Origin: Lachnospiraceae bacterium | GTDB lineage: Bacteria > Bacillota > Clostridia > Lachnospirales > Lachnospiraceae | Length of the DNA: 50,064 nucleotides | Assembly (NCBI GenBank): GCA_017467845.1 | Contig: JAFUKH010000051.1 | Span: forward strand, 1 to 50,064 | Reading direction: 5' to 3' | Shown: in pieces, positions 1 to 50,064 of the stretch | Layout of the letters: each line of letters begins with the position of its first letter | Numbering within the stretch: position 1 is the first letter of the stretch | Translations under genes and position numbers: made by a program | The notes under the pieces: generated by a model | Told to the model about the DNA's origin: nothing | The model's database searches: none | What the model saw: only the letters and a program-made list of their open reading frames with translations

Positions 1-1629
1 GAAGGTACCGCCTTCGTAAACCCACTTAGTTAAAGCAGTTACCAGCTCATCATCCTTCCAAGCATCACCGCCACTCCATGCACTGCCTGCATAACCCGCG
101 TTAATTACTACATCCACGTCAGAAAGTGCACCATTCTTCACATCCTCAAAGGAGATAAACTTCACATCAATAGGAAGTCCGGATAAAGCCTCATTTACAT
201 GAATCAAATCATGCATATAGGTCTCATGGAAATGTCCGGATAATGTCCATGAACGAAGCTTGCCCCAGCTGTGAAGCACAGCTACCTTTGTCTTAATAGT
301 ATATGGCTTGCCTGCATCATGGAAGCTTCTGATAAGACGGAACTCATCCGCAACCTTTGCAATATAATCATTAAAGTCAGGGAATGGAAGGGTTAAGCTC
401 AAATATCCACCCAGACCGATTCTATCAATTTTTTCGCGAAGAAGTGCTCTTCTTACACTGTTCCAATATTTCTTGGCATCCAAGGTAGGATTACCGCCTT
501 CACTGAAGGTAGGTGCTCCGCCAAGTCCTACCGGGAAGAGATAAGGATGTAATCTCAGCTCATGGGTAGGTACATCTACACCTGCACAAAGTCTTGCTTC
601 GTAACCGGAGAATACACACTTTATCAGTCCGTCAAAGCCAAATTCCTGGAATCTGCCATTCCAGGGCTCCACTCCAACCCAACTGTCATCATAGAATACA
701 TAAGCCTTCTTACCATACTCATGTACCATATCAATCAACTTCTTACCGAAGGAAATCACAAAATCATTGATAAATGCCATCCAATCAGCCTTTTTCTGGT
801 TGCCCGGCATATGGGTCACATGTAAGTCCCCTTTATTGATGAAGTCCTCAGCTGTCATACGATAGCCATACTGCTTCTCAAATTCATCAAGTGCAAGGTC
901 GCTTACGGAATAATCATAAGAGCCCCAGTCAGAGAATAAATGTCTGTTCTTTAAATCACTGCCCCAAATCCATACGAAATTGTAGAACATAGAAGTGAAA
1001 CGAACAACAGTAGTCGCCGGATGGGTCTCACACCAGTTCTTCATCCAGGAAAGCATATATTCCTGAGTTTCCGGATATCTGGGATCAATCTGGAGAAGAT
1101 GCTCCTTCTGCCAGTTGTTGGTAGTGTGGTTGTACATGGAAATCTCTTCCCAGATACGATATGCAAGGAAGCTTACTGTATACTTATGGAAAGGAGTAAT
1201 TCCCTTAACGGTTACGGTTCCTTCTTCCTTATTATATATCCACTTATCGTTTTCTACCTTTGTATTGGTGGTTCTGTCATAAACCTCCCAGTACTTAAAG
1301 GCCGCATCGGTGTCATTAATCTTAAACTGCTCGTCAAAGAAGCTCTCCATTAATGAAATGGCAATGGTATCCTCTGCTGCAACAGTAGCCGGGGTACAAA
1401 GAAATGTCTGCTGAAGCTTATCCATATTCTCTTTCGCCCATGCATTATGATCACGGATAATACAGATAGTAGAGTAAATCCCATAGCCGGAATTCGTAAT
1501 CTCATCTGATAAAACGGTACCATCACTGTCACGGATTACGTCTGCTCCCCATTTCTCAGCCATCTCTAATGTTAATTTTTCATAACCGGATTCGCCCGGA
1601 AGGGTAAATCCGCCCTTTTCCATATTCAT
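1..1629 (-). CDS. GH112 beta-galactoside phosphorylase (probably galactosyl-rhamnose phosphorylase), 3' end cut by window edge
   Basis: The 543 visible residues match GH112, which phosphorolyses beta-galactosyl disaccharides to galactose 1-phosphate plus acceptor sugar in the cytoplasm. Family signatures are the N-terminal GFTLPGESGYEKLTLEMA stretch and RFTSMFYNFVWIWGSD in the barrel. There is no signal peptide. Family members are about 720 residues, so roughly the last quarter lies outside the window. The start at 1629 is set by GGAGG seven bases upstream; a second in-frame ATG at 1623 is less well placed. It is the last visible gene of the rhamnogalacturonan operon, 21 bases after the esterase. 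GH112 members split between galacto-N-biose/lacto-N-biose and D-galactosyl-1,4-L-rhamnose. The neighbours favour galactosyl-rhamnose, released from galactan-decorated rhamnogalacturonan I; that specificity is inference. Confidence 0.88.
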   Translation of the reverse strand, partial: MNMEKGGFTLPGESGYEKLTLEMAEKWGADVIRDSDGTVLSDEITNSGYGIYSTICIIRDHNAWAKENMDKLQQTFLCTPATVAAEDTIAISLMESFFDEQFKINDTDAAFKYWEVYDRTTNTKVENDKWIYNKEEGTVTVKGITPFHKYTVSFLAYRIWEEISMYNHTTNNWQKEHLLQIDPRYPETQEYMLSWMKNWCETHPATTVVRFTSMFYNFVWIWGSDLKNRHLFSDWGSYDYSVSDLALDEFEKQYGYRMTAEDFINKGDLHVTHMPGNQKKADWMAFINDFVISFGKKLIDMVHEYGKKAYVFYDDSWVGVEPWNGRFQEFGFDGLIKCVFSGYEARLCAGVDVPTHELRLHPYLFPVGLGGAPTFSEGGNPTLDAKKYWNSVRRALLREKIDRIGLGGYLSLTLPFPDFNDYIAKVADEFRLIRSFHDAGKPYTIKTKVAVLHSWGKLRSWTLSGHFHETYMHDLIHVNEALSGLPIDVKFISFEDVKNGALSDVDVVINAGYAGSAWSGGDAWKDDELVTALTKWVYEGGTF

Positions 1630-1650
1630 TGTCTATCCTCCCTCAAAAGG

Positions 1651-3447
1651 TTAGATTTTCATAGCTCTACAAAGCTCTACAACCTGACCTCTCGTAACTA
1701 ATCTTGTTAAATCTTCACTTCCGTCCTTTGCAAGTAAACCAAGACTACATGCTGCACGCACATACTTTCTTGCATAATCTGCACATCTGTCATCATATGC
1801 ACATGGCTCCTGCTCCGGAAGAGTCTTACGACTACTGTAACCATTCAAAGCAAACACTATCAGTTCTTCCACTGTTACCTCTTTGGTGGGGAAAAACTTG
1901 CTATCCTCTACCATTTCCGGAAGAATCATACCATTCTGGTAAGCCACTTCAATGGTTCCCGCATACCATTCATGTCCCACGATATCTTCAAACATATCAT
2001 TGTACACATTGGTAGGGAAAAATCTTGCTGTCTTAATCAGCATATCCAATACTGCAGCGCGGTCTGCATTTGTATCCAGCTCCTCAATTTCTGAAAGGAG
2101 AAGTGCTCCCGCATTTGGATTGGTAATGCCTTCATATTTCTCCGGCTTGGTGGGAAGAACAATTTCTTCCTCATTTACCCACTCCCCAAAGCCTTCTGTC
2201 ACACACTTCGCAAGGAAACGATAGGATGGACTGCTGTGCTGCCCACACACTCTCTTAATCTCCTGTGCGATAAAGCCTGCCATTTTGTAGGCTCCGAAGT
2301 CATTACTATGTGTAAAGTCGTTAGGGAAAAGGAACGCCTTAGAGGCCTCCAGTCCGTTTGTAACAATAAAATCCTTACTTAATCCGTGCAAATCAAGTAC
2401 AGGTGTCTCGGTCACTTTTCCGATTTCCTTCACTGCTTCCGCATATTCGATAAGTAAGTCGTTATAGGTGCCATCACCCTTCCACGAATTACGGGCAAGC
2501 GGAGTCACCAAAACCGGATATGCTCCGCGGCTTCGGCATTCGTTGATGTAGCCCAGCATGTTAATACGATAACCGCCCCTGGCCTTTAACTCCTCCAACT
2601 TCTGATCATTGTGACCGAACTGAATGAAATAGTAATCTCTATGCTTACTATATTGGTCGATGATTGCGTAGTGACCTTCCTTACGGAAGCTCTCTGTTGT
2701 CAGACCGGAATGTGCATGATTGGATACTGCCACATCCTTATTTAAGTATGCTGTCAACATCTGCCCCCAACCGGAATAACTGGTTCCCGGAGCATATGGA
2801 TACTCTGCGCTCTGGTCCGTTACAGTAGAGTCACCTGCAATATAAATGGTGGGACACTTGGTTTCTACAACTGACACGCCCGTCAATCTTGGCTTATCTG
2901 CCACTATAGTGATATCAATTGTGGTATCTGAATAGATACGCTCTTGTCCGCGAGGCACAATATCACACACATTAATCACAGTTACAAAGCTAAACTCCCG
3001 TCCAGCTTCAATAGTTCCCTTATACGCAAGACGCCTTCTTCCTGTGAAAATCAGCACATCCTCCATAGTCTCTTCCGGACGAATGGTAATAGTCGCCAGG
3101 AAATTACCCTGTCTGGGAACATCCATTTTAAAAGACAACGGAATTCTACGATGTTCACCGGGATAATGTGCTCCTTCATCCTCTGCCAATGCGTCTACAA
3201 TTGCATTGGAATCCACAAAGCATCCGTTTACATCATTCTGAATGTAAGTCAGGTTCTTATCCTGATACCAATACATAGTATCAAACCCGGAGTTAAGCTC
3301 CGGAAACTTCAGAAGTTCCTGATGACGTCTATTCAATTCTATTACAAATCCATAGCCTTTACCCGGCTGATACAGATCCTCGGCTGTAACACCTATCACA
3401 TTGGCAGTTGCAGAATCTACGCCAAATAGGAAATTCCTTCGAAACAT
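1651..3447 (-). CDS. Cytoplasmic SGNH (CE12-like) rhamnogalacturonan acetylesterase with C-terminal SLH-like repeats
   Basis: The 598-residue protein has three parts. Residues 1-195 look like a beta-sandwich. The SGNH esterase follows: block I GDST with nucleophile Ser207, block III GHND at 278-281, block V DFTH with Asp377 and His380. This matches rhamnogalacturonan acetylesterases such as YesT/RhgT of Bacillus, which deacetylate galacturonic acid. The C-terminal 120 residues contain two degenerate S-layer-homology-like repeats (FEDIVGHEWYAG... and a second ending VTRGQVVELCRAM). No signal peptide or membrane segment is visible, so the enzyme should act on imported oligosaccharides, which makes the SLH-like tail odd. 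It starts two bases after the GH105 stop, so translation is probably coupled. The esterase call is firm; the exact acetylated substrate is inferred from the operon. Confidence 0.85.
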   Translation of the reverse strand: MFRRNFLFGVDSATANVIGVTAEDLYQPGKGYGFVIELNRRHQELLKFPELNSGFDTMYWYQDKNLTYIQNDVNGCFVDSNAIVDALAEDEGAHYPGEHRRIPLSFKMDVPRQGNFLATITIRPEETMEDVLIFTGRRRLAYKGTIEAGREFSFVTVINVCDIVPRGQERIYSDTTIDITIVADKPRLTGVSVVETKCPTIYIAGDSTVTDQSAEYPYAPGTSYSGWGQMLTAYLNKDVAVSNHAHSGLTTESFRKEGHYAIIDQYSKHRDYYFIQFGHNDQKLEELKARGGYRINMLGYINECRSRGAYPVLVTPLARNSWKGDGTYNDLLIEYAEAVKEIGKVTETPVLDLHGLSKDFIVTNGLEASKAFLFPNDFTHSNDFGAYKMAGFIAQEIKRVCGQHSSPSYRFLAKCVTEGFGEWVNEEEIVLPTKPEKYEGITNPNAGALLLSEIEELDTNADRAAVLDMLIKTARFFPTNVYNDMFEDIVGHEWYAGTIEVAYQNGMILPEMVEDSKFFPTKEVTVEELIVFALNGYSSRKTLPEQEPCAYDDRCADYARKYVRAACSLGLLAKDGSEDLTRLVTRGQVVELCRAMKI

Positions 3448-3449
3448 TT

Positions 3450-4502
3450 TTATAAAGCTCCATCCTTCTGAATTTCATCAGATACTAATAAGGTTGAGAA
3501 AAATGCTAATGCAAGACCCTGACCCCAGCCCTGAATCCAATCTCTTGAGATTCCACAGTAGCCTTCTACGTCTCTCATTACTGCTGTTCCAGCAGAAACA
3601 TTCATTACCTTGCCATCTACACTTACATTATCAAGCAAGCCCTTGATAGACTTGTTAATATACTTTGTATGAAGAACATTACCTCTCTCCAGCATTGCTG
3701 CTGCAATACCTGCGGATGCAGATACTTCTTCATAAGATGATTCATCATTTAATACGGTTCTCCAGAGACCATTTTCAGTCTGAACAGTCTTCAGTGCTGC
3801 AAGCTGCTCATTTAAGGAGCCTGCAACGTCCATATACTTAGGATATAAATAGCACTCAGGTAAGATACCACCTACCTGTGACATAGTGTAAGCTGCCCAT
3901 GCATTTGCTCTACCCCAATAAATACCTGACATGTGGTTACCTGCAATATTGTCCCAACCATGATAATAGAAGCCGCTGCTTGAATCCTGAAGGAACTTAA
4001 TGTGCCAATACCACTGATTTAATGCATCATTAATCATATCCTCATCTTTATTCATAACACCCACTCTCAGCATAAGAAGTGCTGCCATAAATAAAGTGTC
4101 TGCCCATGCCTGCTCCGGGAAATCATTATTGGCAGAAACAGTGTGCTGAAGTACATTGTCACCGAAACGGAGAGCTTCTTCACGAATATATTTTACCTTG
4201 GTCATTAAGATGTCATAATACTTCTGCTCACCTGTTGCCTGATATAAAGAAACAAGACAATGACCCATAGCACAAGCATTTACGGTCCAAACCTTAGGGA
4301 GACCAAGCTCGATTAATTCATCTACGCGATCCTTTAATAAGGTAAGATACTCTTCCTTACCGGTTTTCTCATATGCCTGGCTGATTCCGTAGTAAGCCAC
4401 GCCACAAGGCCAATCCCAAGTAAGATCCATGTTCATGGTCTTCTTCACAATTTTGTCAATTACTTCTTCAATTTGCTTTTTGTCATATTCAAGCTTTAAC
4501 AT
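3450..4502 (-). CDS. GH105 unsaturated rhamnogalacturonyl hydrolase (YteR/YesR type)
   Basis: At 350 residues it fits the GH88/GH105 alpha6/alpha6-barrel family, which removes the 4,5-unsaturated galacturonyl residue left by rhamnogalacturonan lyases, releasing rhamnose-ended products. The catalytic aspartate of YteR corresponds to Asp135 in the motif QAWADTLFMA. Other family signatures are DWPCGVAYYG near the N terminus and WGRANAW at 196-202. There is no signal peptide, so it is intracellular, matching import by the upstream ABC permeases. The start has GGAGGAGCGAT directly before ATG. A strong hairpin terminator (4603-4631) separates it from the binding-protein gene, so expression is either by read-through or from an unrecognised promoter. 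No lyase (PL9/PL11) that would make its substrate is in the window. Confidence 0.92.
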   Translation of the reverse strand: MLKLEYDKKQIEEVIDKIVKKTMNMDLTWDWPCGVAYYGISQAYEKTGKEEYLTLLKDRVDELIELGLPKVWTVNACAMGHCLVSLYQATGEQKYYDILMTKVKYIREEALRFGDNVLQHTVSANNDFPEQAWADTLFMAALLMLRVGVMNKDEDMINDALNQWYWHIKFLQDSSSGFYYHGWDNIAGNHMSGIYWGRANAWAAYTMSQVGGILPECYLYPKYMDVAGSLNEQLAALKTVQTENGLWRTVLNDESSYEEVSASAGIAAAMLERGNVLHTKYINKSIKGLLDNVSVDGKVMNVSAGTAVMRDVEGYCGISRDWIQGWGQGLALAFFSTLLVSDEIQKDGAL

Positions 4503-4602
4503 ATCGCTCCTCCGTTTTGAAGTGATTTATGGTTTATTGTTGTTTTAATACTTTCCTCTACAGGAAATGCTCCCACATAGGAAAACACTAAAGTTTTTTA
4601 AA

Positions 4603-4631
4603 ACAGCCCCCCAGCCAAGCCGGGGGGCTGT
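4603..4631 (-). terminator. Hairpin terminator after the solute-binding protein gene
   Basis: Ten perfectly paired bases, six of them consecutive C-G pairs, close a nine-base loop. On the minus strand the stem is followed by TTTTAAAAAACTTT. It lies 36 bases past the stop of the binding-protein gene. Enzyme genes continue directly downstream, so it probably attenuates rather than fully ends the transcript, keeping binding protein in excess over enzymes (inference). Confidence 0.85.
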
Positions 4632-4666
4632 CCATTAGCAATTTATGCTATTAATTATCTTATGGA

Positions 4667-6421
4667 TTAGTTAAGCTTGGTGGTTAAACCAGCGTTGAAC
4701 TTCTCTAATCTTTCATCGATAACTGCCTGGTATCCAGCGTCTAAGTACTGCTGGCTTAAGGTCTCATATAATGCATCGAATTCTTCAGGTGCACACATGG
4801 TTAACTGATCTCTGTACTCAGGATATACCTCTTCCTTAAGAGTTGTACCGTACTCAGTTACAGCGTCGATAGAAGCTGCGAACAGACAGTCAACGTTTGC
4901 ATAACCATTGTTGTAAAGAGCAAGCTGACCATAGTAGTTAGCTAAGATATCATCATAGAAGTCTTCAGGTAATCCCTGAGGATTGATTGCAGCGATATCA
5001 GCTTCGATGTTACCAAAGGACTTAGAAGCAGTTACAAGCATCCAGTAGTCAACGTTGTTGTTGTGACCCTGCTGCTCAGCAAGACCGGTCTGATCACCAA
5101 CTGCTACAGGATTTCCATCCTCGCCGTAGTTGAAGTTAACGCCTTCAAGACCCCAAGTCATGGTGAAGAGGTTCTCATCCTGGCATAACCACTCTAAGTA
5201 CATCATAGCAGCCTTCATTTCATCTTCAGTAGCAGTGGTAGAGAAACCAACCATTGCACCAAATACGTTGTTAGGACGGAATGAGTTAGATGAACCATAA
5301 GTAGGATCCTGAACCCAATCTTCTGAACATACGATAACACCAAGATCTCCATCTGGATTAGCCTCATAGAATGAGTTAAGTACGTTCATGGTAGAAGATA
5401 CATAACCAGACCAAGTAAATGCCTTACCATTGATGAAGTCTGCTTCTACTTCAGATGCATCTCTCAAGTAGTACTCAGGATTCTTGTAACCAGAGTTGTA
5501 TAAGGTGTTCTCAAACTTTAATAACTTCTTCTGAGCTTCGGTAGAAAGAGCAGGAATCTGGTAGTCACCGGTGGTAGCCCATGTGGTTTCATCCTGAGGA
5601 TATGCTCTGTAACCATAGTTCTGGTCAGCACCTGCACCAGATACCTTAGAACCAGAAAGTGGATACTCATGTCCGTTCTCTACTAACTTAGCGTATAAGT
5701 CAAGTAACTCAGTAGCGGTTGAAGGATACTCGGTATAACCAGCTTCCTTTAACCAGTCCTCACGATACCAGGTAACGAAGGTATAGTTGGTGTTACCATA
5801 AGGTCTCTTACCCATTACTAAGTAATCTTCGTCAGCTAACTTGGTGTAGCCGGTAAGACCTTCGGTTTCCATCTGAGCCCAGTAAGTAGGAGCAATCTGC
5901 TTGAAGGTTTCTACATCATAAGTCTGTAAATAACCATCTGCCTGCCAGGTAGCTAACTTATCATAGTCGTACTCTGCACAGATTGTAGGAAGAGCCTGAT
6001 CTGCTGCTAATAAAGCATAGTCAGTCATAACGTCAGAACGGGTAATTCCAACATATTCTACCTTGATGTTGTACTTGTCACCAAAGTTCTCCTGTACCCA
6101 ATTGGTCCAGTAGTTGTTCTCAACATCTGAGCAACCGTTACCAGAGTCACCACGGTCATATACAGGAATCTGTAAAGTTACCTGCTCAGCAAATGGCTGC
6201 CAGCCTTCGATGCCAGGAACTGCAGGAGCTGCTTCGCTGCTTGAGTCTGCAGGAGCTGCTTCACTGCTCTGTGCAGGAGCTGCCTCACTGCTCTGTGCAG
6301 GAGCTGCCTCGCTTGAAGATGCTGCTGGTTCCTCAGAACCGCCACATGCTGTTAAAGTACCCATTGCCATAGCACCAGTAAGTGCCAAAGCAAGAAGTTT
6401 CTGAAGAGTATTCTTCTTCAT
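4667..6421 (-). CDS. Extracellular sugar-binding lipoprotein (LplA/YtcQ-type) of ABC importer 1
   Basis: This 584-residue protein has a lipoprotein signal peptide ending LTAC, with Cys26 the predicted lipidation site. A low-complexity linker follows with repeated SSEAAPAQ units (about residues 27-66), then a large binding domain of the size seen in LplA/YtcQ binding proteins that pair with LplB/LplC permeases. It would capture rhamnogalacturonan oligosaccharides at the cell surface. The start has GGAGG nine bases upstream. Unlike a tight operon, 187 bases containing hairpins separate it from the permease gene before it, and a strong terminator follows it. Both features fit high, partly independent expression. 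The substrate is inferred from the GH105, esterase and GH112 genes downstream; the sequence alone does not show it. Confidence 0.93.
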   Translation of the reverse strand: MKKNTLQKLLALALTGAMAMGTLTACGGSEEPAASSSEAAPAQSSEAAPAQSSEAAPADSSSEAAPAVPGIEGWQPFAEQVTLQIPVYDRGDSGNGCSDVENNYWTNWVQENFGDKYNIKVEYVGITRSDVMTDYALLAADQALPTICAEYDYDKLATWQADGYLQTYDVETFKQIAPTYWAQMETEGLTGYTKLADEDYLVMGKRPYGNTNYTFVTWYREDWLKEAGYTEYPSTATELLDLYAKLVENGHEYPLSGSKVSGAGADQNYGYRAYPQDETTWATTGDYQIPALSTEAQKKLLKFENTLYNSGYKNPEYYLRDASEVEADFINGKAFTWSGYVSSTMNVLNSFYEANPDGDLGVIVCSEDWVQDPTYGSSNSFRPNNVFGAMVGFSTTATEDEMKAAMMYLEWLCQDENLFTMTWGLEGVNFNYGEDGNPVAVGDQTGLAEQQGHNNNVDYWMLVTASKSFGNIEADIAAINPQGLPEDFYDDILANYYGQLALYNNGYANVDCLFAASIDAVTEYGTTLKEEVYPEYRDQLTMCAPEEFDALYETLSQQYLDAGYQAVIDERLEKFNAGLTTKLN

Positions 6422-6454
6422 AATGAAATCCTCCTTTTCATTGAAAAAACTTTA

Positions 6455-6608
6455 ATTATATAGTTTTTTAAAGTTCTGTTTTATGTATAACCCCTTTGGG
6501 GCTGATACCAAGAAATAAATAACCTTGGAGAAATCGCAACGCGATTTGCTCCCTGGCTAAAATATAGCACTTCTTAAGCGGCGTCCTTTGACGCTTTAGA
6601 AGTTCTTT
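6455..6608 (-). promoter_or_regulatory. Structured spacer upstream of the binding-protein gene
   Basis: The 187-base gap between permease and binding-protein genes holds several minus-strand hairpins. One is AAATCGC/GCGATTT with flanking GGAG/CTCC (6527-6552). Another is a GC-rich CCCC/GGGG hairpin near 6491-6503. A third is the CTTCT.../...AGAAG pair beside the permease stop. A TATAAT hexamer lies at 6460-6455 but has no good -35 partner. Such structures often protect the 5' end of binding-protein mRNA; here that is inference. Confidence 0.45.
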
Positions 6609-7535
6609 TTAGCCTTTCACCGCACCAATCATAGTACCCTGTACGAAATACTTCTGTAAGAAAGGATAAATGATGATAATCGGAACAGTTACGAACATAA
6701 TACTTGCTGCCTGTAATACTTCAGGCGCCGACTGAGCCACACCACCGGTATCTGCTAAGGATGCTGTCTGAGCCTCAGATGCGGATGCTACTAATTGGTA
6801 CAGCTTGAACTGAATCATTTTCAGCTTAGCATCTCTGGTATAGTACATATTATCGGAATATGAATTCCAACGTCCTACCGCATAGAACAATGATAATGTT
6901 GCAATGATCGGCTTAGACAAGGGAAGAATAATATGTCTTAAAATCTGGAAGTTGGTAGCTCCATCAAGAAATGCTGACTCTTCCAAACTGTCCGGAATGG
7001 TACTCATGAAGAAGTTCTTCATGATAAGCATGTTGTACGGCGAATAAATCAAAGGTAAAATAAGTACCCACATGGTATCCAATAATTTGATGTTGGATAA
7101 CAATAAATATGTAGGAATTAAACCTGCACCGAAGTACATAGGCACCATCAGAATAAAAGTAATAAAAGATCTACCTTTTAATCTTCTCTTAGAAAGAGGA
7201 TACGCTGCACAAGTACATACAATCATACCAAGTAAAGTAAAGATTAAGGTTACCACTACAGAGAAGCCCATGGAATATGTCATGGATGAATCTCCAAAAA
7301 CTCTCTTAAAAGCGTCAAAGTTCAAATCCTTTGGCCAGAAATAAACTGACTTTGACATAACTGCCGTAGTACCGGAAACGGACTTTGCAGCTACATGAAT
7401 GAAAGGAAGTACACAGGTCGCACACAGGATTACGATAACTGCCATCATAATTACGTCGCCGATTCGGAACTTGTTAATGGCACGCGCACCGCCTGCTGAA
7501 TGTGATTCTTCAGCTACTGCTTTTTTCTTACCCAC
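6609..7535 (-). CDS. ABC importer 1 permease, LplC/YtcP type
   Basis: An inner-membrane permease of about 308 residues with six hydrophobic segments. The cytoplasmic loop carries the EAA-type signature EESAFLDGATNF...LPLSKP, which docks the shared ATPase. It ends with the typical C terminus QGTMIGAVKG. The gene is three bases downstream of the LplB gene at its longest reading. No ATG is available. A GTG at 7544 overlaps the Shine-Dalgarno AGGAGG, so I place the start at the next in-frame GTG (7535), nine bases from it. No ATP-binding subunit is encoded nearby; in this family a single MsmX-type ATPase elsewhere in the genome usually serves several importers. Confidence 0.9.
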   Translation of the reverse strand: MGKKKAVAEESHSAGGARAINKFRIGDVIMMAVIVILCATCVLPFIHVAAKSVSGTTAVMSKSVYFWPKDLNFDAFKRVFGDSSMTYSMGFSVVVTLIFTLLGMIVCTCAAYPLSKRRLKGRSFITFILMVPMYFGAGLIPTYLLLSNIKLLDTMWVLILPLIYSPYNMLIMKNFFMSTIPDSLEESAFLDGATNFQILRHIILPLSKPIIATLSLFYAVGRWNSYSDNMYYTRDAKLKMIQFKLYQLVASASEAQTASLADTGGVAQSAPEVLQAASIMFVTVPIIIIYPFLQKYFVQGTMIGAVKG

Positions 7536-7547
7536 TCTGCTCACCTC

Positions 7548-8501
7548 CTATAATAATCCGTCTTCGCCAAGCTTCTTGGCAACCTTATCAGATAAAAGAA
7601 CTAAGATAAGGCCAATCAAGGACTGGAACAGACCAACGGCAGTCGCCATACTGAACTTACCGGTTCCAAGACCCTTATTGTAAATGTATACTGCCAGCTG
7701 ATACTGGAACTCTTTAACCTGAGTATTCTCAAATGCTGTCAGACGCTCTAAGTTACTTCCCATTACACGACCAAGGTTCATAATCAGTAATGTAACGATG
7801 GTACTCTTGATACCAGGAAGAGTGATGTGCCACATACGCTTCCATCTACCCGCACCATCAATCATAGCTGCTTCATAAAGCTCGCCGCTGATACCGGTAA
7901 TCGCTGCCAGATACATGATGGTTCCCCATCCCATATTTTGCCATACACCGATTAACAGGTAAGTCACTGCCCAATGCCATTTCTCATTTAAGAAAGGAAT
8001 ACCCTCTGCAATGATACCCCCATCCATAAGTGCGATATTTACTAAACCAGAGGAAGGTCTGAACATTGTCAGAGCAACACTACCGATGATCGCCCAAGAA
8101 AGGAAGTGAGGCAAGTACAGAATAGTCTGTGTAATCTTTTTGAACTTAGGATAACGAAGCTCATTTAAGATTAATGCCAGAATAATCGGCATCGGGAATC
8201 CCACTAATAAATCAGCCAAGTTAAATACGATAGAGTTACGTAATGCACGAACAAAGTCTCTATCCTTAAAAATTTTAATGAATGTCTCCATTCCTACCCA
8301 TTCACTACCGTCATATCCCTTTGCAGGCTTGTAATCCATGAATGCCATACGCAGACCCGGATATGCCGCATAGTTGAATACAACTACCATAACGATTGGG
8401 AATAAGAGCAACAGATATAACTGCCAGTCTCTCTTTAAAGCACTTTTCCAAGTTGTCTTTGTTCTCACCTGGGGCTTGGCTGCAGATTTCTCTTTTGCCA
8501 T
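7548..8501 (-). CDS. ABC importer 1 permease, LplB/YteP type
   Basis: First gene of the rhamnogalacturonan operon; 317 residues. A charged N terminus rich in lysine precedes six membrane segments. The EAA loop reads YEAAMIDGAGRWKRMWHI, typical of LplB/YteP permeases. It should form a heterodimeric channel with the LplC protein encoded next. The ATG follows GGGAGG with seven bases between. A promoter with TTGAAA and TATAAT 16 bases apart lies about 80 bases upstream, and the divergent AraC-type regulator gene is on the other side of the intergenic region, an arrangement usual for substrate-induced regulation. Confidence 0.92.
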   Translation of the reverse strand: MAKEKSAAKPQVRTKTTWKSALKRDWQLYLLLLFPIVMVVVFNYAAYPGLRMAFMDYKPAKGYDGSEWVGMETFIKIFKDRDFVRALRNSIVFNLADLLVGFPMPIILALILNELRYPKFKKITQTILYLPHFLSWAIIGSVALTMFRPSSGLVNIALMDGGIIAEGIPFLNEKWHWAVTYLLIGVWQNMGWGTIMYLAAITGISGELYEAAMIDGAGRWKRMWHITLPGIKSTIVTLLIMNLGRVMGSNLERLTAFENTQVKEFQYQLAVYIYNKGLGTGKFSMATAVGLFQSLIGLILVLLSDKVAKKLGEDGLL

Positions 8502-8582
8502 TTCAATACCTCCCTACACACTTTTTGCATACTGTTCTTTGTTAGGTCTATTATCGTACATCTCACGCCTCTTTTCTATTCA

Positions 8583-8610
8583 ATTATACATGAAAACTGC
8601 GCAATTTCAA
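8583..8610 (-). promoter_or_regulatory. Promoter of the rhamnogalacturonan operon
   Basis: On the minus strand TTGAAA (8610-8605) and a perfect TATAAT (8588-8583) are 16 bases apart, 81 bases before the LplB start codon. This is the best sigma-A-type match in the intergenic region for that strand. Confidence 0.65.
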
Positions 8611-8702
8611 CCATTTATTTTATTTTCTTAATTTCTGTTGTTGACTATTTGTACATAAAAGCGTTGTTTTTTGTGGGATTCATAGGCAGAATGACCCCGT
8701 TG

Positions 8703-8739
8703 TTTACAGTTTGTTCACAGATATTTACACTTTATTCAC
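8703..8739 (+). promoter_or_regulatory. Direct repeat with 21-bp period, candidate AraC-type operator
   Basis: TTTACAGTTTGTTCAC (8703-8718) and TTTACACTTTATTCAC (8724-8739) agree at 14 of 16 positions and start 21 bases apart, two helical turns. That is the geometry expected for two half-sites bound by one AraC-family dimer. They lie between the two divergent promoters of this region. The link to the adjacent regulator is inference. Confidence 0.5.
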
Positions 8740-8742
8740 GAA

Positions 8743-8760
8743 AATGTAAGGGCTTACATT
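8743..8760. repeat. Perfect palindrome, candidate operator
   Basis: AATGTAAG and CTTACATT are separated by only two bases, then followed by a run of T on the plus strand. The tiny gap makes it more likely a protein-binding palindrome than a terminator hairpin. It adjoins the 21-bp direct repeat. Confidence 0.4.
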
Positions 8761-8779
8761 TTTTTTCGAAAAGAAATGG

Positions 8780-8808
8780 TTGATTTTCTTCAGTTGAATT
8801 GCTATATA
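8780..8808 (+). promoter_or_regulatory. Candidate promoter of the AraC-type regulator
   Basis: TTGATT (8780-8785) and TATATA (8803-8808) are 17 bases apart. Transcription from here would give a leader of about 255 bases containing structured element A before the GTG start of the regulator gene. Confidence 0.5.
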
Positions 8809-8879
8809 TAGTAGTAGGAGTTTTTTGTACAATACTAGTACTTGATTTTGGACCTTTCTTCGTCATTTTGCATAGTGGC

Positions 8880-9030
8880 AACTATTCAGAGCCATACGAA
8901 TTTGTGAGAAAAAGGCTCCGCGAGCGTGCTTGCAGGAGACTGTTTTCACAAATTCACATGGTGAGAAGCACACATGAGCAAAAGAAAAGCCTGATTAAGG
9001 CGATTTTGCGAATGGTGGCTCTGAATAGTT
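8880..9030 (+). repeat. Structured intergenic element, copy A
   Basis: An outer stem of 15 perfect pairs (8880-8894 with 9016-9030) encloses three parts. The first is a long arm closed by GAATTTGTGA/TCACAAATTC (8898-8907 with 8946-8955). The second is a small GTG/CAC hairpin with loop AGAAG. The third is the family core: GCAAAA (8978-8983) pairs with TTTTGC (9004-9009) around an inner GCCT/AGGC hairpin. GA at 8976-8977 and GA at 9010-9011 sit opposite each other just outside the core stem, as in a kink-turn. It lies in the probable leader of the AraC-type gene. The family is not one I recognise. Confidence 0.7.
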
Positions 9031-9071
9031 ATATATGACAAAAAATCCACAACACATAGGAGGAGTTTCAC

Positions 9072-10034
9072 GTGTCGAAGCCAAAAAGCACCGTAACAGA
9101 ATATCGAAATTATTATCTTCCCCCTAACTTTCCTGCACTACTTCTTTCAGGAGACTATTGGAAGATTTCAGATGTTCCCAGCGGACGTCTCCATTTTCAT
9201 AATTGTCTCGAAATCGGAATCTGCCACAGCGACAGCGGTATCATGGAATTCTTTGGACAACCCTCTTTCTTTAAAGCAGGTGACATTACGGTTGTTCCGC
9301 GAAACATCCCTCATACCACCTATAGTACAAAGGGTACGGAAAGCCGTTGGTCATATATCTATCTTGATCCGGCGGAGTTGCTTGGCTCCATGCTTCCATC
9401 CACTTGGAAGACACTTGATCTGTCTCTGAGCGACTTCCCGGTTCATCGTTATATTATGCATAAAGAGGAATTCCCGCAGATTTATCAGCTAATTATCAGC
9501 ATTATTGCGGAGATGGAGGAGAAAAGACCCAGCTATCAGATCAGTGCAAGAGGACTTTTCCTCTCTCTCTTCATTGAGCTTTACCGCATTCAGGCCATGG
9601 AAGGAAAGGATAAGACTCTGACAGCTTCTGATGATGAAGGTCCCGACAATTCTCTGGTAATCGCTCCTGCACTGGACTATATCGAAGAAAACTACATGCA
9701 GCAGTTTTCCATTGACCTACTTGCAGATTTGTGTCATTGGAGTCCCACCCATTTCCGTCGTGTATTTCACGACATCATGGGCACTTCACCACTGGACTTC
9801 ATCAACAACACCCGCATTATGAAGTCCTGCAACCTACTTCGCAGTACCGAGGAGTCTATTCTGGATATCTCCGAACGGGTAGGCTTCCACTCTGTATCCA
9901 GCTTTAACAGGTATTTCACAAAGGTTATGCAGATGTCTCCAAGAGAATACCGCAAGCAAATGATTCAAACTGACAAACGTGCCGAGAATCAGTCCATTCT
10001 GGAATATGCCGGATGGATGTTCCCGGAAAAATAA
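9072..10034 (+). CDS. AraC-family transcription regulator with cupin-type sensor domain
   Basis: 320 residues. The N-terminal half has a cupin-like sugar-sensing fold (HFHNCLEIGICHSDSG, then GDITVVPRNIPHTTYS). The C-terminal 100 residues are an AraC DNA-binding domain with two helix-turn-helix units, including THFRRVFHDIMGTSPLDFI and ERVGFHSVSSFNRYFTKVM. The start is GTG, preceded by AGGAGG at 9058-9063. It is divergent from the rhamnogalacturonan operon and probably its activator, a common pairing in these bacteria. A long leader holds structured element A. A symmetrical hairpin after the stop serves as terminator. The ligand is unknown. Confidence 0.93.
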   Translation: MSKPKSTVTEYRNYYLPPNFPALLLSGDYWKISDVPSGRLHFHNCLEIGICHSDSGIMEFFGQPSFFKAGDITVVPRNIPHTTYSTKGTESRWSYIYLDPAELLGSMLPSTWKTLDLSLSDFPVHRYIMHKEEFPQIYQLIISIIAEMEEKRPSYQISARGLFLSLFIELYRIQAMEGKDKTLTASDDEGPDNSLVIAPALDYIEENYMQQFSIDLLADLCHWSPTHFRRVFHDIMGTSPLDFINNTRIMKSCNLLRSTEESILDISERVGFHSVSSFNRYFTKVMQMSPREYRKQMIQTDKRAENQSILEYAGWMFPEK

Positions 10035-10054
10035 GTAGAAAAGTTGCGCGCAGC

Positions 10055-10092
10055 ATAAGACGCCCAGAGGAAGTGTTCCTCTGGGCGTCTTA
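10055..10092. terminator. Shared hairpin terminator between convergent genes
   Basis: A near-perfect hairpin with 16-17 paired bases, stem ATAAGACGCCCAGAGG, lies 20 bases after the AraC stop and just beyond the stop of the convergent surface-protein gene. T-rich tracts are short on both sides, so efficiency in either direction is uncertain. Confidence 0.75.
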
Positions 10093-10105
10093 TATTGTAC
10101 GATAG

Positions 10106-10918
10106 CTACACATTTTTCTTTTTCAGATATAATCCTCCTGTCATGCATACAGCAGCAAGACCAAGCATCCAATAATAGCTTACGATATCACCGGTCTTAG
10201 GTACATCATCCAGCTCATCTGTTGCAGACGAAGATGTCGCCGGAGCTGTTGTAGTCGTCTGTGCAGGAGCACTAACAACGGTGTTTGAAGAAGGCGTTCT
10301 GGAAAAATTACTCTCCGCAGTATTGAACGCACCCTCAACCAAGGAGAATGTTCCTGCCTTTACATCATAGATATCAAACACCAAATGATCTCCCTCATGA
10401 GCATATACGTGAGCAATTTCGCCAATCGCGCCGATTGTTGCCGAAAGCTTTGCCTCCGGCTTGTCGGTGGTAATCTCCAGGTACTGTACATTTTTATTAA
10501 AGTTACAGGTAGTGGTATCGTATACATACGCTTTATTTATATCCGCATTAATTACTCCGACAGAGCCACGTAAAACGTAACACTCCTCCACATATGGAGC
10601 AGTGACAACAGCTGTACCGGCATTCATGAACGTCAGGTTAGAAATCGTCTTTGTTAACTCTAGTTCCAATCTCTTATCAGACTCCATGATTACAACCTTA
10701 TCACCATCTTTAAAATTCTGGTGCATATAATATAACTCTCTGTGCTGCACGGTATCCTCCCATGGGTAATTGGGCTGGTAACGCCACTCATCATCCACTA
10801 CTTTAAGTGTATACGTGGTTGCTCCTTCTGCCTCTACTGTCAACTTTGTGATGCAGGATGCAGTGAACATCATACATAAACTTAAGATTACCGCAAAAAC
10901 CTTCTTCATTCTTTTCAT
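10106..10918 (-). CDS. Secreted, sortase-anchored surface protein with VPKTG motif
   Basis: About 270 residues. An N-terminal signal peptide is followed by a domain I do not recognise, with alternating beta-type sequence (about residues 30-200), and a Thr/Ser/Ala-rich linker. The C-terminal sorting signal is VPKTGD (Val239 to Gly243), then a hydrophobic segment and the tail KKKNV. The gene directly upstream encodes a class B sortase, and the 26-base gap suggests a two-gene operon, so this is the probable dedicated substrate. GGAGG lies two bases from the first ATG (10924) and eight from the ATG at 10918, which I prefer. Its role at the cell surface is unknown. Confidence 0.8.
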   Translation of the reverse strand: MKRMKKVFAVILSLCMMFTASCITKLTVEAEGATTYTLKVVDDEWRYQPNYPWEDTVQHRELYYMHQNFKDGDKVVIMESDKRLELELTKTISNLTFMNAGTAVVTAPYVEECYVLRGSVGVINADINKAYVYDTTTCNFNKNVQYLEITTDKPEAKLSATIGAIGEIAHVYAHEGDHLVFDIYDVKAGTFSLVEGAFNTAESNFSRTPSSNTVVSAPAQTTTTAPATSSSATDELDDVPKTGDIVSYYWMLGLAAVCMTGGLYLKKKNV

Positions 10919-10944
10919 ACTCATGTCCTCCTTTATTCTCTTCT

Positions 10945-11823
10945 CTATTGTTCACTTTCTTCCAGTGGCTGATACAGATGCTGTTCTTCCACTTCCTTTG
11001 CTACCACCACAAATCTTCCGTTGTCCACGTGATAAGAACAGGTAGAAAGGGTGATAAAATGGTCTCCGTACTCTGCCGTGACACCAGTGTCATAGAGAGA
11101 CAATTCTTTGATATTATCATAGAAATCCAGGAATTCCTCCTCGGAATCTGCCTCAAAAAACTTGTAGAACTTGAATACAGTATCACTCTTCTTATACACC
11201 TGAGAGCGGAATACAGCCACTACCTCATAAGTTCTTAACATTTCCGGTGTATAGAGGTGTATGGTGCTGTGGGAAGCCCCATATTCTGCATCCTCGTATT
11301 TCTCCAGTTTACCAAACATGGTACCCGCCTTCATATTATGCCCATGAATAATCAGGTTCGTTGTGGCAGGCTCCACCTTACTGTCGGTATCCAGAATCAG
11401 ACATCCTGCCTTATCATACTCACCGTCAAACCCTTTTCGAAGATAAAACTCTTCATTCTCCGGCGTCCACATAATCGGATAGTCAATATTGGTATCCGGA
11501 ATCTGTAGCCAGCCCGCCATATCCTCATTTGCCAGGAAGTACTCCTTGTAAGGATTCTCCACCAAAGGAACAGGCGTAGGTGTTGGCTCCGGGGTGGGCA
11601 CCTCTGTAGGTTCCACCGTTGGCTTCGGTGTAGGTGTCGGGGCAGCTGTTGGCTCCGGTGTTGATGTTCCCACCGGCTCCGGTACCTGAGTTGCTACTGC
11701 CACATCCGACTCTTCCGGAACACATTCCCCTCCACTGCCGTACTGTAACATCAAAAACAGTATAACCAAAAGAATTGACACAATTATTAATATTATCGCT
11801 AAAATTTTTCGAAAATTCTTCAT
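10945..11823 (-). CDS. Class B sortase
   Basis: A membrane-anchored transpeptidase that joins proteins to the cell wall. The N-terminal segment (residues 6-27) is one membrane helix. A Pro/Thr-rich linker with PTPEPTP repeats follows (about 46-88), then the sortase barrel. The catalytic triad is visible: His162 in IIHGHNMKAGTMF, Cys262 in ITLSTCSYH and Arg270 in DNGRFVVVAK. The spacing and GHNM context mark class B. I place the start at ATG 11823. An upstream TTG at 11880 would add 19 residues but lies beyond a strong promoter. From that promoter the transcript would begin at or next to this ATG, implying a leaderless message. It is followed by the VPKTG substrate gene. Confidence 0.9.
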   Translation of the reverse strand: MKNFRKILAIILIIVSILLVILFLMLQYGSGGECVPEESDVAVATQVPEPVGTSTPEPTAAPTPTPKPTVEPTEVPTPEPTPTPVPLVENPYKEYFLANEDMAGWLQIPDTNIDYPIMWTPENEEFYLRKGFDGEYDKAGCLILDTDSKVEPATTNLIIHGHNMKAGTMFGKLEKYEDAEYGASHSTIHLYTPEMLRTYEVVAVFRSQVYKKSDTVFKFYKFFEADSEEEFLDFYDNIKELSLYDTGVTAEYGDHFITLSTCSYHVDNGRFVVVAKEVEEQHLYQPLEESEQ

Positions 11824-11829
11824 GACTTT

Positions 11830-11858
11830 ATTATAGTAAATTCCCTTTGGTACTGCAA
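11830..11858 (-). promoter_or_regulatory. Promoter of the sortase gene
   Basis: TTGCAG (11858-11853), a 17-base spacer and TATAAT (11835-11830) on the minus strand. The expected start point seven bases on is the A of the sortase ATG at 11823. It is arranged back to back with the plus-strand promoter at 11865-11893; the two -35 boxes are six bases apart. Confidence 0.65.
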
Positions 11859-11864
11859 GTAAAC

Positions 11865-11893
11865 TTGACGCTTTTTTCAAATTTTAATATACT
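11865..11893 (+). promoter_or_regulatory. Promoter for element B and the YesN-type regulator
   Basis: TTGACG (11865-11870), a 17-base spacer and TATACT (11888-11893). The predicted start seven bases downstream, at 11900, is exactly the first paired base of structured element B. Confidence 0.7.
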
Positions 11894-11899
11894 TTATTT

Positions 11900-12051
11900 A
11901 CAGTTCCTCCATCTGAAAATGGAGAAAATTCGTGCTCGCACGAGATTTTCTTTATTCTCAGATGGAAGGAGCGCCATCTTATGAGCAAAGTTAGTCGCGA
12001 AGCGACGAGAAAGTGCCGAAGGCACCTTTGCGAATGGCGCAGGGGAACTGT
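11900..12051 (+). repeat. Structured intergenic element, copy B (5' leader of regulator gene)
   Basis: The outer stem is ACAGTTCC (11900-11907) with GGAACTGT (12044-12051). The long arm is TCCATCTGA/TCAGATGGA (11908-11916 with 11958-11966), capped by CGTG-CTCG-CACG. A GCGCCA/TGGCGC stem (11971-11976 with 12035-12040) leads through opposed GA dinucleotides into GCAAAG/CTTTGC. Inside it are two hairpins with GAA loops, GTCGC-GAA-GCGAC and GTGCC-GAA-GGCAC. It begins at the predicted transcription start and ends about 115 bases before the regulator ATG, so it is a strong candidate for a regulatory leader. Like copy E, it has two inner hairpins instead of one. Confidence 0.72.
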
Positions 12052-12146
12052 AAGTTCTACGCGAATGGCGCAGGGGAACTGTAAGTTCTACGTGAATGGC
12101 GCAGGGGAACTGTAAGTTCTACGCGAATGGCGCGAAGGAACTGTAC
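12030..12146 (+). repeat. 31-bp tandem repeat, 3.8 copies
   Basis: The unit begins GCGAATGGCGCAGGGGAACT and repeats at 12030, 12061, 12092 and 12123. Copies 1-3 differ at one base; copy 4 diverges at its end. Each unit repeats the 3' arm of element B's outer stem (GGAACTGT), giving four possible partners for the single 5' arm. The period is not a multiple of three and there are no spacers, so it is neither coding nor CRISPR. Confidence 0.9.
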
Positions 12147-12166
12147 CACGTATAGGGGGTAACGGA

Positions 12167-13750
12167 ATGTACCGAGTATTGATAGTTGATGACGAAGCCT
12201 TAATCCGGGAAGGATTAAAAGTGATTTGCGATTGGGAAGCACTTGGTTTTTCTATCTGCGGAGACGCAGCCAGTGGCGAGGAAGCGCTACAGAAAATTCT
12301 GCAGTTCAAGCCGGATTTGATTCTCATGGATATCAAAATGCCGGGAATGAACGGATTGGAAATCATAAAAAAATGCCGTGAATCCGGCGTAAACAGCCGT
12401 TTTATTGTCATTAGCGGTTATTCCGACTTTACCTATGCCCAAGAGGCCATCCGTTATGGTGTAGAAAACTATCTTACCAAACCTGTGGATGAAGACGAGC
12501 TGATTCCCACCGTAAAATCCATCAAGGAAGCTATGGACAGAGAAAATCGCAATTCCAATCATCTGGTGCAGATCCGCCGCAAAGCGAAGGATGTAATTCT
12601 TCAGGAAATCGTACAGGGCAAGGAACCGCTGGAAAGCATTCTTACCAAGGACGATATTGATGAATTAGAGTTGGATGCAGACATCTATCAGGTTGTTATA
12701 TATGAGAATTTCAGCATGATACCCACTAGTGCCTCCTACAGCTTTGCAGATCTTTTAAAAGTGACAAACAAGGGGGAACATACCTTTAATTATTTTGAAA
12801 AAGATCAAAAGAATGTTATTTTACTAAAGGGGACCTATGCGCTGAATCGTTTTCAGGACTTCCTTTCCAAATACGAGTCCTCTACTCCACCTCAGAGCGG
12901 AAGCCCTTTAGACACCTTATTTTTAGCCTACGGCAGACCTGTGGCCACTCTGGAGGAAGTACATAAATCATACGCAGAGGCACGGACTCTGATTTGCCGC
13001 CGTTTCTTCTGTATGAACGGTCAGCACACCTTAGGCTACGAAGAACTTCCGGGTGTAGAAGCCATGTCCCACACCATCAGCCCGGACATCCTGCAAAAGT
13101 ATGCCGACGAATTTATCGACTATCTACAAACCTTTAACCGTAAGAAAGTAATCTCCACTCTTTCTGAGTTAGAAGACTTTTTATATGATGTAAAAAACGA
13201 TATTACAGAAGTTAAACTGTTTTTGACCGACATGTATCTTAGCATTAAGGAAGGTATCAGCGTGGTTTATAACAATGCTACCATTCCTTTTGAGAGCAAT
13301 TCTTCTGTAATCAATCTGATTACCGACAAACACTATTTGTATGAGATTATTCAGTTTTTCTCAGAACAGTTCGAGATGATTATGAATTCCACCGGTAATC
13401 CGTCCCGCAACAGCGTACTGGATGATGTGCTCTTTTATATTGATCACAACTATCAGAACAATATTAAGCTGGAGACCATTGCTCCCTTATTTGGATACAA
13501 CAGCGCTTATCTGGGTAAGATTTTCAGCAAAACAGTAGGTGAGAACTTCAACTCCTATGTGGATCATATGCGAATCGAGCATTCCAAGGAGCTGCTTTTA
13601 AATAAGGCCATGAAGGTATATGAGATTGCAGAACGGGTAGGCTACCGCAATGTAGATTATTTCCACAAAAAATTCCGTAAATATGTAGGATTAAGTCCTG
13701 CAGAATTCCGTAAACAAAATAGTATTATCGATGAAGGCAGCGAAGAGTAA
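12167..13750 (+). CDS. YesN-type response regulator with AraC DNA-binding domain
   Basis: 527 residues. An N-terminal receiver domain (1-120) has the acidic pair DDE at 8-10, phospho-acceptor Asp55 in DLILMDIKMPGMNG and Lys in the TKP motif. A long central region (about 150-410) typical of YesN regulators follows, then a C-terminal AraC helix-turn-helix pair (about 425-520) ending VGYRNVDYFHKKFRKYVGLS. The start follows GGGGG with suitable spacing. The matching YesM-type kinase is encoded about 10.6 kb away on the other strand, next to the GH31 gene, and no other YesM/YesN partner is seen here. They may form one system controlling the xyloglucan genes between them (inference). Its leader carries element B and a tandem repeat. 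Confidence 0.94.
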   Translation: MYRVLIVDDEALIREGLKVICDWEALGFSICGDAASGEEALQKILQFKPDLILMDIKMPGMNGLEIIKKCRESGVNSRFIVISGYSDFTYAQEAIRYGVENYLTKPVDEDELIPTVKSIKEAMDRENRNSNHLVQIRRKAKDVILQEIVQGKEPLESILTKDDIDELELDADIYQVVIYENFSMIPTSASYSFADLLKVTNKGEHTFNYFEKDQKNVILLKGTYALNRFQDFLSKYESSTPPQSGSPLDTLFLAYGRPVATLEEVHKSYAEARTLICRRFFCMNGQHTLGYEELPGVEAMSHTISPDILQKYADEFIDYLQTFNRKKVISTLSELEDFLYDVKNDITEVKLFLTDMYLSIKEGISVVYNNATIPFESNSSVINLITDKHYLYEIIQFFSEQFEMIMNSTGNPSRNSVLDDVLFYIDHNYQNNIKLETIAPLFGYNSAYLGKIFSKTVGENFNSYVDHMRIEHSKELLLNKAMKVYEIAERVGYRNVDYFHKKFRKYVGLSPAEFRKQNSIIDEGSEE

Positions 13751-13776
13751 TTCGACTTTCCGTTCCGAAATAAAAA

Positions 13777-13823
13777 CTTCCCCCAAGGGTTCCGATGCAG
13801 TGGCAAGTCACCCTTGGGGGAAG
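13777..13823. terminator. Bidirectional terminator between regulator and GH5 genes
   Basis: A 14-base perfect stem (CTTCCCCCAAGGGT with its complement at 13810-13823) closes a 19-base loop. The plus strand continues CTTTTATTTT and the minus strand TTTTTATTT, so it can end both convergent genes. Confidence 0.92.
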
Positions 13824-13877
13824 CTTTTATTTTGTCACTAGGTAATGGCTCCCCTTGGGAACCAATAAATGTACATC

Positions 13878-16691
13878 CTAGTCTTTCTTTTTAGATTTTG
13901 ATAATCCGCCGCCTGCGATAAACAGGGTAAGGGCAAATACAACTACGCCAAGCACAACGATTCCCACATACATAAGAATCGCGCTGCTTCCGGACGCAGA
14001 TGCGGTCTGCTCCAGTTCTGCCGGCTGCTGGGTTGGCTCTGCCGCCGATGCCTCTGTCGCAGGAGCCTGAGTCTCTACCGGTGCTTCGGTTACTTCCGGT
14101 GCAGGAGTTTCCTCTGCTTCAGGCTGTACCTGCGCTACAGAAGAAGAAATACCCATGGATGCAGTGAGACCGTTTTCAGTAATGGCAGTAATAGTTGCAT
14201 TGCCACTCTTTAGTGCAGTAAGCTTCACTGCTGCCACACCATTTTCATCTACAACGGCACTGGTATCTACAGCCACTACACTGCTGTCAGAAGACATAAA
14301 TGCCACTTTTCCACAGCTTGCAGGAGCTATCTTAAAGGTTGCGACCCACTCTTCTGTATCGTTAATGGATAAAGTAGAGCTTTCTGTGGCAATCTCTGTT
14401 GCCTCCGGTGCCGCTACTGCTGTAGCCCCCTCTTCAAATACTAAGTCACTGATGGTAAAGGTCACGGATACCTTCTGAGGATTCTCCACTCCCGTAAAGT
14501 TCAGTACATGATTCGATACAGTAACTTCTTCAATTACGGAGCCATCCCAAGAGTTAATCGGGTCATTGGTATCGAAGATACCGGATGCCTTCATAGCCGC
14601 CTTTGGCTCATCCATATTCACCTTATAAGAGTTACCATCTACCACAACTTCATCATAGATAATGTTACAGCTTACCAGAGGAGACTTCTTCGCAAGACCC
14701 TTGGTTACGCTGTGATCCTTGATATAGATTGCAGTCAAATTGTTAAGCCCCGTAACACCGGCATTCTTTGCATTTGCGGATAAATCCTTACTGCAATCAA
14801 ACTCTACCGTATAGGTTCCGTCCTCGGAAATGGTAATATCGGAACCATACTCATTGCTGAAATAGCTTGCATCACTGTCATTAAAATATACATTTAAAGC
14901 CAGTGCGATTTCTGCTTTTGCCTCTCCTTCACTGACATTTACCCTTACCATCTTGGTAAGTCCGTCAGAAGAGCTAACCATAATATAAGCAGTTCCCTTA
15001 GCCTTTGCTACCACCTTACCAATCTTAGAAACAGTGGCAACATCAGGATTAGAGGAACGATAGGTCAAATATGCATCGCTGTCCGCAGGCACCTTTGATG
15101 CATTCACATAGAAATACTGATCTACAATTACATCTACGCTTTCCTGCTCCAAAGTGATATCGGTACATGGATTAGAGGTTTCCTGAGCATGTACTTCCAC
15201 CGGAATCTCTAAAAGAGCTTGACCATTATGTGCGTATGCAGTAATTACAGTCTTTCCGATACCGGTGCCATGGATATTGGCCGCCCATACTGAAGGGTCT
15301 GCACCGTTACCATTTACAGTTGCAACGGTTTCGTCACCACTTCTCCACACGATTACATCATTGGAAGCACTTTTATCCACATAATCCGCAAGATTAATGT
15401 CTACAACTTCACCAACCGTAGCGGATACCACACCTTTGTAGGTACCCATATCCGTAATCGGTGTAACCGTCACTTCTTTTGCAATATCTGCTAAGTCCGC
15501 ACTACCATCAAAATAATAACCTCTTAAAATACCTTCGATAATTTCCGGATAAATTTCCTCACAGGTATCTCTGTCAAAGAGAGTAAAACTGAAGTCCGGG
15601 CTCATGGATAAATCATACCAGCCCTGATCCCAGTATACCGGCACCACGCCACTGAGCTTACAAAGTCTGTTCATACCTTCCAGATGATATGCACGCTCTA
15701 TCGTATTATCCTTGTTGATTGCACCGTATTCGCCCATGATTACCGGGATTCCCTGAGCGGTGAACTTGGTTACCACCTTCTCCATTTCCTGAATAATGGT
15801 ATTAAAATTCTCCAGATTCCAGGTCTTATTGGTCGTGTTCTCTGCCAGGCCAAAGAGCCAATCGTAGTGGTGAACCGCTACAAAGAGACGATTTTCCACA
15901 ATATCGCCGGGAATCCAGAACGCTGCCTCTTCACGGGTCATGTTGGTAATATTGGTATAACGTCCCGGTACAGATAACCAACGAACTTCGTTGTTGGAAC
16001 CGGTAGCACGTACGGTATCCACGAAAATCTGGTTCAATTCCATGATTACTTGGGTATCCTTAATAATACCTTCGATAGTATCCTCCGGACCAACCACCTC
16101 GTTCATGGATTCGAAAATCACATGCTCATCATAATCCTTAAATCTCTCTGCAATCTGCTGCCAAACTGCCGCAAACTTCTCTTTTACCGGTGCGATATCC
16201 TCTGCACCTACACGAAGCCATCCTGACTGCTCCGCACCGTCGTGATGAATATTGATGATAACGTACATATTCATATTTACGCAATAATCCACAATATCCT
16301 GCACTCGGCTCATCCACTTGTCATCGATGGTGTAATTATCACTATCATCAATCATGGTACCCCAGGTTACAGGTACTCGTACGGTGTTAAATCCCGCATC
16401 ATGCACTGCTTTTATCAGTGCCTGGGTTGTCTCTACATTCTGCCAGATGGTTTCTCCCGGAGTAAAGCCGGTGTGACCATCCATGGTATTACCAAGGTTC
16501 CAGCCGGTACCCATCTCTGCTACCATTTCGTCCGCTGTCATATCACGGAAGGGCATCTGCGCAGATACAGTCTGGGTAGCTCCGGTTCCTTCTACAGGCG
16601 CCGCTTCTGCTACACTGCGAACATTACCCAGAATGAGTCCTGCGCAAAGCACACCTGCCATAACCTTTCCCAAAAAGCTTTTTATTTTCAT
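13878..16691 (-). CDS. Cell-surface GH5 endo-beta-glucanase (cellulase or xyloglucanase) with Ig-like modules
   Basis: 937 residues. A signal peptide (1-30) precedes a GH5 domain (about 50-430) with GWNLGNT at 63-69, HHDG at 149-152, acid/base Glu198 in FESMNEV and nucleophile Glu321 in IMGEYGA. This pattern resembles subfamily 4, which includes xyloglucan- and glucan-active enzymes. BIG2-like immunoglobulin modules follow (about 440-625), then a beta-rich module related to those in the protein at 21943-24201, another Ig-like segment, a Pro/Glu/Ala/Thr linker, and a C-terminal membrane helix with SKSKKKD tail. It therefore stays attached to the cell. The start at 16691 has GAGGAAGCT upstream; a longer reading to 16799 would overlap the preceding gene and hide the signal peptide. 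Xyloglucan as substrate is inferred from the nearby GH31. Confidence 0.9.
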   Translation of the reverse strand: MKIKSFLGKVMAGVLCAGLILGNVRSVAEAAPVEGTGATQTVSAQMPFRDMTADEMVAEMGTGWNLGNTMDGHTGFTPGETIWQNVETTQALIKAVHDAGFNTVRVPVTWGTMIDDSDNYTIDDKWMSRVQDIVDYCVNMNMYVIINIHHDGAEQSGWLRVGAEDIAPVKEKFAAVWQQIAERFKDYDEHVIFESMNEVVGPEDTIEGIIKDTQVIMELNQIFVDTVRATGSNNEVRWLSVPGRYTNITNMTREEAAFWIPGDIVENRLFVAVHHYDWLFGLAENTTNKTWNLENFNTIIQEMEKVVTKFTAQGIPVIMGEYGAINKDNTIERAYHLEGMNRLCKLSGVVPVYWDQGWYDLSMSPDFSFTLFDRDTCEEIYPEIIEGILRGYYFDGSADLADIAKEVTVTPITDMGTYKGVVSATVGEVVDINLADYVDKSASNDVIVWRSGDETVATVNGNGADPSVWAANIHGTGIGKTVITAYAHNGQALLEIPVEVHAQETSNPCTDITLEQESVDVIVDQYFYVNASKVPADSDAYLTYRSSNPDVATVSKIGKVVAKAKGTAYIMVSSSDGLTKMVRVNVSEGEAKAEIALALNVYFNDSDASYFSNEYGSDITISEDGTYTVEFDCSKDLSANAKNAGVTGLNNLTAIYIKDHSVTKGLAKKSPLVSCNIIYDEVVVDGNSYKVNMDEPKAAMKASGIFDTNDPINSWDGSVIEEVTVSNHVLNFTGVENPQKVSVTFTISDLVFEEGATAVAAPEATEIATESSTLSINDTEEWVATFKIAPASCGKVAFMSSDSSVVAVDTSAVVDENGVAAVKLTALKSGNATITAITENGLTASMGISSSVAQVQPEAEETPAPEVTEAPVETQAPATEASAAEPTQQPAELEQTASASGSSAILMYVGIVVLGVVVFALTLFIAGGGLSKSKKKD

Positions 16692-16710
16692 AGCTTCCTC
16701 ATTTCTGCTT

Positions 16711-17328
16711 TTAAGCTTCGCTGTTATTTTCACTTTCAATTCTTCGGAATGCATACATGGCAAATCCGCTGATAGTGTACATGATACAGGTTGGTCCAAT
16801 TAAAATTCCCAAAAACACGGTAATATTATTAAACATAAAAATCAATATCTCCAGTGCTAAAAACAATACCAATACAATGGTTCTTGGGAAATATTTAATG
16901 GTAATGCGTATGGAATTCTTTATGGTATTAACAACGGTGTTCTCATAACGCGCCAAAAGTGCAAAAGAATAGATAAACGCAGTAATAAACAGTACACATG
17001 CAATAAGTCCGAACACCAATGTAGCCATAGAATCCGTCACCCTATGCAACTCAAAATCCAGATAAACCACATAGGCACAGAACAGAGCTAATAATCCCAT
17101 TGGAATTCCCTGCTTCCAATTTTCCCTAAAGCCTTGGATAAACTGGCGGCCTACATAGCCCTCCGTATCCTCCGCCATCTTATTGGTCACACTGAATACC
17201 GCTACTGTAGAGGCACCAATGGTGACTATCGGCAGACTGAAAATCAGCCACAATATGTTTAACTTTAACACATCCCATAAACTGGACATGAATCTGTATA
17301 AGGGACCATCTACACTAAAAAATTTCAT
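16711..17328 (-). CDS. YesL-family (DUF624) membrane protein
   Basis: 205 residues with about five membrane segments and the N-terminal pattern MKFFSVDGPLYRFMSSLWDV typical of YesL. Members occur almost always beside LplA/B/C-type sugar importers and YesM/YesN regulators; the molecular function is unknown. It lies 19 bases before the GH5 start, and 64 bases plus a terminator after the binding-protein gene. The ribosome site is weak (GGAAGG 11 bases upstream), which together with the terminator suggests low expression. Confidence 0.85.
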   Translation of the reverse strand: MKFFSVDGPLYRFMSSLWDVLKLNILWLIFSLPIVTIGASTVAVFSVTNKMAEDTEGYVGRQFIQGFRENWKQGIPMGLLALFCAYVVYLDFELHRVTDSMATLVFGLIACVLFITAFIYSFALLARYENTVVNTIKNSIRITIKYFPRTIVLVLFLALEILIFMFNNITVFLGILIGPTCIMYTISGFAMYAFRRIESENNSEA

Positions 17329-17358
17329 TTTATCAATAACCTTCCAAGTTTTTAAAAA

Positions 17359-17380
17359 GGCTGCCCTTTTACGGACAGCC
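17359..17380 (-). terminator. Terminator after binding-protein gene 2
   Basis: On the minus strand GGCTG and CAGCC pair around a 12-base loop and are followed by TTTTTAAAAA, 12 bases after the stop of the binding-protein gene. As in importer 1, a terminator sits directly behind the binding-protein gene with enzyme genes downstream. Confidence 0.75.
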
Positions 17381-17392
17381 CCTATATTATCA

Positions 17393-19132
17393 TTATTTAC
17401 GAAGAGGAGCCTGTAACTCGTTCTTTCTAGCTGCTTCTTCCTGGCACCACTTCTTACACTGATCCTGAGTATCGTACATCTTTACTTTACCCTGCATTTC
17501 TTTTACGATTGCATCGAATTCTTCAGTAGTCTCCGCATAAATTGCCTTCCAAGAGTACTGAACGATACATTCCTTAACCTGGTTCCAGATTACATCAAGC
17601 TCTGCACTTCTGGAGCCTTCAGCGAAGGTAGTAGCGATATCTACTTTATAGTTTCCGCTTTCCATGTACTCTTCAACAGTAGTACATCCGGTAGTTTCTC
17701 TCCAATCCTTATCAGCTTCGTTTAAGCCGTCCGGAGTCTGGAAGCTCGCCCAGAATTCCTTGTTGTACTTCTCTCCGGTTGCAGGGTTTGTATCGTTTGC
17801 AGACCAAGTAGTATTATTAATCTGGAATGCACCGTCATTGAAGGTAGCTCCGCCCCATTCTTCAGGCATTACAGTAGTTCTATCGCTATCACAGGTTTTA
17901 CCGAACTCAGTGAATGCAATCTTACCATCTTCATTGTAATCCCAGCAAAGTCCCTGTGGACCGTAATCCATGGTAATTCTTCCTTCCGGAGTACATAACC
18001 AGTTGAGGATTTCCATACATAACTCAGGATACTGAGTATTTGCACCGATAGACCAGATACGATTACCACCGTATACACTCATACCATAAGCGATAGGAGA
18101 TGCTTCGCTAGGAACTAAACTTCTCATAATCTTGTTCTCTGCAATGTGCTCTTCACTGTTGTAGCCTGCACTACCTGCATAGTTGAAGATAGAGAAGAAT
18201 ACGCCACCGTTCTGAACCTTTTCAATCATCTTATCGTAGTTCTGAGTCATTGAGTCAGGGTCTAATAAGCCTTCACGATATAAGGTATTGAAGAATGCTA
18301 ACATCTCAAGATATGGGCTGTCGTTGTCCATAGAGTAGTACCACTCACCATTAGAAGGATTGTAGTGACCAAAGCCCATTTCATCATAACCATAGTAAGC
18401 AGTTGCCATAGACTTAACGTACATTACATAGTTACCGTCCCAATCCGGCCATAAGCTCATTGCGTAGGTAGGGTTTCCACTATCATCAGTAGGGCAAATC
18501 TCCTGCATCTGCTTAAATAACTCTACCATATCATCCAGGTTATTTACTTCCGGATGACCTAACTGCTCATATAAATCCCAACGGATATCCCATGTATAGA
18601 AGAATGCTTCGTGACTATCCGAGCTGGAAGCTACATTATGACCAAAACCATAAATGGTATCCTGTCCGGAAATTTCTCTGTTTTTCTCTAATGCGTAAGG
18701 CATATTTTCTTTGATATCAGGACCATACTCAGCAAGGATATCATCCTCTTCCCAGTCGAAAAGAAGTCCTGCTTCTACAGCCTGCATATAGTTCTTACCG
18801 TCAGAACCCCATACAACGATATCACCTAAGTCTCCATCCTCCATACGGGTCTCATATACACCGTCACCGGATGCAACTAAGTTGATTTTTACATTGAACT
18901 TGTCTAACATAACTTTTGCAAACCAGCCCTGCATCTCGCCGGAATAGTTTGCCAACTCACTAAAACAAGTGAGGGTAATGGTTTCTTCATTAGCTACATT
19001 ACCACCATCGCCACCTGCATTTGCAGAGGTTCCTTCACCACCGGTAGAAGAACTGCCGCCACCACATGCGGTTAACATACCGGTAGTTAATGCTGCAACT
19101 AATAAAGAAGAAATAACTTTTTTAAGTCTCAT
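17393..19132 (-). CDS. Extracellular sugar-binding lipoprotein of ABC importer 2
   Basis: 579 residues with a lipoprotein signal ending LTAC (Cys23) and a short Gly/Ser linker. The binding domain is of the same large LplA-like class as the protein of importer 1, though clearly diverged. The start at 19132 has AAAGGAGG nine bases upstream; a 22-residue upstream extension is possible but lacks a ribosome site. It is third in the order LplB-LplC-binding protein, 28 bases after LplC. With GH5 outside and GH31 alpha-xylosidase inside, xyloglucan oligosaccharides are the likely cargo (inference). Confidence 0.93.
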   Translation of the reverse strand: MRLKKVISSLLVAALTTGMLTACGGGSSSTGGEGTSANAGGDGGNVANEETITLTCFSELANYSGEMQGWFAKVMLDKFNVKINLVASGDGVYETRMEDGDLGDIVVWGSDGKNYMQAVEAGLLFDWEEDDILAEYGPDIKENMPYALEKNREISGQDTIYGFGHNVASSSDSHEAFFYTWDIRWDLYEQLGHPEVNNLDDMVELFKQMQEICPTDDSGNPTYAMSLWPDWDGNYVMYVKSMATAYYGYDEMGFGHYNPSNGEWYYSMDNDSPYLEMLAFFNTLYREGLLDPDSMTQNYDKMIEKVQNGGVFFSIFNYAGSAGYNSEEHIAENKIMRSLVPSEASPIAYGMSVYGGNRIWSIGANTQYPELCMEILNWLCTPEGRITMDYGPQGLCWDYNEDGKIAFTEFGKTCDSDRTTVMPEEWGGATFNDGAFQINNTTWSANDTNPATGEKYNKEFWASFQTPDGLNEADKDWRETTGCTTVEEYMESGNYKVDIATTFAEGSRSAELDVIWNQVKECIVQYSWKAIYAETTEEFDAIVKEMQGKVKMYDTQDQCKKWCQEEAARKNELQAPLRK

Positions 19133-19160
19133 AATGATTCCTCCTTTTATATGATGTGGG

Positions 19161-20123
19161 TTAACCCTTAACAGCACCCAACATAATACCTTTCTCAAAA
19201 TATCTGTTCATGAATGGATATACCAATAAAATCGGAATAACCGTTACCATGGAAACTGTGTACTTAATTACCTTGGTGTTCATAAGGCTACTTGCTACTG
19301 TCTCTGAAATCTGACCACTGTTGGCAATTGCCTGAATATTGGAAGCCTGATTTAAATAGTTGTACAATCTGTGTTGTAAGGTGTAGAACTCAGGAGCACC
19401 CTGCATTAAGATGAGGGAGTCGGTAAATGAGTTCCAGTGTCCAACCGCACCAAAGATTGCGATGGTTGCTAAAATCGGCTTACTTAAAGGCCAAATAATC
19501 TTACGGAAAATGGTCATATAGGACGCTCCGTCCATAAACGCACTTTCCTCCAAATCCGCCGGTATAGACTCTATGTAAGTCTTTACCAAAATAATATTGT
19601 ACGGAGCCACGATACCCGGAATAATGTATGCCATGAAGCTGTTGGTCAGACCAAGCATTGACATATTAAGGTACCAAGGAATAATACCTGCGTTGAAGTA
19701 CATGGTAATTACAAGGAAACGATACCATAACTTTCTGTGCCACATTTCCTGCTTTGTTACCAGATAACCTACAAATGCTGATGCGAGAACCATAAGCGCG
19801 GTACCAAGAAGTGTTCTTCCGATAGATACCAAAAACGCCTGACTGATTTCTCCTGCCTGCAGCATGGAGGTATAGTTGCTTAAATGTATTCCCTGAGGAA
19901 TGAAGTTAATTGCACCCTTTCGAACCAAATCGTTATCGGAGATGGTGTTAATAAACAAATAATAGAAAGGGAAGATACAGGTAATTGTAAATGCAATAAA
20001 GAATACATAGTTTATTACATTAAATACAATATCCCCGAGAGTCAGTTTATACTGTCTTTTATGTGTTTTATAATACTCTTTTTCTTTTTTAGCGTCTAGT
20101 TTTTCCTGCTTTGTCTTAGCCAT
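19161..20123 (-). CDS. ABC importer 2 permease, LplC type
   Basis: 320 residues. A lysine- and glutamate-rich cytoplasmic N terminus (about 1-25) precedes six membrane segments. The EAA loop reads EESAFMDGASYMTIFRKIIW, and the protein ends KGIMLGAVKG like its counterpart at 6609. The start has AAGGAGG nine bases upstream. The gene begins 14 bases after the LplB stop. It pairs with the extended LplB protein to form the channel; the ATPase must come from elsewhere in the genome. Confidence 0.92.
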   Translation of the reverse strand: MAKTKQEKLDAKKEKEYYKTHKRQYKLTLGDIVFNVINYVFFIAFTITCIFPFYYLFINTISDNDLVRKGAINFIPQGIHLSNYTSMLQAGEISQAFLVSIGRTLLGTALMVLASAFVGYLVTKQEMWHRKLWYRFLVITMYFNAGIIPWYLNMSMLGLTNSFMAYIIPGIVAPYNIILVKTYIESIPADLEESAFMDGASYMTIFRKIIWPLSKPILATIAIFGAVGHWNSFTDSLILMQGAPEFYTLQHRLYNYLNQASNIQAIANSGQISETVASSLMNTKVIKYTVSMVTVIPILLVYPFMNRYFEKGIMLGAVKG

Positions 20124-20137
20124 CTATCCTCACCTCC

Positions 20138-21592
20138 TTATACAATACTTTCACCACGAACCAGCTTAGAAATGCTGTTCGCAAGGAAGAGAAGTATTAC
20201 TGAAATAATCGACTTAGACATACCGACTACGGTTGATAACGGAATCATACCATTGCCGATACCAAGCTTATATACATATAAATCTAATACGTTCAACCAT
20301 TCGATATTGTTTGCTGTTTCAAATACTAAGTACTGATCCATACCATTACTTAAGATACCTGCTACGGACATCAGTAACATTACCATGAAAGTAGGAACCA
20401 GACCCGGTACGGTGATATTCCACATCTTCTGGAAACGTCCTGCACCGTCTACAGTTGCGGCTTCATAGAGCTGCTGATCGATTCCGGCAATACCGGATAT
20501 GTAGATAATTGCACTCCATCCAAGCCCCTTCCAAGTACCCCACAACCACATCTTAAGCCACATATGGTCGGTGGACATAAGGAAGTTCACACCCTTATCA
20601 ACCACACCGGTATTTAATAAGATACTGCTGACAAAACCATCGGATGCAAAAATAGCAAGCGCAATCGCATATACAAGTACCCAGCTGATAAAGTTAGGAA
20701 TAGTAGAAAATGTCTGTACAAATCTCTTTACTTTCGCGCTCTTAATCTCTGAAAGAAAAATCGCAAACGCCATAGGAAGCCAGCTGGTAATAATACCAAG
20801 ACCACTCATAGCAAGGGTATTACGAAGTACTCTTACAATATCGGTTTTGGTTGCTTCATTCTGGAAAAGCTGCAAGAACCATTTGAATCCTACAAAGTTA
20901 TCTGAGGAAAGTGTACCACCTGACTTATAATCGAAGAATGCATATCTCCAGCCATATAACGGTAAATAGCTAAATACGAAGCATAATGCGGCAAATGGTA
21001 AAAACATCAGGAACAATTTGAACTTGGACTGCATTTCAAACTTCTCGTCCTTACCTACCTTAGGCAATAATACCTGAATCACGATAGTGGAAACTAATAA
21101 TACAACTGCTGCAACGGTAAATAATAAGAGGCCTGTCACATTAAGTGCCGGCTCTACCTTCTCCGGTCTGGTGGTGGCTGCAACTTGTGTATATGCCGCA
21201 AAAATCATCACAATACCGAGGAGCTGAACTGCCGCACCGACGATACCAAACAGGTTACCCGTCTTTTTCATCTTTACATTACCAAGTGACATACAGCCAC
21301 ATACGATAGTAATCAAAATACCTAAACACGCAATCAAGCTTGCTGCAAATAAGAGCTGGAAGCTTGACTCTGCAATCCATCCCTGACGGAATGCTCTGCC
21401 ACAATCCTCTACCAGTCTGTTATAGGACAAGCCACTGGTGAGCAATGACATATTCTTGTTAATGTAGCCACAGATTTTCGCCGGATTCGCTGCCGGGAAA
21501 AACATTAGCACGATAGACAATAAGATACTAATTCGATTGATATAGTATATCTTATCCGCTATGCGTTCCTTTCCTGATTTTGTGTTGTTCAT
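20138..21592 (-). CDS. ABC importer 2 permease, LplB type, with N-terminal four-helix extension
   Basis: At 484 residues this is about 165 longer than the LplB protein of importer 1. The LplB core occupies about 190-484, with EAA motif YEAATVDGAGRFQKMWNI. The first 185 residues add four hydrophobic segments (near 22-36, 78-100, 112-132 and 150-175) with short loops, not part of a normal LplB. No stop or frame change separates the two parts. The start has GGGAGG, preceded by a hairpin with a GAAA loop. The extension may assist assembly or sense cargo, but I cannot assign a function. Confidence 0.9.
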   Translation of the reverse strand: MNNTKSGKERIADKIYYINRISILLSIVLMFFPAANPAKICGYINKNMSLLTSGLSYNRLVEDCGRAFRQGWIAESSFQLLFAASLIACLGILITIVCGCMSLGNVKMKKTGNLFGIVGAAVQLLGIVMIFAAYTQVAATTRPEKVEPALNVTGLLLFTVAAVVLLVSTIVIQVLLPKVGKDEKFEMQSKFKLFLMFLPFAALCFVFSYLPLYGWRYAFFDYKSGGTLSSDNFVGFKWFLQLFQNEATKTDIVRVLRNTLAMSGLGIITSWLPMAFAIFLSEIKSAKVKRFVQTFSTIPNFISWVLVYAIALAIFASDGFVSSILLNTGVVDKGVNFLMSTDHMWLKMWLWGTWKGLGWSAIIYISGIAGIDQQLYEAATVDGAGRFQKMWNITVPGLVPTFMVMLLMSVAGILSNGMDQYLVFETANNIEWLNVLDLYVYKLGIGNGMIPLSTVVGMSKSIISVILLFLANSISKLVRGESIV

Positions 21593-21608
21593 TTGTTACC
21601 TCCCTTGC

Positions 21609-21624
21609 CCGTATTTTCATACGG
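21609..21624 (-). promoter_or_regulatory. GAAA-loop hairpin just upstream of the LplB2 ribosome site
   Basis: CCGTAT-GAAA-ATACGG on the minus strand, ending a few bases before GGGAGG. GAAA is a GNRA tetraloop, which supports an RNA-level hairpin. It could influence translation start or message stability. Confidence 0.5.
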
Positions 21625-21671
21625 TTTTCGAACTTTCTTAAAATTTTTTTCATACTTTTTATCTTGATATT

Positions 21672-21677
21672 ATTATA
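21672..21677 (-). promoter_or_regulatory. -10 box of importer 2 operon
   Basis: A perfect TATAAT on the minus strand, about 80 bases before the LplB2 start. No good -35 match is found 16-18 bases upstream, which fits an activator-dependent promoter such as one used by a YesN-type regulator (inference). Confidence 0.45.
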
Positions 21678-21742
21678 CAAAAGAGGTCCCCCGAAAGATA
21701 CCGCAATTACTTAACCCAAAATACAGTACATTTTTTACTCTT

Positions 21743-21885
21743 CTTCAGAGCCTAGCGGTTATAATTTCATTTTGTCTGCAAGCTCGCTTGCAAAGACAAA
21801 TACGAAATTATAAGCATTCGGCGAGAAGCCGAATATGAGCAAAAGAAAAGCCACGAAGTGGCGATTTTGCGAATGGGCTCTGAAG
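21743..21885 (+). repeat. Structured intergenic element, copy C
   Basis: The outer stem is CTTCAGAGCC (21743-21752) with GGCTCTGAAG (21876-21885). The long arm is TTATAATTTC/GAAATTATAA (21759-21768 with 21804-21813), continued by TTTGTCT/AGACAAA and GCAAG-CTCG-CTTGC. A hairpin ATTCGGC-GAGAA-GCCGAAT (21816-21834) follows. The core GCAAAA/TTTTGC (21839-21844 with 21865-21870) contains GCCAC-GAA-GTGGC. Opposed GA dinucleotides flank the core. It is the cleanest copy of the single-hairpin subtype and runs opposite to both flanking genes. Confidence 0.75.
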
Positions 21886-21899
21886 TGTTCCAACCAAAA

Positions 21900-21923
21900 A
21901 AGGGACCCCTTTCGGAGTCCCTT
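21900..21923 (-). terminator. Terminator of the modular surface protein gene
   Basis: On the minus strand AAGGGAC and GTCCCTT pair, followed by TTTTTTGG, 20 bases after the stop. Confidence 0.85.
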
Positions 21924-21942
21924 AGGTAATCATTTTATTTGA

Positions 21943-24201
21943 TTATTTAGCGTCAGTACCAGCTTTTTTCTTCTTAGCTACTACTACACCGGCTACAGCT
22001 GCGATAACAACAACTACTACAACTGCCACAACAGGACCGGTAGAACCGCCCTCTTCAGCGGGAGCTGCTGCAGGAGCCTCGGTTGCTGCAGGTGCTTCAG
22101 TAGGAGCCTCGGTAGGAGCCTCAGTAGGTGCTTCGGTTGCTACAGGCTCTTCTACAACTGCATCATTAGCAAATCCGCTTACGTCGAAGCTGATTTCGAT
22201 GCTCTGCTTAGGAGCTGCATAATAAGGAAGTGCTGAAATCTCGTTGTTCCAGATGTTAGCAAGCAATACCTTCTGAACTTCCTTAGAGTCTGCATCTAAG
22301 AATGCGGTCTCCTGAGTAACAATCTCAGAACCGTCCATCTTAAGAACTACATTAGAAATAACAACATCATCGTTTACAGGTAAATCTGTAGATACGAATA
22401 ATAAGTTGAATAATCCTTCTTCGCCAAGGATAGCTGCGCCATCGAACTGACCTGAGAAGTCATATCCTTCAACAGCTACGGTGTAAGTACCATTTCCGGT
22501 AATCTCAACATCCTTGAAAGAACCACCCTGTGCAATCCACTCGCCATCGATGAAGCCCATCTGGTCGAAGCATCCTGAATCCTTACCATAGGTTGCATCG
22601 TCCCAAGAGTTACGGAAAATCCAGGTAGGAGTCTGAACACCGATGTATGCATGATAAGTTCCGTTAGGATCAAATGGGTTCTCAGGCTCAGCTGCTGCTG
22701 CAGGAGCTGCTACTAAAATGTTAGGAGTAATCTCAAACTTAATTTCAGAGAATCCCTTAGGAGATTCTGCCAAGTACTTATCGCCCCACTCATTGTAACC
22801 ACCGGCAATACGTACACACTGCTCAGCTGCAAAAGCTCCGGTTCCCTCTGCCCAGCAAGACTTGCCTACAGAAAGGTCTGTTGTAGCTTCAACACCGTCT
22901 AAGTAAACCTTTACATCAAAGGTAGACTCTTCAGAAATAACTGAACTGTCATCACAAGTAAAGAAAGGAGCTACATACCATGTATAAACTACAGGGCTGT
23001 CGAAAGTTACAGAAAGAGTAGTGGTCTCACCATTCTTTAATTCGCCGTTAACAACGGTAATTCCCTCAGGAGCCGCTTCCTCGCCTGAGTATCCCCAGCC
23101 CCAGTCATTTTCTGCTTCCTTATCAGCGCCGATTGCAATGTATGCAGGATAGGTCTCGGTACTTGGAGTAGGAGCACCAGCTGCTACGCTGCCTGCGGTT
23201 GCGCTGTTAATAGTAATGGTATACATAATCTCGGTAAATCCAACAGGTGAGGTAGCGAATGCCTGTGCTGCCCACTCATTGTAACCACCCTTTAAACGGA
23301 TAGTTTCTTCAGCACCGTAGTTACCGGTACCTTCATACCACCACTCATCTTCACCAACAGTTAAATCGACAGTATCTAATACTTCTTCACCATCAATAGT
23401 AATGCTGTCGATAGTATAAGATAATTCAGTAACGTCACTTGCTACGATTACAGGAGCCATATACCAAGTGTGGAATACTTCCTGAGGCATCTTTAATCCG
23501 ATTGTCACGGTATCACCAACGTTAGCAACTGCCGTAGTAGCTTCGATGCCACTTGCATTGTCTGCTTCGTTAGCCCAGCACATATCCCATGCATTCTCAG
23601 TGTACTCACCGCCGTAAGCTAAGAACATTTCCATATCGGTAGGAGTTCCTGATGTAGGAGCTGCCTGAGTTAAGCTGCTTAAGGTAATGGTGTACATAAT
23701 CTCGGTAAATCCAACAGGTGATGCAGAGAATGCCTGCGCTGCCCACTCATTGTAACCACCCTTTAAACGGATAGACTGCTCAGCAGTATATGTACCGGTA
23801 CCCTCGTACCACCACTCATCTTCGCCAACAGTTAAATCAATAGTATCTAACACTTCTTCACCATCGATGGTAATGCTGTCAATAGTGTAGGCCATATCGG
23901 TAACGCCCTCTGCTACAAGAACAGGAGCCATATACCATGTATGGAATACTTCCTGAGGCATCTTTAATCCGATTGTTACAGTATCGCCAACCTTAGCCAT
24001 AGCGGTAGTTGCTTCGATACCACTTGCGTTGTCTGCTTCGTTAGCCCAACACATATCCCATGCGTTCTCTGTATATTCTCCGCCGTAAGCTAAGAACATA
24101 AGATACTCTTCTTCCGCTGCTGAAGAGGTGAAAGTAAGAGTAGAGAACATCATCATGCTGGCAAGAAGAAAAGCAAACAATCTTTTCATTTTCTTTTTCA
24201 T
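21943..24201 (-). CDS. Secreted membrane-anchored protein with repeated beta-rich modules (candidate carbohydrate binder)
   Basis: 752 residues with a signal peptide (about 1-28). Modules 1 and 2 (about 30-170 and 188-330) are nearly identical, each containing MFLAYGGEYTENAWDMCWAN, an IDSITIDGEEV strand and a GGYNEWA turn. Module 3 (about 350-495) is related, and a more distant module 4 (about 505-690) follows. A TEAPTEAP linker then leads to a C-terminal membrane helix and KKKKAGTDAK tail. The aromatic-rich surfaces (WYMAP, WWYEG) resemble carbohydrate-binding beta-sandwiches, but I cannot place it in a named family. A related module occurs in the GH5 protein. It is encoded between the YesM kinase and importer 2, so glycan capture for that system is plausible. 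The start has AAGGAGGG upstream. Confidence 0.85.
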   Translation of the reverse strand: MKKKMKRLFAFLLASMMMFSTLTFTSSAAEEEYLMFLAYGGEYTENAWDMCWANEADNASGIEATTAMAKVGDTVTIGLKMPQEVFHTWYMAPVLVAEGVTDMAYTIDSITIDGEEVLDTIDLTVGEDEWWYEGTGTYTAEQSIRLKGGYNEWAAQAFSASPVGFTEIMYTITLSSLTQAAPTSGTPTDMEMFLAYGGEYTENAWDMCWANEADNASGIEATTAVANVGDTVTIGLKMPQEVFHTWYMAPVIVASDVTELSYTIDSITIDGEEVLDTVDLTVGEDEWWYEGTGNYGAEETIRLKGGYNEWAAQAFATSPVGFTEIMYTITINSATAGSVAAGAPTPSTETYPAYIAIGADKEAENDWGWGYSGEEAAPEGITVVNGELKNGETTTLSVTFDSPVVYTWYVAPFFTCDDSSVISEESTFDVKVYLDGVEATTDLSVGKSCWAEGTGAFAAEQCVRIAGGYNEWGDKYLAESPKGFSEIKFEITPNILVAAPAAAAEPENPFDPNGTYHAYIGVQTPTWIFRNSWDDATYGKDSGCFDQMGFIDGEWIAQGGSFKDVEITGNGTYTVAVEGYDFSGQFDGAAILGEEGLFNLLFVSTDLPVNDDVVISNVVLKMDGSEIVTQETAFLDADSKEVQKVLLANIWNNEISALPYYAAPKQSIEISFDVSGFANDAVVEEPVATEAPTEAPTEAPTEAPAATEAPAAAPAEEGGSTGPVVAVVVVVVIAAVAGVVVAKKKKAGTDAK

Positions 24202-24343
24202 GAATAACCCTCCTTAGATTTCACTTATCGCCCTAAAACGATTAAGCTCTTTTATAGATTACAATTCACATTTTATCCATATTTTGTTCAAAAATAAACC
24301 GCTGATTTTTTACATTTAATACACTCATTATTTTACATAAAAA

Positions 24344-26143
24344 TTATACTTCTTTTCTCTCCAGCGGAAGACGAATTACTACGGTTGTACCCTTTCCTAC
24401 ATTACTTCGTACAGACAGACCATACTGTTCTCCGTAGCAAAGCTTCACGCGTCTGTCGATATTTCCCAGACCGATACTTGTACTTGCATTCAGGGTATTT
24501 TTATTTATATTCTCACGGAGTCTGCTTAATTCCTCTTCGTTCATGCCAATTCCGTTATCCGTCACGGAAAGTTGCAGATATCCGCGGACTACCGACAAAT
24601 TCATCTTTATACAGCCATTTTCCGTAATGCCTTCCAGACCATGAATAATGGCGTTTTCAATCACCGGCTGCACCAGGAACGGAAGAATTAAATACTCCTC
24701 CAACACAATATCTGCCTCTACTGCCACCTCAAAATTTACACGATCACCAAAACGCATTTTCTGTATGGCAATATATGTTTCGATATAATCCATCTCCTTT
24801 TGCAGGGTGATAAAGCCGGTTCCGGTATTCTCCAATACATATCGCATGGATTTCCCCAGCAGCTTGATACTGTTGGCCACCTCCTTGTTTCCGGCAGTCA
24901 ATGCCTGCATACGGATACTTTCCAGAGTGTTGTACAGGAAATGGGGATTTATCTGGCTTGCCAGCATCTTCATCTCCATTTTCTGCTGCTCATTCTGCAA
25001 CTGCTCATCCCTAAGCTGACTGGCATAAACCTGTGCATTTTTCTCTTCAATGGTCTTTACCAGCACTTGTAAGTCCGAGAAAACCTCCGATAACTCGTCC
25101 TCTCCATGAAACTCCGGTATAATATCGTAATCCTGATTACTTACCTTTTTCATCTCCTGACGCAGAGTCATCACACGGCTGGAGAAATGGGTCGTAAAAA
25201 AGAGAATCAGTAAAAGCGGTAATGTCAACGCCGCAAATAAAATTAAGGAACAGGTCAGCACAATCTTCCGGATTTCGTAATAAGCTGTATCACTGGTAGT
25301 AACAATATAGGTATTGCTGGTAGACTGATACATACCGAGCCCCGTCACACTATAAAACAGTTGCTTTCCATCTTCCCAATAAGTACCACTGCTAAAAAAA
25401 TAATCATCTTCCCAATCAATGCTAAGATCCACAGATTCACCATATTCACTTGTTATTGGACTGTAACAAGTGACATTATTATCTGTCAGGATACGGATAC
25501 CATACTCTTTACTGCTGATACGTCCCTTAATATAGCCGTCCTTTACCTTGATTACCATCACCGCCATATTGTCATCGCCGATTCCTGCAATTCTTCTCAC
25601 CAGGCATAGATTCCAATAGGACTTCCCATTGGAGTCTACCATTTCCATTGTAGTCCAAAAGCTGACATAGCTCTCATGAGCCCTCTGCATCCACTCTTCC
25701 TGCTCCAACTCCTCTGTAATCGCTTCAAAGTGCAGGTAGTTGTCTGCGTAGGAATTGTCCGTATAGATGGTGATATCCTCAATATCCACGTTGGCATAAA
25801 CCAGGTTGTTAATAGCCGGACAGTAGTATACGGAATTGCTGACCTTATCTGCGGGATATTCCTGAGTGGTCAGAATCCGGTTTATTTCATCGTCAAACAT
25901 CAGATCCGTGGTCTTGTCGTACACATCCGATGTAAGCTCCGAAAAGAGGGTTCTGATTCGGATAGCTTCCGCCCGAAGAGAATCCTTATAATAAGTGGTC
26001 AACAGGTCGGATACATAGGTAAGCAGGTAAATACCCACTATGGTAATCGGCACAAACACAGCCACTACATATACCATGTAAAGCTGTGTTCGTATTTTCT
26101 TTTTACTCAAAAACCCGGTAATAAACCGGTGCTTCTTATTCAT
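24344..26143 (-). CDS. YesM-type sensor histidine kinase
   Basis: 599 residues. Membrane helices at about 20-45 and 293-318 flank an extracellular dCache-like sensor region. A HAMP segment follows (about 320-375). The kinase core has the YesM His box QINPHFLYNTLESI with His401, N box VQPVIENAIIHG, and G boxes VTDNGIGM and STSIGLGNI. The start at 26143 has GGGAGG eight bases upstream; a longer reading to 26326 would run through the promoter. It probably pairs with the YesN-type regulator at 12167-13750. It lies between GH31 and the modular surface protein, in the xyloglucan module. A canonical TATACT box precedes the gene, so it can be expressed independently of GH31. Confidence 0.94.
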   Translation of the reverse strand: MNKKHRFITGFLSKKKIRTQLYMVYVVAVFVPITIVGIYLLTYVSDLLTTYYKDSLRAEAIRIRTLFSELTSDVYDKTTDLMFDDEINRILTTQEYPADKVSNSVYYCPAINNLVYANVDIEDITIYTDNSYADNYLHFEAITEELEQEEWMQRAHESYVSFWTTMEMVDSNGKSYWNLCLVRRIAGIGDDNMAVMVIKVKDGYIKGRISSKEYGIRILTDNNVTCYSPITSEYGESVDLSIDWEDDYFFSSGTYWEDGKQLFYSVTGLGMYQSTSNTYIVTTSDTAYYEIRKIVLTCSLILFAALTLPLLLILFFTTHFSSRVMTLRQEMKKVSNQDYDIIPEFHGEDELSEVFSDLQVLVKTIEEKNAQVYASQLRDEQLQNEQQKMEMKMLASQINPHFLYNTLESIRMQALTAGNKEVANSIKLLGKSMRYVLENTGTGFITLQKEMDYIETYIAIQKMRFGDRVNFEVAVEADIVLEEYLILPFLVQPVIENAIIHGLEGITENGCIKMNLSVVRGYLQLSVTDNGIGMNEEELSRLRENINKNTLNASTSIGLGNIDRRVKLCYGEQYGLSVRSNVGKGTTVVIRLPLERKEV

Positions 26144-26172
26144 ATCGTGTCCTCCCAAAAGGATTTGAGTGA

Positions 26173-26201
26173 AGTATACCACACTCTGCCCCACATTTAC
26201 A
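26173..26201 (-). promoter_or_regulatory. Candidate promoter of the YesM kinase gene
   Basis: TATACT (26178-26173) is 17 bases from TGTAAA (26201-26196), a weak -35 match. It lies between the GH31 terminator and the kinase ribosome site. Confidence 0.45.
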
Positions 26202-26300
26202 GAGTCGAGATATGCTTTGCGAATCTCGCTCCGATTAGCGGTCGTCAAATGTTTACTCGTGCAAGCACAGTGCCCATTTTCCTCGTCGCCATAACAGAAA

Positions 26301-26330
26301 AAGGGTGCTGCACTTACATACAACACCCTT
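26301..26330 (-). terminator. Terminator of the GH31 gene
   Basis: On the minus strand AAGGGTG and CACCCTT pair around a 16-base loop, followed by TTTCTGTT, 17 bases after the stop. Confidence 0.85.
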
Positions 26331-26346
26331 ACACATTCTTTATATA

Positions 26347-28680
26347 TTACAAAGTTACTACCATATGTGCTGCATTTGGTGCAAGAATGGTATCGTTACC
26401 ATCAATGGCAATGTCTGCACCCTCTGCTGCAACAGCCTTAACATTTACCAGACGTACGGTATAGCTCTTGGCGGTTTCCACATCAATCGTAATTGTTCCT
26501 GCCGCCTTTACTGCCTCTACAGTCAAGTCAACCTCATTTGTCATGCCATAAACAGTCTTACAGGTCTTCACACCTTCACAAAGCTCATACATTTTTAACT
26601 CTACACCATCAGCATAGTCATAATCCGGCTTATCGTCATGACTACCCATTGCCACGATGGAATTCTCCTTCACCATCAAAGGAATGGATAAGTAATCATG
26701 CTTTTCGGTATACCACTTACCGCCTGCATACTTCTCACCGGTGAAAAGGTTGGTCCAATTACCCTCCGGTAAATAGAACTCTGCGGTGCTCTCCTCATTG
26801 AAAATCGGAGCTACCAGCAGGCTGTCACCCAGCATATACTGTTTGTCTAAGTACTGGCAATTCTTATCCTCGGTAAATTCCAGAACCATACTTCTCATGG
26901 TAGGAATACCGGTCTTGGAGGTTGCGACAGCAGTCTCGTAAAGGTAAGGCATCAATTTTGCCTTGAACTTAGTGAAGAATCTTACAACATCAACTGCTTC
27001 ATCATCGTATACCCAAGGCACACGATAGGACTGGCTACCATGGAGACGGCTGTGAGAAGAAAGGAGACCGAAGGCTACCCATCTCTTATACACATCTGCA
27101 GTAGAGGTATGCTCGAAACCGCCGATATCATGCGCCCAGTAACCGAAACCGCTCATTAATAGGGACAATCCTCCACGTAAGCTCTCTTCCATAGATTCAT
27201 AATCTGACCAGCAGTCACCGCCCCAGTGTACAGGGAACTTCTGACCGCCCACGGTTGCAGAACGTGCAAAGAGCACTGCCTCACCCTTGCCGCGCTTTCT
27301 CTCTAATAACTCATATACACACTTGTTGTAAAGATATGTATAGTAGTTATGCATCTTCTTAGGGTCGGAACCATCATAGTAAACCGCATCGGTAGGAATT
27401 CTCTCACCGAAGTCAGTCTTAAAGCAGTCAACGCCCATATCTAAAAGCACTTCCAGTTTATCCTGGAACCACTTATAAGCCTCCGGATTGGTGAAATCTA
27501 CGATTGCCATGCCCGGCTGCCACATATCCCACTGCCATACTTCGCCGGTAGGACGCTTTAAGAAGTAGCCCTTCTCCATACCCTCTTCAAACAGTGCAGA
27601 CTCCTGACCGATGTAGGAATTAATCCATACACAAATATTCAAACCCTTCGCCTTGATTCTCTTAAGAAGTCCTTCCGGATCCGGGAATACGCTCTCGTCC
27701 CAGATAAAGTCAGACCAGTGGAACTCCTTCATCCAGAAGCAGTCGAAGTGGAAGGTTCTAAGGGGAATACCTCGATCCAGCATACCATCGATGAAGCTCA
27801 TAACGGTGTCCTCATCATAATTGGTAGTGAAAGAAGTAGACAACCACAGACCAAAGGTCCAAGGTGCCGGCAAGGATGGCTTACCTGTCACATCGGTATA
27901 CTCCACAAGCACATCCTTCATGGTCTCACCACTGAAAAGGAAATAATCCAGATAACCGCCCTCTACAGAGAACTCTGCTCTGGTCACCATCTCGGTACCT
28001 AGCTCAAAAGATACATTTTCCGGATGATTTACTAAAACACCATATCCCTTATTAGAAATATAAAATGGAATATTCTTATATGCCTGCTCGGTACTGGTAC
28101 CACCGTCCGCATTCCAGATATCGATGCTCTGACCATTCTTAACAAATGGTGTAAAGTGCTCTCCGGTACCGTACAATAACTCGCCCACACCGATAGAAAG
28201 CTGCTGGCGCATATAGGTCTCTGATAAATCACCCTTATCGTAAGCGTCGCCCTTCCAGTCGGTCTTCATGATTGCCAAATCTCTTCCGGAAGATTTGGTG
28301 ATGACCCTACCGTTTCTCTTGTAGGTCATAGACCAAGGCTTCTTGGTAATCTCTAAGGAAAGATTGCCACTGGTGATGGCAATCATCTCATCTGTCTCTA
28401 CGGTATCCAGCTTCATATCTTCGATATTTAAGTCAAATTCCGGATTCTTCTTCACAGTACCTAAATGATGATAGGTCTGCACACGGAGCACATCTTTTCT
28501 CGGAGAAGTAATCTTAACGGTTAAATTGATTCCTCCTAAGGTTGCTCCTCTGTTTGTTATATGTGTAGTAGGTGCACAAATGGTTACACTGGTGTCTGTC
28601 ACCTTAGTGAAATACGCTTCGGTGGGTGCAAAGCATGCACAACCTTCCTTCTGTAACCAACATCCATTACTAAATTTCAT
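26347..28680 (-). CDS. GH31 alpha-xylosidase (YicI/XylS type)
   Basis: 777 residues, close to Escherichia coli YicI in length and motifs. The nucleophile is the Asp in CFKTDFGERIPTD, followed by GSDPKKMHNYYTYLYN; the acid/base is the Asp in HWGGDCWSDYESM. The stretch FGLLSSHSRLHGS and the beta-domain YMLGDSLLVAPIF are also conserved. It has no signal peptide. The enzyme removes alpha-1,6-linked xylose from isoprimeverose-type xyloglucan oligosaccharides in the cytoplasm. The start at 28680 has GGAGGG eight bases upstream; an upstream ATG at 28698 lies before that ribosome site. No beta-glucosidase or beta-galactosidase to complete xyloglucan breakdown is in the window. Confidence 0.95.
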   Translation of the reverse strand: MKFSNGCWLQKEGCACFAPTEAYFTKVTDTSVTICAPTTHITNRGATLGGINLTVKITSPRKDVLRVQTYHHLGTVKKNPEFDLNIEDMKLDTVETDEMIAITSGNLSLEITKKPWSMTYKRNGRVITKSSGRDLAIMKTDWKGDAYDKGDLSETYMRQQLSIGVGELLYGTGEHFTPFVKNGQSIDIWNADGGTSTEQAYKNIPFYISNKGYGVLVNHPENVSFELGTEMVTRAEFSVEGGYLDYFLFSGETMKDVLVEYTDVTGKPSLPAPWTFGLWLSTSFTTNYDEDTVMSFIDGMLDRGIPLRTFHFDCFWMKEFHWSDFIWDESVFPDPEGLLKRIKAKGLNICVWINSYIGQESALFEEGMEKGYFLKRPTGEVWQWDMWQPGMAIVDFTNPEAYKWFQDKLEVLLDMGVDCFKTDFGERIPTDAVYYDGSDPKKMHNYYTYLYNKCVYELLERKRGKGEAVLFARSATVGGQKFPVHWGGDCWSDYESMEESLRGGLSLLMSGFGYWAHDIGGFEHTSTADVYKRWVAFGLLSSHSRLHGSQSYRVPWVYDDEAVDVVRFFTKFKAKLMPYLYETAVATSKTGIPTMRSMVLEFTEDKNCQYLDKQYMLGDSLLVAPIFNEESTAEFYLPEGNWTNLFTGEKYAGGKWYTEKHDYLSIPLMVKENSIVAMGSHDDKPDYDYADGVELKMYELCEGVKTCKTVYGMTNEVDLTVEAVKAAGTITIDVETAKSYTVRLVNVKAVAAEGADIAIDGNDTILAPNAAHMVVTL

Positions 28681-28802
28681 TCGGTTTCCCTCCGTCATCT
28701 ACGTTTAGGGCAGACTCCTACCCCATGTTGCCTATAGGATAGCATAAAGGCGGGGAACAAAATATGTTAAATTTAAAGATGATTTAGGGTAATTTTTTTA
28801 AC

Positions 28803-28945
28803 TATTCAGAACCAAGCAGATTTATGAAAACAGGCCATGCAAGTTTACTTGCGATGGCCTGCTTCCATAAATCTATTTGGCGAGAAGCCAAATAATGAGC
28901 AAAAGAAAAGTCGCAGAGCGACGATTTTGCGAATGGTTCTGAATA
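28803..28945 (+). repeat. Structured intergenic element, copy D
   Basis: The outer stem is TATTCAGAACCA (28803-28814) with TGGTTCTGAATA (28934-28945). The long arm AGATTTATG/CATAAATCT carries CAGGCCAT/ATGGCCTG and tip GCAAG-TTTA-CTTGC. The hairpin ATTTGGC-GAGAA-GCCAAAT and the core GCAAAA/TTTTGC with GTCGC-AGA-GCGAC follow. Opposed GA dinucleotides are present. Its right end abuts the stop codon of the gene at 28947, on the opposite strand. Confidence 0.73.
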
Positions 28946-28946
28946 A

Positions 28947-29684
28947 CTATCCAAGCACCTTCCCGCAGAGAACAAACTTCTCCCACATCTCCTCTTCCTG
29001 CAAGAACTTTTCGTGGGTAAAAATAAGGCATGGTTTGCTCTTATCCAGAGCCTGTAGCATCTCTTCCAGCTCTGCCAAGGTTGCCACATTCTCCAAACGG
29101 ATGGAGGTTCTGTAGAAGTCAAGTTGTAAATTACCATCATGGTAATAGTTGCTCCGGTTCAGCTGCGTATGGGCTTCTGCATCCAGATAATAACACTCCC
29201 TGTCATCCTCTGCACTAATCAGCCCCGTGATGCCACACTTCGCATCTTTAAATCCCCGGCAATCCGCCAATGTCCCCGCATAATAGTGAATTCTCGGACA
29301 CCTGTCGATAGACGCCTCACTGCCGGTAATACGGAGCAGTTCGGTGATTACCTGCCCGTAGTCCGCTTTCGCTGTCTCATAATCATCGATGGCATCCGGG
29401 GAGGGGAACTTCTTTGAGCCGTAGTTGGTTGCGTTCTCAATTCCGTGAAAGCCGAATTTCAGCCACTCAGAAGCCTCTTTGAATTCTTCTGCATACTTTG
29501 CAGGCACCTGCTGCAAGGAACCACGGTCATTTCTCAGAAACGCATAGCCGGAAAATGACATTCCATAAGTGTCATGCAATTCCTTGAAACGCGCAAACGT
29601 CGGTTGCTCCCAGATGCTGTGATAGTTATTTTCGGATAAATCTAAAAACGCGTTGATGAAATCATCGATGGAATAGTGAATCAT
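28947..29684 (-). CDS. Polysaccharide deacetylase-like protein
   Basis: 245 residues without signal peptide. Several motifs recall the NodB/polysaccharide deacetylase barrel: SIDDF near the N terminus in place of the TFDDG block, FGFHGIENA, PRIHYYAG and a late LIFTHE. The classical HxxxH metal block is not evident, so activity may differ or be lost. It is the second gene of a pair with the GNAT gene 20 bases upstream. Its start is preceded by GAGAGGA. It could also belong to an uncharacterised deacetylase-fold family, and the substrate is unknown. Confidence 0.5.
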   Translation of the reverse strand: MIHYSIDDFINAFLDLSENNYHSIWEQPTFARFKELHDTYGMSFSGYAFLRNDRGSLQQVPAKYAEEFKEASEWLKFGFHGIENATNYGSKKFPSPDAIDDYETAKADYGQVITELLRITGSEASIDRCPRIHYYAGTLADCRGFKDAKCGITGLISAEDDRECYYLDAEAHTQLNRSNYYHDGNLQLDFYRTSIRLENVATLAELEEMLQALDKSKPCLIFTHEKFLQEEEMWEKFVLCGKVLG

Positions 29685-29704
29685 ATTCTTTATCCTCTCA
29701 ATAA

Positions 29705-30211
29705 CTATTCTGTTTTCACATTCAACTCGAAGTTACCACCTTGAAATGAAAAAACTTTATCAAATGATACTGTTTCCGTTGAAACACAAACAAACCCCAA
29801 CTTTTCTAGCAATCTGCAAGATGGTATGTTGTCAATTGCTGTACCTGCGGTGAAACCAGTTGCGCCACATTTAGTTGCAAAATATTCAATAAGTGCCTTT
29901 GTACTTTCATAGGCATACCCTTTTGAGTGATATGCAGAATGAAAGCAATACCCCAAATCATAATTGTCCCCATCTTTATGAAAACATACATATCCCAACA
30001 AATCGCTTGATTCCTTTCGGAAAACCACAAAGAACAAATTGCTGTCTGCAAATCTTTTTGTCAGTGCCTTCGCTTCTTCATCCTTTGTTGGTAACGGCAT
30101 ATCATAAACAGCATATTGGGAATTATTAAAATCAATAAAAATATTTTTCATTTCTTGCCAATCTGTTTCGTGCAGACGGCGAATATATAACCTACTCGTT
30201 TCTAATCTCAT
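29705..30211 (-). CDS. GNAT acetyltransferase, RimJ/RimL type
   Basis: 168 residues. The N terminus (METSRLYIRRL-like start) and the body DLGYCFHSAYHSKGYAYEST fit PF13302-type acetyltransferases, with the acetyl-CoA loop near residues 92-98. The late SCRLLEKLGFV is the usual fourth motif. Such proteins acetylate protein N termini or small amines; this one's target cannot be told. The ribosome site is weak. It probably forms a two-gene operon with the deacetylase-like gene. Confidence 0.85.
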   Translation of the reverse strand: MRLETSRLYIRRLHETDWQEMKNIFIDFNNSQYAVYDMPLPTKDEEAKALTKRFADSNLFFVVFRKESSDLLGYVCFHKDGDNYDLGYCFHSAYHSKGYAYESTKALIEYFATKCGATGFTAGTAIDNIPSCRLLEKLGFVCVSTETVSFDKVFSFQGGNFELNVKTE

Positions 30212-30315
30212 GGTACCCTGCCCTTACAAATTCTAAATTTTCCCACTTGCAGATTCTTTATCCAATGCATCAATATCTTCTTGTGCTTTGGATATATTCC
30301 TCTCATATTGCTATC

Positions 30316-30660
30316 TTACCAAATTTCCACTACCCTGCTATAAGCATCTCCCGTTACAACAGCTGATACCTTTATCTTCGTCGGTACTATTGATTTACCC
30401 TTATATTCTAAATCAACATTAAATTTTTGAACAGATTTTCCATCCATCAAAAATCCTGCCAATTCATCATCTATTTTGTCTTTTTCAATTGCTGCCTTTT
30501 TCGTTACAACGATTTGGTTGTCCATTCCTTCACTACCACCAAATCTCGGAGAAACTAAGTAGATTGTTACTAGCTTACCACTAGCTAAAAAACCTTCAAT
30601 ATTATCCTCTGTAACATTTGAAAAATCTTCGTTTCTCTTAAAAACATCAAATATTCCCAT
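30316..30660 (-). CDS. Small protein of unknown function
   Basis: 114 residues starting MGIFDVFKRNEDF, an opening common in small Firmicutes proteins. Charged and beta-type segments alternate; there is no signal peptide or membrane helix. I do not recognise the family. GGAGG eight bases before 30660 decides the start over an upstream reading to 30678. The insertion sequence landed 16 bases upstream of this start codon, so its original promoter, if it lay further upstream, is now 1.9 kb away. Confidence 0.7.
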   Translation of the reverse strand: MGIFDVFKRNEDFSNVTEDNIEGFLASGKLVTIYLVSPRFGGSEGMDNQIVVTKKAAIEKDKIDDELAGFLMDGKSVQKFNVDLEYKGKSIVPTKIKVSAVVTGDAYSRVVEIW

Positions 30661-30676
30661 TTCAAATACCTCCATC

Positions 30677-30684
30677 ATGTCAAG
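30677..30684. repeat. Target-site duplication, left copy (ATGTCAAG)
   Basis: The same eight bases recur at 32551-32558, immediately outside the other end of the insertion sequence. Confidence 0.85.
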
Positions 30685-30822
30685 GGTAGTGTCAAATTTA
30701 CCACCTATTTTTCTTTCTAAAACCTTTATTTTCGGGAATTTGCAAATAAAAAGAGCAATGTCCTCCCTTTTTAGGTATAATGTAAGTCACCACAACCAAC
30801 AAAACCTAAGGAGTCATTGCTC

Positions 30823-32285
30823 ATGGACATTATACTTTATTTACTTCAAACAATTCAATACCTTTATCAGCAAAACTGCTGGCTTATTATCTTTATCTGT
30901 AAATATATTCCTCTTAAGCAGTGGACTCACGATGATTCTCATTCACCAAAGTACCAAAAATTTAAAATTGATGAACTTCCCAGAATCCACAGCTTCAAGC
31001 AGGACTGGGACTGGAATGACCTTATATCCTACTACAAGCTTCGCTATGGCAAAGAAATCAAGCCCATGTTTCGCCGTGTTGAATGTGATATCCCAAAAGA
31101 CTGTACCTGCCCGGCTTGTAACGCTCCTGTTCTCTTTCTTGGAATGATGGTAAGAAAAAGTCGCAGATTCGTTGTAAAGTCTGTCAGACTCATTTCTCCC
31201 CAACGAAAGATAACCGCTTTTCTAAAACAACCAAGCTTCGATGCCCTCACTGCTCGCATATCCTTGTTCCTAAAAAGGATCGTAAGCACTTCATTGTACA
31301 TAAATGTGTAAATGATAAATGTCCTTACTATCTACACAACCTTAAAAAGGTTGATAAAAGGGATTTAGTTAAAGCGTTTGGTAAAAATAAATACAAACTC
31401 CACTACATCTACCGGGAATTCCAGATAGATTTTTTTAAGATGGATTTGAACTCTCTTCCTAAAAATGCTTCTTCTCTTAAATTCAGCAAGTTTGACTCCA
31501 ATGTTATGTCCCTGTGCCTTACCCTGCATGTGAATCTTGGTCTGTCTCTAAGGAAGACCAAGCAGGCATTAAAGGATTTGTATAACATCTCCATTTCCCA
31601 TCAACAGATAGCCAACTACTCCAAGACAGCAGCCATCTGTATCAAACCATTCGTTGATAACTATGATTACAAGGTTGGAACCGTTCAGACTGGCGATGAA
31701 ACCTATATCAAAATCCGTGGTGTAAAAGCTTATATTTGGTTCATCATGGATGCTGTTTCTCGCTCTATCCTCGGCTATCAGGTATCTGATAACCGTGGTG
31801 TTGGTCCCTGTATCCTTGCTATGAGAATGGCACTGAAACGCTTCAAAAAACTACCTGAAAAGTTCAAGTTCATAGCTGATGGATACAGTGCGTATCCTTT
31901 AGCTGCACAACAATTCTTTCGGGAATTTGGTGATGAGTTCAAGTTTGATATCACTCAGGTAATCGGACTTACCAACGACGATGAAGTATCTAAGGAGTTT
32001 CGTCCGTATAAGCAGATGATTGAGCGGTTAAACCGCACATACAAAGCTTCATACAGACCTACCAACGGATTCCATAACATTGACGGTGCCAACTACGATT
32101 TAGCTCTCTGGGTAGCTTATTATAACTTTCTGCGCCCTCATAAACACAATAACTTCAAAGTATTGAATGAAGTGGATATTTTAAAAGGCGCTGAAAACAT
32201 GCCCGGCAAATGGCAGCTTCTCATTTTCCTCGGACAGCAGACTATCTTAAATCTGCAAAACGGCGAAGCCGCTAACTGTTCTTAG
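30823..32285 (+). pseudogene. DDE transposase, frameshifted
   Basis: Reading starts at ATG 30823 (AAGGAG nine bases upstream) and follows one frame to about 31135. Homologous sequence then continues in the next frame to 32285; restoring one base would give about 487 residues. In the corrected reading two zinc-binding regions appear: CTCPACNAP with CKVCQTHF, and LRCPHCSHIL with CVNDKCPYY. The DDE domain follows, with DETYIKI, a second Asp in IADGYSAYP and Glu in IERLNRTYK. No slippery heptamer is seen at the break (GTTCTCTTTCTTGG), so a disabling deletion or a sequencing error is more likely than programmed frameshifting. An internal start at 31440 would give only the catalytic part. Confidence 0.85.
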
Positions 32286-32332
32286 ATTCAAAGCCTGAGG
32301 TAATAATACCAGCCACCGCATAAGCGGCATTG

Positions 32333-32451
32333 CCCTTGATAACATCAAAAAGAACTGCTACACTGCTGTGAGCGACGGGAAAAGTATCTGTTCTTGAGTT
32401 CTTCGCCGTCGGTGATTATCTGACAGCGGTTCTTTTTGATGCTATCAAGGG
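32333..32451 (+). repeat. Long inverted repeat in the 3' tail of the insertion sequence
   Basis: Arms of 26 bases (32333-32358 and 32426-32451), the left beginning CCCTTGATAACATCAAAAAG, match at 24 of 26 positions and enclose a 67-base loop with further pairing. It lies after the transposase stop and before the right terminal repeat. The arms are far stronger than needed for transposase binding, so a structured RNA, terminator or protective hairpin is possible. Confidence 0.8.
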
Positions 32452-32550
32452 TGGCGGCACGCTACCACAACCTAATATACTTACAGTTTTCAAGGTTCAT
32501 CTGAGCCTTTTTTCTTTGCTCAGTTTTTTCATAAGTCATTTGACACTATC

Positions 32551-32558
32551 ATGTCAAG
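32551..32558. repeat. Target-site duplication, right copy (ATGTCAAG)
   Basis: Exact repeat of 30677-30684 directly after the right inverted repeat. Confidence 0.85.
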
Positions 32559-32667
32559 TTTTTCTCTTATTAGAAGTCATAACCAAAGGTAAAACGATAT
32601 AACATAACAGTTATTAAGTCCTTAAAAATACCTCGAGCGAAAATTCCAATTTCTCGGTGAATCTATC

Positions 32668-33045
32668 TTACAATCCTCTAATCTCCAAGAATTTTCTATA
32701 CACTTCGTGAAGTGCATTTCCCGGACTATCCGGGAACATGGTCTTAGGTGCTTCAGCATAATGCACCCACTCCGCAGAATCAATTTCTTCCGATAATTTC
32801 AAATCGCATTTATGGACAAATCCCACATATCCGTGCATAAGCATATCATTCTTCGCAAACCATGTGGTTCCCGCATACTCCAGACTTTCTAATTCAATAC
32901 CCAGCTCTTCCTTCACTTCCCGCAATGCCGTTTCCTCCGCATTCTCACCCGGAGTAATGTAACCGGAGGTTACCGAAGTATATTTATCGGAAAGATAACC
33001 CTGTCTGCATAGAACGATTTCATCAAACTCGTTATAGGTAAGCAC
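32668..33045 (-). pseudogene. NUDIX hydrolase, copy 1, missing its N terminus
   Basis: The 125-residue reading has a complete NUDIX box, GYITPGENAEETALREVKEELGI, spanning two parts (Gly-x5-Glu then REVKEELGI), which normally binds Mg and hydrolyses nucleoside diphosphate derivatives. The only start is a GTG inside a beta strand. Upstream the frame continues through YWFDSFASCVIV until a stop at 33099. Comparison with copy 2 shows that a zinc-ribbon domain is missing here. DNA identity to copy 2 is very high over about 370 bases, so the duplication is recent. Its C terminus (KFLEIRGL) seems intact. A shortened but active protein from the GTG cannot be excluded. Confidence 0.75.
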
Positions 33046-33146
33046 GATGACGCAACTCGCAAAACTATCAAACCAATAACCATTCTCGATGCAATGTCAT
33101 CCTGATAAATATTCGGAAGATTTTTCTATTTCTACTTCACCTATTA

Positions 33147-33725
33147 TCACTCCATCACCTTAACGATATTTTCAACCGTCAAATAAATCTGTTCCTCGTT
33201 ACTGATTGCAGGCTTACCGTCACCGTCTTGCGCACCATACATACCAAAATACGCATGGCAACCGCCATCAATGACCACCTCAATGAAATCACTTGGCAGA
33301 TTTGACTTGTTCTCATCGTATTTATCACGGTTTAGCACTTTATCCTCGCTACCGTATACGGAAAGCACATCAAAGTCCGTTTCGGACAAGTCCACTGTGG
33401 AGTACGATCCAAGCAAAATTAGTCCCTCATAATCATCAACATGATCTACCAGGTAGGATGCCGCCATGGAGCCGCCCAGCGAGTGACCGCCTATGTACCA
33501 ATCTTCGATTTCGGGATATTGCTCCTGTATTCCGTCTGCAGCATTCATTGATGCAAAAGCCCCTATCGCCTCTTGGTCTGCTCTGTAATAATCACCGACA
33601 TAGTAAGCAAAAGCCCCCACGATGATTGCAAGTGCAAGAATAATCGAAACCGCTATCGTAAATATCCTTCTTTTTCGTTTATCTTTCGATAAATTTGCAC
33701 CGTCGCTTAATCTTACTTTGTTCAT
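33147..33725 (-). CDS. Membrane-anchored alpha/beta hydrolase, apparently internally deleted
   Basis: 192 residues. A basic N terminus and one membrane helix (about 22-43) are followed by the nucleophile elbow GGHSLGG, a late acidic strand DVLSVYGSEDKVLN and the catalytic His in IDGGCHAYFGMYG. From memory, relatives in Firmicutes are about 250 residues and carry a segment with the first core strands and oxyanion loop between the helix and the elbow. Here only about 20 residues (YYRADQEAIGAFASMNAADG) join them. An in-frame deletion is likely but rests on family recollection. The start ATG has GGAG 11 bases upstream. Confidence 0.65.
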   Translation of the reverse strand: MNKVRLSDGANLSKDKRKRRIFTIAVSIILALAIIVGAFAYYVGDYYRADQEAIGAFASMNAADGIQEQYPEIEDWYIGGHSLGGSMAASYLVDHVDDYEGLILLGSYSTVDLSETDFDVLSVYGSEDKVLNRDKYDENKSNLPSDFIEVVIDGGCHAYFGMYGAQDGDGKPAISNEEQIYLTVENIVKVME

Positions 33726-33831
33726 ATAGTTAGACGCTCCTACAACTTCAAATTAGTTCGTATATTTTTCCAACTTTCCAGTATTAGTAGGCCTTTTCGA
33801 CCATCAACATTATATGTCCTCTATCCTAAGA

Positions 33832-33863
33832 TTTTAATTCCCCCGAATTCGGGGGAATTAAAA
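33832..33863. terminator. Perfect palindromic terminator
   Basis: TTTTAATTCCCCC pairs with GGGGGAATTAAAA around GAATTC. On the minus strand it starts right after the TAG that ends the KilA-N remnant, so it was probably that gene's terminator. Confidence 0.8.
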
Positions 33864-34055
33864 CTATTTTAGTACTGTTGTTGTCTGAGTTTCCAAAATA
33901 GACATCTGATGTATCGCAATCTTATTCAACTTTATCAATCGCTCTTTCTGACTTAATCCATCCTCAATTAATATCGCATTGATATTTTCCATATTAGAAA
34001 GACAGATTAATTCAGTAATACTCGCATAATCCCTTATGTTTCCCTTTTTGTCAGG
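33864..34055 (-). pseudogene. C-terminal remnant of a KilA-N domain protein
   Basis: An open frame of 63 residues without a start codon reads GNIRDYASITELICLSNMEN, then INAILIEDGLSQKERLIKLN and KIAIHQM, then TAG. This matches, from memory, the conserved C-terminal region of KilA-N domain proteins found in phages and mobile elements. The rest of the gene is absent: the upstream side joins, in another frame, to the 3' end of NUDIX copy 2 near 34055. It is followed directly by its terminator. The fragment cannot be translated as such. Confidence 0.6.
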
Positions 34056-34540
34056 GTTATTCTATACACTTCGTGGAGTGCATTTCCCGGGCTATCCGGG
34101 AACATGGTCTTAGGTGCTTCGGCATAATGCACCCACTCCGCAGAATCAATTTCTTCCGATAACTTCAAATCGCATTTATGGACAAATCCCACATATCCGT
34201 GCATCAGCATATCATTCTTCGCAAACCATGTGGTTCCCGCATACTCCAGACTTTCTAATTCGATGCCAAGTTCTTCCTTTTCTTCCCGTAATGCAGTTTC
34301 CTCCGCATTCTCACCCGGAGTAATGTAACCGGAGGTTACCGAAGTATATTTATTGGAAAGATAACCCTGTCTACATAGAACGATTTCATCAAACTCGTTA
34401 TAGGTAAGCACGATGACGCAACTTGCAAAACTGTCAAACCAATATTAATTGCAAGGTTCGCAAAAGGGGACATCCCCATCATCTCCCGCTTTCTTTTCCA
34501 TCAGTTTCGCTCCACACAGCGGACAGTATATATACCGCAT
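34034..34540 (-). pseudogene. NUDIX hydrolase, copy 2, with in-frame stop and replaced C terminus
   Basis: Starting at ATG 34540 (GGGAGG seven bases upstream) the frame encodes a zinc ribbon with CPLCG and CEPC (Cys6, 9, 27, 30), hits TAA at 34447-34445 after Asn31, then continues in the same frame as YWFDSFASCVIV and the full NUDIX domain to 34034. One base change in the stop would restore a protein resembling zinc-ribbon NUDIX/NADH pyrophosphatase-like enzymes. The last residues (ITLTKRET) differ from copy 1 because the gene is joined there to the KilA-N remnant. Re-initiation at GTG 34411 could still yield the NUDIX domain alone. Confidence 0.8.
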
Positions 34541-34570
34541 TGATTTTCCTCCCGTAGCATAAATATGTTT

Positions 34571-34620
34571 GTTTCAAAATGACTCACCCATCAACATATA
34601 GTGCCGAATCTTCTCAATTT
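34571..34620 (-). pseudogene. C-terminal remnant of an aminoglycoside phosphotransferase-like gene
   Basis: About 48 bases closely match the 3' end of the intact gene at 36560-37360: the shared CATCAACATATA core and CCGAATCTTCTC, with few differences and a two-base gap. Translated, it resembles the end of YYMLMDELF. The remainder of this copy is gone. It shows that a larger block containing both this gene type and the NUDIX gene was duplicated and then eroded. Confidence 0.7.
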
Positions 34621-34683
34621 AAATCATCCTGATAAAATTTCCTTCCATTCTAATTATCTATGGATATATTTTGTATTCTGTAG

Positions 34684-34811
34684 TATAATTATCTTCAGTG
34701 GGAACGGTTGCCCCTTGAGAAAGGGGGTTGATGCCTATGTATGTTTATAGTTCAGCCATGTCTTGCACGAGAGCAAAAATCTTGCTCGCAAGATTTTGTG
34801 AACAAGCATAG
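34684..34811 (+). other. Promoter and leader resembling a type I toxin gene, with a 26-codon reading frame
   Basis: TATAAT at 34684-34689 precedes a leader in which CCCCTT (34711-34716) and AAGGGG (34721-34726) pair around GAGA, burying the ribosome site GGGGG. ATG CCT ATG follows at 34731. The layout and the sequence GAGAAAGGGGGTTGATGCC recall leaders of small holin-like toxins of Firmicutes. The frame opens MPMYVYSSAM and ends at 34811, but it runs into structured element E and does not encode the usual hydrophobic toxin. It is probably a toxin leader whose body was replaced; the toxin link is from memory and tentative. Confidence 0.4.
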
Positions 34812-34902
34812 ACATGAACTGAGCGCATGTTTATGAGCAAAGTTAGCTAAGAAGTAGCGATAAAGCGACGAAGACGCCTTTGCGAATAGCGCGAGCTGAA
34901 CT
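34749..34902 (+). repeat. Structured intergenic element, copy E
   Basis: The outer stem is AGTTCAGC (34749-34756) with GCTGAACT (34895-34902). The arm CATGTCT/AGACATG (34757-34763 with 34810-34816) has tip AAAATCTTG-CTCG-CAAGATTTT. A GCGC-based stem leads through opposed GA dinucleotides into GCAAAG/CTTTGC, holding two small hairpins (GCTA/TAGC, and one with GAA loop). This is the same two-hairpin subtype as copy B. Confidence 0.7.
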
Positions 34903-34950
34903 GCTACAACTTAATAGGTCTGGTATACCAGATAAATCATAAAGATAAAA

Positions 34951-34986
34951 AATAACCGCCCCGGACTGGTAATCTTGGCGGTTATT
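34951..34986 (-). terminator. Terminator downstream of the GNAT gene
   Basis: AATAACCGCC and GGCGGTTATT pair around a 16-base loop. On the minus strand the stem is followed by TTTTTTATCTTT; the plus-strand side has the weaker CTTTAATC. It lies 136 bases after the stop of the minus-strand GNAT gene. Confidence 0.8.
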
Positions 34987-35122
34987 CTTTAATCACTATT
35001 ACCAAGGGGTACAACTTAGTACCACTCTTTGACTATACTATAACATTGATATGCTCTTTTCGCAACTCTTTATTTCGCAAAACGTTCTTGATGCATAGTC
35101 TTCTTGATAGATTGGGATGTAT

Positions 35123-35548
35123 CTATTTCAATTTCTTTTTTAAATAATATCTGCAATGATTTGCTGGGCAATCTTCCAGAACTCCAAACACTTTATATCC
35201 ATGTTTTGTATAAAAGTCTTTTGCTTGAAAATCAAACGTATCCAGATGAATCAAAGAGCAGTTCTCTTCTAAAGCATTTTTTTCAATTTCATTTAATAAC
35301 CTTGTTCCTAATCCACACTTTCTATACTTTTCATCCACCCATAAGATATCTATATAAATGACATTCCAACAATACATCTTCGCTAAACATCCGGCAATGA
35401 TTTCATTATTTTCATCAACTATTTTTTTATTGATATTTATAAAATCTAATCTTTGTGTTTTAGGTACTTGCCCTAAATTATATTCAACTAATTTATCACA
35501 AATATATTCTGCATCGGCATCTATACAATTCAAGATATTGCACATCAT
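35123..35548 (-). CDS. GNAT family acetyltransferase
   Basis: 141 residues. The acetyl-CoA binding motif is EKYRKCGLGTRLL, preceded by the strand NVIYIDILWVDE, with C-terminal HLDTFDFQAKDFYTKHGYKV typical of small-molecule GNAT enzymes. The first of two adjacent ATG codons (35548) has GAGGT nine bases upstream. The gene is more AT-rich than the neighbouring catabolic genes, consistent with acquisition. The substrate is unknown. It is a single gene with its own downstream terminator. Confidence 0.88.
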   Translation of the reverse strand: MMCNILNCIDADAEYICDKLVEYNLGQVPKTQRLDFININKKIVDENNEIIAGCLAKMYCWNVIYIDILWVDEKYRKCGLGTRLLNEIEKNALEENCSLIHLDTFDFQAKDFYTKHGYKVFGVLEDCPANHCRYYLKKKLK

Positions 35549-35703
35549 ACTTATTTTACCTCAAAATTTATCAATTTCTAAAGTTATTATTTCATCCACA
35601 AAGAACCTGCCGCCTCGTGCCCGTCGCACACCGTCCTTTTGATTTTATCAGTGTCACACCAGAAAATACCTGCTTTGCAGTTGTTTCCTTTTCCTTCTCA
35701 TTT

Positions 35704-36513
35704 TTATCGGAAATTATCTTCCAGCCACTTAGCAACACCATCTTCATCGTTCGATAATATGACCTCTGTTGCATATTTTTTCAAATCGTCATGTGCATTC
35801 GCAACAGCGTAGCTTTCGTCCGCCATTTGAAACATATCGATGTCATTCTTACCGTCACCAAATACAATCAACTTTTCACAGTCCAACATTGCTTTTAATT
35901 GTTTTACCGCATTCGATTTTGATGCCTCTAACGGCATGATTTCTAACCACTGCTCATTTGTATAGATATCTGTCTGATATACACAATGATATCTGTCTTT
36001 GTATTTTTCATACAGCGGCTTAAGTTTTTCCGGCTCGTCAATGCACGTAATATAAAATATGTCCCCCTCATGTAAATCACACAAGGAATTCACTTCATTG
36101 GTACGGATATCGCCTTTGCGACTATTGAGAAACATCTCCACACCCTTTGTACACAATTCCGGTACAAAGGAAAACTTTTCCGCGCCGTTAATATACGCAT
36201 AAACAATCGGATACACACCATTACAAAACAAATCTTCCAATACCGAATGAACGGAATCATCAAAATAATTGGCCACCAATATTTTCTCTGTGACATTATC
36301 AATGACAAAGGCTCCATTGTACACTATCAACGGAATTTTCGCTTCTATTCCTTTCGTCACTTTTTTAGCTGTAATCAAAGAACGTGCAGTGGCATACGAG
36401 AAAATCATCCCTTTATCCACTAAGGAATTTATCACAGAATTTGTGTATTCCGAGGTTGTTTCGTTGCTTCTTAACAAGGTCCCATCCAAATCTGAAACAT
36501 ATAAATTACGCAT
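35704..36513 (-). CDS. Cof-type HAD-family phosphatase
   Basis: 269 residues, the usual size for this family. Motif I is DLDGTLL, with nucleophile Asp8 and Asp10. Motif II lies in ATARS, motif III at the lysine of EASKSNAVKQL and motif IV is FGDGKNDIDM. The large cap domain between about 80 and 190 marks the Cof/IIB class, which removes phosphate from sugar phosphates or nucleotides in the cytoplasm. GGAG lies before the start at 36513. It stands alone 46 bases downstream of the phosphotransferase-like gene and may share its transcript. Confidence 0.92.
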   Translation of the reverse strand: MRNLYVSDLDGTLLRSNETTSEYTNSVINSLVDKGMIFSYATARSLITAKKVTKGIEAKIPLIVYNGAFVIDNVTEKILVANYFDDSVHSVLEDLFCNGVYPIVYAYINGAEKFSFVPELCTKGVEMFLNSRKGDIRTNEVNSLCDLHEGDIFYITCIDEPEKLKPLYEKYKDRYHCVYQTDIYTNEQWLEIMPLEASKSNAVKQLKAMLDCEKLIVFGDGKNDIDMFQMADESYAVANAHDDLKKYATEVILSNDEDGVAKWLEDNFR

Positions 36514-36559
36514 ACTCTCCGCTCCCTAGGTTGTCATCCTTCCGAAAAGAATCGTTCTT

Positions 36560-37360
36560 CTAAAACAACTCATCCATCAACATATAATACCGAATCTTCT
36601 CCCAATCCGGCTCTATGCCCAGCTTTTCAAAAAGTAAGTTTTCTTGAAAATCCGTACGTTCCTCCGAGCCATAGACTCCGGTATAATTGTGCTTCAGACT
36701 CCGGTAACACAGCGCAATATCCTGCCATTTATCTGCAATCCCGGTCTTTCCAAGGTCGATATAGCCGGACACTTCGCCATCCTTCACGAAAATGTTGGGT
36801 AGGCAGAAGTCTCCGTGGGAAAGTACCGGTTCCAGTGGTGGCTGATTCTCTATGAGCCAGTTTAGTAATTCCTGAGGATCCTTAAATCCTCCTTCACCAA
36901 AAGTCTCCGGCTCCACATTATCTACATCGATTTCTCCGTTTTCCACACTCTGCTTGGCTGCTGCCAGCTTCACCGGCAAATCCCAGCACATGGGACAATC
37001 AGTGATGTCTACTTCCCAAAGCTTTTTCAGTGCATTTGCCAAAAGCTCCGTCACCTGCTCTTGATTCTCCAGGATGCTCTCGTCACAGAACATCACGCCC
37101 GACATCTTGGACATCAGCAGATAATTCATCCCATTTTCCACAGTATGGTATAAAATCTTCGGTACAGGAAGCTTGCCTTTAAGCCACTTCATCATCACCG
37201 CTTCACTTCTGGTCTCCTCGTCCTCCGACTGGATTTTCAGAACCATGTCCTCAAATATGAGAATACGAGAACCGGACATTCCGATGTCGTCCATGGTATA
37301 AGGCTTTCCGGAGATAAAATTTTGTATATCTAGTGGTAGGTTTAGTTCTAATCTCTTCAT
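36560..37360 (-). CDS. APH(3')-like aminoglycoside phosphotransferase
   Basis: 266 residues, matching the length and layout of APH(3')-III. Key residues are the ATP-binding Lys42 with Glu53, catalytic Asp184 in LSHGDFCLPN, Asn189 and Mg-binding Asp202 in GYIDLGKTGIADKW. The C terminus is EKIRYYMLMDELF. Such enzymes phosphorylate the 3' hydroxyl of kanamycin-type drugs. Whether this one confers resistance cannot be judged, since many chromosomal homologues have unknown substrates. Its ATG follows the TAA of the upstream membrane-protein gene with no gap, so the two are translationally coupled. A decayed second copy of its 3' end lies at 34571. Confidence 0.85.
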   Translation of the reverse strand: MKRLELNLPLDIQNFISGKPYTMDDIGMSGSRILIFEDMVLKIQSEDEETRSEAVMMKWLKGKLPVPKILYHTVENGMNYLLMSKMSGVMFCDESILENQEQVTELLANALKKLWEVDITDCPMCWDLPVKLAAAKQSVENGEIDVDNVEPETFGEGGFKDPQELLNWLIENQPPLEPVLSHGDFCLPNIFVKDGEVSGYIDLGKTGIADKWQDIALCYRSLKHNYTGVYGSEERTDFQENLLFEKLGIEPDWEKIRYYMLMDELF

Positions 37361-37870
37361 TTACTCACAAATCCTCTTCGTATATGTATTCCTCGCGCTG
37401 TACACCAGCCCTGCCAGCACCAGCAGCATCAGAACCAGCGGTCCCACATTGAATTCTCCTAACAACATCTCCCCCAAAAAGAGGACGAGCCCCACCTGCA
37501 ATACATAATCAATTCCCATCAAAATCCGATAGGCCAGAAGCCGCTTTCCTTCCCGGGCAAACACTAATCTTGCAATTAATGCAAACACAAACAAAAGAAG
37601 CGCATAGCCTGCTACTATTATAATCATTGCCAGCACCAGTATCCCTGCAAAGGCTCCGAATCCATAACCGATACTTTCCGCAATCAGCCCATAGCCTTCT
37701 ACGTCCTCGATTTCATCATTACTCTCCAAAGTAGCATCCATACTACTTTTCAAACTAACCATCTCACTGTTGAGCTCCGCATATGCCACCCCAAGTACAA
37801 TCGGCACCAGCATCATCGCTGCCACCAATACAATTACCAGAATGAAATTGATATTTACTTTTTTCTTCAT
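37361..37870 (-). CDS. Small membrane protein of unknown function
   Basis: 169 residues. One helix near the N terminus (about 8-30) is followed by an extracytoplasmic loop (SEMVSLKSSMDATLESNDEI region) and three or four further helices. I do not recognise the family. The start at 37870 has GGAGG five bases upstream, better placed than the ATG at 37891. It is the first gene of a pair with the phosphotransferase-like gene. Confidence 0.75.
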   Translation of the reverse strand: MKKKVNINFILVIVLVAAMMLVPIVLGVAYAELNSEMVSLKSSMDATLESNDEIEDVEGYGLIAESIGYGFGAFAGILVLAMIIIVAGYALLLFVFALIARLVFAREGKRLLAYRILMGIDYVLQVGLVLFLGEMLLGEFNVGPLVLMLLVLAGLVYSARNTYTKRICE

Positions 37871-38061
37871 ATGCACCTCCGGATCTTTCATTCCCTAAAT
37901 GGCAGTATTTCTAATTCCAAAGCTTCTCCATAGTCTCTCACAGCACCAATAACCTTCATTCAGACAATAACATTATATCTTACTTTCCTATCTATCTCAA
38001 TTCTTGAAATTTACCCATCTCGGGAAATCACAGTTGGTTACGCCGTGCGGGTTGCACATAA

Positions 38062-38174
38062 GCCGTGCGCAGCTCGATTTGCGGCTTCGCCGCTCTCAAA
38101 TGCTTCGCCGGTTCACGCCGAGGATACGCCGTGCGCTGCTCGATTTGCGGCTTCGCCGCTCTCAAATGCTTCGC
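38062..38174. repeat. GC-rich direct repeat, two copies of about 47 bp
   Basis: The block beginning GCCGTGCGCAGCTCGATTTG recurs at 38128, period 66, with one internal mismatch. Each copy contains GCGGC-TTC-GCCGC and ends in AAATGCTTCGC. Copy 2 is completed to the palindrome AAATGC-TTC-GCATTT. On the minus strand these are hairpins with GAA loops, as in elements B, C and E. It stands out as GC-rich in an AT-rich gap and lies between the membrane-protein gene and a terminator. Confidence 0.85.
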
Positions 38175-38211
38175 ATTTGTAAATCTCGCTGGGCGCCAAG
38201 GCGCCCTATGC

Positions 38212-38268
38212 AAAAAGAGACAGCTGTTCTTATGAAAGCAAGCTTTCAACGAACTTCTGTCTCTTTTT
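38212..38268. terminator. Bidirectional long hairpin terminator
   Basis: AAAAAGAGACAG (38212-38223) pairs with CTGTCTCTTTTT (38257-38268). Further pairing inside leads to TGAAAG-CAAG-CTTTCA. T runs on both strands allow termination either way. Confidence 0.85.
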
Positions 38269-38307
38269 TACGCACGGCTTATTTGGTTATCCATAGTATG
38301 ATACCAG

Positions 38308-38411
38308 GGTCAGAAGGTCATGTGTTTCGTGCTTGCACGAAAAAACATGACTTTGGGACCCGCAAAAACATGAGAAAGTAGCCCGAACAGGGCGAATTTC
38401 GAATGTTTTTA
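38308..38411 (+). repeat. Structured intergenic element, copy F (diverged)
   Basis: The arm GGGTC...GACCC (38308-38312 with 38357-38361) encloses GTCATGT.../...ACATGAC with tip TTCGTG-CTTG-CACGAA. The core AAAAACATGAGAAAG pairs with CGAATTTCGAATGTTTTT around GCCC-GAAC-AGGGC. The opposed GA dinucleotides are kept (ATGAGA and TCGAATG). It lacks the outermost stem of copies A-E, so it looks like a degraded member. Confidence 0.5.
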
Positions 38412-38450
38412 GGATTTCGAGAGCATGAAAATGCGAAGAAATCCGTGTAT

Positions 38451-40280
38451 CTACGATGCATCATAGTAAACCGCCTGGGCATTCCACAGTTCTTTGTACA
38501 AGCCGTCCTGTTTCTCCAGTTCTTCGTGGCTTCCGCGTTGTACCACCTGTCCTTTGTCGAAGACAAGGATATCTTCGCAGAAGCGGCAGGATGCCAATCT
38601 GTGAGAAATATAAATCGCAGTCTTCTTGCCTACCATCTTATCGAAGCCTTCAAACACCTGGCACTCGGCCTCAGGATCAAGTGCAGCGGTAGGTTCGTCC
38701 ATGATGACAAAAGGTGCATCCTTATAAATTGCTCTGGCGATGGCCATCTTCTGTTTCTCACCACCGGAAAAATTTACACCGCTTTCATCAAAGCCCTTAC
38801 CCACGTAAGTATTAAGCCCTTCCGGCAGTTCCTTCACACGCTCTCCCAGGCCCGCACGGGTCAGCGCATCCATGGCTCTCTCTTCGTCCACATTCATGGA
38901 GCACGCCAGATTCTCTCCTACCGGAAAATCAAACATGCAGAAATCCTGGAATACCACTGCGAACAAATCACAGTACTCCTGATAATCGTACTTGCGGATA
39001 TCGATGCCGTTGACCTTGATACACCCTTCCGTCACATCATACAGACGGCACAATAATTTGATAAATGTGGTCTTGCCGGAGCCATTCTTTCCAACGATGG
39101 CCATCTTCTCGCCGATGACAAAGGATAAATTCAAATCCTTGATAACATAGGTATCTGAACCTGGATATTTAAAAGAAACGTGCTCAAACTCCACAGAAAA
39201 TTTATTGTCCCTGCGCTTCTCCATAGGGATGGTTCCCTCATACTTGCGCTGGGAAAGTTCCATGAATTCAATATAATTCTCCGTATTATTGGCAGTGTAT
39301 TTCAGCCAGCCCAGTCTCTGCACGAACAGTCGCACCGCCTCGGACACCTTGGAAATACTTGCGGCATACGTCACCACATTACCGATGGTAATCATTCCTG
39401 CGTAGCAGCGAAGTCCGGAGAAGGTATATACCACGATGGATAGCAGTGCCACAACCACCTGGGCTGCCACACCGTTCTTTACCATACATACGGTACATTT
39501 CTTTCCCACTTCATTTTCATTCTTAATGATCTTCTCCAGCTCCTGAAAGAGAAGTTTGCTCTGGTCGTAAATGCGGATATCCTTCTGCTGCTCTGTAACA
39601 CCTAAGAGGTCTAAATAAAACCTTCTGCGGTTACTGAAGGGAGCTGCCTGTCTCTCAATCTCCAGATGCTTTGCATTGTAGTAGGTCAGCACCTTGTAAT
39701 TTGCCCAGATTAACGCTCCCACGATAACAAGGAAAAGCACGGATGCCAAAGGCGAAGCGATAAATCCTGCCTTCTCGTCACCGTTTGTCAGGAACATGGG
39801 AAGTACGATAATAAAAGCACAGATACAGGAAGTCACACTGAGGAGCAACTGTTCCAGATGGGACAGTGCTGAACCAATGACACCAAATCTGGAATTGTTC
39901 AGACTAAGCTTCTGTGTACATTCATGCACCCGCGCATCCTCCAGATACTCAAAGTCCATCTCCATACTTTTCTTGTTGATGGGACCATTCTGTATCTCAA
40001 ACATATACTCCATGCTCTGATTGTAAATTTTTACCAGAATTCCATCAATCGCTGACAAAATTCCATATACTGAAACCGCAATCAGTGAATATCTTGCAAT
40101 CGTCACAAAATCTGCACCGTTATATACCGCATCAATCAGCTTACCGGTGAGAATCACGGAGATAAATGGCCGGATGCCGGGAATGATTCCATGAAATATC
40201 ATGGAAATGATCACTTCGCTTCGCCCCTTAGAATAATCACACAGAAGCCTCCATATCGCCTTCCACTCTTTCTTACTCAT
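38451..40280 (-). CDS. ABC exporter half-transporter, subunit 2
   Basis: 609 residues. A six-helix exporter membrane domain (about 1-320) is fused to an ATPase (about 350-600). The ATPase has Walker A GKNGSGKTT, Q loop in VFQDF, signature FSGGEKQKM, Walker B FVIMDEPTAALDP with the catalytic Glu present, and His in ISHRL. It overlaps the preceding exporter gene by eight bases, so the pair most likely forms a heterodimer. Lipids, peptides or drugs are possible substrates; nothing nearby decides. The start has GGGAGG upstream. Confidence 0.93.
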   Translation of the reverse strand: MSKKEWKAIWRLLCDYSKGRSEVIISMIFHGIIPGIRPFISVILTGKLIDAVYNGADFVTIARYSLIAVSVYGILSAIDGILVKIYNQSMEYMFEIQNGPINKKSMEMDFEYLEDARVHECTQKLSLNNSRFGVIGSALSHLEQLLLSVTSCICAFIIVLPMFLTNGDEKAGFIASPLASVLFLVIVGALIWANYKVLTYYNAKHLEIERQAAPFSNRRRFYLDLLGVTEQQKDIRIYDQSKLLFQELEKIIKNENEVGKKCTVCMVKNGVAAQVVVALLSIVVYTFSGLRCYAGMITIGNVVTYAASISKVSEAVRLFVQRLGWLKYTANNTENYIEFMELSQRKYEGTIPMEKRRDNKFSVEFEHVSFKYPGSDTYVIKDLNLSFVIGEKMAIVGKNGSGKTTFIKLLCRLYDVTEGCIKVNGIDIRKYDYQEYCDLFAVVFQDFCMFDFPVGENLACSMNVDEERAMDALTRAGLGERVKELPEGLNTYVGKGFDESGVNFSGGEKQKMAIARAIYKDAPFVIMDEPTAALDPEAECQVFEGFDKMVGKKTAIYISHRLASCRFCEDILVFDKGQVVQRGSHEELEKQDGLYKELWNAQAVYYDAS

Positions 40281-42177
40281 GGAAAATCCTCCCTTTCTCG
40301 CCTTCTACATGCTCGTCTCCCATTGCTGCACTGCGTTTTTTACGTTCTTCTTCGTCTTTGTAGTACTGGCTCTGCATATCATAGAGAACGGCATATCTGC
40401 CGCCTGCTGCCAGCAACTCTTCGTGAGTACCTTCCTCAATAATACGCCCATGCTCCAGCAAAATGATGCGGTCGCAGAAACGGGTACTGGAAAGTCTGTG
40501 GGAAATGTAGATGGAGGTACGATTCTCCATAGCAGGACCCAGATTCATGTACAGCTCGTTCTCTGCAATGGGGTCCAGTGCCGCTGTAGGCTCATCCAAA
40601 ATCACCAGTGGAGCCTGCTTGTAAAGTGCTCTTGCAAATAAAAGCTTCTGCTTCTCACCGCCGGAAAAATCTACTGCAGTTTCTTCGATTTTCTTCACTA
40701 ATCTAGTTTCACCCTTCTCTGGAAGTGTATTGTATTTCTCCCAGAAGCCGGACAGCTTCAGCGCCTTCTCCAGACGCTCCTTATCCCAGGTTCTTTCTCC
40801 GGTGATATTCTCATCCACAGACAGTGGGAGCAGGGTACTGTCTTGGAAAAGCACGGAAATCAAAGCCATATACTCCTCTCTCGTGTACTCTTCCATTTTT
40901 TTATCATTTAAGAGGATTTCTCCCTGCTCCGGCATATATAATCCACAAATCAACTTCACCAGCGTGGTCTTTCCGGCACCGTTCAGTCCAATCAGTGCCA
41001 GCTTCTCTCCCGGTGTGATAGTCAGATTCAGGTCCTTAATGGTGGGCTCTTCGTTCCCCTGATAAGTAAAAGTCACATTACGAAGCTCCAGCTTCACCGG
41101 TTTATTCTTGAACTCTTCGACCAAATTCTTTCCAACGCCACCCTCCTGACGCCATACACTCTCCGTCTCCTCAAACTCCCTAAAATAGCTGATAGAAGTA
41201 TTGATGGCATTGATAAACATCACATTTCTAAGCACATGCTCCACACTCTGGGAAAAGCTGGAGAAAACGCCGATGTAAAATACAAATTCCGCTGCGGTAA
41301 TGCTTCCCTGGGACAGATAATATCCAAGAAGCAGAAACGCCAGCAAATCTCTTCCAAATTCCAGCACTGCGCCGGTCACATTACGGAAGCAATACCAATT
41401 ATGGATTTTCCCGTAAAGACCACCGATTTTCTCCAGATTCTCGTCGTATTTTTTCAGGATATAGTCCAGCATTCTGTAGATTCGGATATCTTTCCCTGCT
41501 GCCGAGTCCATACACTGCGCAGTGATATAGGCCTCGCCCTTGGAGTACTTGCTGATTTTACCGAAATACTTTCCGTGCTGCTTGCGGGCCACTCCCAGCA
41601 GATACAGGTTAATGGCAATACTGAGGAATGCCGCACAGAGAATCAGGATACTCTTGCTTCCCAGAATTACACCGTACATCACCGCCGTAGTAAGTCCTGT
41701 CAGAAGCGCTGTCACAGCTCCCGTAGCCCTATAGATATCATTACCAAAGCGGGCACTCCCCCAGGCATTGTCCTTGATATCCTTATAATCCTTATCCTCC
41801 AGACGCTCATAGTCAATTTCTGCCACCTTATGTATGTATTTCCGCACGAAATGCAGGTGAAAATAGTCGGTCTGCTCATAGTAATAATTGATGATGACAC
41901 TGCTGAGCACATTGAGAACCAGCATCCCTGCCGCAATCCCAAAAAGTGGTCCCAGCACCTGCATCACTGTGCCCTGCCTCTCCAATCCATGCACCAGACT
42001 GGCCGGAAGCAAATCCCCCAGAAAATACGCCAACGTCTGGGGAATAATCTCCAGGAACGCACAGTAAAACATCCATTTATTCCACGATTTCATCTGCTTA
42101 AAAAAGTAAATCACGTTGCTGCCATAGCCGTACTTGCGCTTCTGCTTGTCAGCAGTGATATGATACATGTTGTTCAT
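40273..42177 (-). CDS. ABC exporter half-transporter, subunit 1
   Basis: 634 residues, same architecture as its neighbour: membrane domain (about 30-330), ATPase (about 370-610) with Walker A GLNGAGKTT, signature FSGGEKQKL, Walker B LVILDEPTAALDP and switch His in ISHRLS. The catalytic Glu after Walker B is intact in both subunits, so neither ATPase site looks degenerate by that test. The start has GGGGGGAG upstream. No regulator, peptide or resistance gene is linked closely enough to suggest the substrate. Confidence 0.93.
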   Translation of the reverse strand: MNNMYHITADKQKRKYGYGSNVIYFFKQMKSWNKWMFYCAFLEIIPQTLAYFLGDLLPASLVHGLERQGTVMQVLGPLFGIAAGMLVLNVLSSVIINYYYEQTDYFHLHFVRKYIHKVAEIDYERLEDKDYKDIKDNAWGSARFGNDIYRATGAVTALLTGLTTAVMYGVILGSKSILILCAAFLSIAINLYLLGVARKQHGKYFGKISKYSKGEAYITAQCMDSAAGKDIRIYRMLDYILKKYDENLEKIGGLYGKIHNWYCFRNVTGAVLEFGRDLLAFLLLGYYLSQGSITAAEFVFYIGVFSSFSQSVEHVLRNVMFINAINTSISYFREFEETESVWRQEGGVGKNLVEEFKNKPVKLELRNVTFTYQGNEEPTIKDLNLTITPGEKLALIGLNGAGKTTLVKLICGLYMPEQGEILLNDKKMEEYTREEYMALISVLFQDSTLLPLSVDENITGERTWDKERLEKALKLSGFWEKYNTLPEKGETRLVKKIEETAVDFSGGEKQKLLFARALYKQAPLVILDEPTAALDPIAENELYMNLGPAMENRTSIYISHRLSSTRFCDRIILLEHGRIIEEGTHEELLAAGGRYAVLYDMQSQYYKDEEERKKRSAAMGDEHVEGEKGRIFHE

Positions 42178-42240
42178 AATTCTCCCCCCATTCTTCTTTA
42201 AGTAATTCTCTTAAATATACAATATTCCGGTATAAAAAAA

Positions 42241-42279
42241 CAATTCGTGCACGAGATGTCGCTCTACGTGCACGAATTG
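42241..42279 (-). terminator. Terminator of the Rpn-type gene
   Basis: CAATTCGTGCACG (42241-42253) pairs perfectly with CGTGCACGAATTG (42267-42279). On the minus strand it is followed by TTTTTTTATACC, 55 bases after the stop. Confidence 0.92.
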
Positions 42280-42334
42280 CATACTTCACCCCTTTTTATC
42301 TGAAGGTATTGGTCAATTCTCTTTTGTTAATTCG

Positions 42335-43123
42335 TTAGTTGCGTTTCTCCCACTGTTCCATGTAACGGTCCCATTTCAGTTCTAAAGACTGGTCATACAT
42401 ATCACAGACCTCCTTCGTTTCCGGATAGCCGGCGTACAGATGCTTCAGAAGTTTCTGCGTAAGCAGAAATAGATTCCTGGCATCATTTTGGCTGATATTC
42501 CCAACAGACAAATTCATGTTTATACTGTCAAGTATATCACACTCAATAAGATTTTTCAATTGCTCAATTGTCTCCGGCGTCCGCGTTTTCTCTAAAAGGT
42601 CACGCAGCTTAAGTAACTGGAACGGAATCAGAATAATCAGTTTCTTCCGATTCAGCTCCTCCAAGGAGGTTGCTAAAAAATTGAAGGTGGAAACTTCGTA
42701 ATCAAAAACACCCTGCCTTCCAAAATTCAGGCGAAGTACATATTTTTCAGGTACGGGGGTTGAGGAATAAAGATAAATAATCTTTGGTTCCGGGAAATTA
42801 AGAAGATAATACTTATCTGTTGAGATATGCTCCCGATTAGCGTGTTGAAAGCCATAATCAAACTCTCTGAGCACAATATCCGAATCATTCTCCATCTGAG
42901 CTTCCATGTGGTAACTGTAAACCTTATTGATGGTAACGATAGTATCGGCCAGCGTTTTCCGAAGATTCTCATCTTCAAACTCTGTCCAATTATATGCAAT
43001 TTCACTGCTTTCGGGATAGTTCGTTCCAAAAAGTCCGTTGATGAGATTTATAACGGCTTTGGAAGAAAGAGTAAGAATACGCTTAAAGATTTTATCAAAA
43101 ATAAACTGAATCGTTTCGGCCAT
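42335..43123 (-). CDS. Rpn-family (PD-(D/E)XK) nuclease or transposase-like protein
   Basis: 262 residues. The pattern is that of Rpn/YhgA-like recombination-promoting nucleases: FDKIFKRILT at the N terminus, FGTNYP, an acidic/Gln nuclease core around FEDENLRKTLADTIVTI and YHMEAQMENDSD, and FREFDYGFQHA-like continuation. Such proteins cut DNA and can promote RecA-independent recombination; many copies per genome are common in Lachnospiraceae. The start is set by GGAGGGAGACT before ATG 43123; a longer reading to 43180 has no ribosome site. It is a single gene with a strong terminator. Confidence 0.82.
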   Translation of the reverse strand: MAETIQFIFDKIFKRILTLSSKAVINLINGLFGTNYPESSEIAYNWTEFEDENLRKTLADTIVTINKVYSYHMEAQMENDSDIVLREFDYGFQHANREHISTDKYYLLNFPEPKIIYLYSSTPVPEKYVLRLNFGRQGVFDYEVSTFNFLATSLEELNRKKLIILIPFQLLKLRDLLEKTRTPETIEQLKNLIECDILDSINMNLSVGNISQNDARNLFLLTQKLLKHLYAGYPETKEVCDMYDQSLELKWDRYMEQWEKRN

Positions 43124-43297
43124 AGTCTCCCTCCTAGCGGGAATTGACCATATGCCTCCAGATACGTTTAAGTATACCATGCAAAATACGAAAAGTAAAT
43201 ACCCAAATAGTTTCTTATATAATTTTCTCTATCATTGATTACTTATGTTCAAATTGTGGTACAATGGTTTCAATATTCGAATCAAGAGGTGGTACAC

Positions 43298-43963
43298 ATG
43301 AACATTTCAGAAGCAATGAAGCAAAGACATTCCGTAAGAAGTTATAGTCCAAAGACCATCGAAGGAGATACCCTTCAGGCACTGGAAGATGTAATCTCCG
43401 AATGCAACAAAGAAAGCGGATTGCATATCCAGCTGGTAACCAACGAGCCCAAAGCCTTTGACAGCACCATGGCCCATTACGGAAATTTCAGCGGTGTTAC
43501 CAATTACATTGCCCTGATTGGCAAAAAGAGCGAAAAGCTGGAGGAACTATGCGGATACTACGGCGAAAAAATTGTTCTTGAGGCGCAGCGCCTTGGACTG
43601 AACACCTGCTGGGTAGCCCTGACATATAAGAAAGTACCAAACGCGTTTACTATTGCTGCCGGGGAAAAATTAGCTGTAGTCATCGCTGTTGGATACGGAA
43701 ATACCGCTGGTGTGGCACATAAATCCAAAGAAACTTCCGAAGTCAGCAATCTGAGTAGTTCTTCACCGGACTGGTTCCGGGCAGGTGTGGAAGCGGCTTT
43801 ACTTGCGCCCACAGCCATGAACCAGCAGAAGTTCCGCTTAGAGTTCGTAGGTGATAAAGTATCTGCAAAGGCCGGTCTGGGATTCTACACCAAAATGGAC
43901 CTGGGGATTGTAAAGTATCATTTTGAATTGGGAAGTGGGAAAGATAACAGTATCTGGAAATGA
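43298..43963 (+). CDS. Nitroreductase-family protein (TM1586 type)
   Basis: 221 residues. The start MNISEAMKQRHSVRSYSPK is the FMN-binding Arg-rich opening of nitroreductases. GEKIVLEAQRLGLNTCWVAL and AALLAPTAMNQQKFR follow, an arrangement seen in the TM1586-like subgroup in which two half-domains are duplicated in one chain. Such enzymes bind FMN and reduce nitro or quinone compounds with NAD(P)H in the cytoplasm; the substrate is unknown. AAGAGGTGG lies before ATG 43298 and decides the start over 43235. Confidence 0.88.
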   Translation: MNISEAMKQRHSVRSYSPKTIEGDTLQALEDVISECNKESGLHIQLVTNEPKAFDSTMAHYGNFSGVTNYIALIGKKSEKLEELCGYYGEKIVLEAQRLGLNTCWVALTYKKVPNAFTIAAGEKLAVVIAVGYGNTAGVAHKSKETSEVSNLSSSSPDWFRAGVEAALLAPTAMNQQKFRLEFVGDKVSAKAGLGFYTKMDLGIVKYHFELGSGKDNSIWK

Positions 43964-44019
43964 TTGGTTGTCACTTATCCGTAGCATTCATCTCTGCCTC
44001 TCTTTTCTCGGGGTAATAT

Positions 44020-44052
44020 ATCCTTAATTTCCAAAGGATTTCTTTATTTTTT
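44020..44052 (+). terminator. Terminator of the nitroreductase gene
   Basis: ATCCTT and AAGGAT pair around an eight-base loop and are followed by TTCTTTATTTTTTCC, about 57 bases after the stop. A longer-range CTCGGGG/CCCCGAG pairing (about 44008-44088) may enclose it. Confidence 0.6.
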
Positions 44053-44126
44053 CCTTCCCCCCGGGGGCGTTTATCCTTGACTTCCCCGAGGGTTTTCTTA
44101 CTTTTCCCTTTTCCTAGGCAAAAGTC

Positions 44127-44474
44127 CTATCTACGCACCAATACCCCCTTCATATACTGCGTCTCATTGTGAGTTGCGTACACGATATCCATTTCCTCGT
44201 CCGTGCACCCAATCAGAATCTTAATCTCGGAATCTCTCTTCATCAAATCCACCGTACACATAACTGCAACAACCCTCTTCTCTCCGGAGCCGACCCACAC
44301 ATCTATTCCGCCACCATCCATGGAAGTTGTGTTTTTCAGATATCCATAATCCAGCTGATAAATAAAGTCCGAATACTTTGGGTGAGTCGTCCCCTTGGGC
44401 CGATCGATTACAATTTCAGAATTGCTGACCAATTCATCCAGCGCACTCCAGAATTCATTATCGTGTGTGTTCAT
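44127..44474 (-). CDS. Inorganic pyrophosphatase-like small protein
   Basis: 115 residues. The stretch IDRPKGTTHPKYSDFIYQL then DYGYLKNTTSMDGGGIDVWV resembles the substrate and metal-binding part of family I inorganic pyrophosphatases (RPKG; DGGGIDVW in place of DGDPLDV). It is shorter than true pyrophosphatases (about 175) and lacks some of their acidic residues, so another activity is possible. Its ATG (GGAGG five bases upstream) lies inside the 3' end of the kinase gene, an overlap of 17 bases, so the two are coupled. Confidence 0.6.
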   Translation of the reverse strand: MNTHDNEFWSALDELVSNSEIVIDRPKGTTHPKYSDFIYQLDYGYLKNTTSMDGGGIDVWVGSGEKRVVAVMCTVDLMKRDSEIKILIGCTDEEMDIVYATHNETQYMKGVLVRR

Positions 44475-44988
44475 AAATACCTCCGTCAACTCTTGACTCA
44501 ATTAATTCTCGTATTTCTTTCTTTTTCGAAATCCATACCACTTTATCGCCATATCTTTCCAAAATGCGCCGTATTTCTCCCAAATTCTTATTTTGAAAAG
44601 TATCCGTCCATTTTAAAAGGTCGTATACCGATTTCAAGGTCTCTTTCTTTCCCTTCTCTATTCCTAATTTTCTTTTTATCGATCGTATGATAATCCTTGT
44701 TTTGTACAAGTACTTTGGCATATCAAGCACATAAATGATATCCGCATCTTCAAAGCTCTGCTGCACCCATGCATAATACACACCCTCAATAACCCAATTC
44801 TCATTGGCCAATATCTCTTGCAATAATGCATTTCTTCTTTCGATAGGCGTCTTAACACCGTAACCTTCTGCGTTATTGTCCCATTGTATATCGTCCAAAT
44901 CAAAATGTGGAATATTATAATTTTCTGATAGTGCCTTGGCTAAATAGGTTTTACCGGAGCCACTGCAACCAATAATATGTACTTTCAA
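44458..44988 (-). CDS. FlaR-like P-loop kinase (adenylate-kinase fold)
   Basis: 176 residues. The N terminus KVHIIGCSGSGKTYLAKAL is a Walker A P-loop on the first strand, followed by FDLDDIQWD and the lid-type region IIYVLDMPKYLYKTRIIIRS. Relatives are annotated as DNA topology modulation protein FlaR or small kinases; the true substrate is unknown. The start codon is TTG (44988), with AAGGAAG upstream inside the end of the preceding NUDIX remnant, four bases after its stop. The stop lies within the next gene. Confidence 0.8.
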   Translation of the reverse strand: MKVHIIGCSGSGKTYLAKALSENYNIPHFDLDDIQWDNNAEGYGVKTPIERRNALLQEILANENWVIEGVYYAWVQQSFEDADIIYVLDMPKYLYKTRIIIRSIKRKLGIEKGKKETLKSVYDLLKWTDTFQNKNLGEIRRILERYGDKVVWISKKKEIRELIESRVDGGIYEHTR

Positions 44989-44991
44989 AAC

Positions 44992-45261
44992 TTACTTCCT
45001 TTCATCCGTAACAATATGCACAATCTCCTTCGGCGTATTGCTTAAATAGTCCTTGATAAACGTGGGAAAAGCTCTGTATTTATTCAAATCCTCTATTGGA
45101 ATCCAGTGCATACTTTCTTTGACACCGCAGGTATAACTGTTGCTGTGCAATTCTTTGGAACCTCTTGGCTTCATCAGGTAATAAAATGCTATTTCGTGAC
45201 AGTGATATCCGTTTATTGTTCCACCGTCACCATAGAAAAAGTTCTCGTGAATAATCGCCAA
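44992..45261 (-). pseudogene. C-terminal remnant of a NUDIX hydrolase
   Basis: The 89-residue frame has no credible start (only TTG) and begins inside a NUDIX fold. LAIIHENFFYG, HEIAFYYLM and ESMHWIPIEDLNKYRAFPTF are the usual second half of MutT-like enzymes. The frame extends a little upstream (EVYEIDR), where the catalytic NUDIX box should be, then meets a stop. A trace of the box seems present in another frame (GVEEAL). The catalytic helix is therefore lost. It precedes the FlaR-like gene and presumably shared its promoter. Confidence 0.7.
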
Positions 45262-45382
45262 TCTGTCAATCTCGTAAACCTCGGCAATCCAAAGCCTCCT
45301 CTACTCCTGCAGCAGTGTGTTCTCCATAGTCCAGCTTTCCCTCACTTCAGCCTTAGTATAATCTCCACGTCCCAGATTACAC

Positions 45383-46102
45383 CTATTCCAGCGGCAGCGT
45401 AATCTCCGTCGCAAAGATGCCGTCCTCCGCCTGTCTATTGATGTACCCGTGGTATTTGTGGACGATGCTGTCGATGCGCAGCAGACCATAACCATGGTTG
45501 CCGGACTTGGTGGTGACGAAGCTGCTACCTACCTTTGACGCAATTCCCTTGGTAGAATTGGTCACGGAAATGTAGAGCTGCTTTTTCATAATATCGATAT
45601 AAATTCGGATAAAACGCTGGCTCTCATCGGAGATTTCCATACATGCCTCCATGGCATTGTCCAAAAGGTTACCAATAACTACCGCCAAATCCACTCCGGA
45701 GATTCCGATGTCTCCCGGTACAAGAGCAGTAGCGTCCACCGCAATATTTTTCTCTCCAATCAAGGAAAGCTTGCTGTTTAAAATAGCATCCACCATCACG
45801 TTTCCGGTCTTCAGCACAGTATCCACTGTAGTTAAATCGCTTTCCAGCTTGTCCAGATAGTCCCCCGCCTGATCATACTGCTGTAACGCCATATGCGCCT
45901 TAAGCACCTGCATGTGGTTATGGTAGTCATGACGCCAACCACGCATCTTGCGATACATATTCTCCACTTCTGCATAGTGCTTGTCCACCAACTCATCCTG
46001 AAAATTCTTAATCTGCCGATTTACATACCATGGTAGCAAAACCACCCAGACAAGCCCTCCGGCAAGCACTGCTCCCCCTATTATTAATAACAATTCTCTC
46101 AT
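45383..46102 (-). CDS. GHKL-type sensor histidine kinase (AgrC/ComD-like core)
   Basis: 239 residues. One membrane helix (5-25) leads directly into a coiled dimerisation region with RHDYHNH (His58 the likely phosphorylation site) and a GHKL ATPase with N box VIGNLLDNAMEAC and G box GNHGYGLLRI. The usual multi-helix sensor of AgrC-type kinases is absent, so the signal is probably sensed through partners or inside the membrane. It starts 11 bases after the LytTR regulator stop, whose end supplies the ribosome site. The two form a two-component operon. Confidence 0.9.
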   Translation of the reverse strand: MRELLLIIGGAVLAGGLVWVVLLPWYVNRQIKNFQDELVDKHYAEVENMYRKMRGWRHDYHNHMQVLKAHMALQQYDQAGDYLDKLESDLTTVDTVLKTGNVMVDAILNSKLSLIGEKNIAVDATALVPGDIGISGVDLAVVIGNLLDNAMEACMEISDESQRFIRIYIDIMKKQLYISVTNSTKGIASKVGSSFVTTKSGNHGYGLLRIDSIVHKYHGYINRQAEDGIFATEITLPLE

Positions 46103-46113
46103 TTTACTTGTCC

Positions 46114-46821
46114 TTATCTCCTCTGAAACAGGCGAATAAATGCCTGATTAACAGTTCCTGTAAGACTCCTGCTGATAGGTAATCTCTCACCATTATCCAT
46201 CACCAGCTCATTCTTTACAATCATGGAAACATGCTGCAGATTCACCAGAAGGCTTCGATGACATGCTACAAGCTCCTTCCGATGCTCCAAAAGCTTTGTA
46301 ACGTAACTCAGCGTGTGCTTTATCTGCTGCTTCTTGTCCGCACAATGTAAAATACAGTTATGCCTGTCCGCTTCAATATACCAGATATCCTCCACCGGCA
46401 CCACAATACTTCCTTCCGCCGTCTGAAACCACATCTTCTCTATATTCTTCCGATTTCTGTAAGTACGCTCCAGTTGCTCCCATAATTTCTCCCTCAGCAC
46501 CGGCTTCAAGAGATAATGCAGTGCTGATACCTCATAACCCATGGCCATATACTTCTCATATCCTGTTACAAATAGGATAGGGACTTCACATTTCTGACTA
46601 CGCAGCTTCTTCGCCAGCTCCATACCATTCATTTCGCCCATTTCCACATCCAGAATCAGCAGATCGTAGGCACTGTCTTCTTCCCATCCAAAAAGAAACT
46701 GTTCTGCACTCTGAAAACAATTTATTATCACTTTTTCTGCATTTTTCACAGCCCAGTCTTCTATATAATTCTTCAATAAATCCTGCTGAACCGGCTCATC
46801 ATCACAAATTGCAATCCGCAT
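46114..46821 (-). CDS. LytTR-family response regulator
   Basis: 235 residues. The receiver domain (1-120) has DDE at 7-9, phospho-acceptor Asp58 in LLILDVEMGEMNG and Lys in KPVL. The LytTR DNA-binding domain (about 135-235) includes WYIEADRHNCILH and ELVACHRSLLVNLQHV. AgrA, ComE and LytR are relatives, often controlling virulence, competence or bacteriocin genes. The start has AAGGTG upstream. It is the first gene of the pair with the GHKL kinase. No signal peptide precursor is obvious nearby; two short reading frames upstream are described separately. Confidence 0.93.
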   Translation of the reverse strand: MRIAICDDEPVQQDLLKNYIEDWAVKNAEKVIINCFQSAEQFLFGWEEDSAYDLLILDVEMGEMNGMELAKKLRSQKCEVPILFVTGYEKYMAMGYEVSALHYLLKPVLREKLWEQLERTYRNRKNIEKMWFQTAEGSIVVPVEDIWYIEADRHNCILHCADKKQQIKHTLSYVTKLLEHRKELVACHRSLLVNLQHVSMIVKNELVMDNGERLPISRSLTGTVNQAFIRLFQRR

Positions 46822-46885
46822 GCGTCACACCTTCTTTCCATTACTTAACAATAAAATATAACACATTTCCGTGCAATATAAAAAA

Positions 46886-46918
46886 TTCGTGCACCAGTGG
46901 TATTCTCCGGTGCACGAA
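46886..46918 (-). terminator. Terminator upstream of the LytTR gene
   Basis: TTCGTGCACC pairs with GGTGCACGAA. On the minus strand a T6 tract follows. It would end transcripts arriving from the pectinase genes or the short frames in the gap. Confidence 0.88.
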
Positions 46919-47082
46919 CTGTAAAAAATAGTTGCTTTTTCAATAAAAAAGAGGTAAATTATGTTGGTGATTTTTCAGACACAATTATTAAAATACTGTT
47001 TCTTTCATAATATTTCCCAAGTTATTTACGATACCTTCCATACTAGAGTATGTCAGGTCTTGAGATAAATAACAGGGTTTAT

Positions 47083-47259
47083 TCAATAACTGTAAACCCT
47101 TTGTAAAAACGACGTTTTTCTTGTTTTTTTAAATTTTGCCACATATTTTTTGACAATTTGACGTATAGAATGAATTTTCTCTTGCACATCTTCAGTTCCG
47201 TTCTTTCCAAAGATATTGCTTATGAATAATGGTCTGCTCTCTTTTTGTAGTAATTCCAT
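47083..47259 (-). CDS. Short basic reading frame, 58 codons, doubtful
   Basis: Begins MELLQKESRPLF and ends QRVYSY; rich in Lys and Arg with a possible amphipathic helix in the middle. No ribosome site stands close to the ATG; GGAGG is 26 bases away and better placed for the overlapping 19-codon frame. The 505-base gap 46822-47326 otherwise holds only the terminator. It could be a remnant or a peptide gene for the adjacent LytTR system, with no homology to support either. Confidence 0.25.
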   Translation of the reverse strand: MELLQKESRPLFISNIFGKNGTEDVQEKIHSIRQIVKKYVAKFKKTRKTSFLQRVYSY

Positions 47260-47279
47260 GAATTTTTCAAATCATTCAT
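47220..47279 (-). CDS. Very short reading frame, 19 codons, with good ribosome site
   Basis: Encodes MNDLKNSWNYYKKRADHYS. GGAGG lies six bases before the ATG, the best start signal in this gap. It overlaps the 58-codon frame in another phase. It may be a leader peptide or the start of a decayed gene. Confidence 0.25.
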   Translation of the reverse strand: MNDLKNSWNYYKKRADHYS

Positions 47280-47326
47280 CAAATTCCTCCAATGAGAAGC
47301 AAACATATTATCAAAAATCATAACAA

Positions 47327-48532
47327 TCAGCCTTCTTCATCATAGGTTACTTCCACGTTTATCAACTGCAGATTATCAATATTTTTTACCTTCATACCGT
47401 GCTTACCATGAGCCTTGACATTCTCCATGGTGATGTTCCGATAAGGTCTTTCGGGAAGACCATAGAGGTAAACCGCATTCCCTGCTACAGTATTGACTTC
47501 CAAATTCTTGAAATAAATATCCTCAATAATAGGGGTGCCGTCATCTATCGGCAGTGGGGTTTCTGCATCAAATTCTTCACTTCCATAGAATCCATCCAGA
47601 TAGATTGCACCACGGAACCACTTGGTATCCTTATGTTCCGTACTCTGGTTATCATGGGTACAGTTTTCATAACGAATGTTGCGGATATAGTTGCCTCTTC
47701 CACGTATTGCCTTTAAACTGGCAATACTAAAGGTATCTTTAAAGGTACAGTTTCTTACCACTACATTCTCTACTCCACCAGCCATCTCACTACCCATAGC
47801 AACACCGAAACCGCTGATAAACTCACAATTCTCAATCAAAATATTCTTAGAAGGAATGCCCACACGTCTTCCCTCCGCGTCTCTTCCGGATTTCACTGCA
47901 ATGCTATCATCCTGACTGCCGATGATGCAATTCTCAATATGCACATCCTGACAGGAATCCACATCAATGCCGTCACAATTATGCATTCCGTAGACATTCC
48001 CCTGTTCATCATACTTAGAGTAAACCTTGATTCCATCCAGATGTACATTTCTGCAGTAAATCAAATGCACACACCATGCCGGAGACTGGCGGAAGGTTAC
48101 CTCCTTAATCACCAGATTCTGCACATTGCGAAGCCAGATACATCTACCACGCTTTATTGGTAGTTTTTCCAGCTCCGTCTGAAACAGAGCCTTTCCATTG
48201 GCATCAATGATACCCTTTCCTTCAATGGTTATATTCTCATAGCGTGCTCCATCCGTATTGAGAAGACTGGCAAAGTTCAGCTGATCCAAGCCTTCATAAG
48301 GACCACCTTTAATCGGAAAATCTTCCACATTTCCACTTCCTAAAAGCTTTGCTCCTTCTTCCAAACGGAGAGTCATATTGCTCTTTAAGAATAGTGCGCC
48401 TGATACAAACACTCCGGCGGGAATTACCACGGTCCCGCCCTGCTGGCACAAATCAATTGCTCTTTGAATCTCCTTGGTACAAACGGTCATACCATCTGCT
48501 ACTGCACCAAAATCCAATATATTATTTAACAT
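47327..48532 (-). CDS. GH28 polygalacturonase-family enzyme, cytoplasmic
   Basis: 401 residues of right-handed beta-helix type. Family motifs are NCDGID (185-190, for NTDGID) and the catalytic pair Asp208-Asp209 in GSQDDSIAVKSG. The third site, usually Gly-His-Gly, reads GFG (241-243) before VAMGSEMAGG, so the conserved His is Phe242; the fourth region reads KAIRGRG. These changes suggest a substrate other than plain homogalacturonan, possibly rhamnogalacturonan fragments or an exo mode. There is no signal peptide, so it acts on imported material. It overlaps the GH78 stop by 11 bases, and AAGGAG lies before the ATG. No terminator is close; the nearest is at 46886-46918. Confidence 0.88.
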   Translation of the reverse strand: MLNNILDFGAVADGMTVCTKEIQRAIDLCQQGGTVVIPAGVFVSGALFLKSNMTLRLEEGAKLLGSGNVEDFPIKGGPYEGLDQLNFASLLNTDGARYENITIEGKGIIDANGKALFQTELEKLPIKRGRCIWLRNVQNLVIKEVTFRQSPAWCVHLIYCRNVHLDGIKVYSKYDEQGNVYGMHNCDGIDVDSCQDVHIENCIIGSQDDSIAVKSGRDAEGRRVGIPSKNILIENCEFISGFGVAMGSEMAGGVENVVVRNCTFKDTFSIASLKAIRGRGNYIRNIRYENCTHDNQSTEHKDTKWFRGAIYLDGFYGSEEFDAETPLPIDDGTPIIEDIYFKNLEVNTVAGNAVYLYGLPERPYRNITMENVKAHGKHGMKVKNIDNLQLINVEVTYDEEG

Positions 48533-50064
48533 ATGTATATTCTCCTTCTGTTACGTTCTCATATCCGGTTCCATCCGGTAAAATCACAGTAGCAATCACA
48601 CCCTTCGGTATCTCTACATGATAGGTAAATACACCGTTTTCCAGCTTCCATACAGATGAGATCCTGCCGTAAGGACAAATATGGTAGCCTTCTGCATGTG
48701 TCAGTTCTCCAAGCGGCTTTGGCGCCAAAATAAGCTTTTCATAACCCGGTGCCTCCTTACGAATGCCCAGAAGATTCTGATACATCCAGTCACCCACCGC
48801 ACCGTAGGCATAGTGATTGAAGGAATTCATATTCACATCGCCGAAGGTATCGGTCTCTGCAATGTAGGAATTCCAACGCTCCCAGATAGTGGTTGCACCG
48901 TTTAACACACTGTATAGCCAGCCGGGGTTCTCCTTTTTCATGAGAATACTCATGGCTACATCATCTCTGCCAATCTTACTCAGTGCCGGTAAGAGATGTG
49001 CGATTCCTAAGAATCCTACGGATAGGTGACCGTTTCTCTCTTCTATAGTCCGCAGGAAATCTGCTGCCGCACCGACCTTTTGGCTACTATCCAAAAGGTC
49101 GAAATCAATGGATAGAGCATACCCTGTCTGGGTAGGAATGGTAAGAGTACCATCCTCATTTACCCACTTTCTCTGATATGCTGCTTTGATTTCTTCAAAG
49201 CGGGCAAGATAATTTTCCGCCAAATCTTCTTTTCCCAATATCCTACAAATTCGTGACAATAAATCTGCGCTGTATGCTGCATAAGCGGTAGCACATAGCA
49301 AAAACGGCGTAGAAGTATCATAGGCCAGATGATCGCCCCTTGGTTGCTCCCCCTGAATTCCCGGCTCGGACTCATACCCACGCTGGTACTCCACCCAAGC
49401 CTGCATCATTTCAAAATTATCCTCTAAAATCTTCTTGTCACCATATTCCAGATAAAGCTCCCATGGAACAATTACAGAAGCATCCCCCCAGCCACCGCTG
49501 GTAAGTCTGCGGTTGTCACCACCCAAGGGCGCCGTATCCGGTACTCCGCCGCCGCGATTGTACATCAGCTGGGCATCACGAAGATCCTGAAGCCACTTCT
49601 CCGTAAAGGCTCTTGCCTCTCTGTTAAACACCGCCGTTGCGGCAAAAACCTGAGCATCGCCGGTCCAGCCCATACGCTCATTTCGCTGCGGACAATCGGT
49701 TAACGTCAACAGATAATTGTCAATCTGTCCCCACTCAATATTACTCTGCAATTTATTAAGAAGCGGGTCTGAGCAAGAGAAATCTCCTACCTTTTCTCCG
49801 ATATTGCTGATAACAAGACCTTCCAGTGAAAGAATGTCCTCTCCGTTCTCCAAATCATAACCATTTCCGGTGACTTCCACATAGCGGAAGCCATGAGATA
49901 CCAAGCTTGGCTCGTAGGTCTCCGGCTCCTCTCCCTTACACACATACACATCGGTATTGGCAGCGGTGCGGAGATTCTGCACATAGATTTCGCCATTTTG
50001 GTAGCACATTTCTCCATAACGAAGCTTATAGGATTTACCACGCTTACCCTTTAAGGTGATACGA
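48522..50064 (-). CDS. GH78 alpha-L-rhamnosidase, N terminus beyond window edge
   Basis: The visible 3' part encodes about 513 residues and runs open to the window edge. The end of a beta-sandwich domain (LKGKRGKSYKLRYGE) is followed by the catalytic alpha/alpha barrel with LLTDCPQRNERMGWTGDAQV, which carries the acidic residues used in inverting hydrolysis, then NSFNHYAYGAVGDWMY and a C-terminal beta domain. Family members are 900-1000 residues, so about half is missing. The enzyme removes terminal alpha-L-rhamnose from rhamnogalacturonan or glycosides. The gene is coupled to GH28 by an 11-base overlap. No signal peptide can be judged. Confidence 0.93.
   Translation of the reverse strand, partial: RITLKGKRGKSYKLRYGEMCYQNGEIYVQNLRTAANTDVYVCKGEEPETYEPSLVSHGFRYVEVTGNGYDLENGEDILSLEGLVISNIGEKVGDFSCSDPLLNKLQSNIEWGQIDNYLLTLTDCPQRNERMGWTGDAQVFAATAVFNREARAFTEKWLQDLRDAQLMYNRGGGVPDTAPLGGDNRRLTSGGWGDASVIVPWELYLEYGDKKILEDNFEMMQAWVEYQRGYESEPGIQGEQPRGDHLAYDTSTPFLLCATAYAAYSADLLSRICRILGKEDLAENYLARFEEIKAAYQRKWVNEDGTLTIPTQTGYALSIDFDLLDSSQKVGAAADFLRTIEERNGHLSVGFLGIAHLLPALSKIGRDDVAMSILMKKENPGWLYSVLNGATTIWERWNSYIAETDTFGDVNMNSFNHYAYGAVGDWMYQNLLGIRKEAPGYEKLILAPKPLGELTHAEGYHICPYGRISSVWKLENGVFTYHVEIPKGVIATVILPDGTGYENVTEGEYTYVK

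Follow-up and report, generated by a model that had tools for sequence, protein, structure and literature searches.

Six structured repeats in a Lachnospiraceae contig as probable MITEs with a conserved fold, one of them Clostridiales-1

A 50,064-nucleotide stretch of a gut Lachnospiraceae genome (contig JAFUKH010000051.1, positions 1 to 50,064; hereafter the window) contains six scattered, related elements, A to F, all on the plus strand. They are very probably non-autonomous DNA transposons (MITEs) of approximately 145–165 bp whose folded body is under selection. The ends of A to E are of a type on which IS66-family DDE transposases act, and their insertion would duplicate 8 bp of AT-rich target, whereas F and the other copies of the Clostridiales-1 RNA family would be moved by another transposase. 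In the predicted fold, the inverted repeats pair into a terminal stem; the body also has a long arm, in many copies closed by a G(CUYG)C loop, and a second arm of the form AUGA-stem-GAAU, which contains tandem G-A pairs and bears one or two exchangeable hairpins. Such a fold, if selected, would help the element to persist over many rounds of transposition.

The elements and associated features

8878..9032, plus: element A, probable type I MITE; core 8974-9014; tips decayed (GCAAC / GTTAT)
11897..12054, plus: element B, probable type II MITE; core 11981-12036
12030..12145, plus: 31-bp tandem repeats of the B 3' end, 3.7 copies, the first within B
21743..21885, plus: element C, probable type I MITE; core 21835-21875
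28803..28945, plus: element D, probable type I MITE; core 28895-28935
34749..34902, plus: element E, probable type II MITE with a weaker fold; core 34833-34888
38293..38299, no strand: left 7-bp duplication of F, ATAGTAT; empty site in the nearest relative
38300..38462, plus: element F, Clostridiales-1 (RF01699); core 38370-38405
38463..38469, no strand: right duplication of F, ATAGTAA; 6/7 bases equal the left copy

All six elements reported by the initial annotation are present on the plus strand. For A to E this is reflected in the motif ATGAGCAAA, found five times on the plus strand of the window and never on the minus strand. F had been placed at 38308-38411; it is there, but its true span is longer (38300-38462), and its final 12 bases lie within the 3' end of a listed minus-strand open reading frame (38451-40280). 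Across the genome, the exact core has 35 matches, compared with none for a reversed control.

Terminal repeats, target duplications and empty sites

Copies of the A–E kind end in one of two inverted repeats, GTAACTATTCAGAGCC (type I) or GTAACAGTTCAGCC (type II), and both tips could be identified in 60 of the 181 copies with a core. Tip pairs were retained where 12 flanking bases were present, and they include two of negative length and a few more that look spurious. Flank identity is maximal at exactly 8 bp (0.485 vs 0.311, z 8.8), with z no higher than 2.7 at other lengths, and seven copies have perfect 8/8 flanking duplications. Of the window copies A to E, A and B could be scored, and neither shows a recognisable duplication (flank match 2/8 and 1/8, respectively); the tips of B carry four mismatches. 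Sixteen viral contigs were rejected as members of the A–E-type element, as none (0/16) has its tips.

The nearest relative found (G097) has an exact empty site for F, whose 7-bp duplication matches at six of seven bases. A and B are absent from that genome without a clean join, and E is replaced by approximately 41 other bases, again without a clean join; at C the relative's contig ends, and D lies at a breakpoint of synteny. A is also missing from 12/12 other orthologous gaps, which hold neither core nor tip pair, while a positive control recovered A. Element positions thus vary between species.

Gene context is also variable genome-wide. By simple longest-ORF calls, which underlie all of our context, neighbour and orientation counts, 60 of 88 classified copies are sense and 28 antisense to the downstream gene, and in the ORF list C to F are antisense to both neighbouring genes. 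No neighbour gene recurs: the largest cluster has only 13 loci at varied distances (ABC-transporter-like by eye), so a recurring helper gene was rejected, and no repeated transposase was noticed among the 30 clusters listed. A riboswitch or cis leader was likewise rejected, because the copies do not sit consistently in sense ahead of any one type of gene.

The initial annotation had offered regulatory leaders, small RNAs or a mobile repeat with RNA function. The last was the right option. Leaders fail as a general reading because C to F are antisense to both flanking genes and the context varies, and a riboswitch or ordinary sRNA gene does not suit elements that look like MITEs. That these are a dispersed family of host genes for small RNAs, or of leaders, repeated by coincidence, is very improbable. 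Rfam does list Clostridiales-1 as an sRNA gene, and a good promoter lies immediately upstream of 8/45 Clostridiales-1 copies (0.7 expected), but terminal repeats, duplications, an empty site, non-recurring neighbours, the antisense placement of C to F and positions that differ among species all argue against host genes.

An IS66-family partner for A to E

A genome of the same genus as the window genome (G006) contains a complete IS66-family insertion sequence in two identical 1817-bp copies, with tips GTAACTATTCAGCACC/GTAACTATTCAGAACC, perfect 8-bp duplications and PF03050 (DDE_Tnp_IS66). A relative of this element in another genome (G017) has GTTACAGTTCAG tips and a CCGATTTT duplication. The MITEs and the complete G006 element have the tips GTAACTATTCAG in common, and the tips alone: the insertion sequence has no folded core and the MITEs, unlike IS66-family insertion sequences, have no transposase gene. 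Excerpts of PMC11946415 and PMC3281130 give IS66-family ends as beginning with GTAA and their duplications as 8 bp.

In the window genome itself (G000, 86% complete), PF03050 gave no matches and a protein search found no IS66 transposase. The presence of IS66 does not track copy number, e.g., G029 has 61 copies and only a partial match. An IS200/IS605-type (Y1) or REP element was rejected, as PF01797 is found neither in the window genome (35 copies) nor in G029.

F and the Clostridiales-1 family

The initial annotation recognised no named RNA class, but F belongs to one: it matches RF01699, Clostridiales-1, with 119.8 bits, above the 48-bit cut-off. A to E are under that cut-off (B 36.1, C 32.9 and A 27.4 bits; D and E no match at E <= 10), and in the control-genome search, 1/14 had a match at E <= 1 and 0/14 exceeded the cut-off. 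A match to Rfam had been named in advance as evidence against the proposal; one was found for F, but it leaves the structure itself intact. A to E resemble Clostridiales-1 in two arms, the long one capped by CUYG and the AUGA-stem-GAAU one containing tandem G-A pairs, and differ from it in their ends, their sub-cut-off scores and the lack of a third hairpin.

Other Clostridiales-1 copies have different inverted repeats from the A–E kind and 7–8 bp duplications. Their perfect duplications, counted over 46 tip pairs with many spurious short pairs kept in, number 10 at 7 bp (z 4.5) and three at 8 bp (z 3.4). The two ends of F itself match only poorly as an inverted repeat. Because the ends and duplications differ from those of A to E, another transposase probably moves F and its relatives. 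For the Clostridiales-1 ends (GATGCCAGGGTCAAAAG), a full element was sought in G006 and G133, which yielded only MITEs, deletion derivatives and fragments.

Since the A–E ends and the Clostridiales-1 ends differ, there are two types of MITE in this broader sense, and they have the AUGA-stem-GAAU core in common. One core with two sets of ends therefore probably means two different transposases. It is conceivable, though we hold this tentatively, that the folded core is a separable module with a selected function in RNA or single-stranded DNA, making a MITE successful whichever enzyme moves it. If so, some Rfam "noncoding RNA" families would be transposon passengers, with covariation arising from selection on the transposon.

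The Rfam entry gives RF01699 the type "Gene; sRNA" and does not mention a transposon, and neither does the Clostridiales-1 table row in PMC2864571. Among open-licence PMC papers, we recognised no description of Clostridiales-1 or the A–E-type repeats as transposons. Of the "noncoding RNA" families in the catalogue, at least one nevertheless appears to consist of mobile elements.

Fold and core motif

Compared with resampled sequences, the folding energies of A, B, C, D and F have z-scores of -5.0 to -6.9; E folds weakly (z -1.9 only). The varying stems of the initial annotation, GCCAC/GTGGC (C), GTCGC/GCGAC (D) and GCCT/AGGC (A), are all present. Its shared core of GCAAA/TTTGC between ATGA and GAATG needs amending at two places: F has ATGA-GAAA...TTTC-GAATG, and E carries GAATA in place of GAATG.

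The GA/GA motif is a tandem G-A internal loop. A kink-turn is defined by a three-base bulge directly beside tandem G-A pairs. In A to E, however, two A-U pairs separate the motif from an asymmetric bulge, and the RF01699 consensus shows it as a symmetric internal loop flanked by two helices, so the kink-turn-like core proposed earlier was abandoned. A hammerhead-like core was rejected because just half of the hammerhead motif is present, and a coding element because core lengths are not all in one frame.

Covariation and strand asymmetry

We aligned 28/36 type I rows (A3) and 50/80 type II rows (A4), leaving out odd lengths and doubtful ends; 43 untyped rows were unused, and the rows L029, L097 and L103 were trimmed. 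Pairs changed on both sides number 27/44 and 18/34, and 0/500 shuffles are as high, which upholds the earlier claim of selection on a single-strand fold with real covariation. The plus strand is the better folder in 104/108 copies. G-U exceeds A-C by 56:18 when cells are counted, but by 27:14 (p 0.06) when column pairs are counted.

Unpaired bases are conserved too: the CTYG loops, a GAGAAG loop and, across Clostridiales-1 copies, AUGA/GAAU. Long arms ending in G(CUYG)C, as described earlier, are frequent but not universal (G(CTYG)C loops in 23/28 type I and 48/50 type II aligned copies). ATGAGCAAA and TTTGCGAATG are invariant in A3 and A4 because both were search motifs; the independent check of AUGA/GAAU is in 36 Clostridiales-1 rows, of which three (L001, L301, L341) are mis-anchored.

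These data bear on whether the covariation in these MITEs could be mutational, with arm-to-arm template switching repairing quasi-palindromes and no selection involved. The long palindromes and hairpins that make up the arms, perfect or nearly so, are a substrate for such repair, and the deletion derivatives and tandem 3' copies reveal replication errors there. Arm-to-arm repair alone, however, predicts neither a favoured strand nor, by cells, tolerance of G-U above A-C, and the conserved unpaired bases also tell against it, so we consider it improbable.

RNA or single-stranded DNA

The main alternative is that the selected fold acts in single-stranded DNA (for instance the lagging strand or a transposition intermediate), with RNA incidental. 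GNA and GNNA loops form very stable DNA mini-hairpins, and the core loops fit this rule: 84/137 triloops are C-GNA-G, and the third base of C-GNNA-G tetraloops is a pyrimidine in 31 cases and a purine in 19, counted in a set of 189 copies that includes chance matches and viral contigs. The plus strand is also better under DNA parameters (105/108), and there are the 28/88 antisense copies. DNA alone would not, however, lead one to expect the 60:28 sense bias or the promoters upstream of some Clostridiales-1 copies, and a folded strand is not a known requirement of DDE transposition. We therefore judge a DNA role somewhat unlikely.

What we infer is that selection maintains the fold for the benefit of the element itself, helping it to persist, and that the fold acts more probably in RNA than in single-stranded DNA. 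RNA is favoured because the elements sit in intergenic gaps and are more often sense, and because a self-contained fold could let host transcripts tolerate the insert or could recruit a host factor.

Covariation usually counts as proving that a host RNA has a cellular function. In these elements very strong covariation occurs inside mobile DNA, and an Rfam family with no known function is among the cases, so inferring host function from covariation needs care. The elements are also a tractable system in which to ask why folding of one strand matters to a DNA transposon, being small, abundant and, among the matches listed in a contig scan, mainly from Lachnospiraceae, with likely chance matches elsewhere (e.g., Vibrio, Bacteroidales, Sporosarcina).

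Relation to other repeats, and partial copies

According to excerpts of PMC2229807 and PMC2267715, ERIC, Correia/NEMIS and RUP are short mobile repeats lying between genes; they have inverted repeats at their termini, duplicate their target and yield transcripts that can fold, and ERIC and NEMIS RNA alters mRNA stability. A to F resemble them as small mobile intergenic repeats with inverted termini and duplications. Going by those partial descriptions, A to F are set apart by other ends, duplications and fold, with a branched body, a tandem G-A core and strong covariation as their features.

Partial 3' copies adjoin at least eight of ten copies in the window genome, the ten having been chosen for display by that look. 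Reading these as retro-type 5'-truncated copies is doubtful, as the spacer is unlike the outer flank.

Anatomy and copy number

The six folded elements are as follows:
A, 8878..9032, plus strand: type I element
B, 11897..12054, plus strand: type II element
C, 21743..21885, plus strand: type I element
D, 28803..28945, plus strand: type I element
E, 34749..34902, plus strand: type II element
F, 38300..38462, plus strand: element of the Clostridiales-1 kind

All six lie on the plus strand, as initially annotated, and we read them as MITEs (non-autonomous DNA transposons). The type I fold combines a long arm with a GGCGAGAAGCC hairpin and a AUGAGCAAAAG...UUUUGCGAAUG arm that carries one hairpin. 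In type II, GAGCGCC pairs with GGCGC and two hairpins sit within the AUGAGCAAAG...CUUUGCGAAU arm, while F has AUGAGAAAG...AUUUCGAAUG plus a third hairpin.

The exact core (the AUGA-stem-GAAU arm, searched as ATGAGCAAA-N20-50-TTTGCGAATG) occurs 35 times in the source genome (17 forward, 18 reverse; 2.995 Mb, 105 contigs, 86% complete, the window being contig C37), and its reversed control 0 times. It was present in 22 of the 61 genomes searched, i.e., in 22 of the 37 from the genus (counting the source genome), at up to 61 copies per genome; the control gave 0, as did the 24 genomes of other families. Among the matches listed, named genome contigs were mainly Lachnospiraceae, some being likely chance matches.

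The initial annotation recognised no named RNA class, but cmscan against Rfam assigns F to Clostridiales-1 (RF01699, 119.8 bits), the only window match above the gathering score. Once the threshold is relaxed, the family also matches B (36.1 bits), C (32.9) and A (27.4), all under the 48-bit cut-off, and D and E had no RF01699 match at E up to 10. Genome-wide there are 24 matches at E <= 1, four of them over the cut-off, and 12 of the 20 weaker ones overlap exact-core copies by position; one of 14 control genomes has a weak match at this threshold. Within the genus, 68 of 138 genomes have RF01699 matches at E <= 0.01 (35 over the cut-off), against 0 of 14 controls.

Truncated tandem copies of the element 3' end, lacking the 5' part, occur at 12030-12145 and at L027, L033, L040, L046, L048, L077 and L078. 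They follow immediately after full elements, and their spacer is unlike the outer flank.

Covariation and strand

The claim that stems are kept while their sequence changes held for both types: both sides change in 27/44 pairs of type I (28 copies, 95.9% of cells pairing) and 18/34 of type II (50 copies, 97.9%). None of 500 shuffles does as well, and shifting the partner by 1-3 columns lowers pairing to 28-45%. The search pattern itself makes 19 core bases invariant in these alignments, so the Clostridiales-1 set, whose search was anchored on AUGAG/CGAAU, serves as an independent test. Across its 36 copies, the stem that follows AUGAG has as its second pair CG in 18, GC in 9, AT in 4, TA in 2 and other in 3, flanked by conserved AUGA and GAAU.

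Folding favours the plus strand over its complement in 104/108 copies with RNA parameters and 105/108 with DNA parameters. G-U exceeds A-C by 56 to 18 in cells but only 27 to 14 in column pairs (p 0.06).

Ends and transposition

Terminal inverted repeats form the outer stem, reading GTAACTATTCAGAGCC (type I) or GTAACAGTTCAGCC (type II) in the best copies. Both tips were recognisable in 60 of 181 core-bearing copies, and flank identity outside them is maximal at 8 bp (0.485 vs 0.311 for shuffled partners, z 8.8; z 2.7 or less at other lengths), with seven perfect pairs at 8/8 and two at 9/9. Flank scoring in the window covered A (2/8) and B (1/8), neither with a duplication; C, D and E were unscorable there.

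For the proposed transposase partner, IS66, we inspected 24 transposase (PF03050) loci in relatives. One genome (G006) has two identical 1817-bp elements, each with one 485-aa ORF; their tips are GTAACTATTCAGCACC and GTAACTATTCAGAACC, and their 8-bp duplications, ATTTTTAT and AAAAAAAC, are perfect. Another (G017) has a related element (tips GTTACAGTTCAG, duplication CCGATTTT). IS66 is described with 8-bp repeats and ends beginning GTAAGCG (PMC11946415), and two members are tabulated with 8-bp duplications (PMC3281130). The folded core is absent from the interior of the G006 element. The 485-aa protein matched 6/138 genomes of the genus and had no match in this genome; PF03050, found in 16 of 61 relatives, showed no correspondence with element copy number.

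Many Clostridiales-1 copies in relatives have inverted repeats of 17-19 bp (GATGCCAGGGTCAAAAG/CTTTTGACCCCGACATC) and AT-rich duplications of 7 or 8 bp. Perfect duplications flank 10 of 46 tip pairs at 7 bp (z 4.5) and 3 of 46 at 8 bp (z 3.4), counting all pairs, spurious ones included. As an inverted repeat, the right end of F matches the left end poorly. Deletion derivatives are as short as 49 bp, and a full element with such ends was not found in two genomes searched. Five copies (L297, L298, L303, L307 and L319) lie directly behind near-consensus promoters (TTGACA-17-TATAAT type).

These ends are unlike GTAAC..., and one core is therefore common to two MITE types. A common core is supported by L043, clearly a copy of the GTAAC type (duplication 7/8), which coincides with an RF01699 match of E 1.1e-6; convergence is possible. 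Structured MITEs are already known: ERIC and Correia/NEMIS are both described as having inverted repeats, duplications and RNA hairpins altering mRNA stability (PMC2229807, PMC2267715), an anatomy like that of the present family. Judged by those descriptions, the fold, the ends and the core common to two MITE types differ.

Empty sites in a relative

Synteny extends over much of the window in G097, the nearest relative found (84% identity over 494 bases). At F, the two flanking matches overlap each other by 8 bases on G097. The site reads GGTTAAGCATAGTATACAGCC in G097; in the window, ATAGTAT stands to the left of the 163-bp element and ATAGTAA to its right. F, a recent insertion, overlaps a predicted gene (38451-40280, an ABC transporter by Pfam) at the gene's 3' end by its last 12 bases. 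A (10 bases vs 169 in the window), B (24 vs 260) and E (about 41 other bases in its place) are also missing. A contig end falls at C and a synteny break at D. In other genomes, 12/12 further gaps bounded by the divergent gene pair that flanks A were without it, A itself being recovered as a control; several of these gaps show a promoter-like word GGTTGATTTT and a TATATA-like box, with A downstream of it.

Why the fold is kept

Average identity between copies in this genome is 69% (18 type I) or 67% (8 type II), yet F is recent and the relative lacks A, B and E, so compensated changes probably accumulated along lineages of transposing elements, not at fixed sites. We therefore infer selection on the element itself, favouring either its spread or its being harmless.

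The fold could act in RNA or in single-stranded DNA. Loop composition speaks for DNA: 84/137 core triloops are C-GNA-G, and the third base of C-GNNA-G tetraloops is a pyrimidine in 31 and a purine in 19. Genomic context favours a role in RNA. Just 4 of 104 usable copies lie within an ORF of 90 aa or more; 60 of 88 classified copies are sense to the downstream gene and 28 antisense (36 vs 18 between co-directional genes, p 0.02). A promoter with at least 10/12 consensus bases lies within 60 bases upstream of 8/45 Clostridiales-1 copies (0.7 expected; 1 downstream), and A-E types have a weak upstream excess (21/106 vs 11.7 expected at 9/12; 3 vs 1.9 at 10/12). We tentatively place RNA ahead of single-stranded DNA.

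Other features of the window

Positions 40324-43436 are 99-100% identical to G097 contig C75, against about 80% for the remaining synteny; this may reflect recent transfer, or a mix-up in assembly or binning. A 471-bp tandem repeat (23213-24099, 1.9 copies) lies within a 752-aa ORF (21943-24201) without a Pfam match. Another repeat of about 105 bp (26199-26305), between two genes, has at least nine further matches in G097 at 82-92% identity, and a short one (13784-13818, 31-35 bp) has several near-identical matches there.
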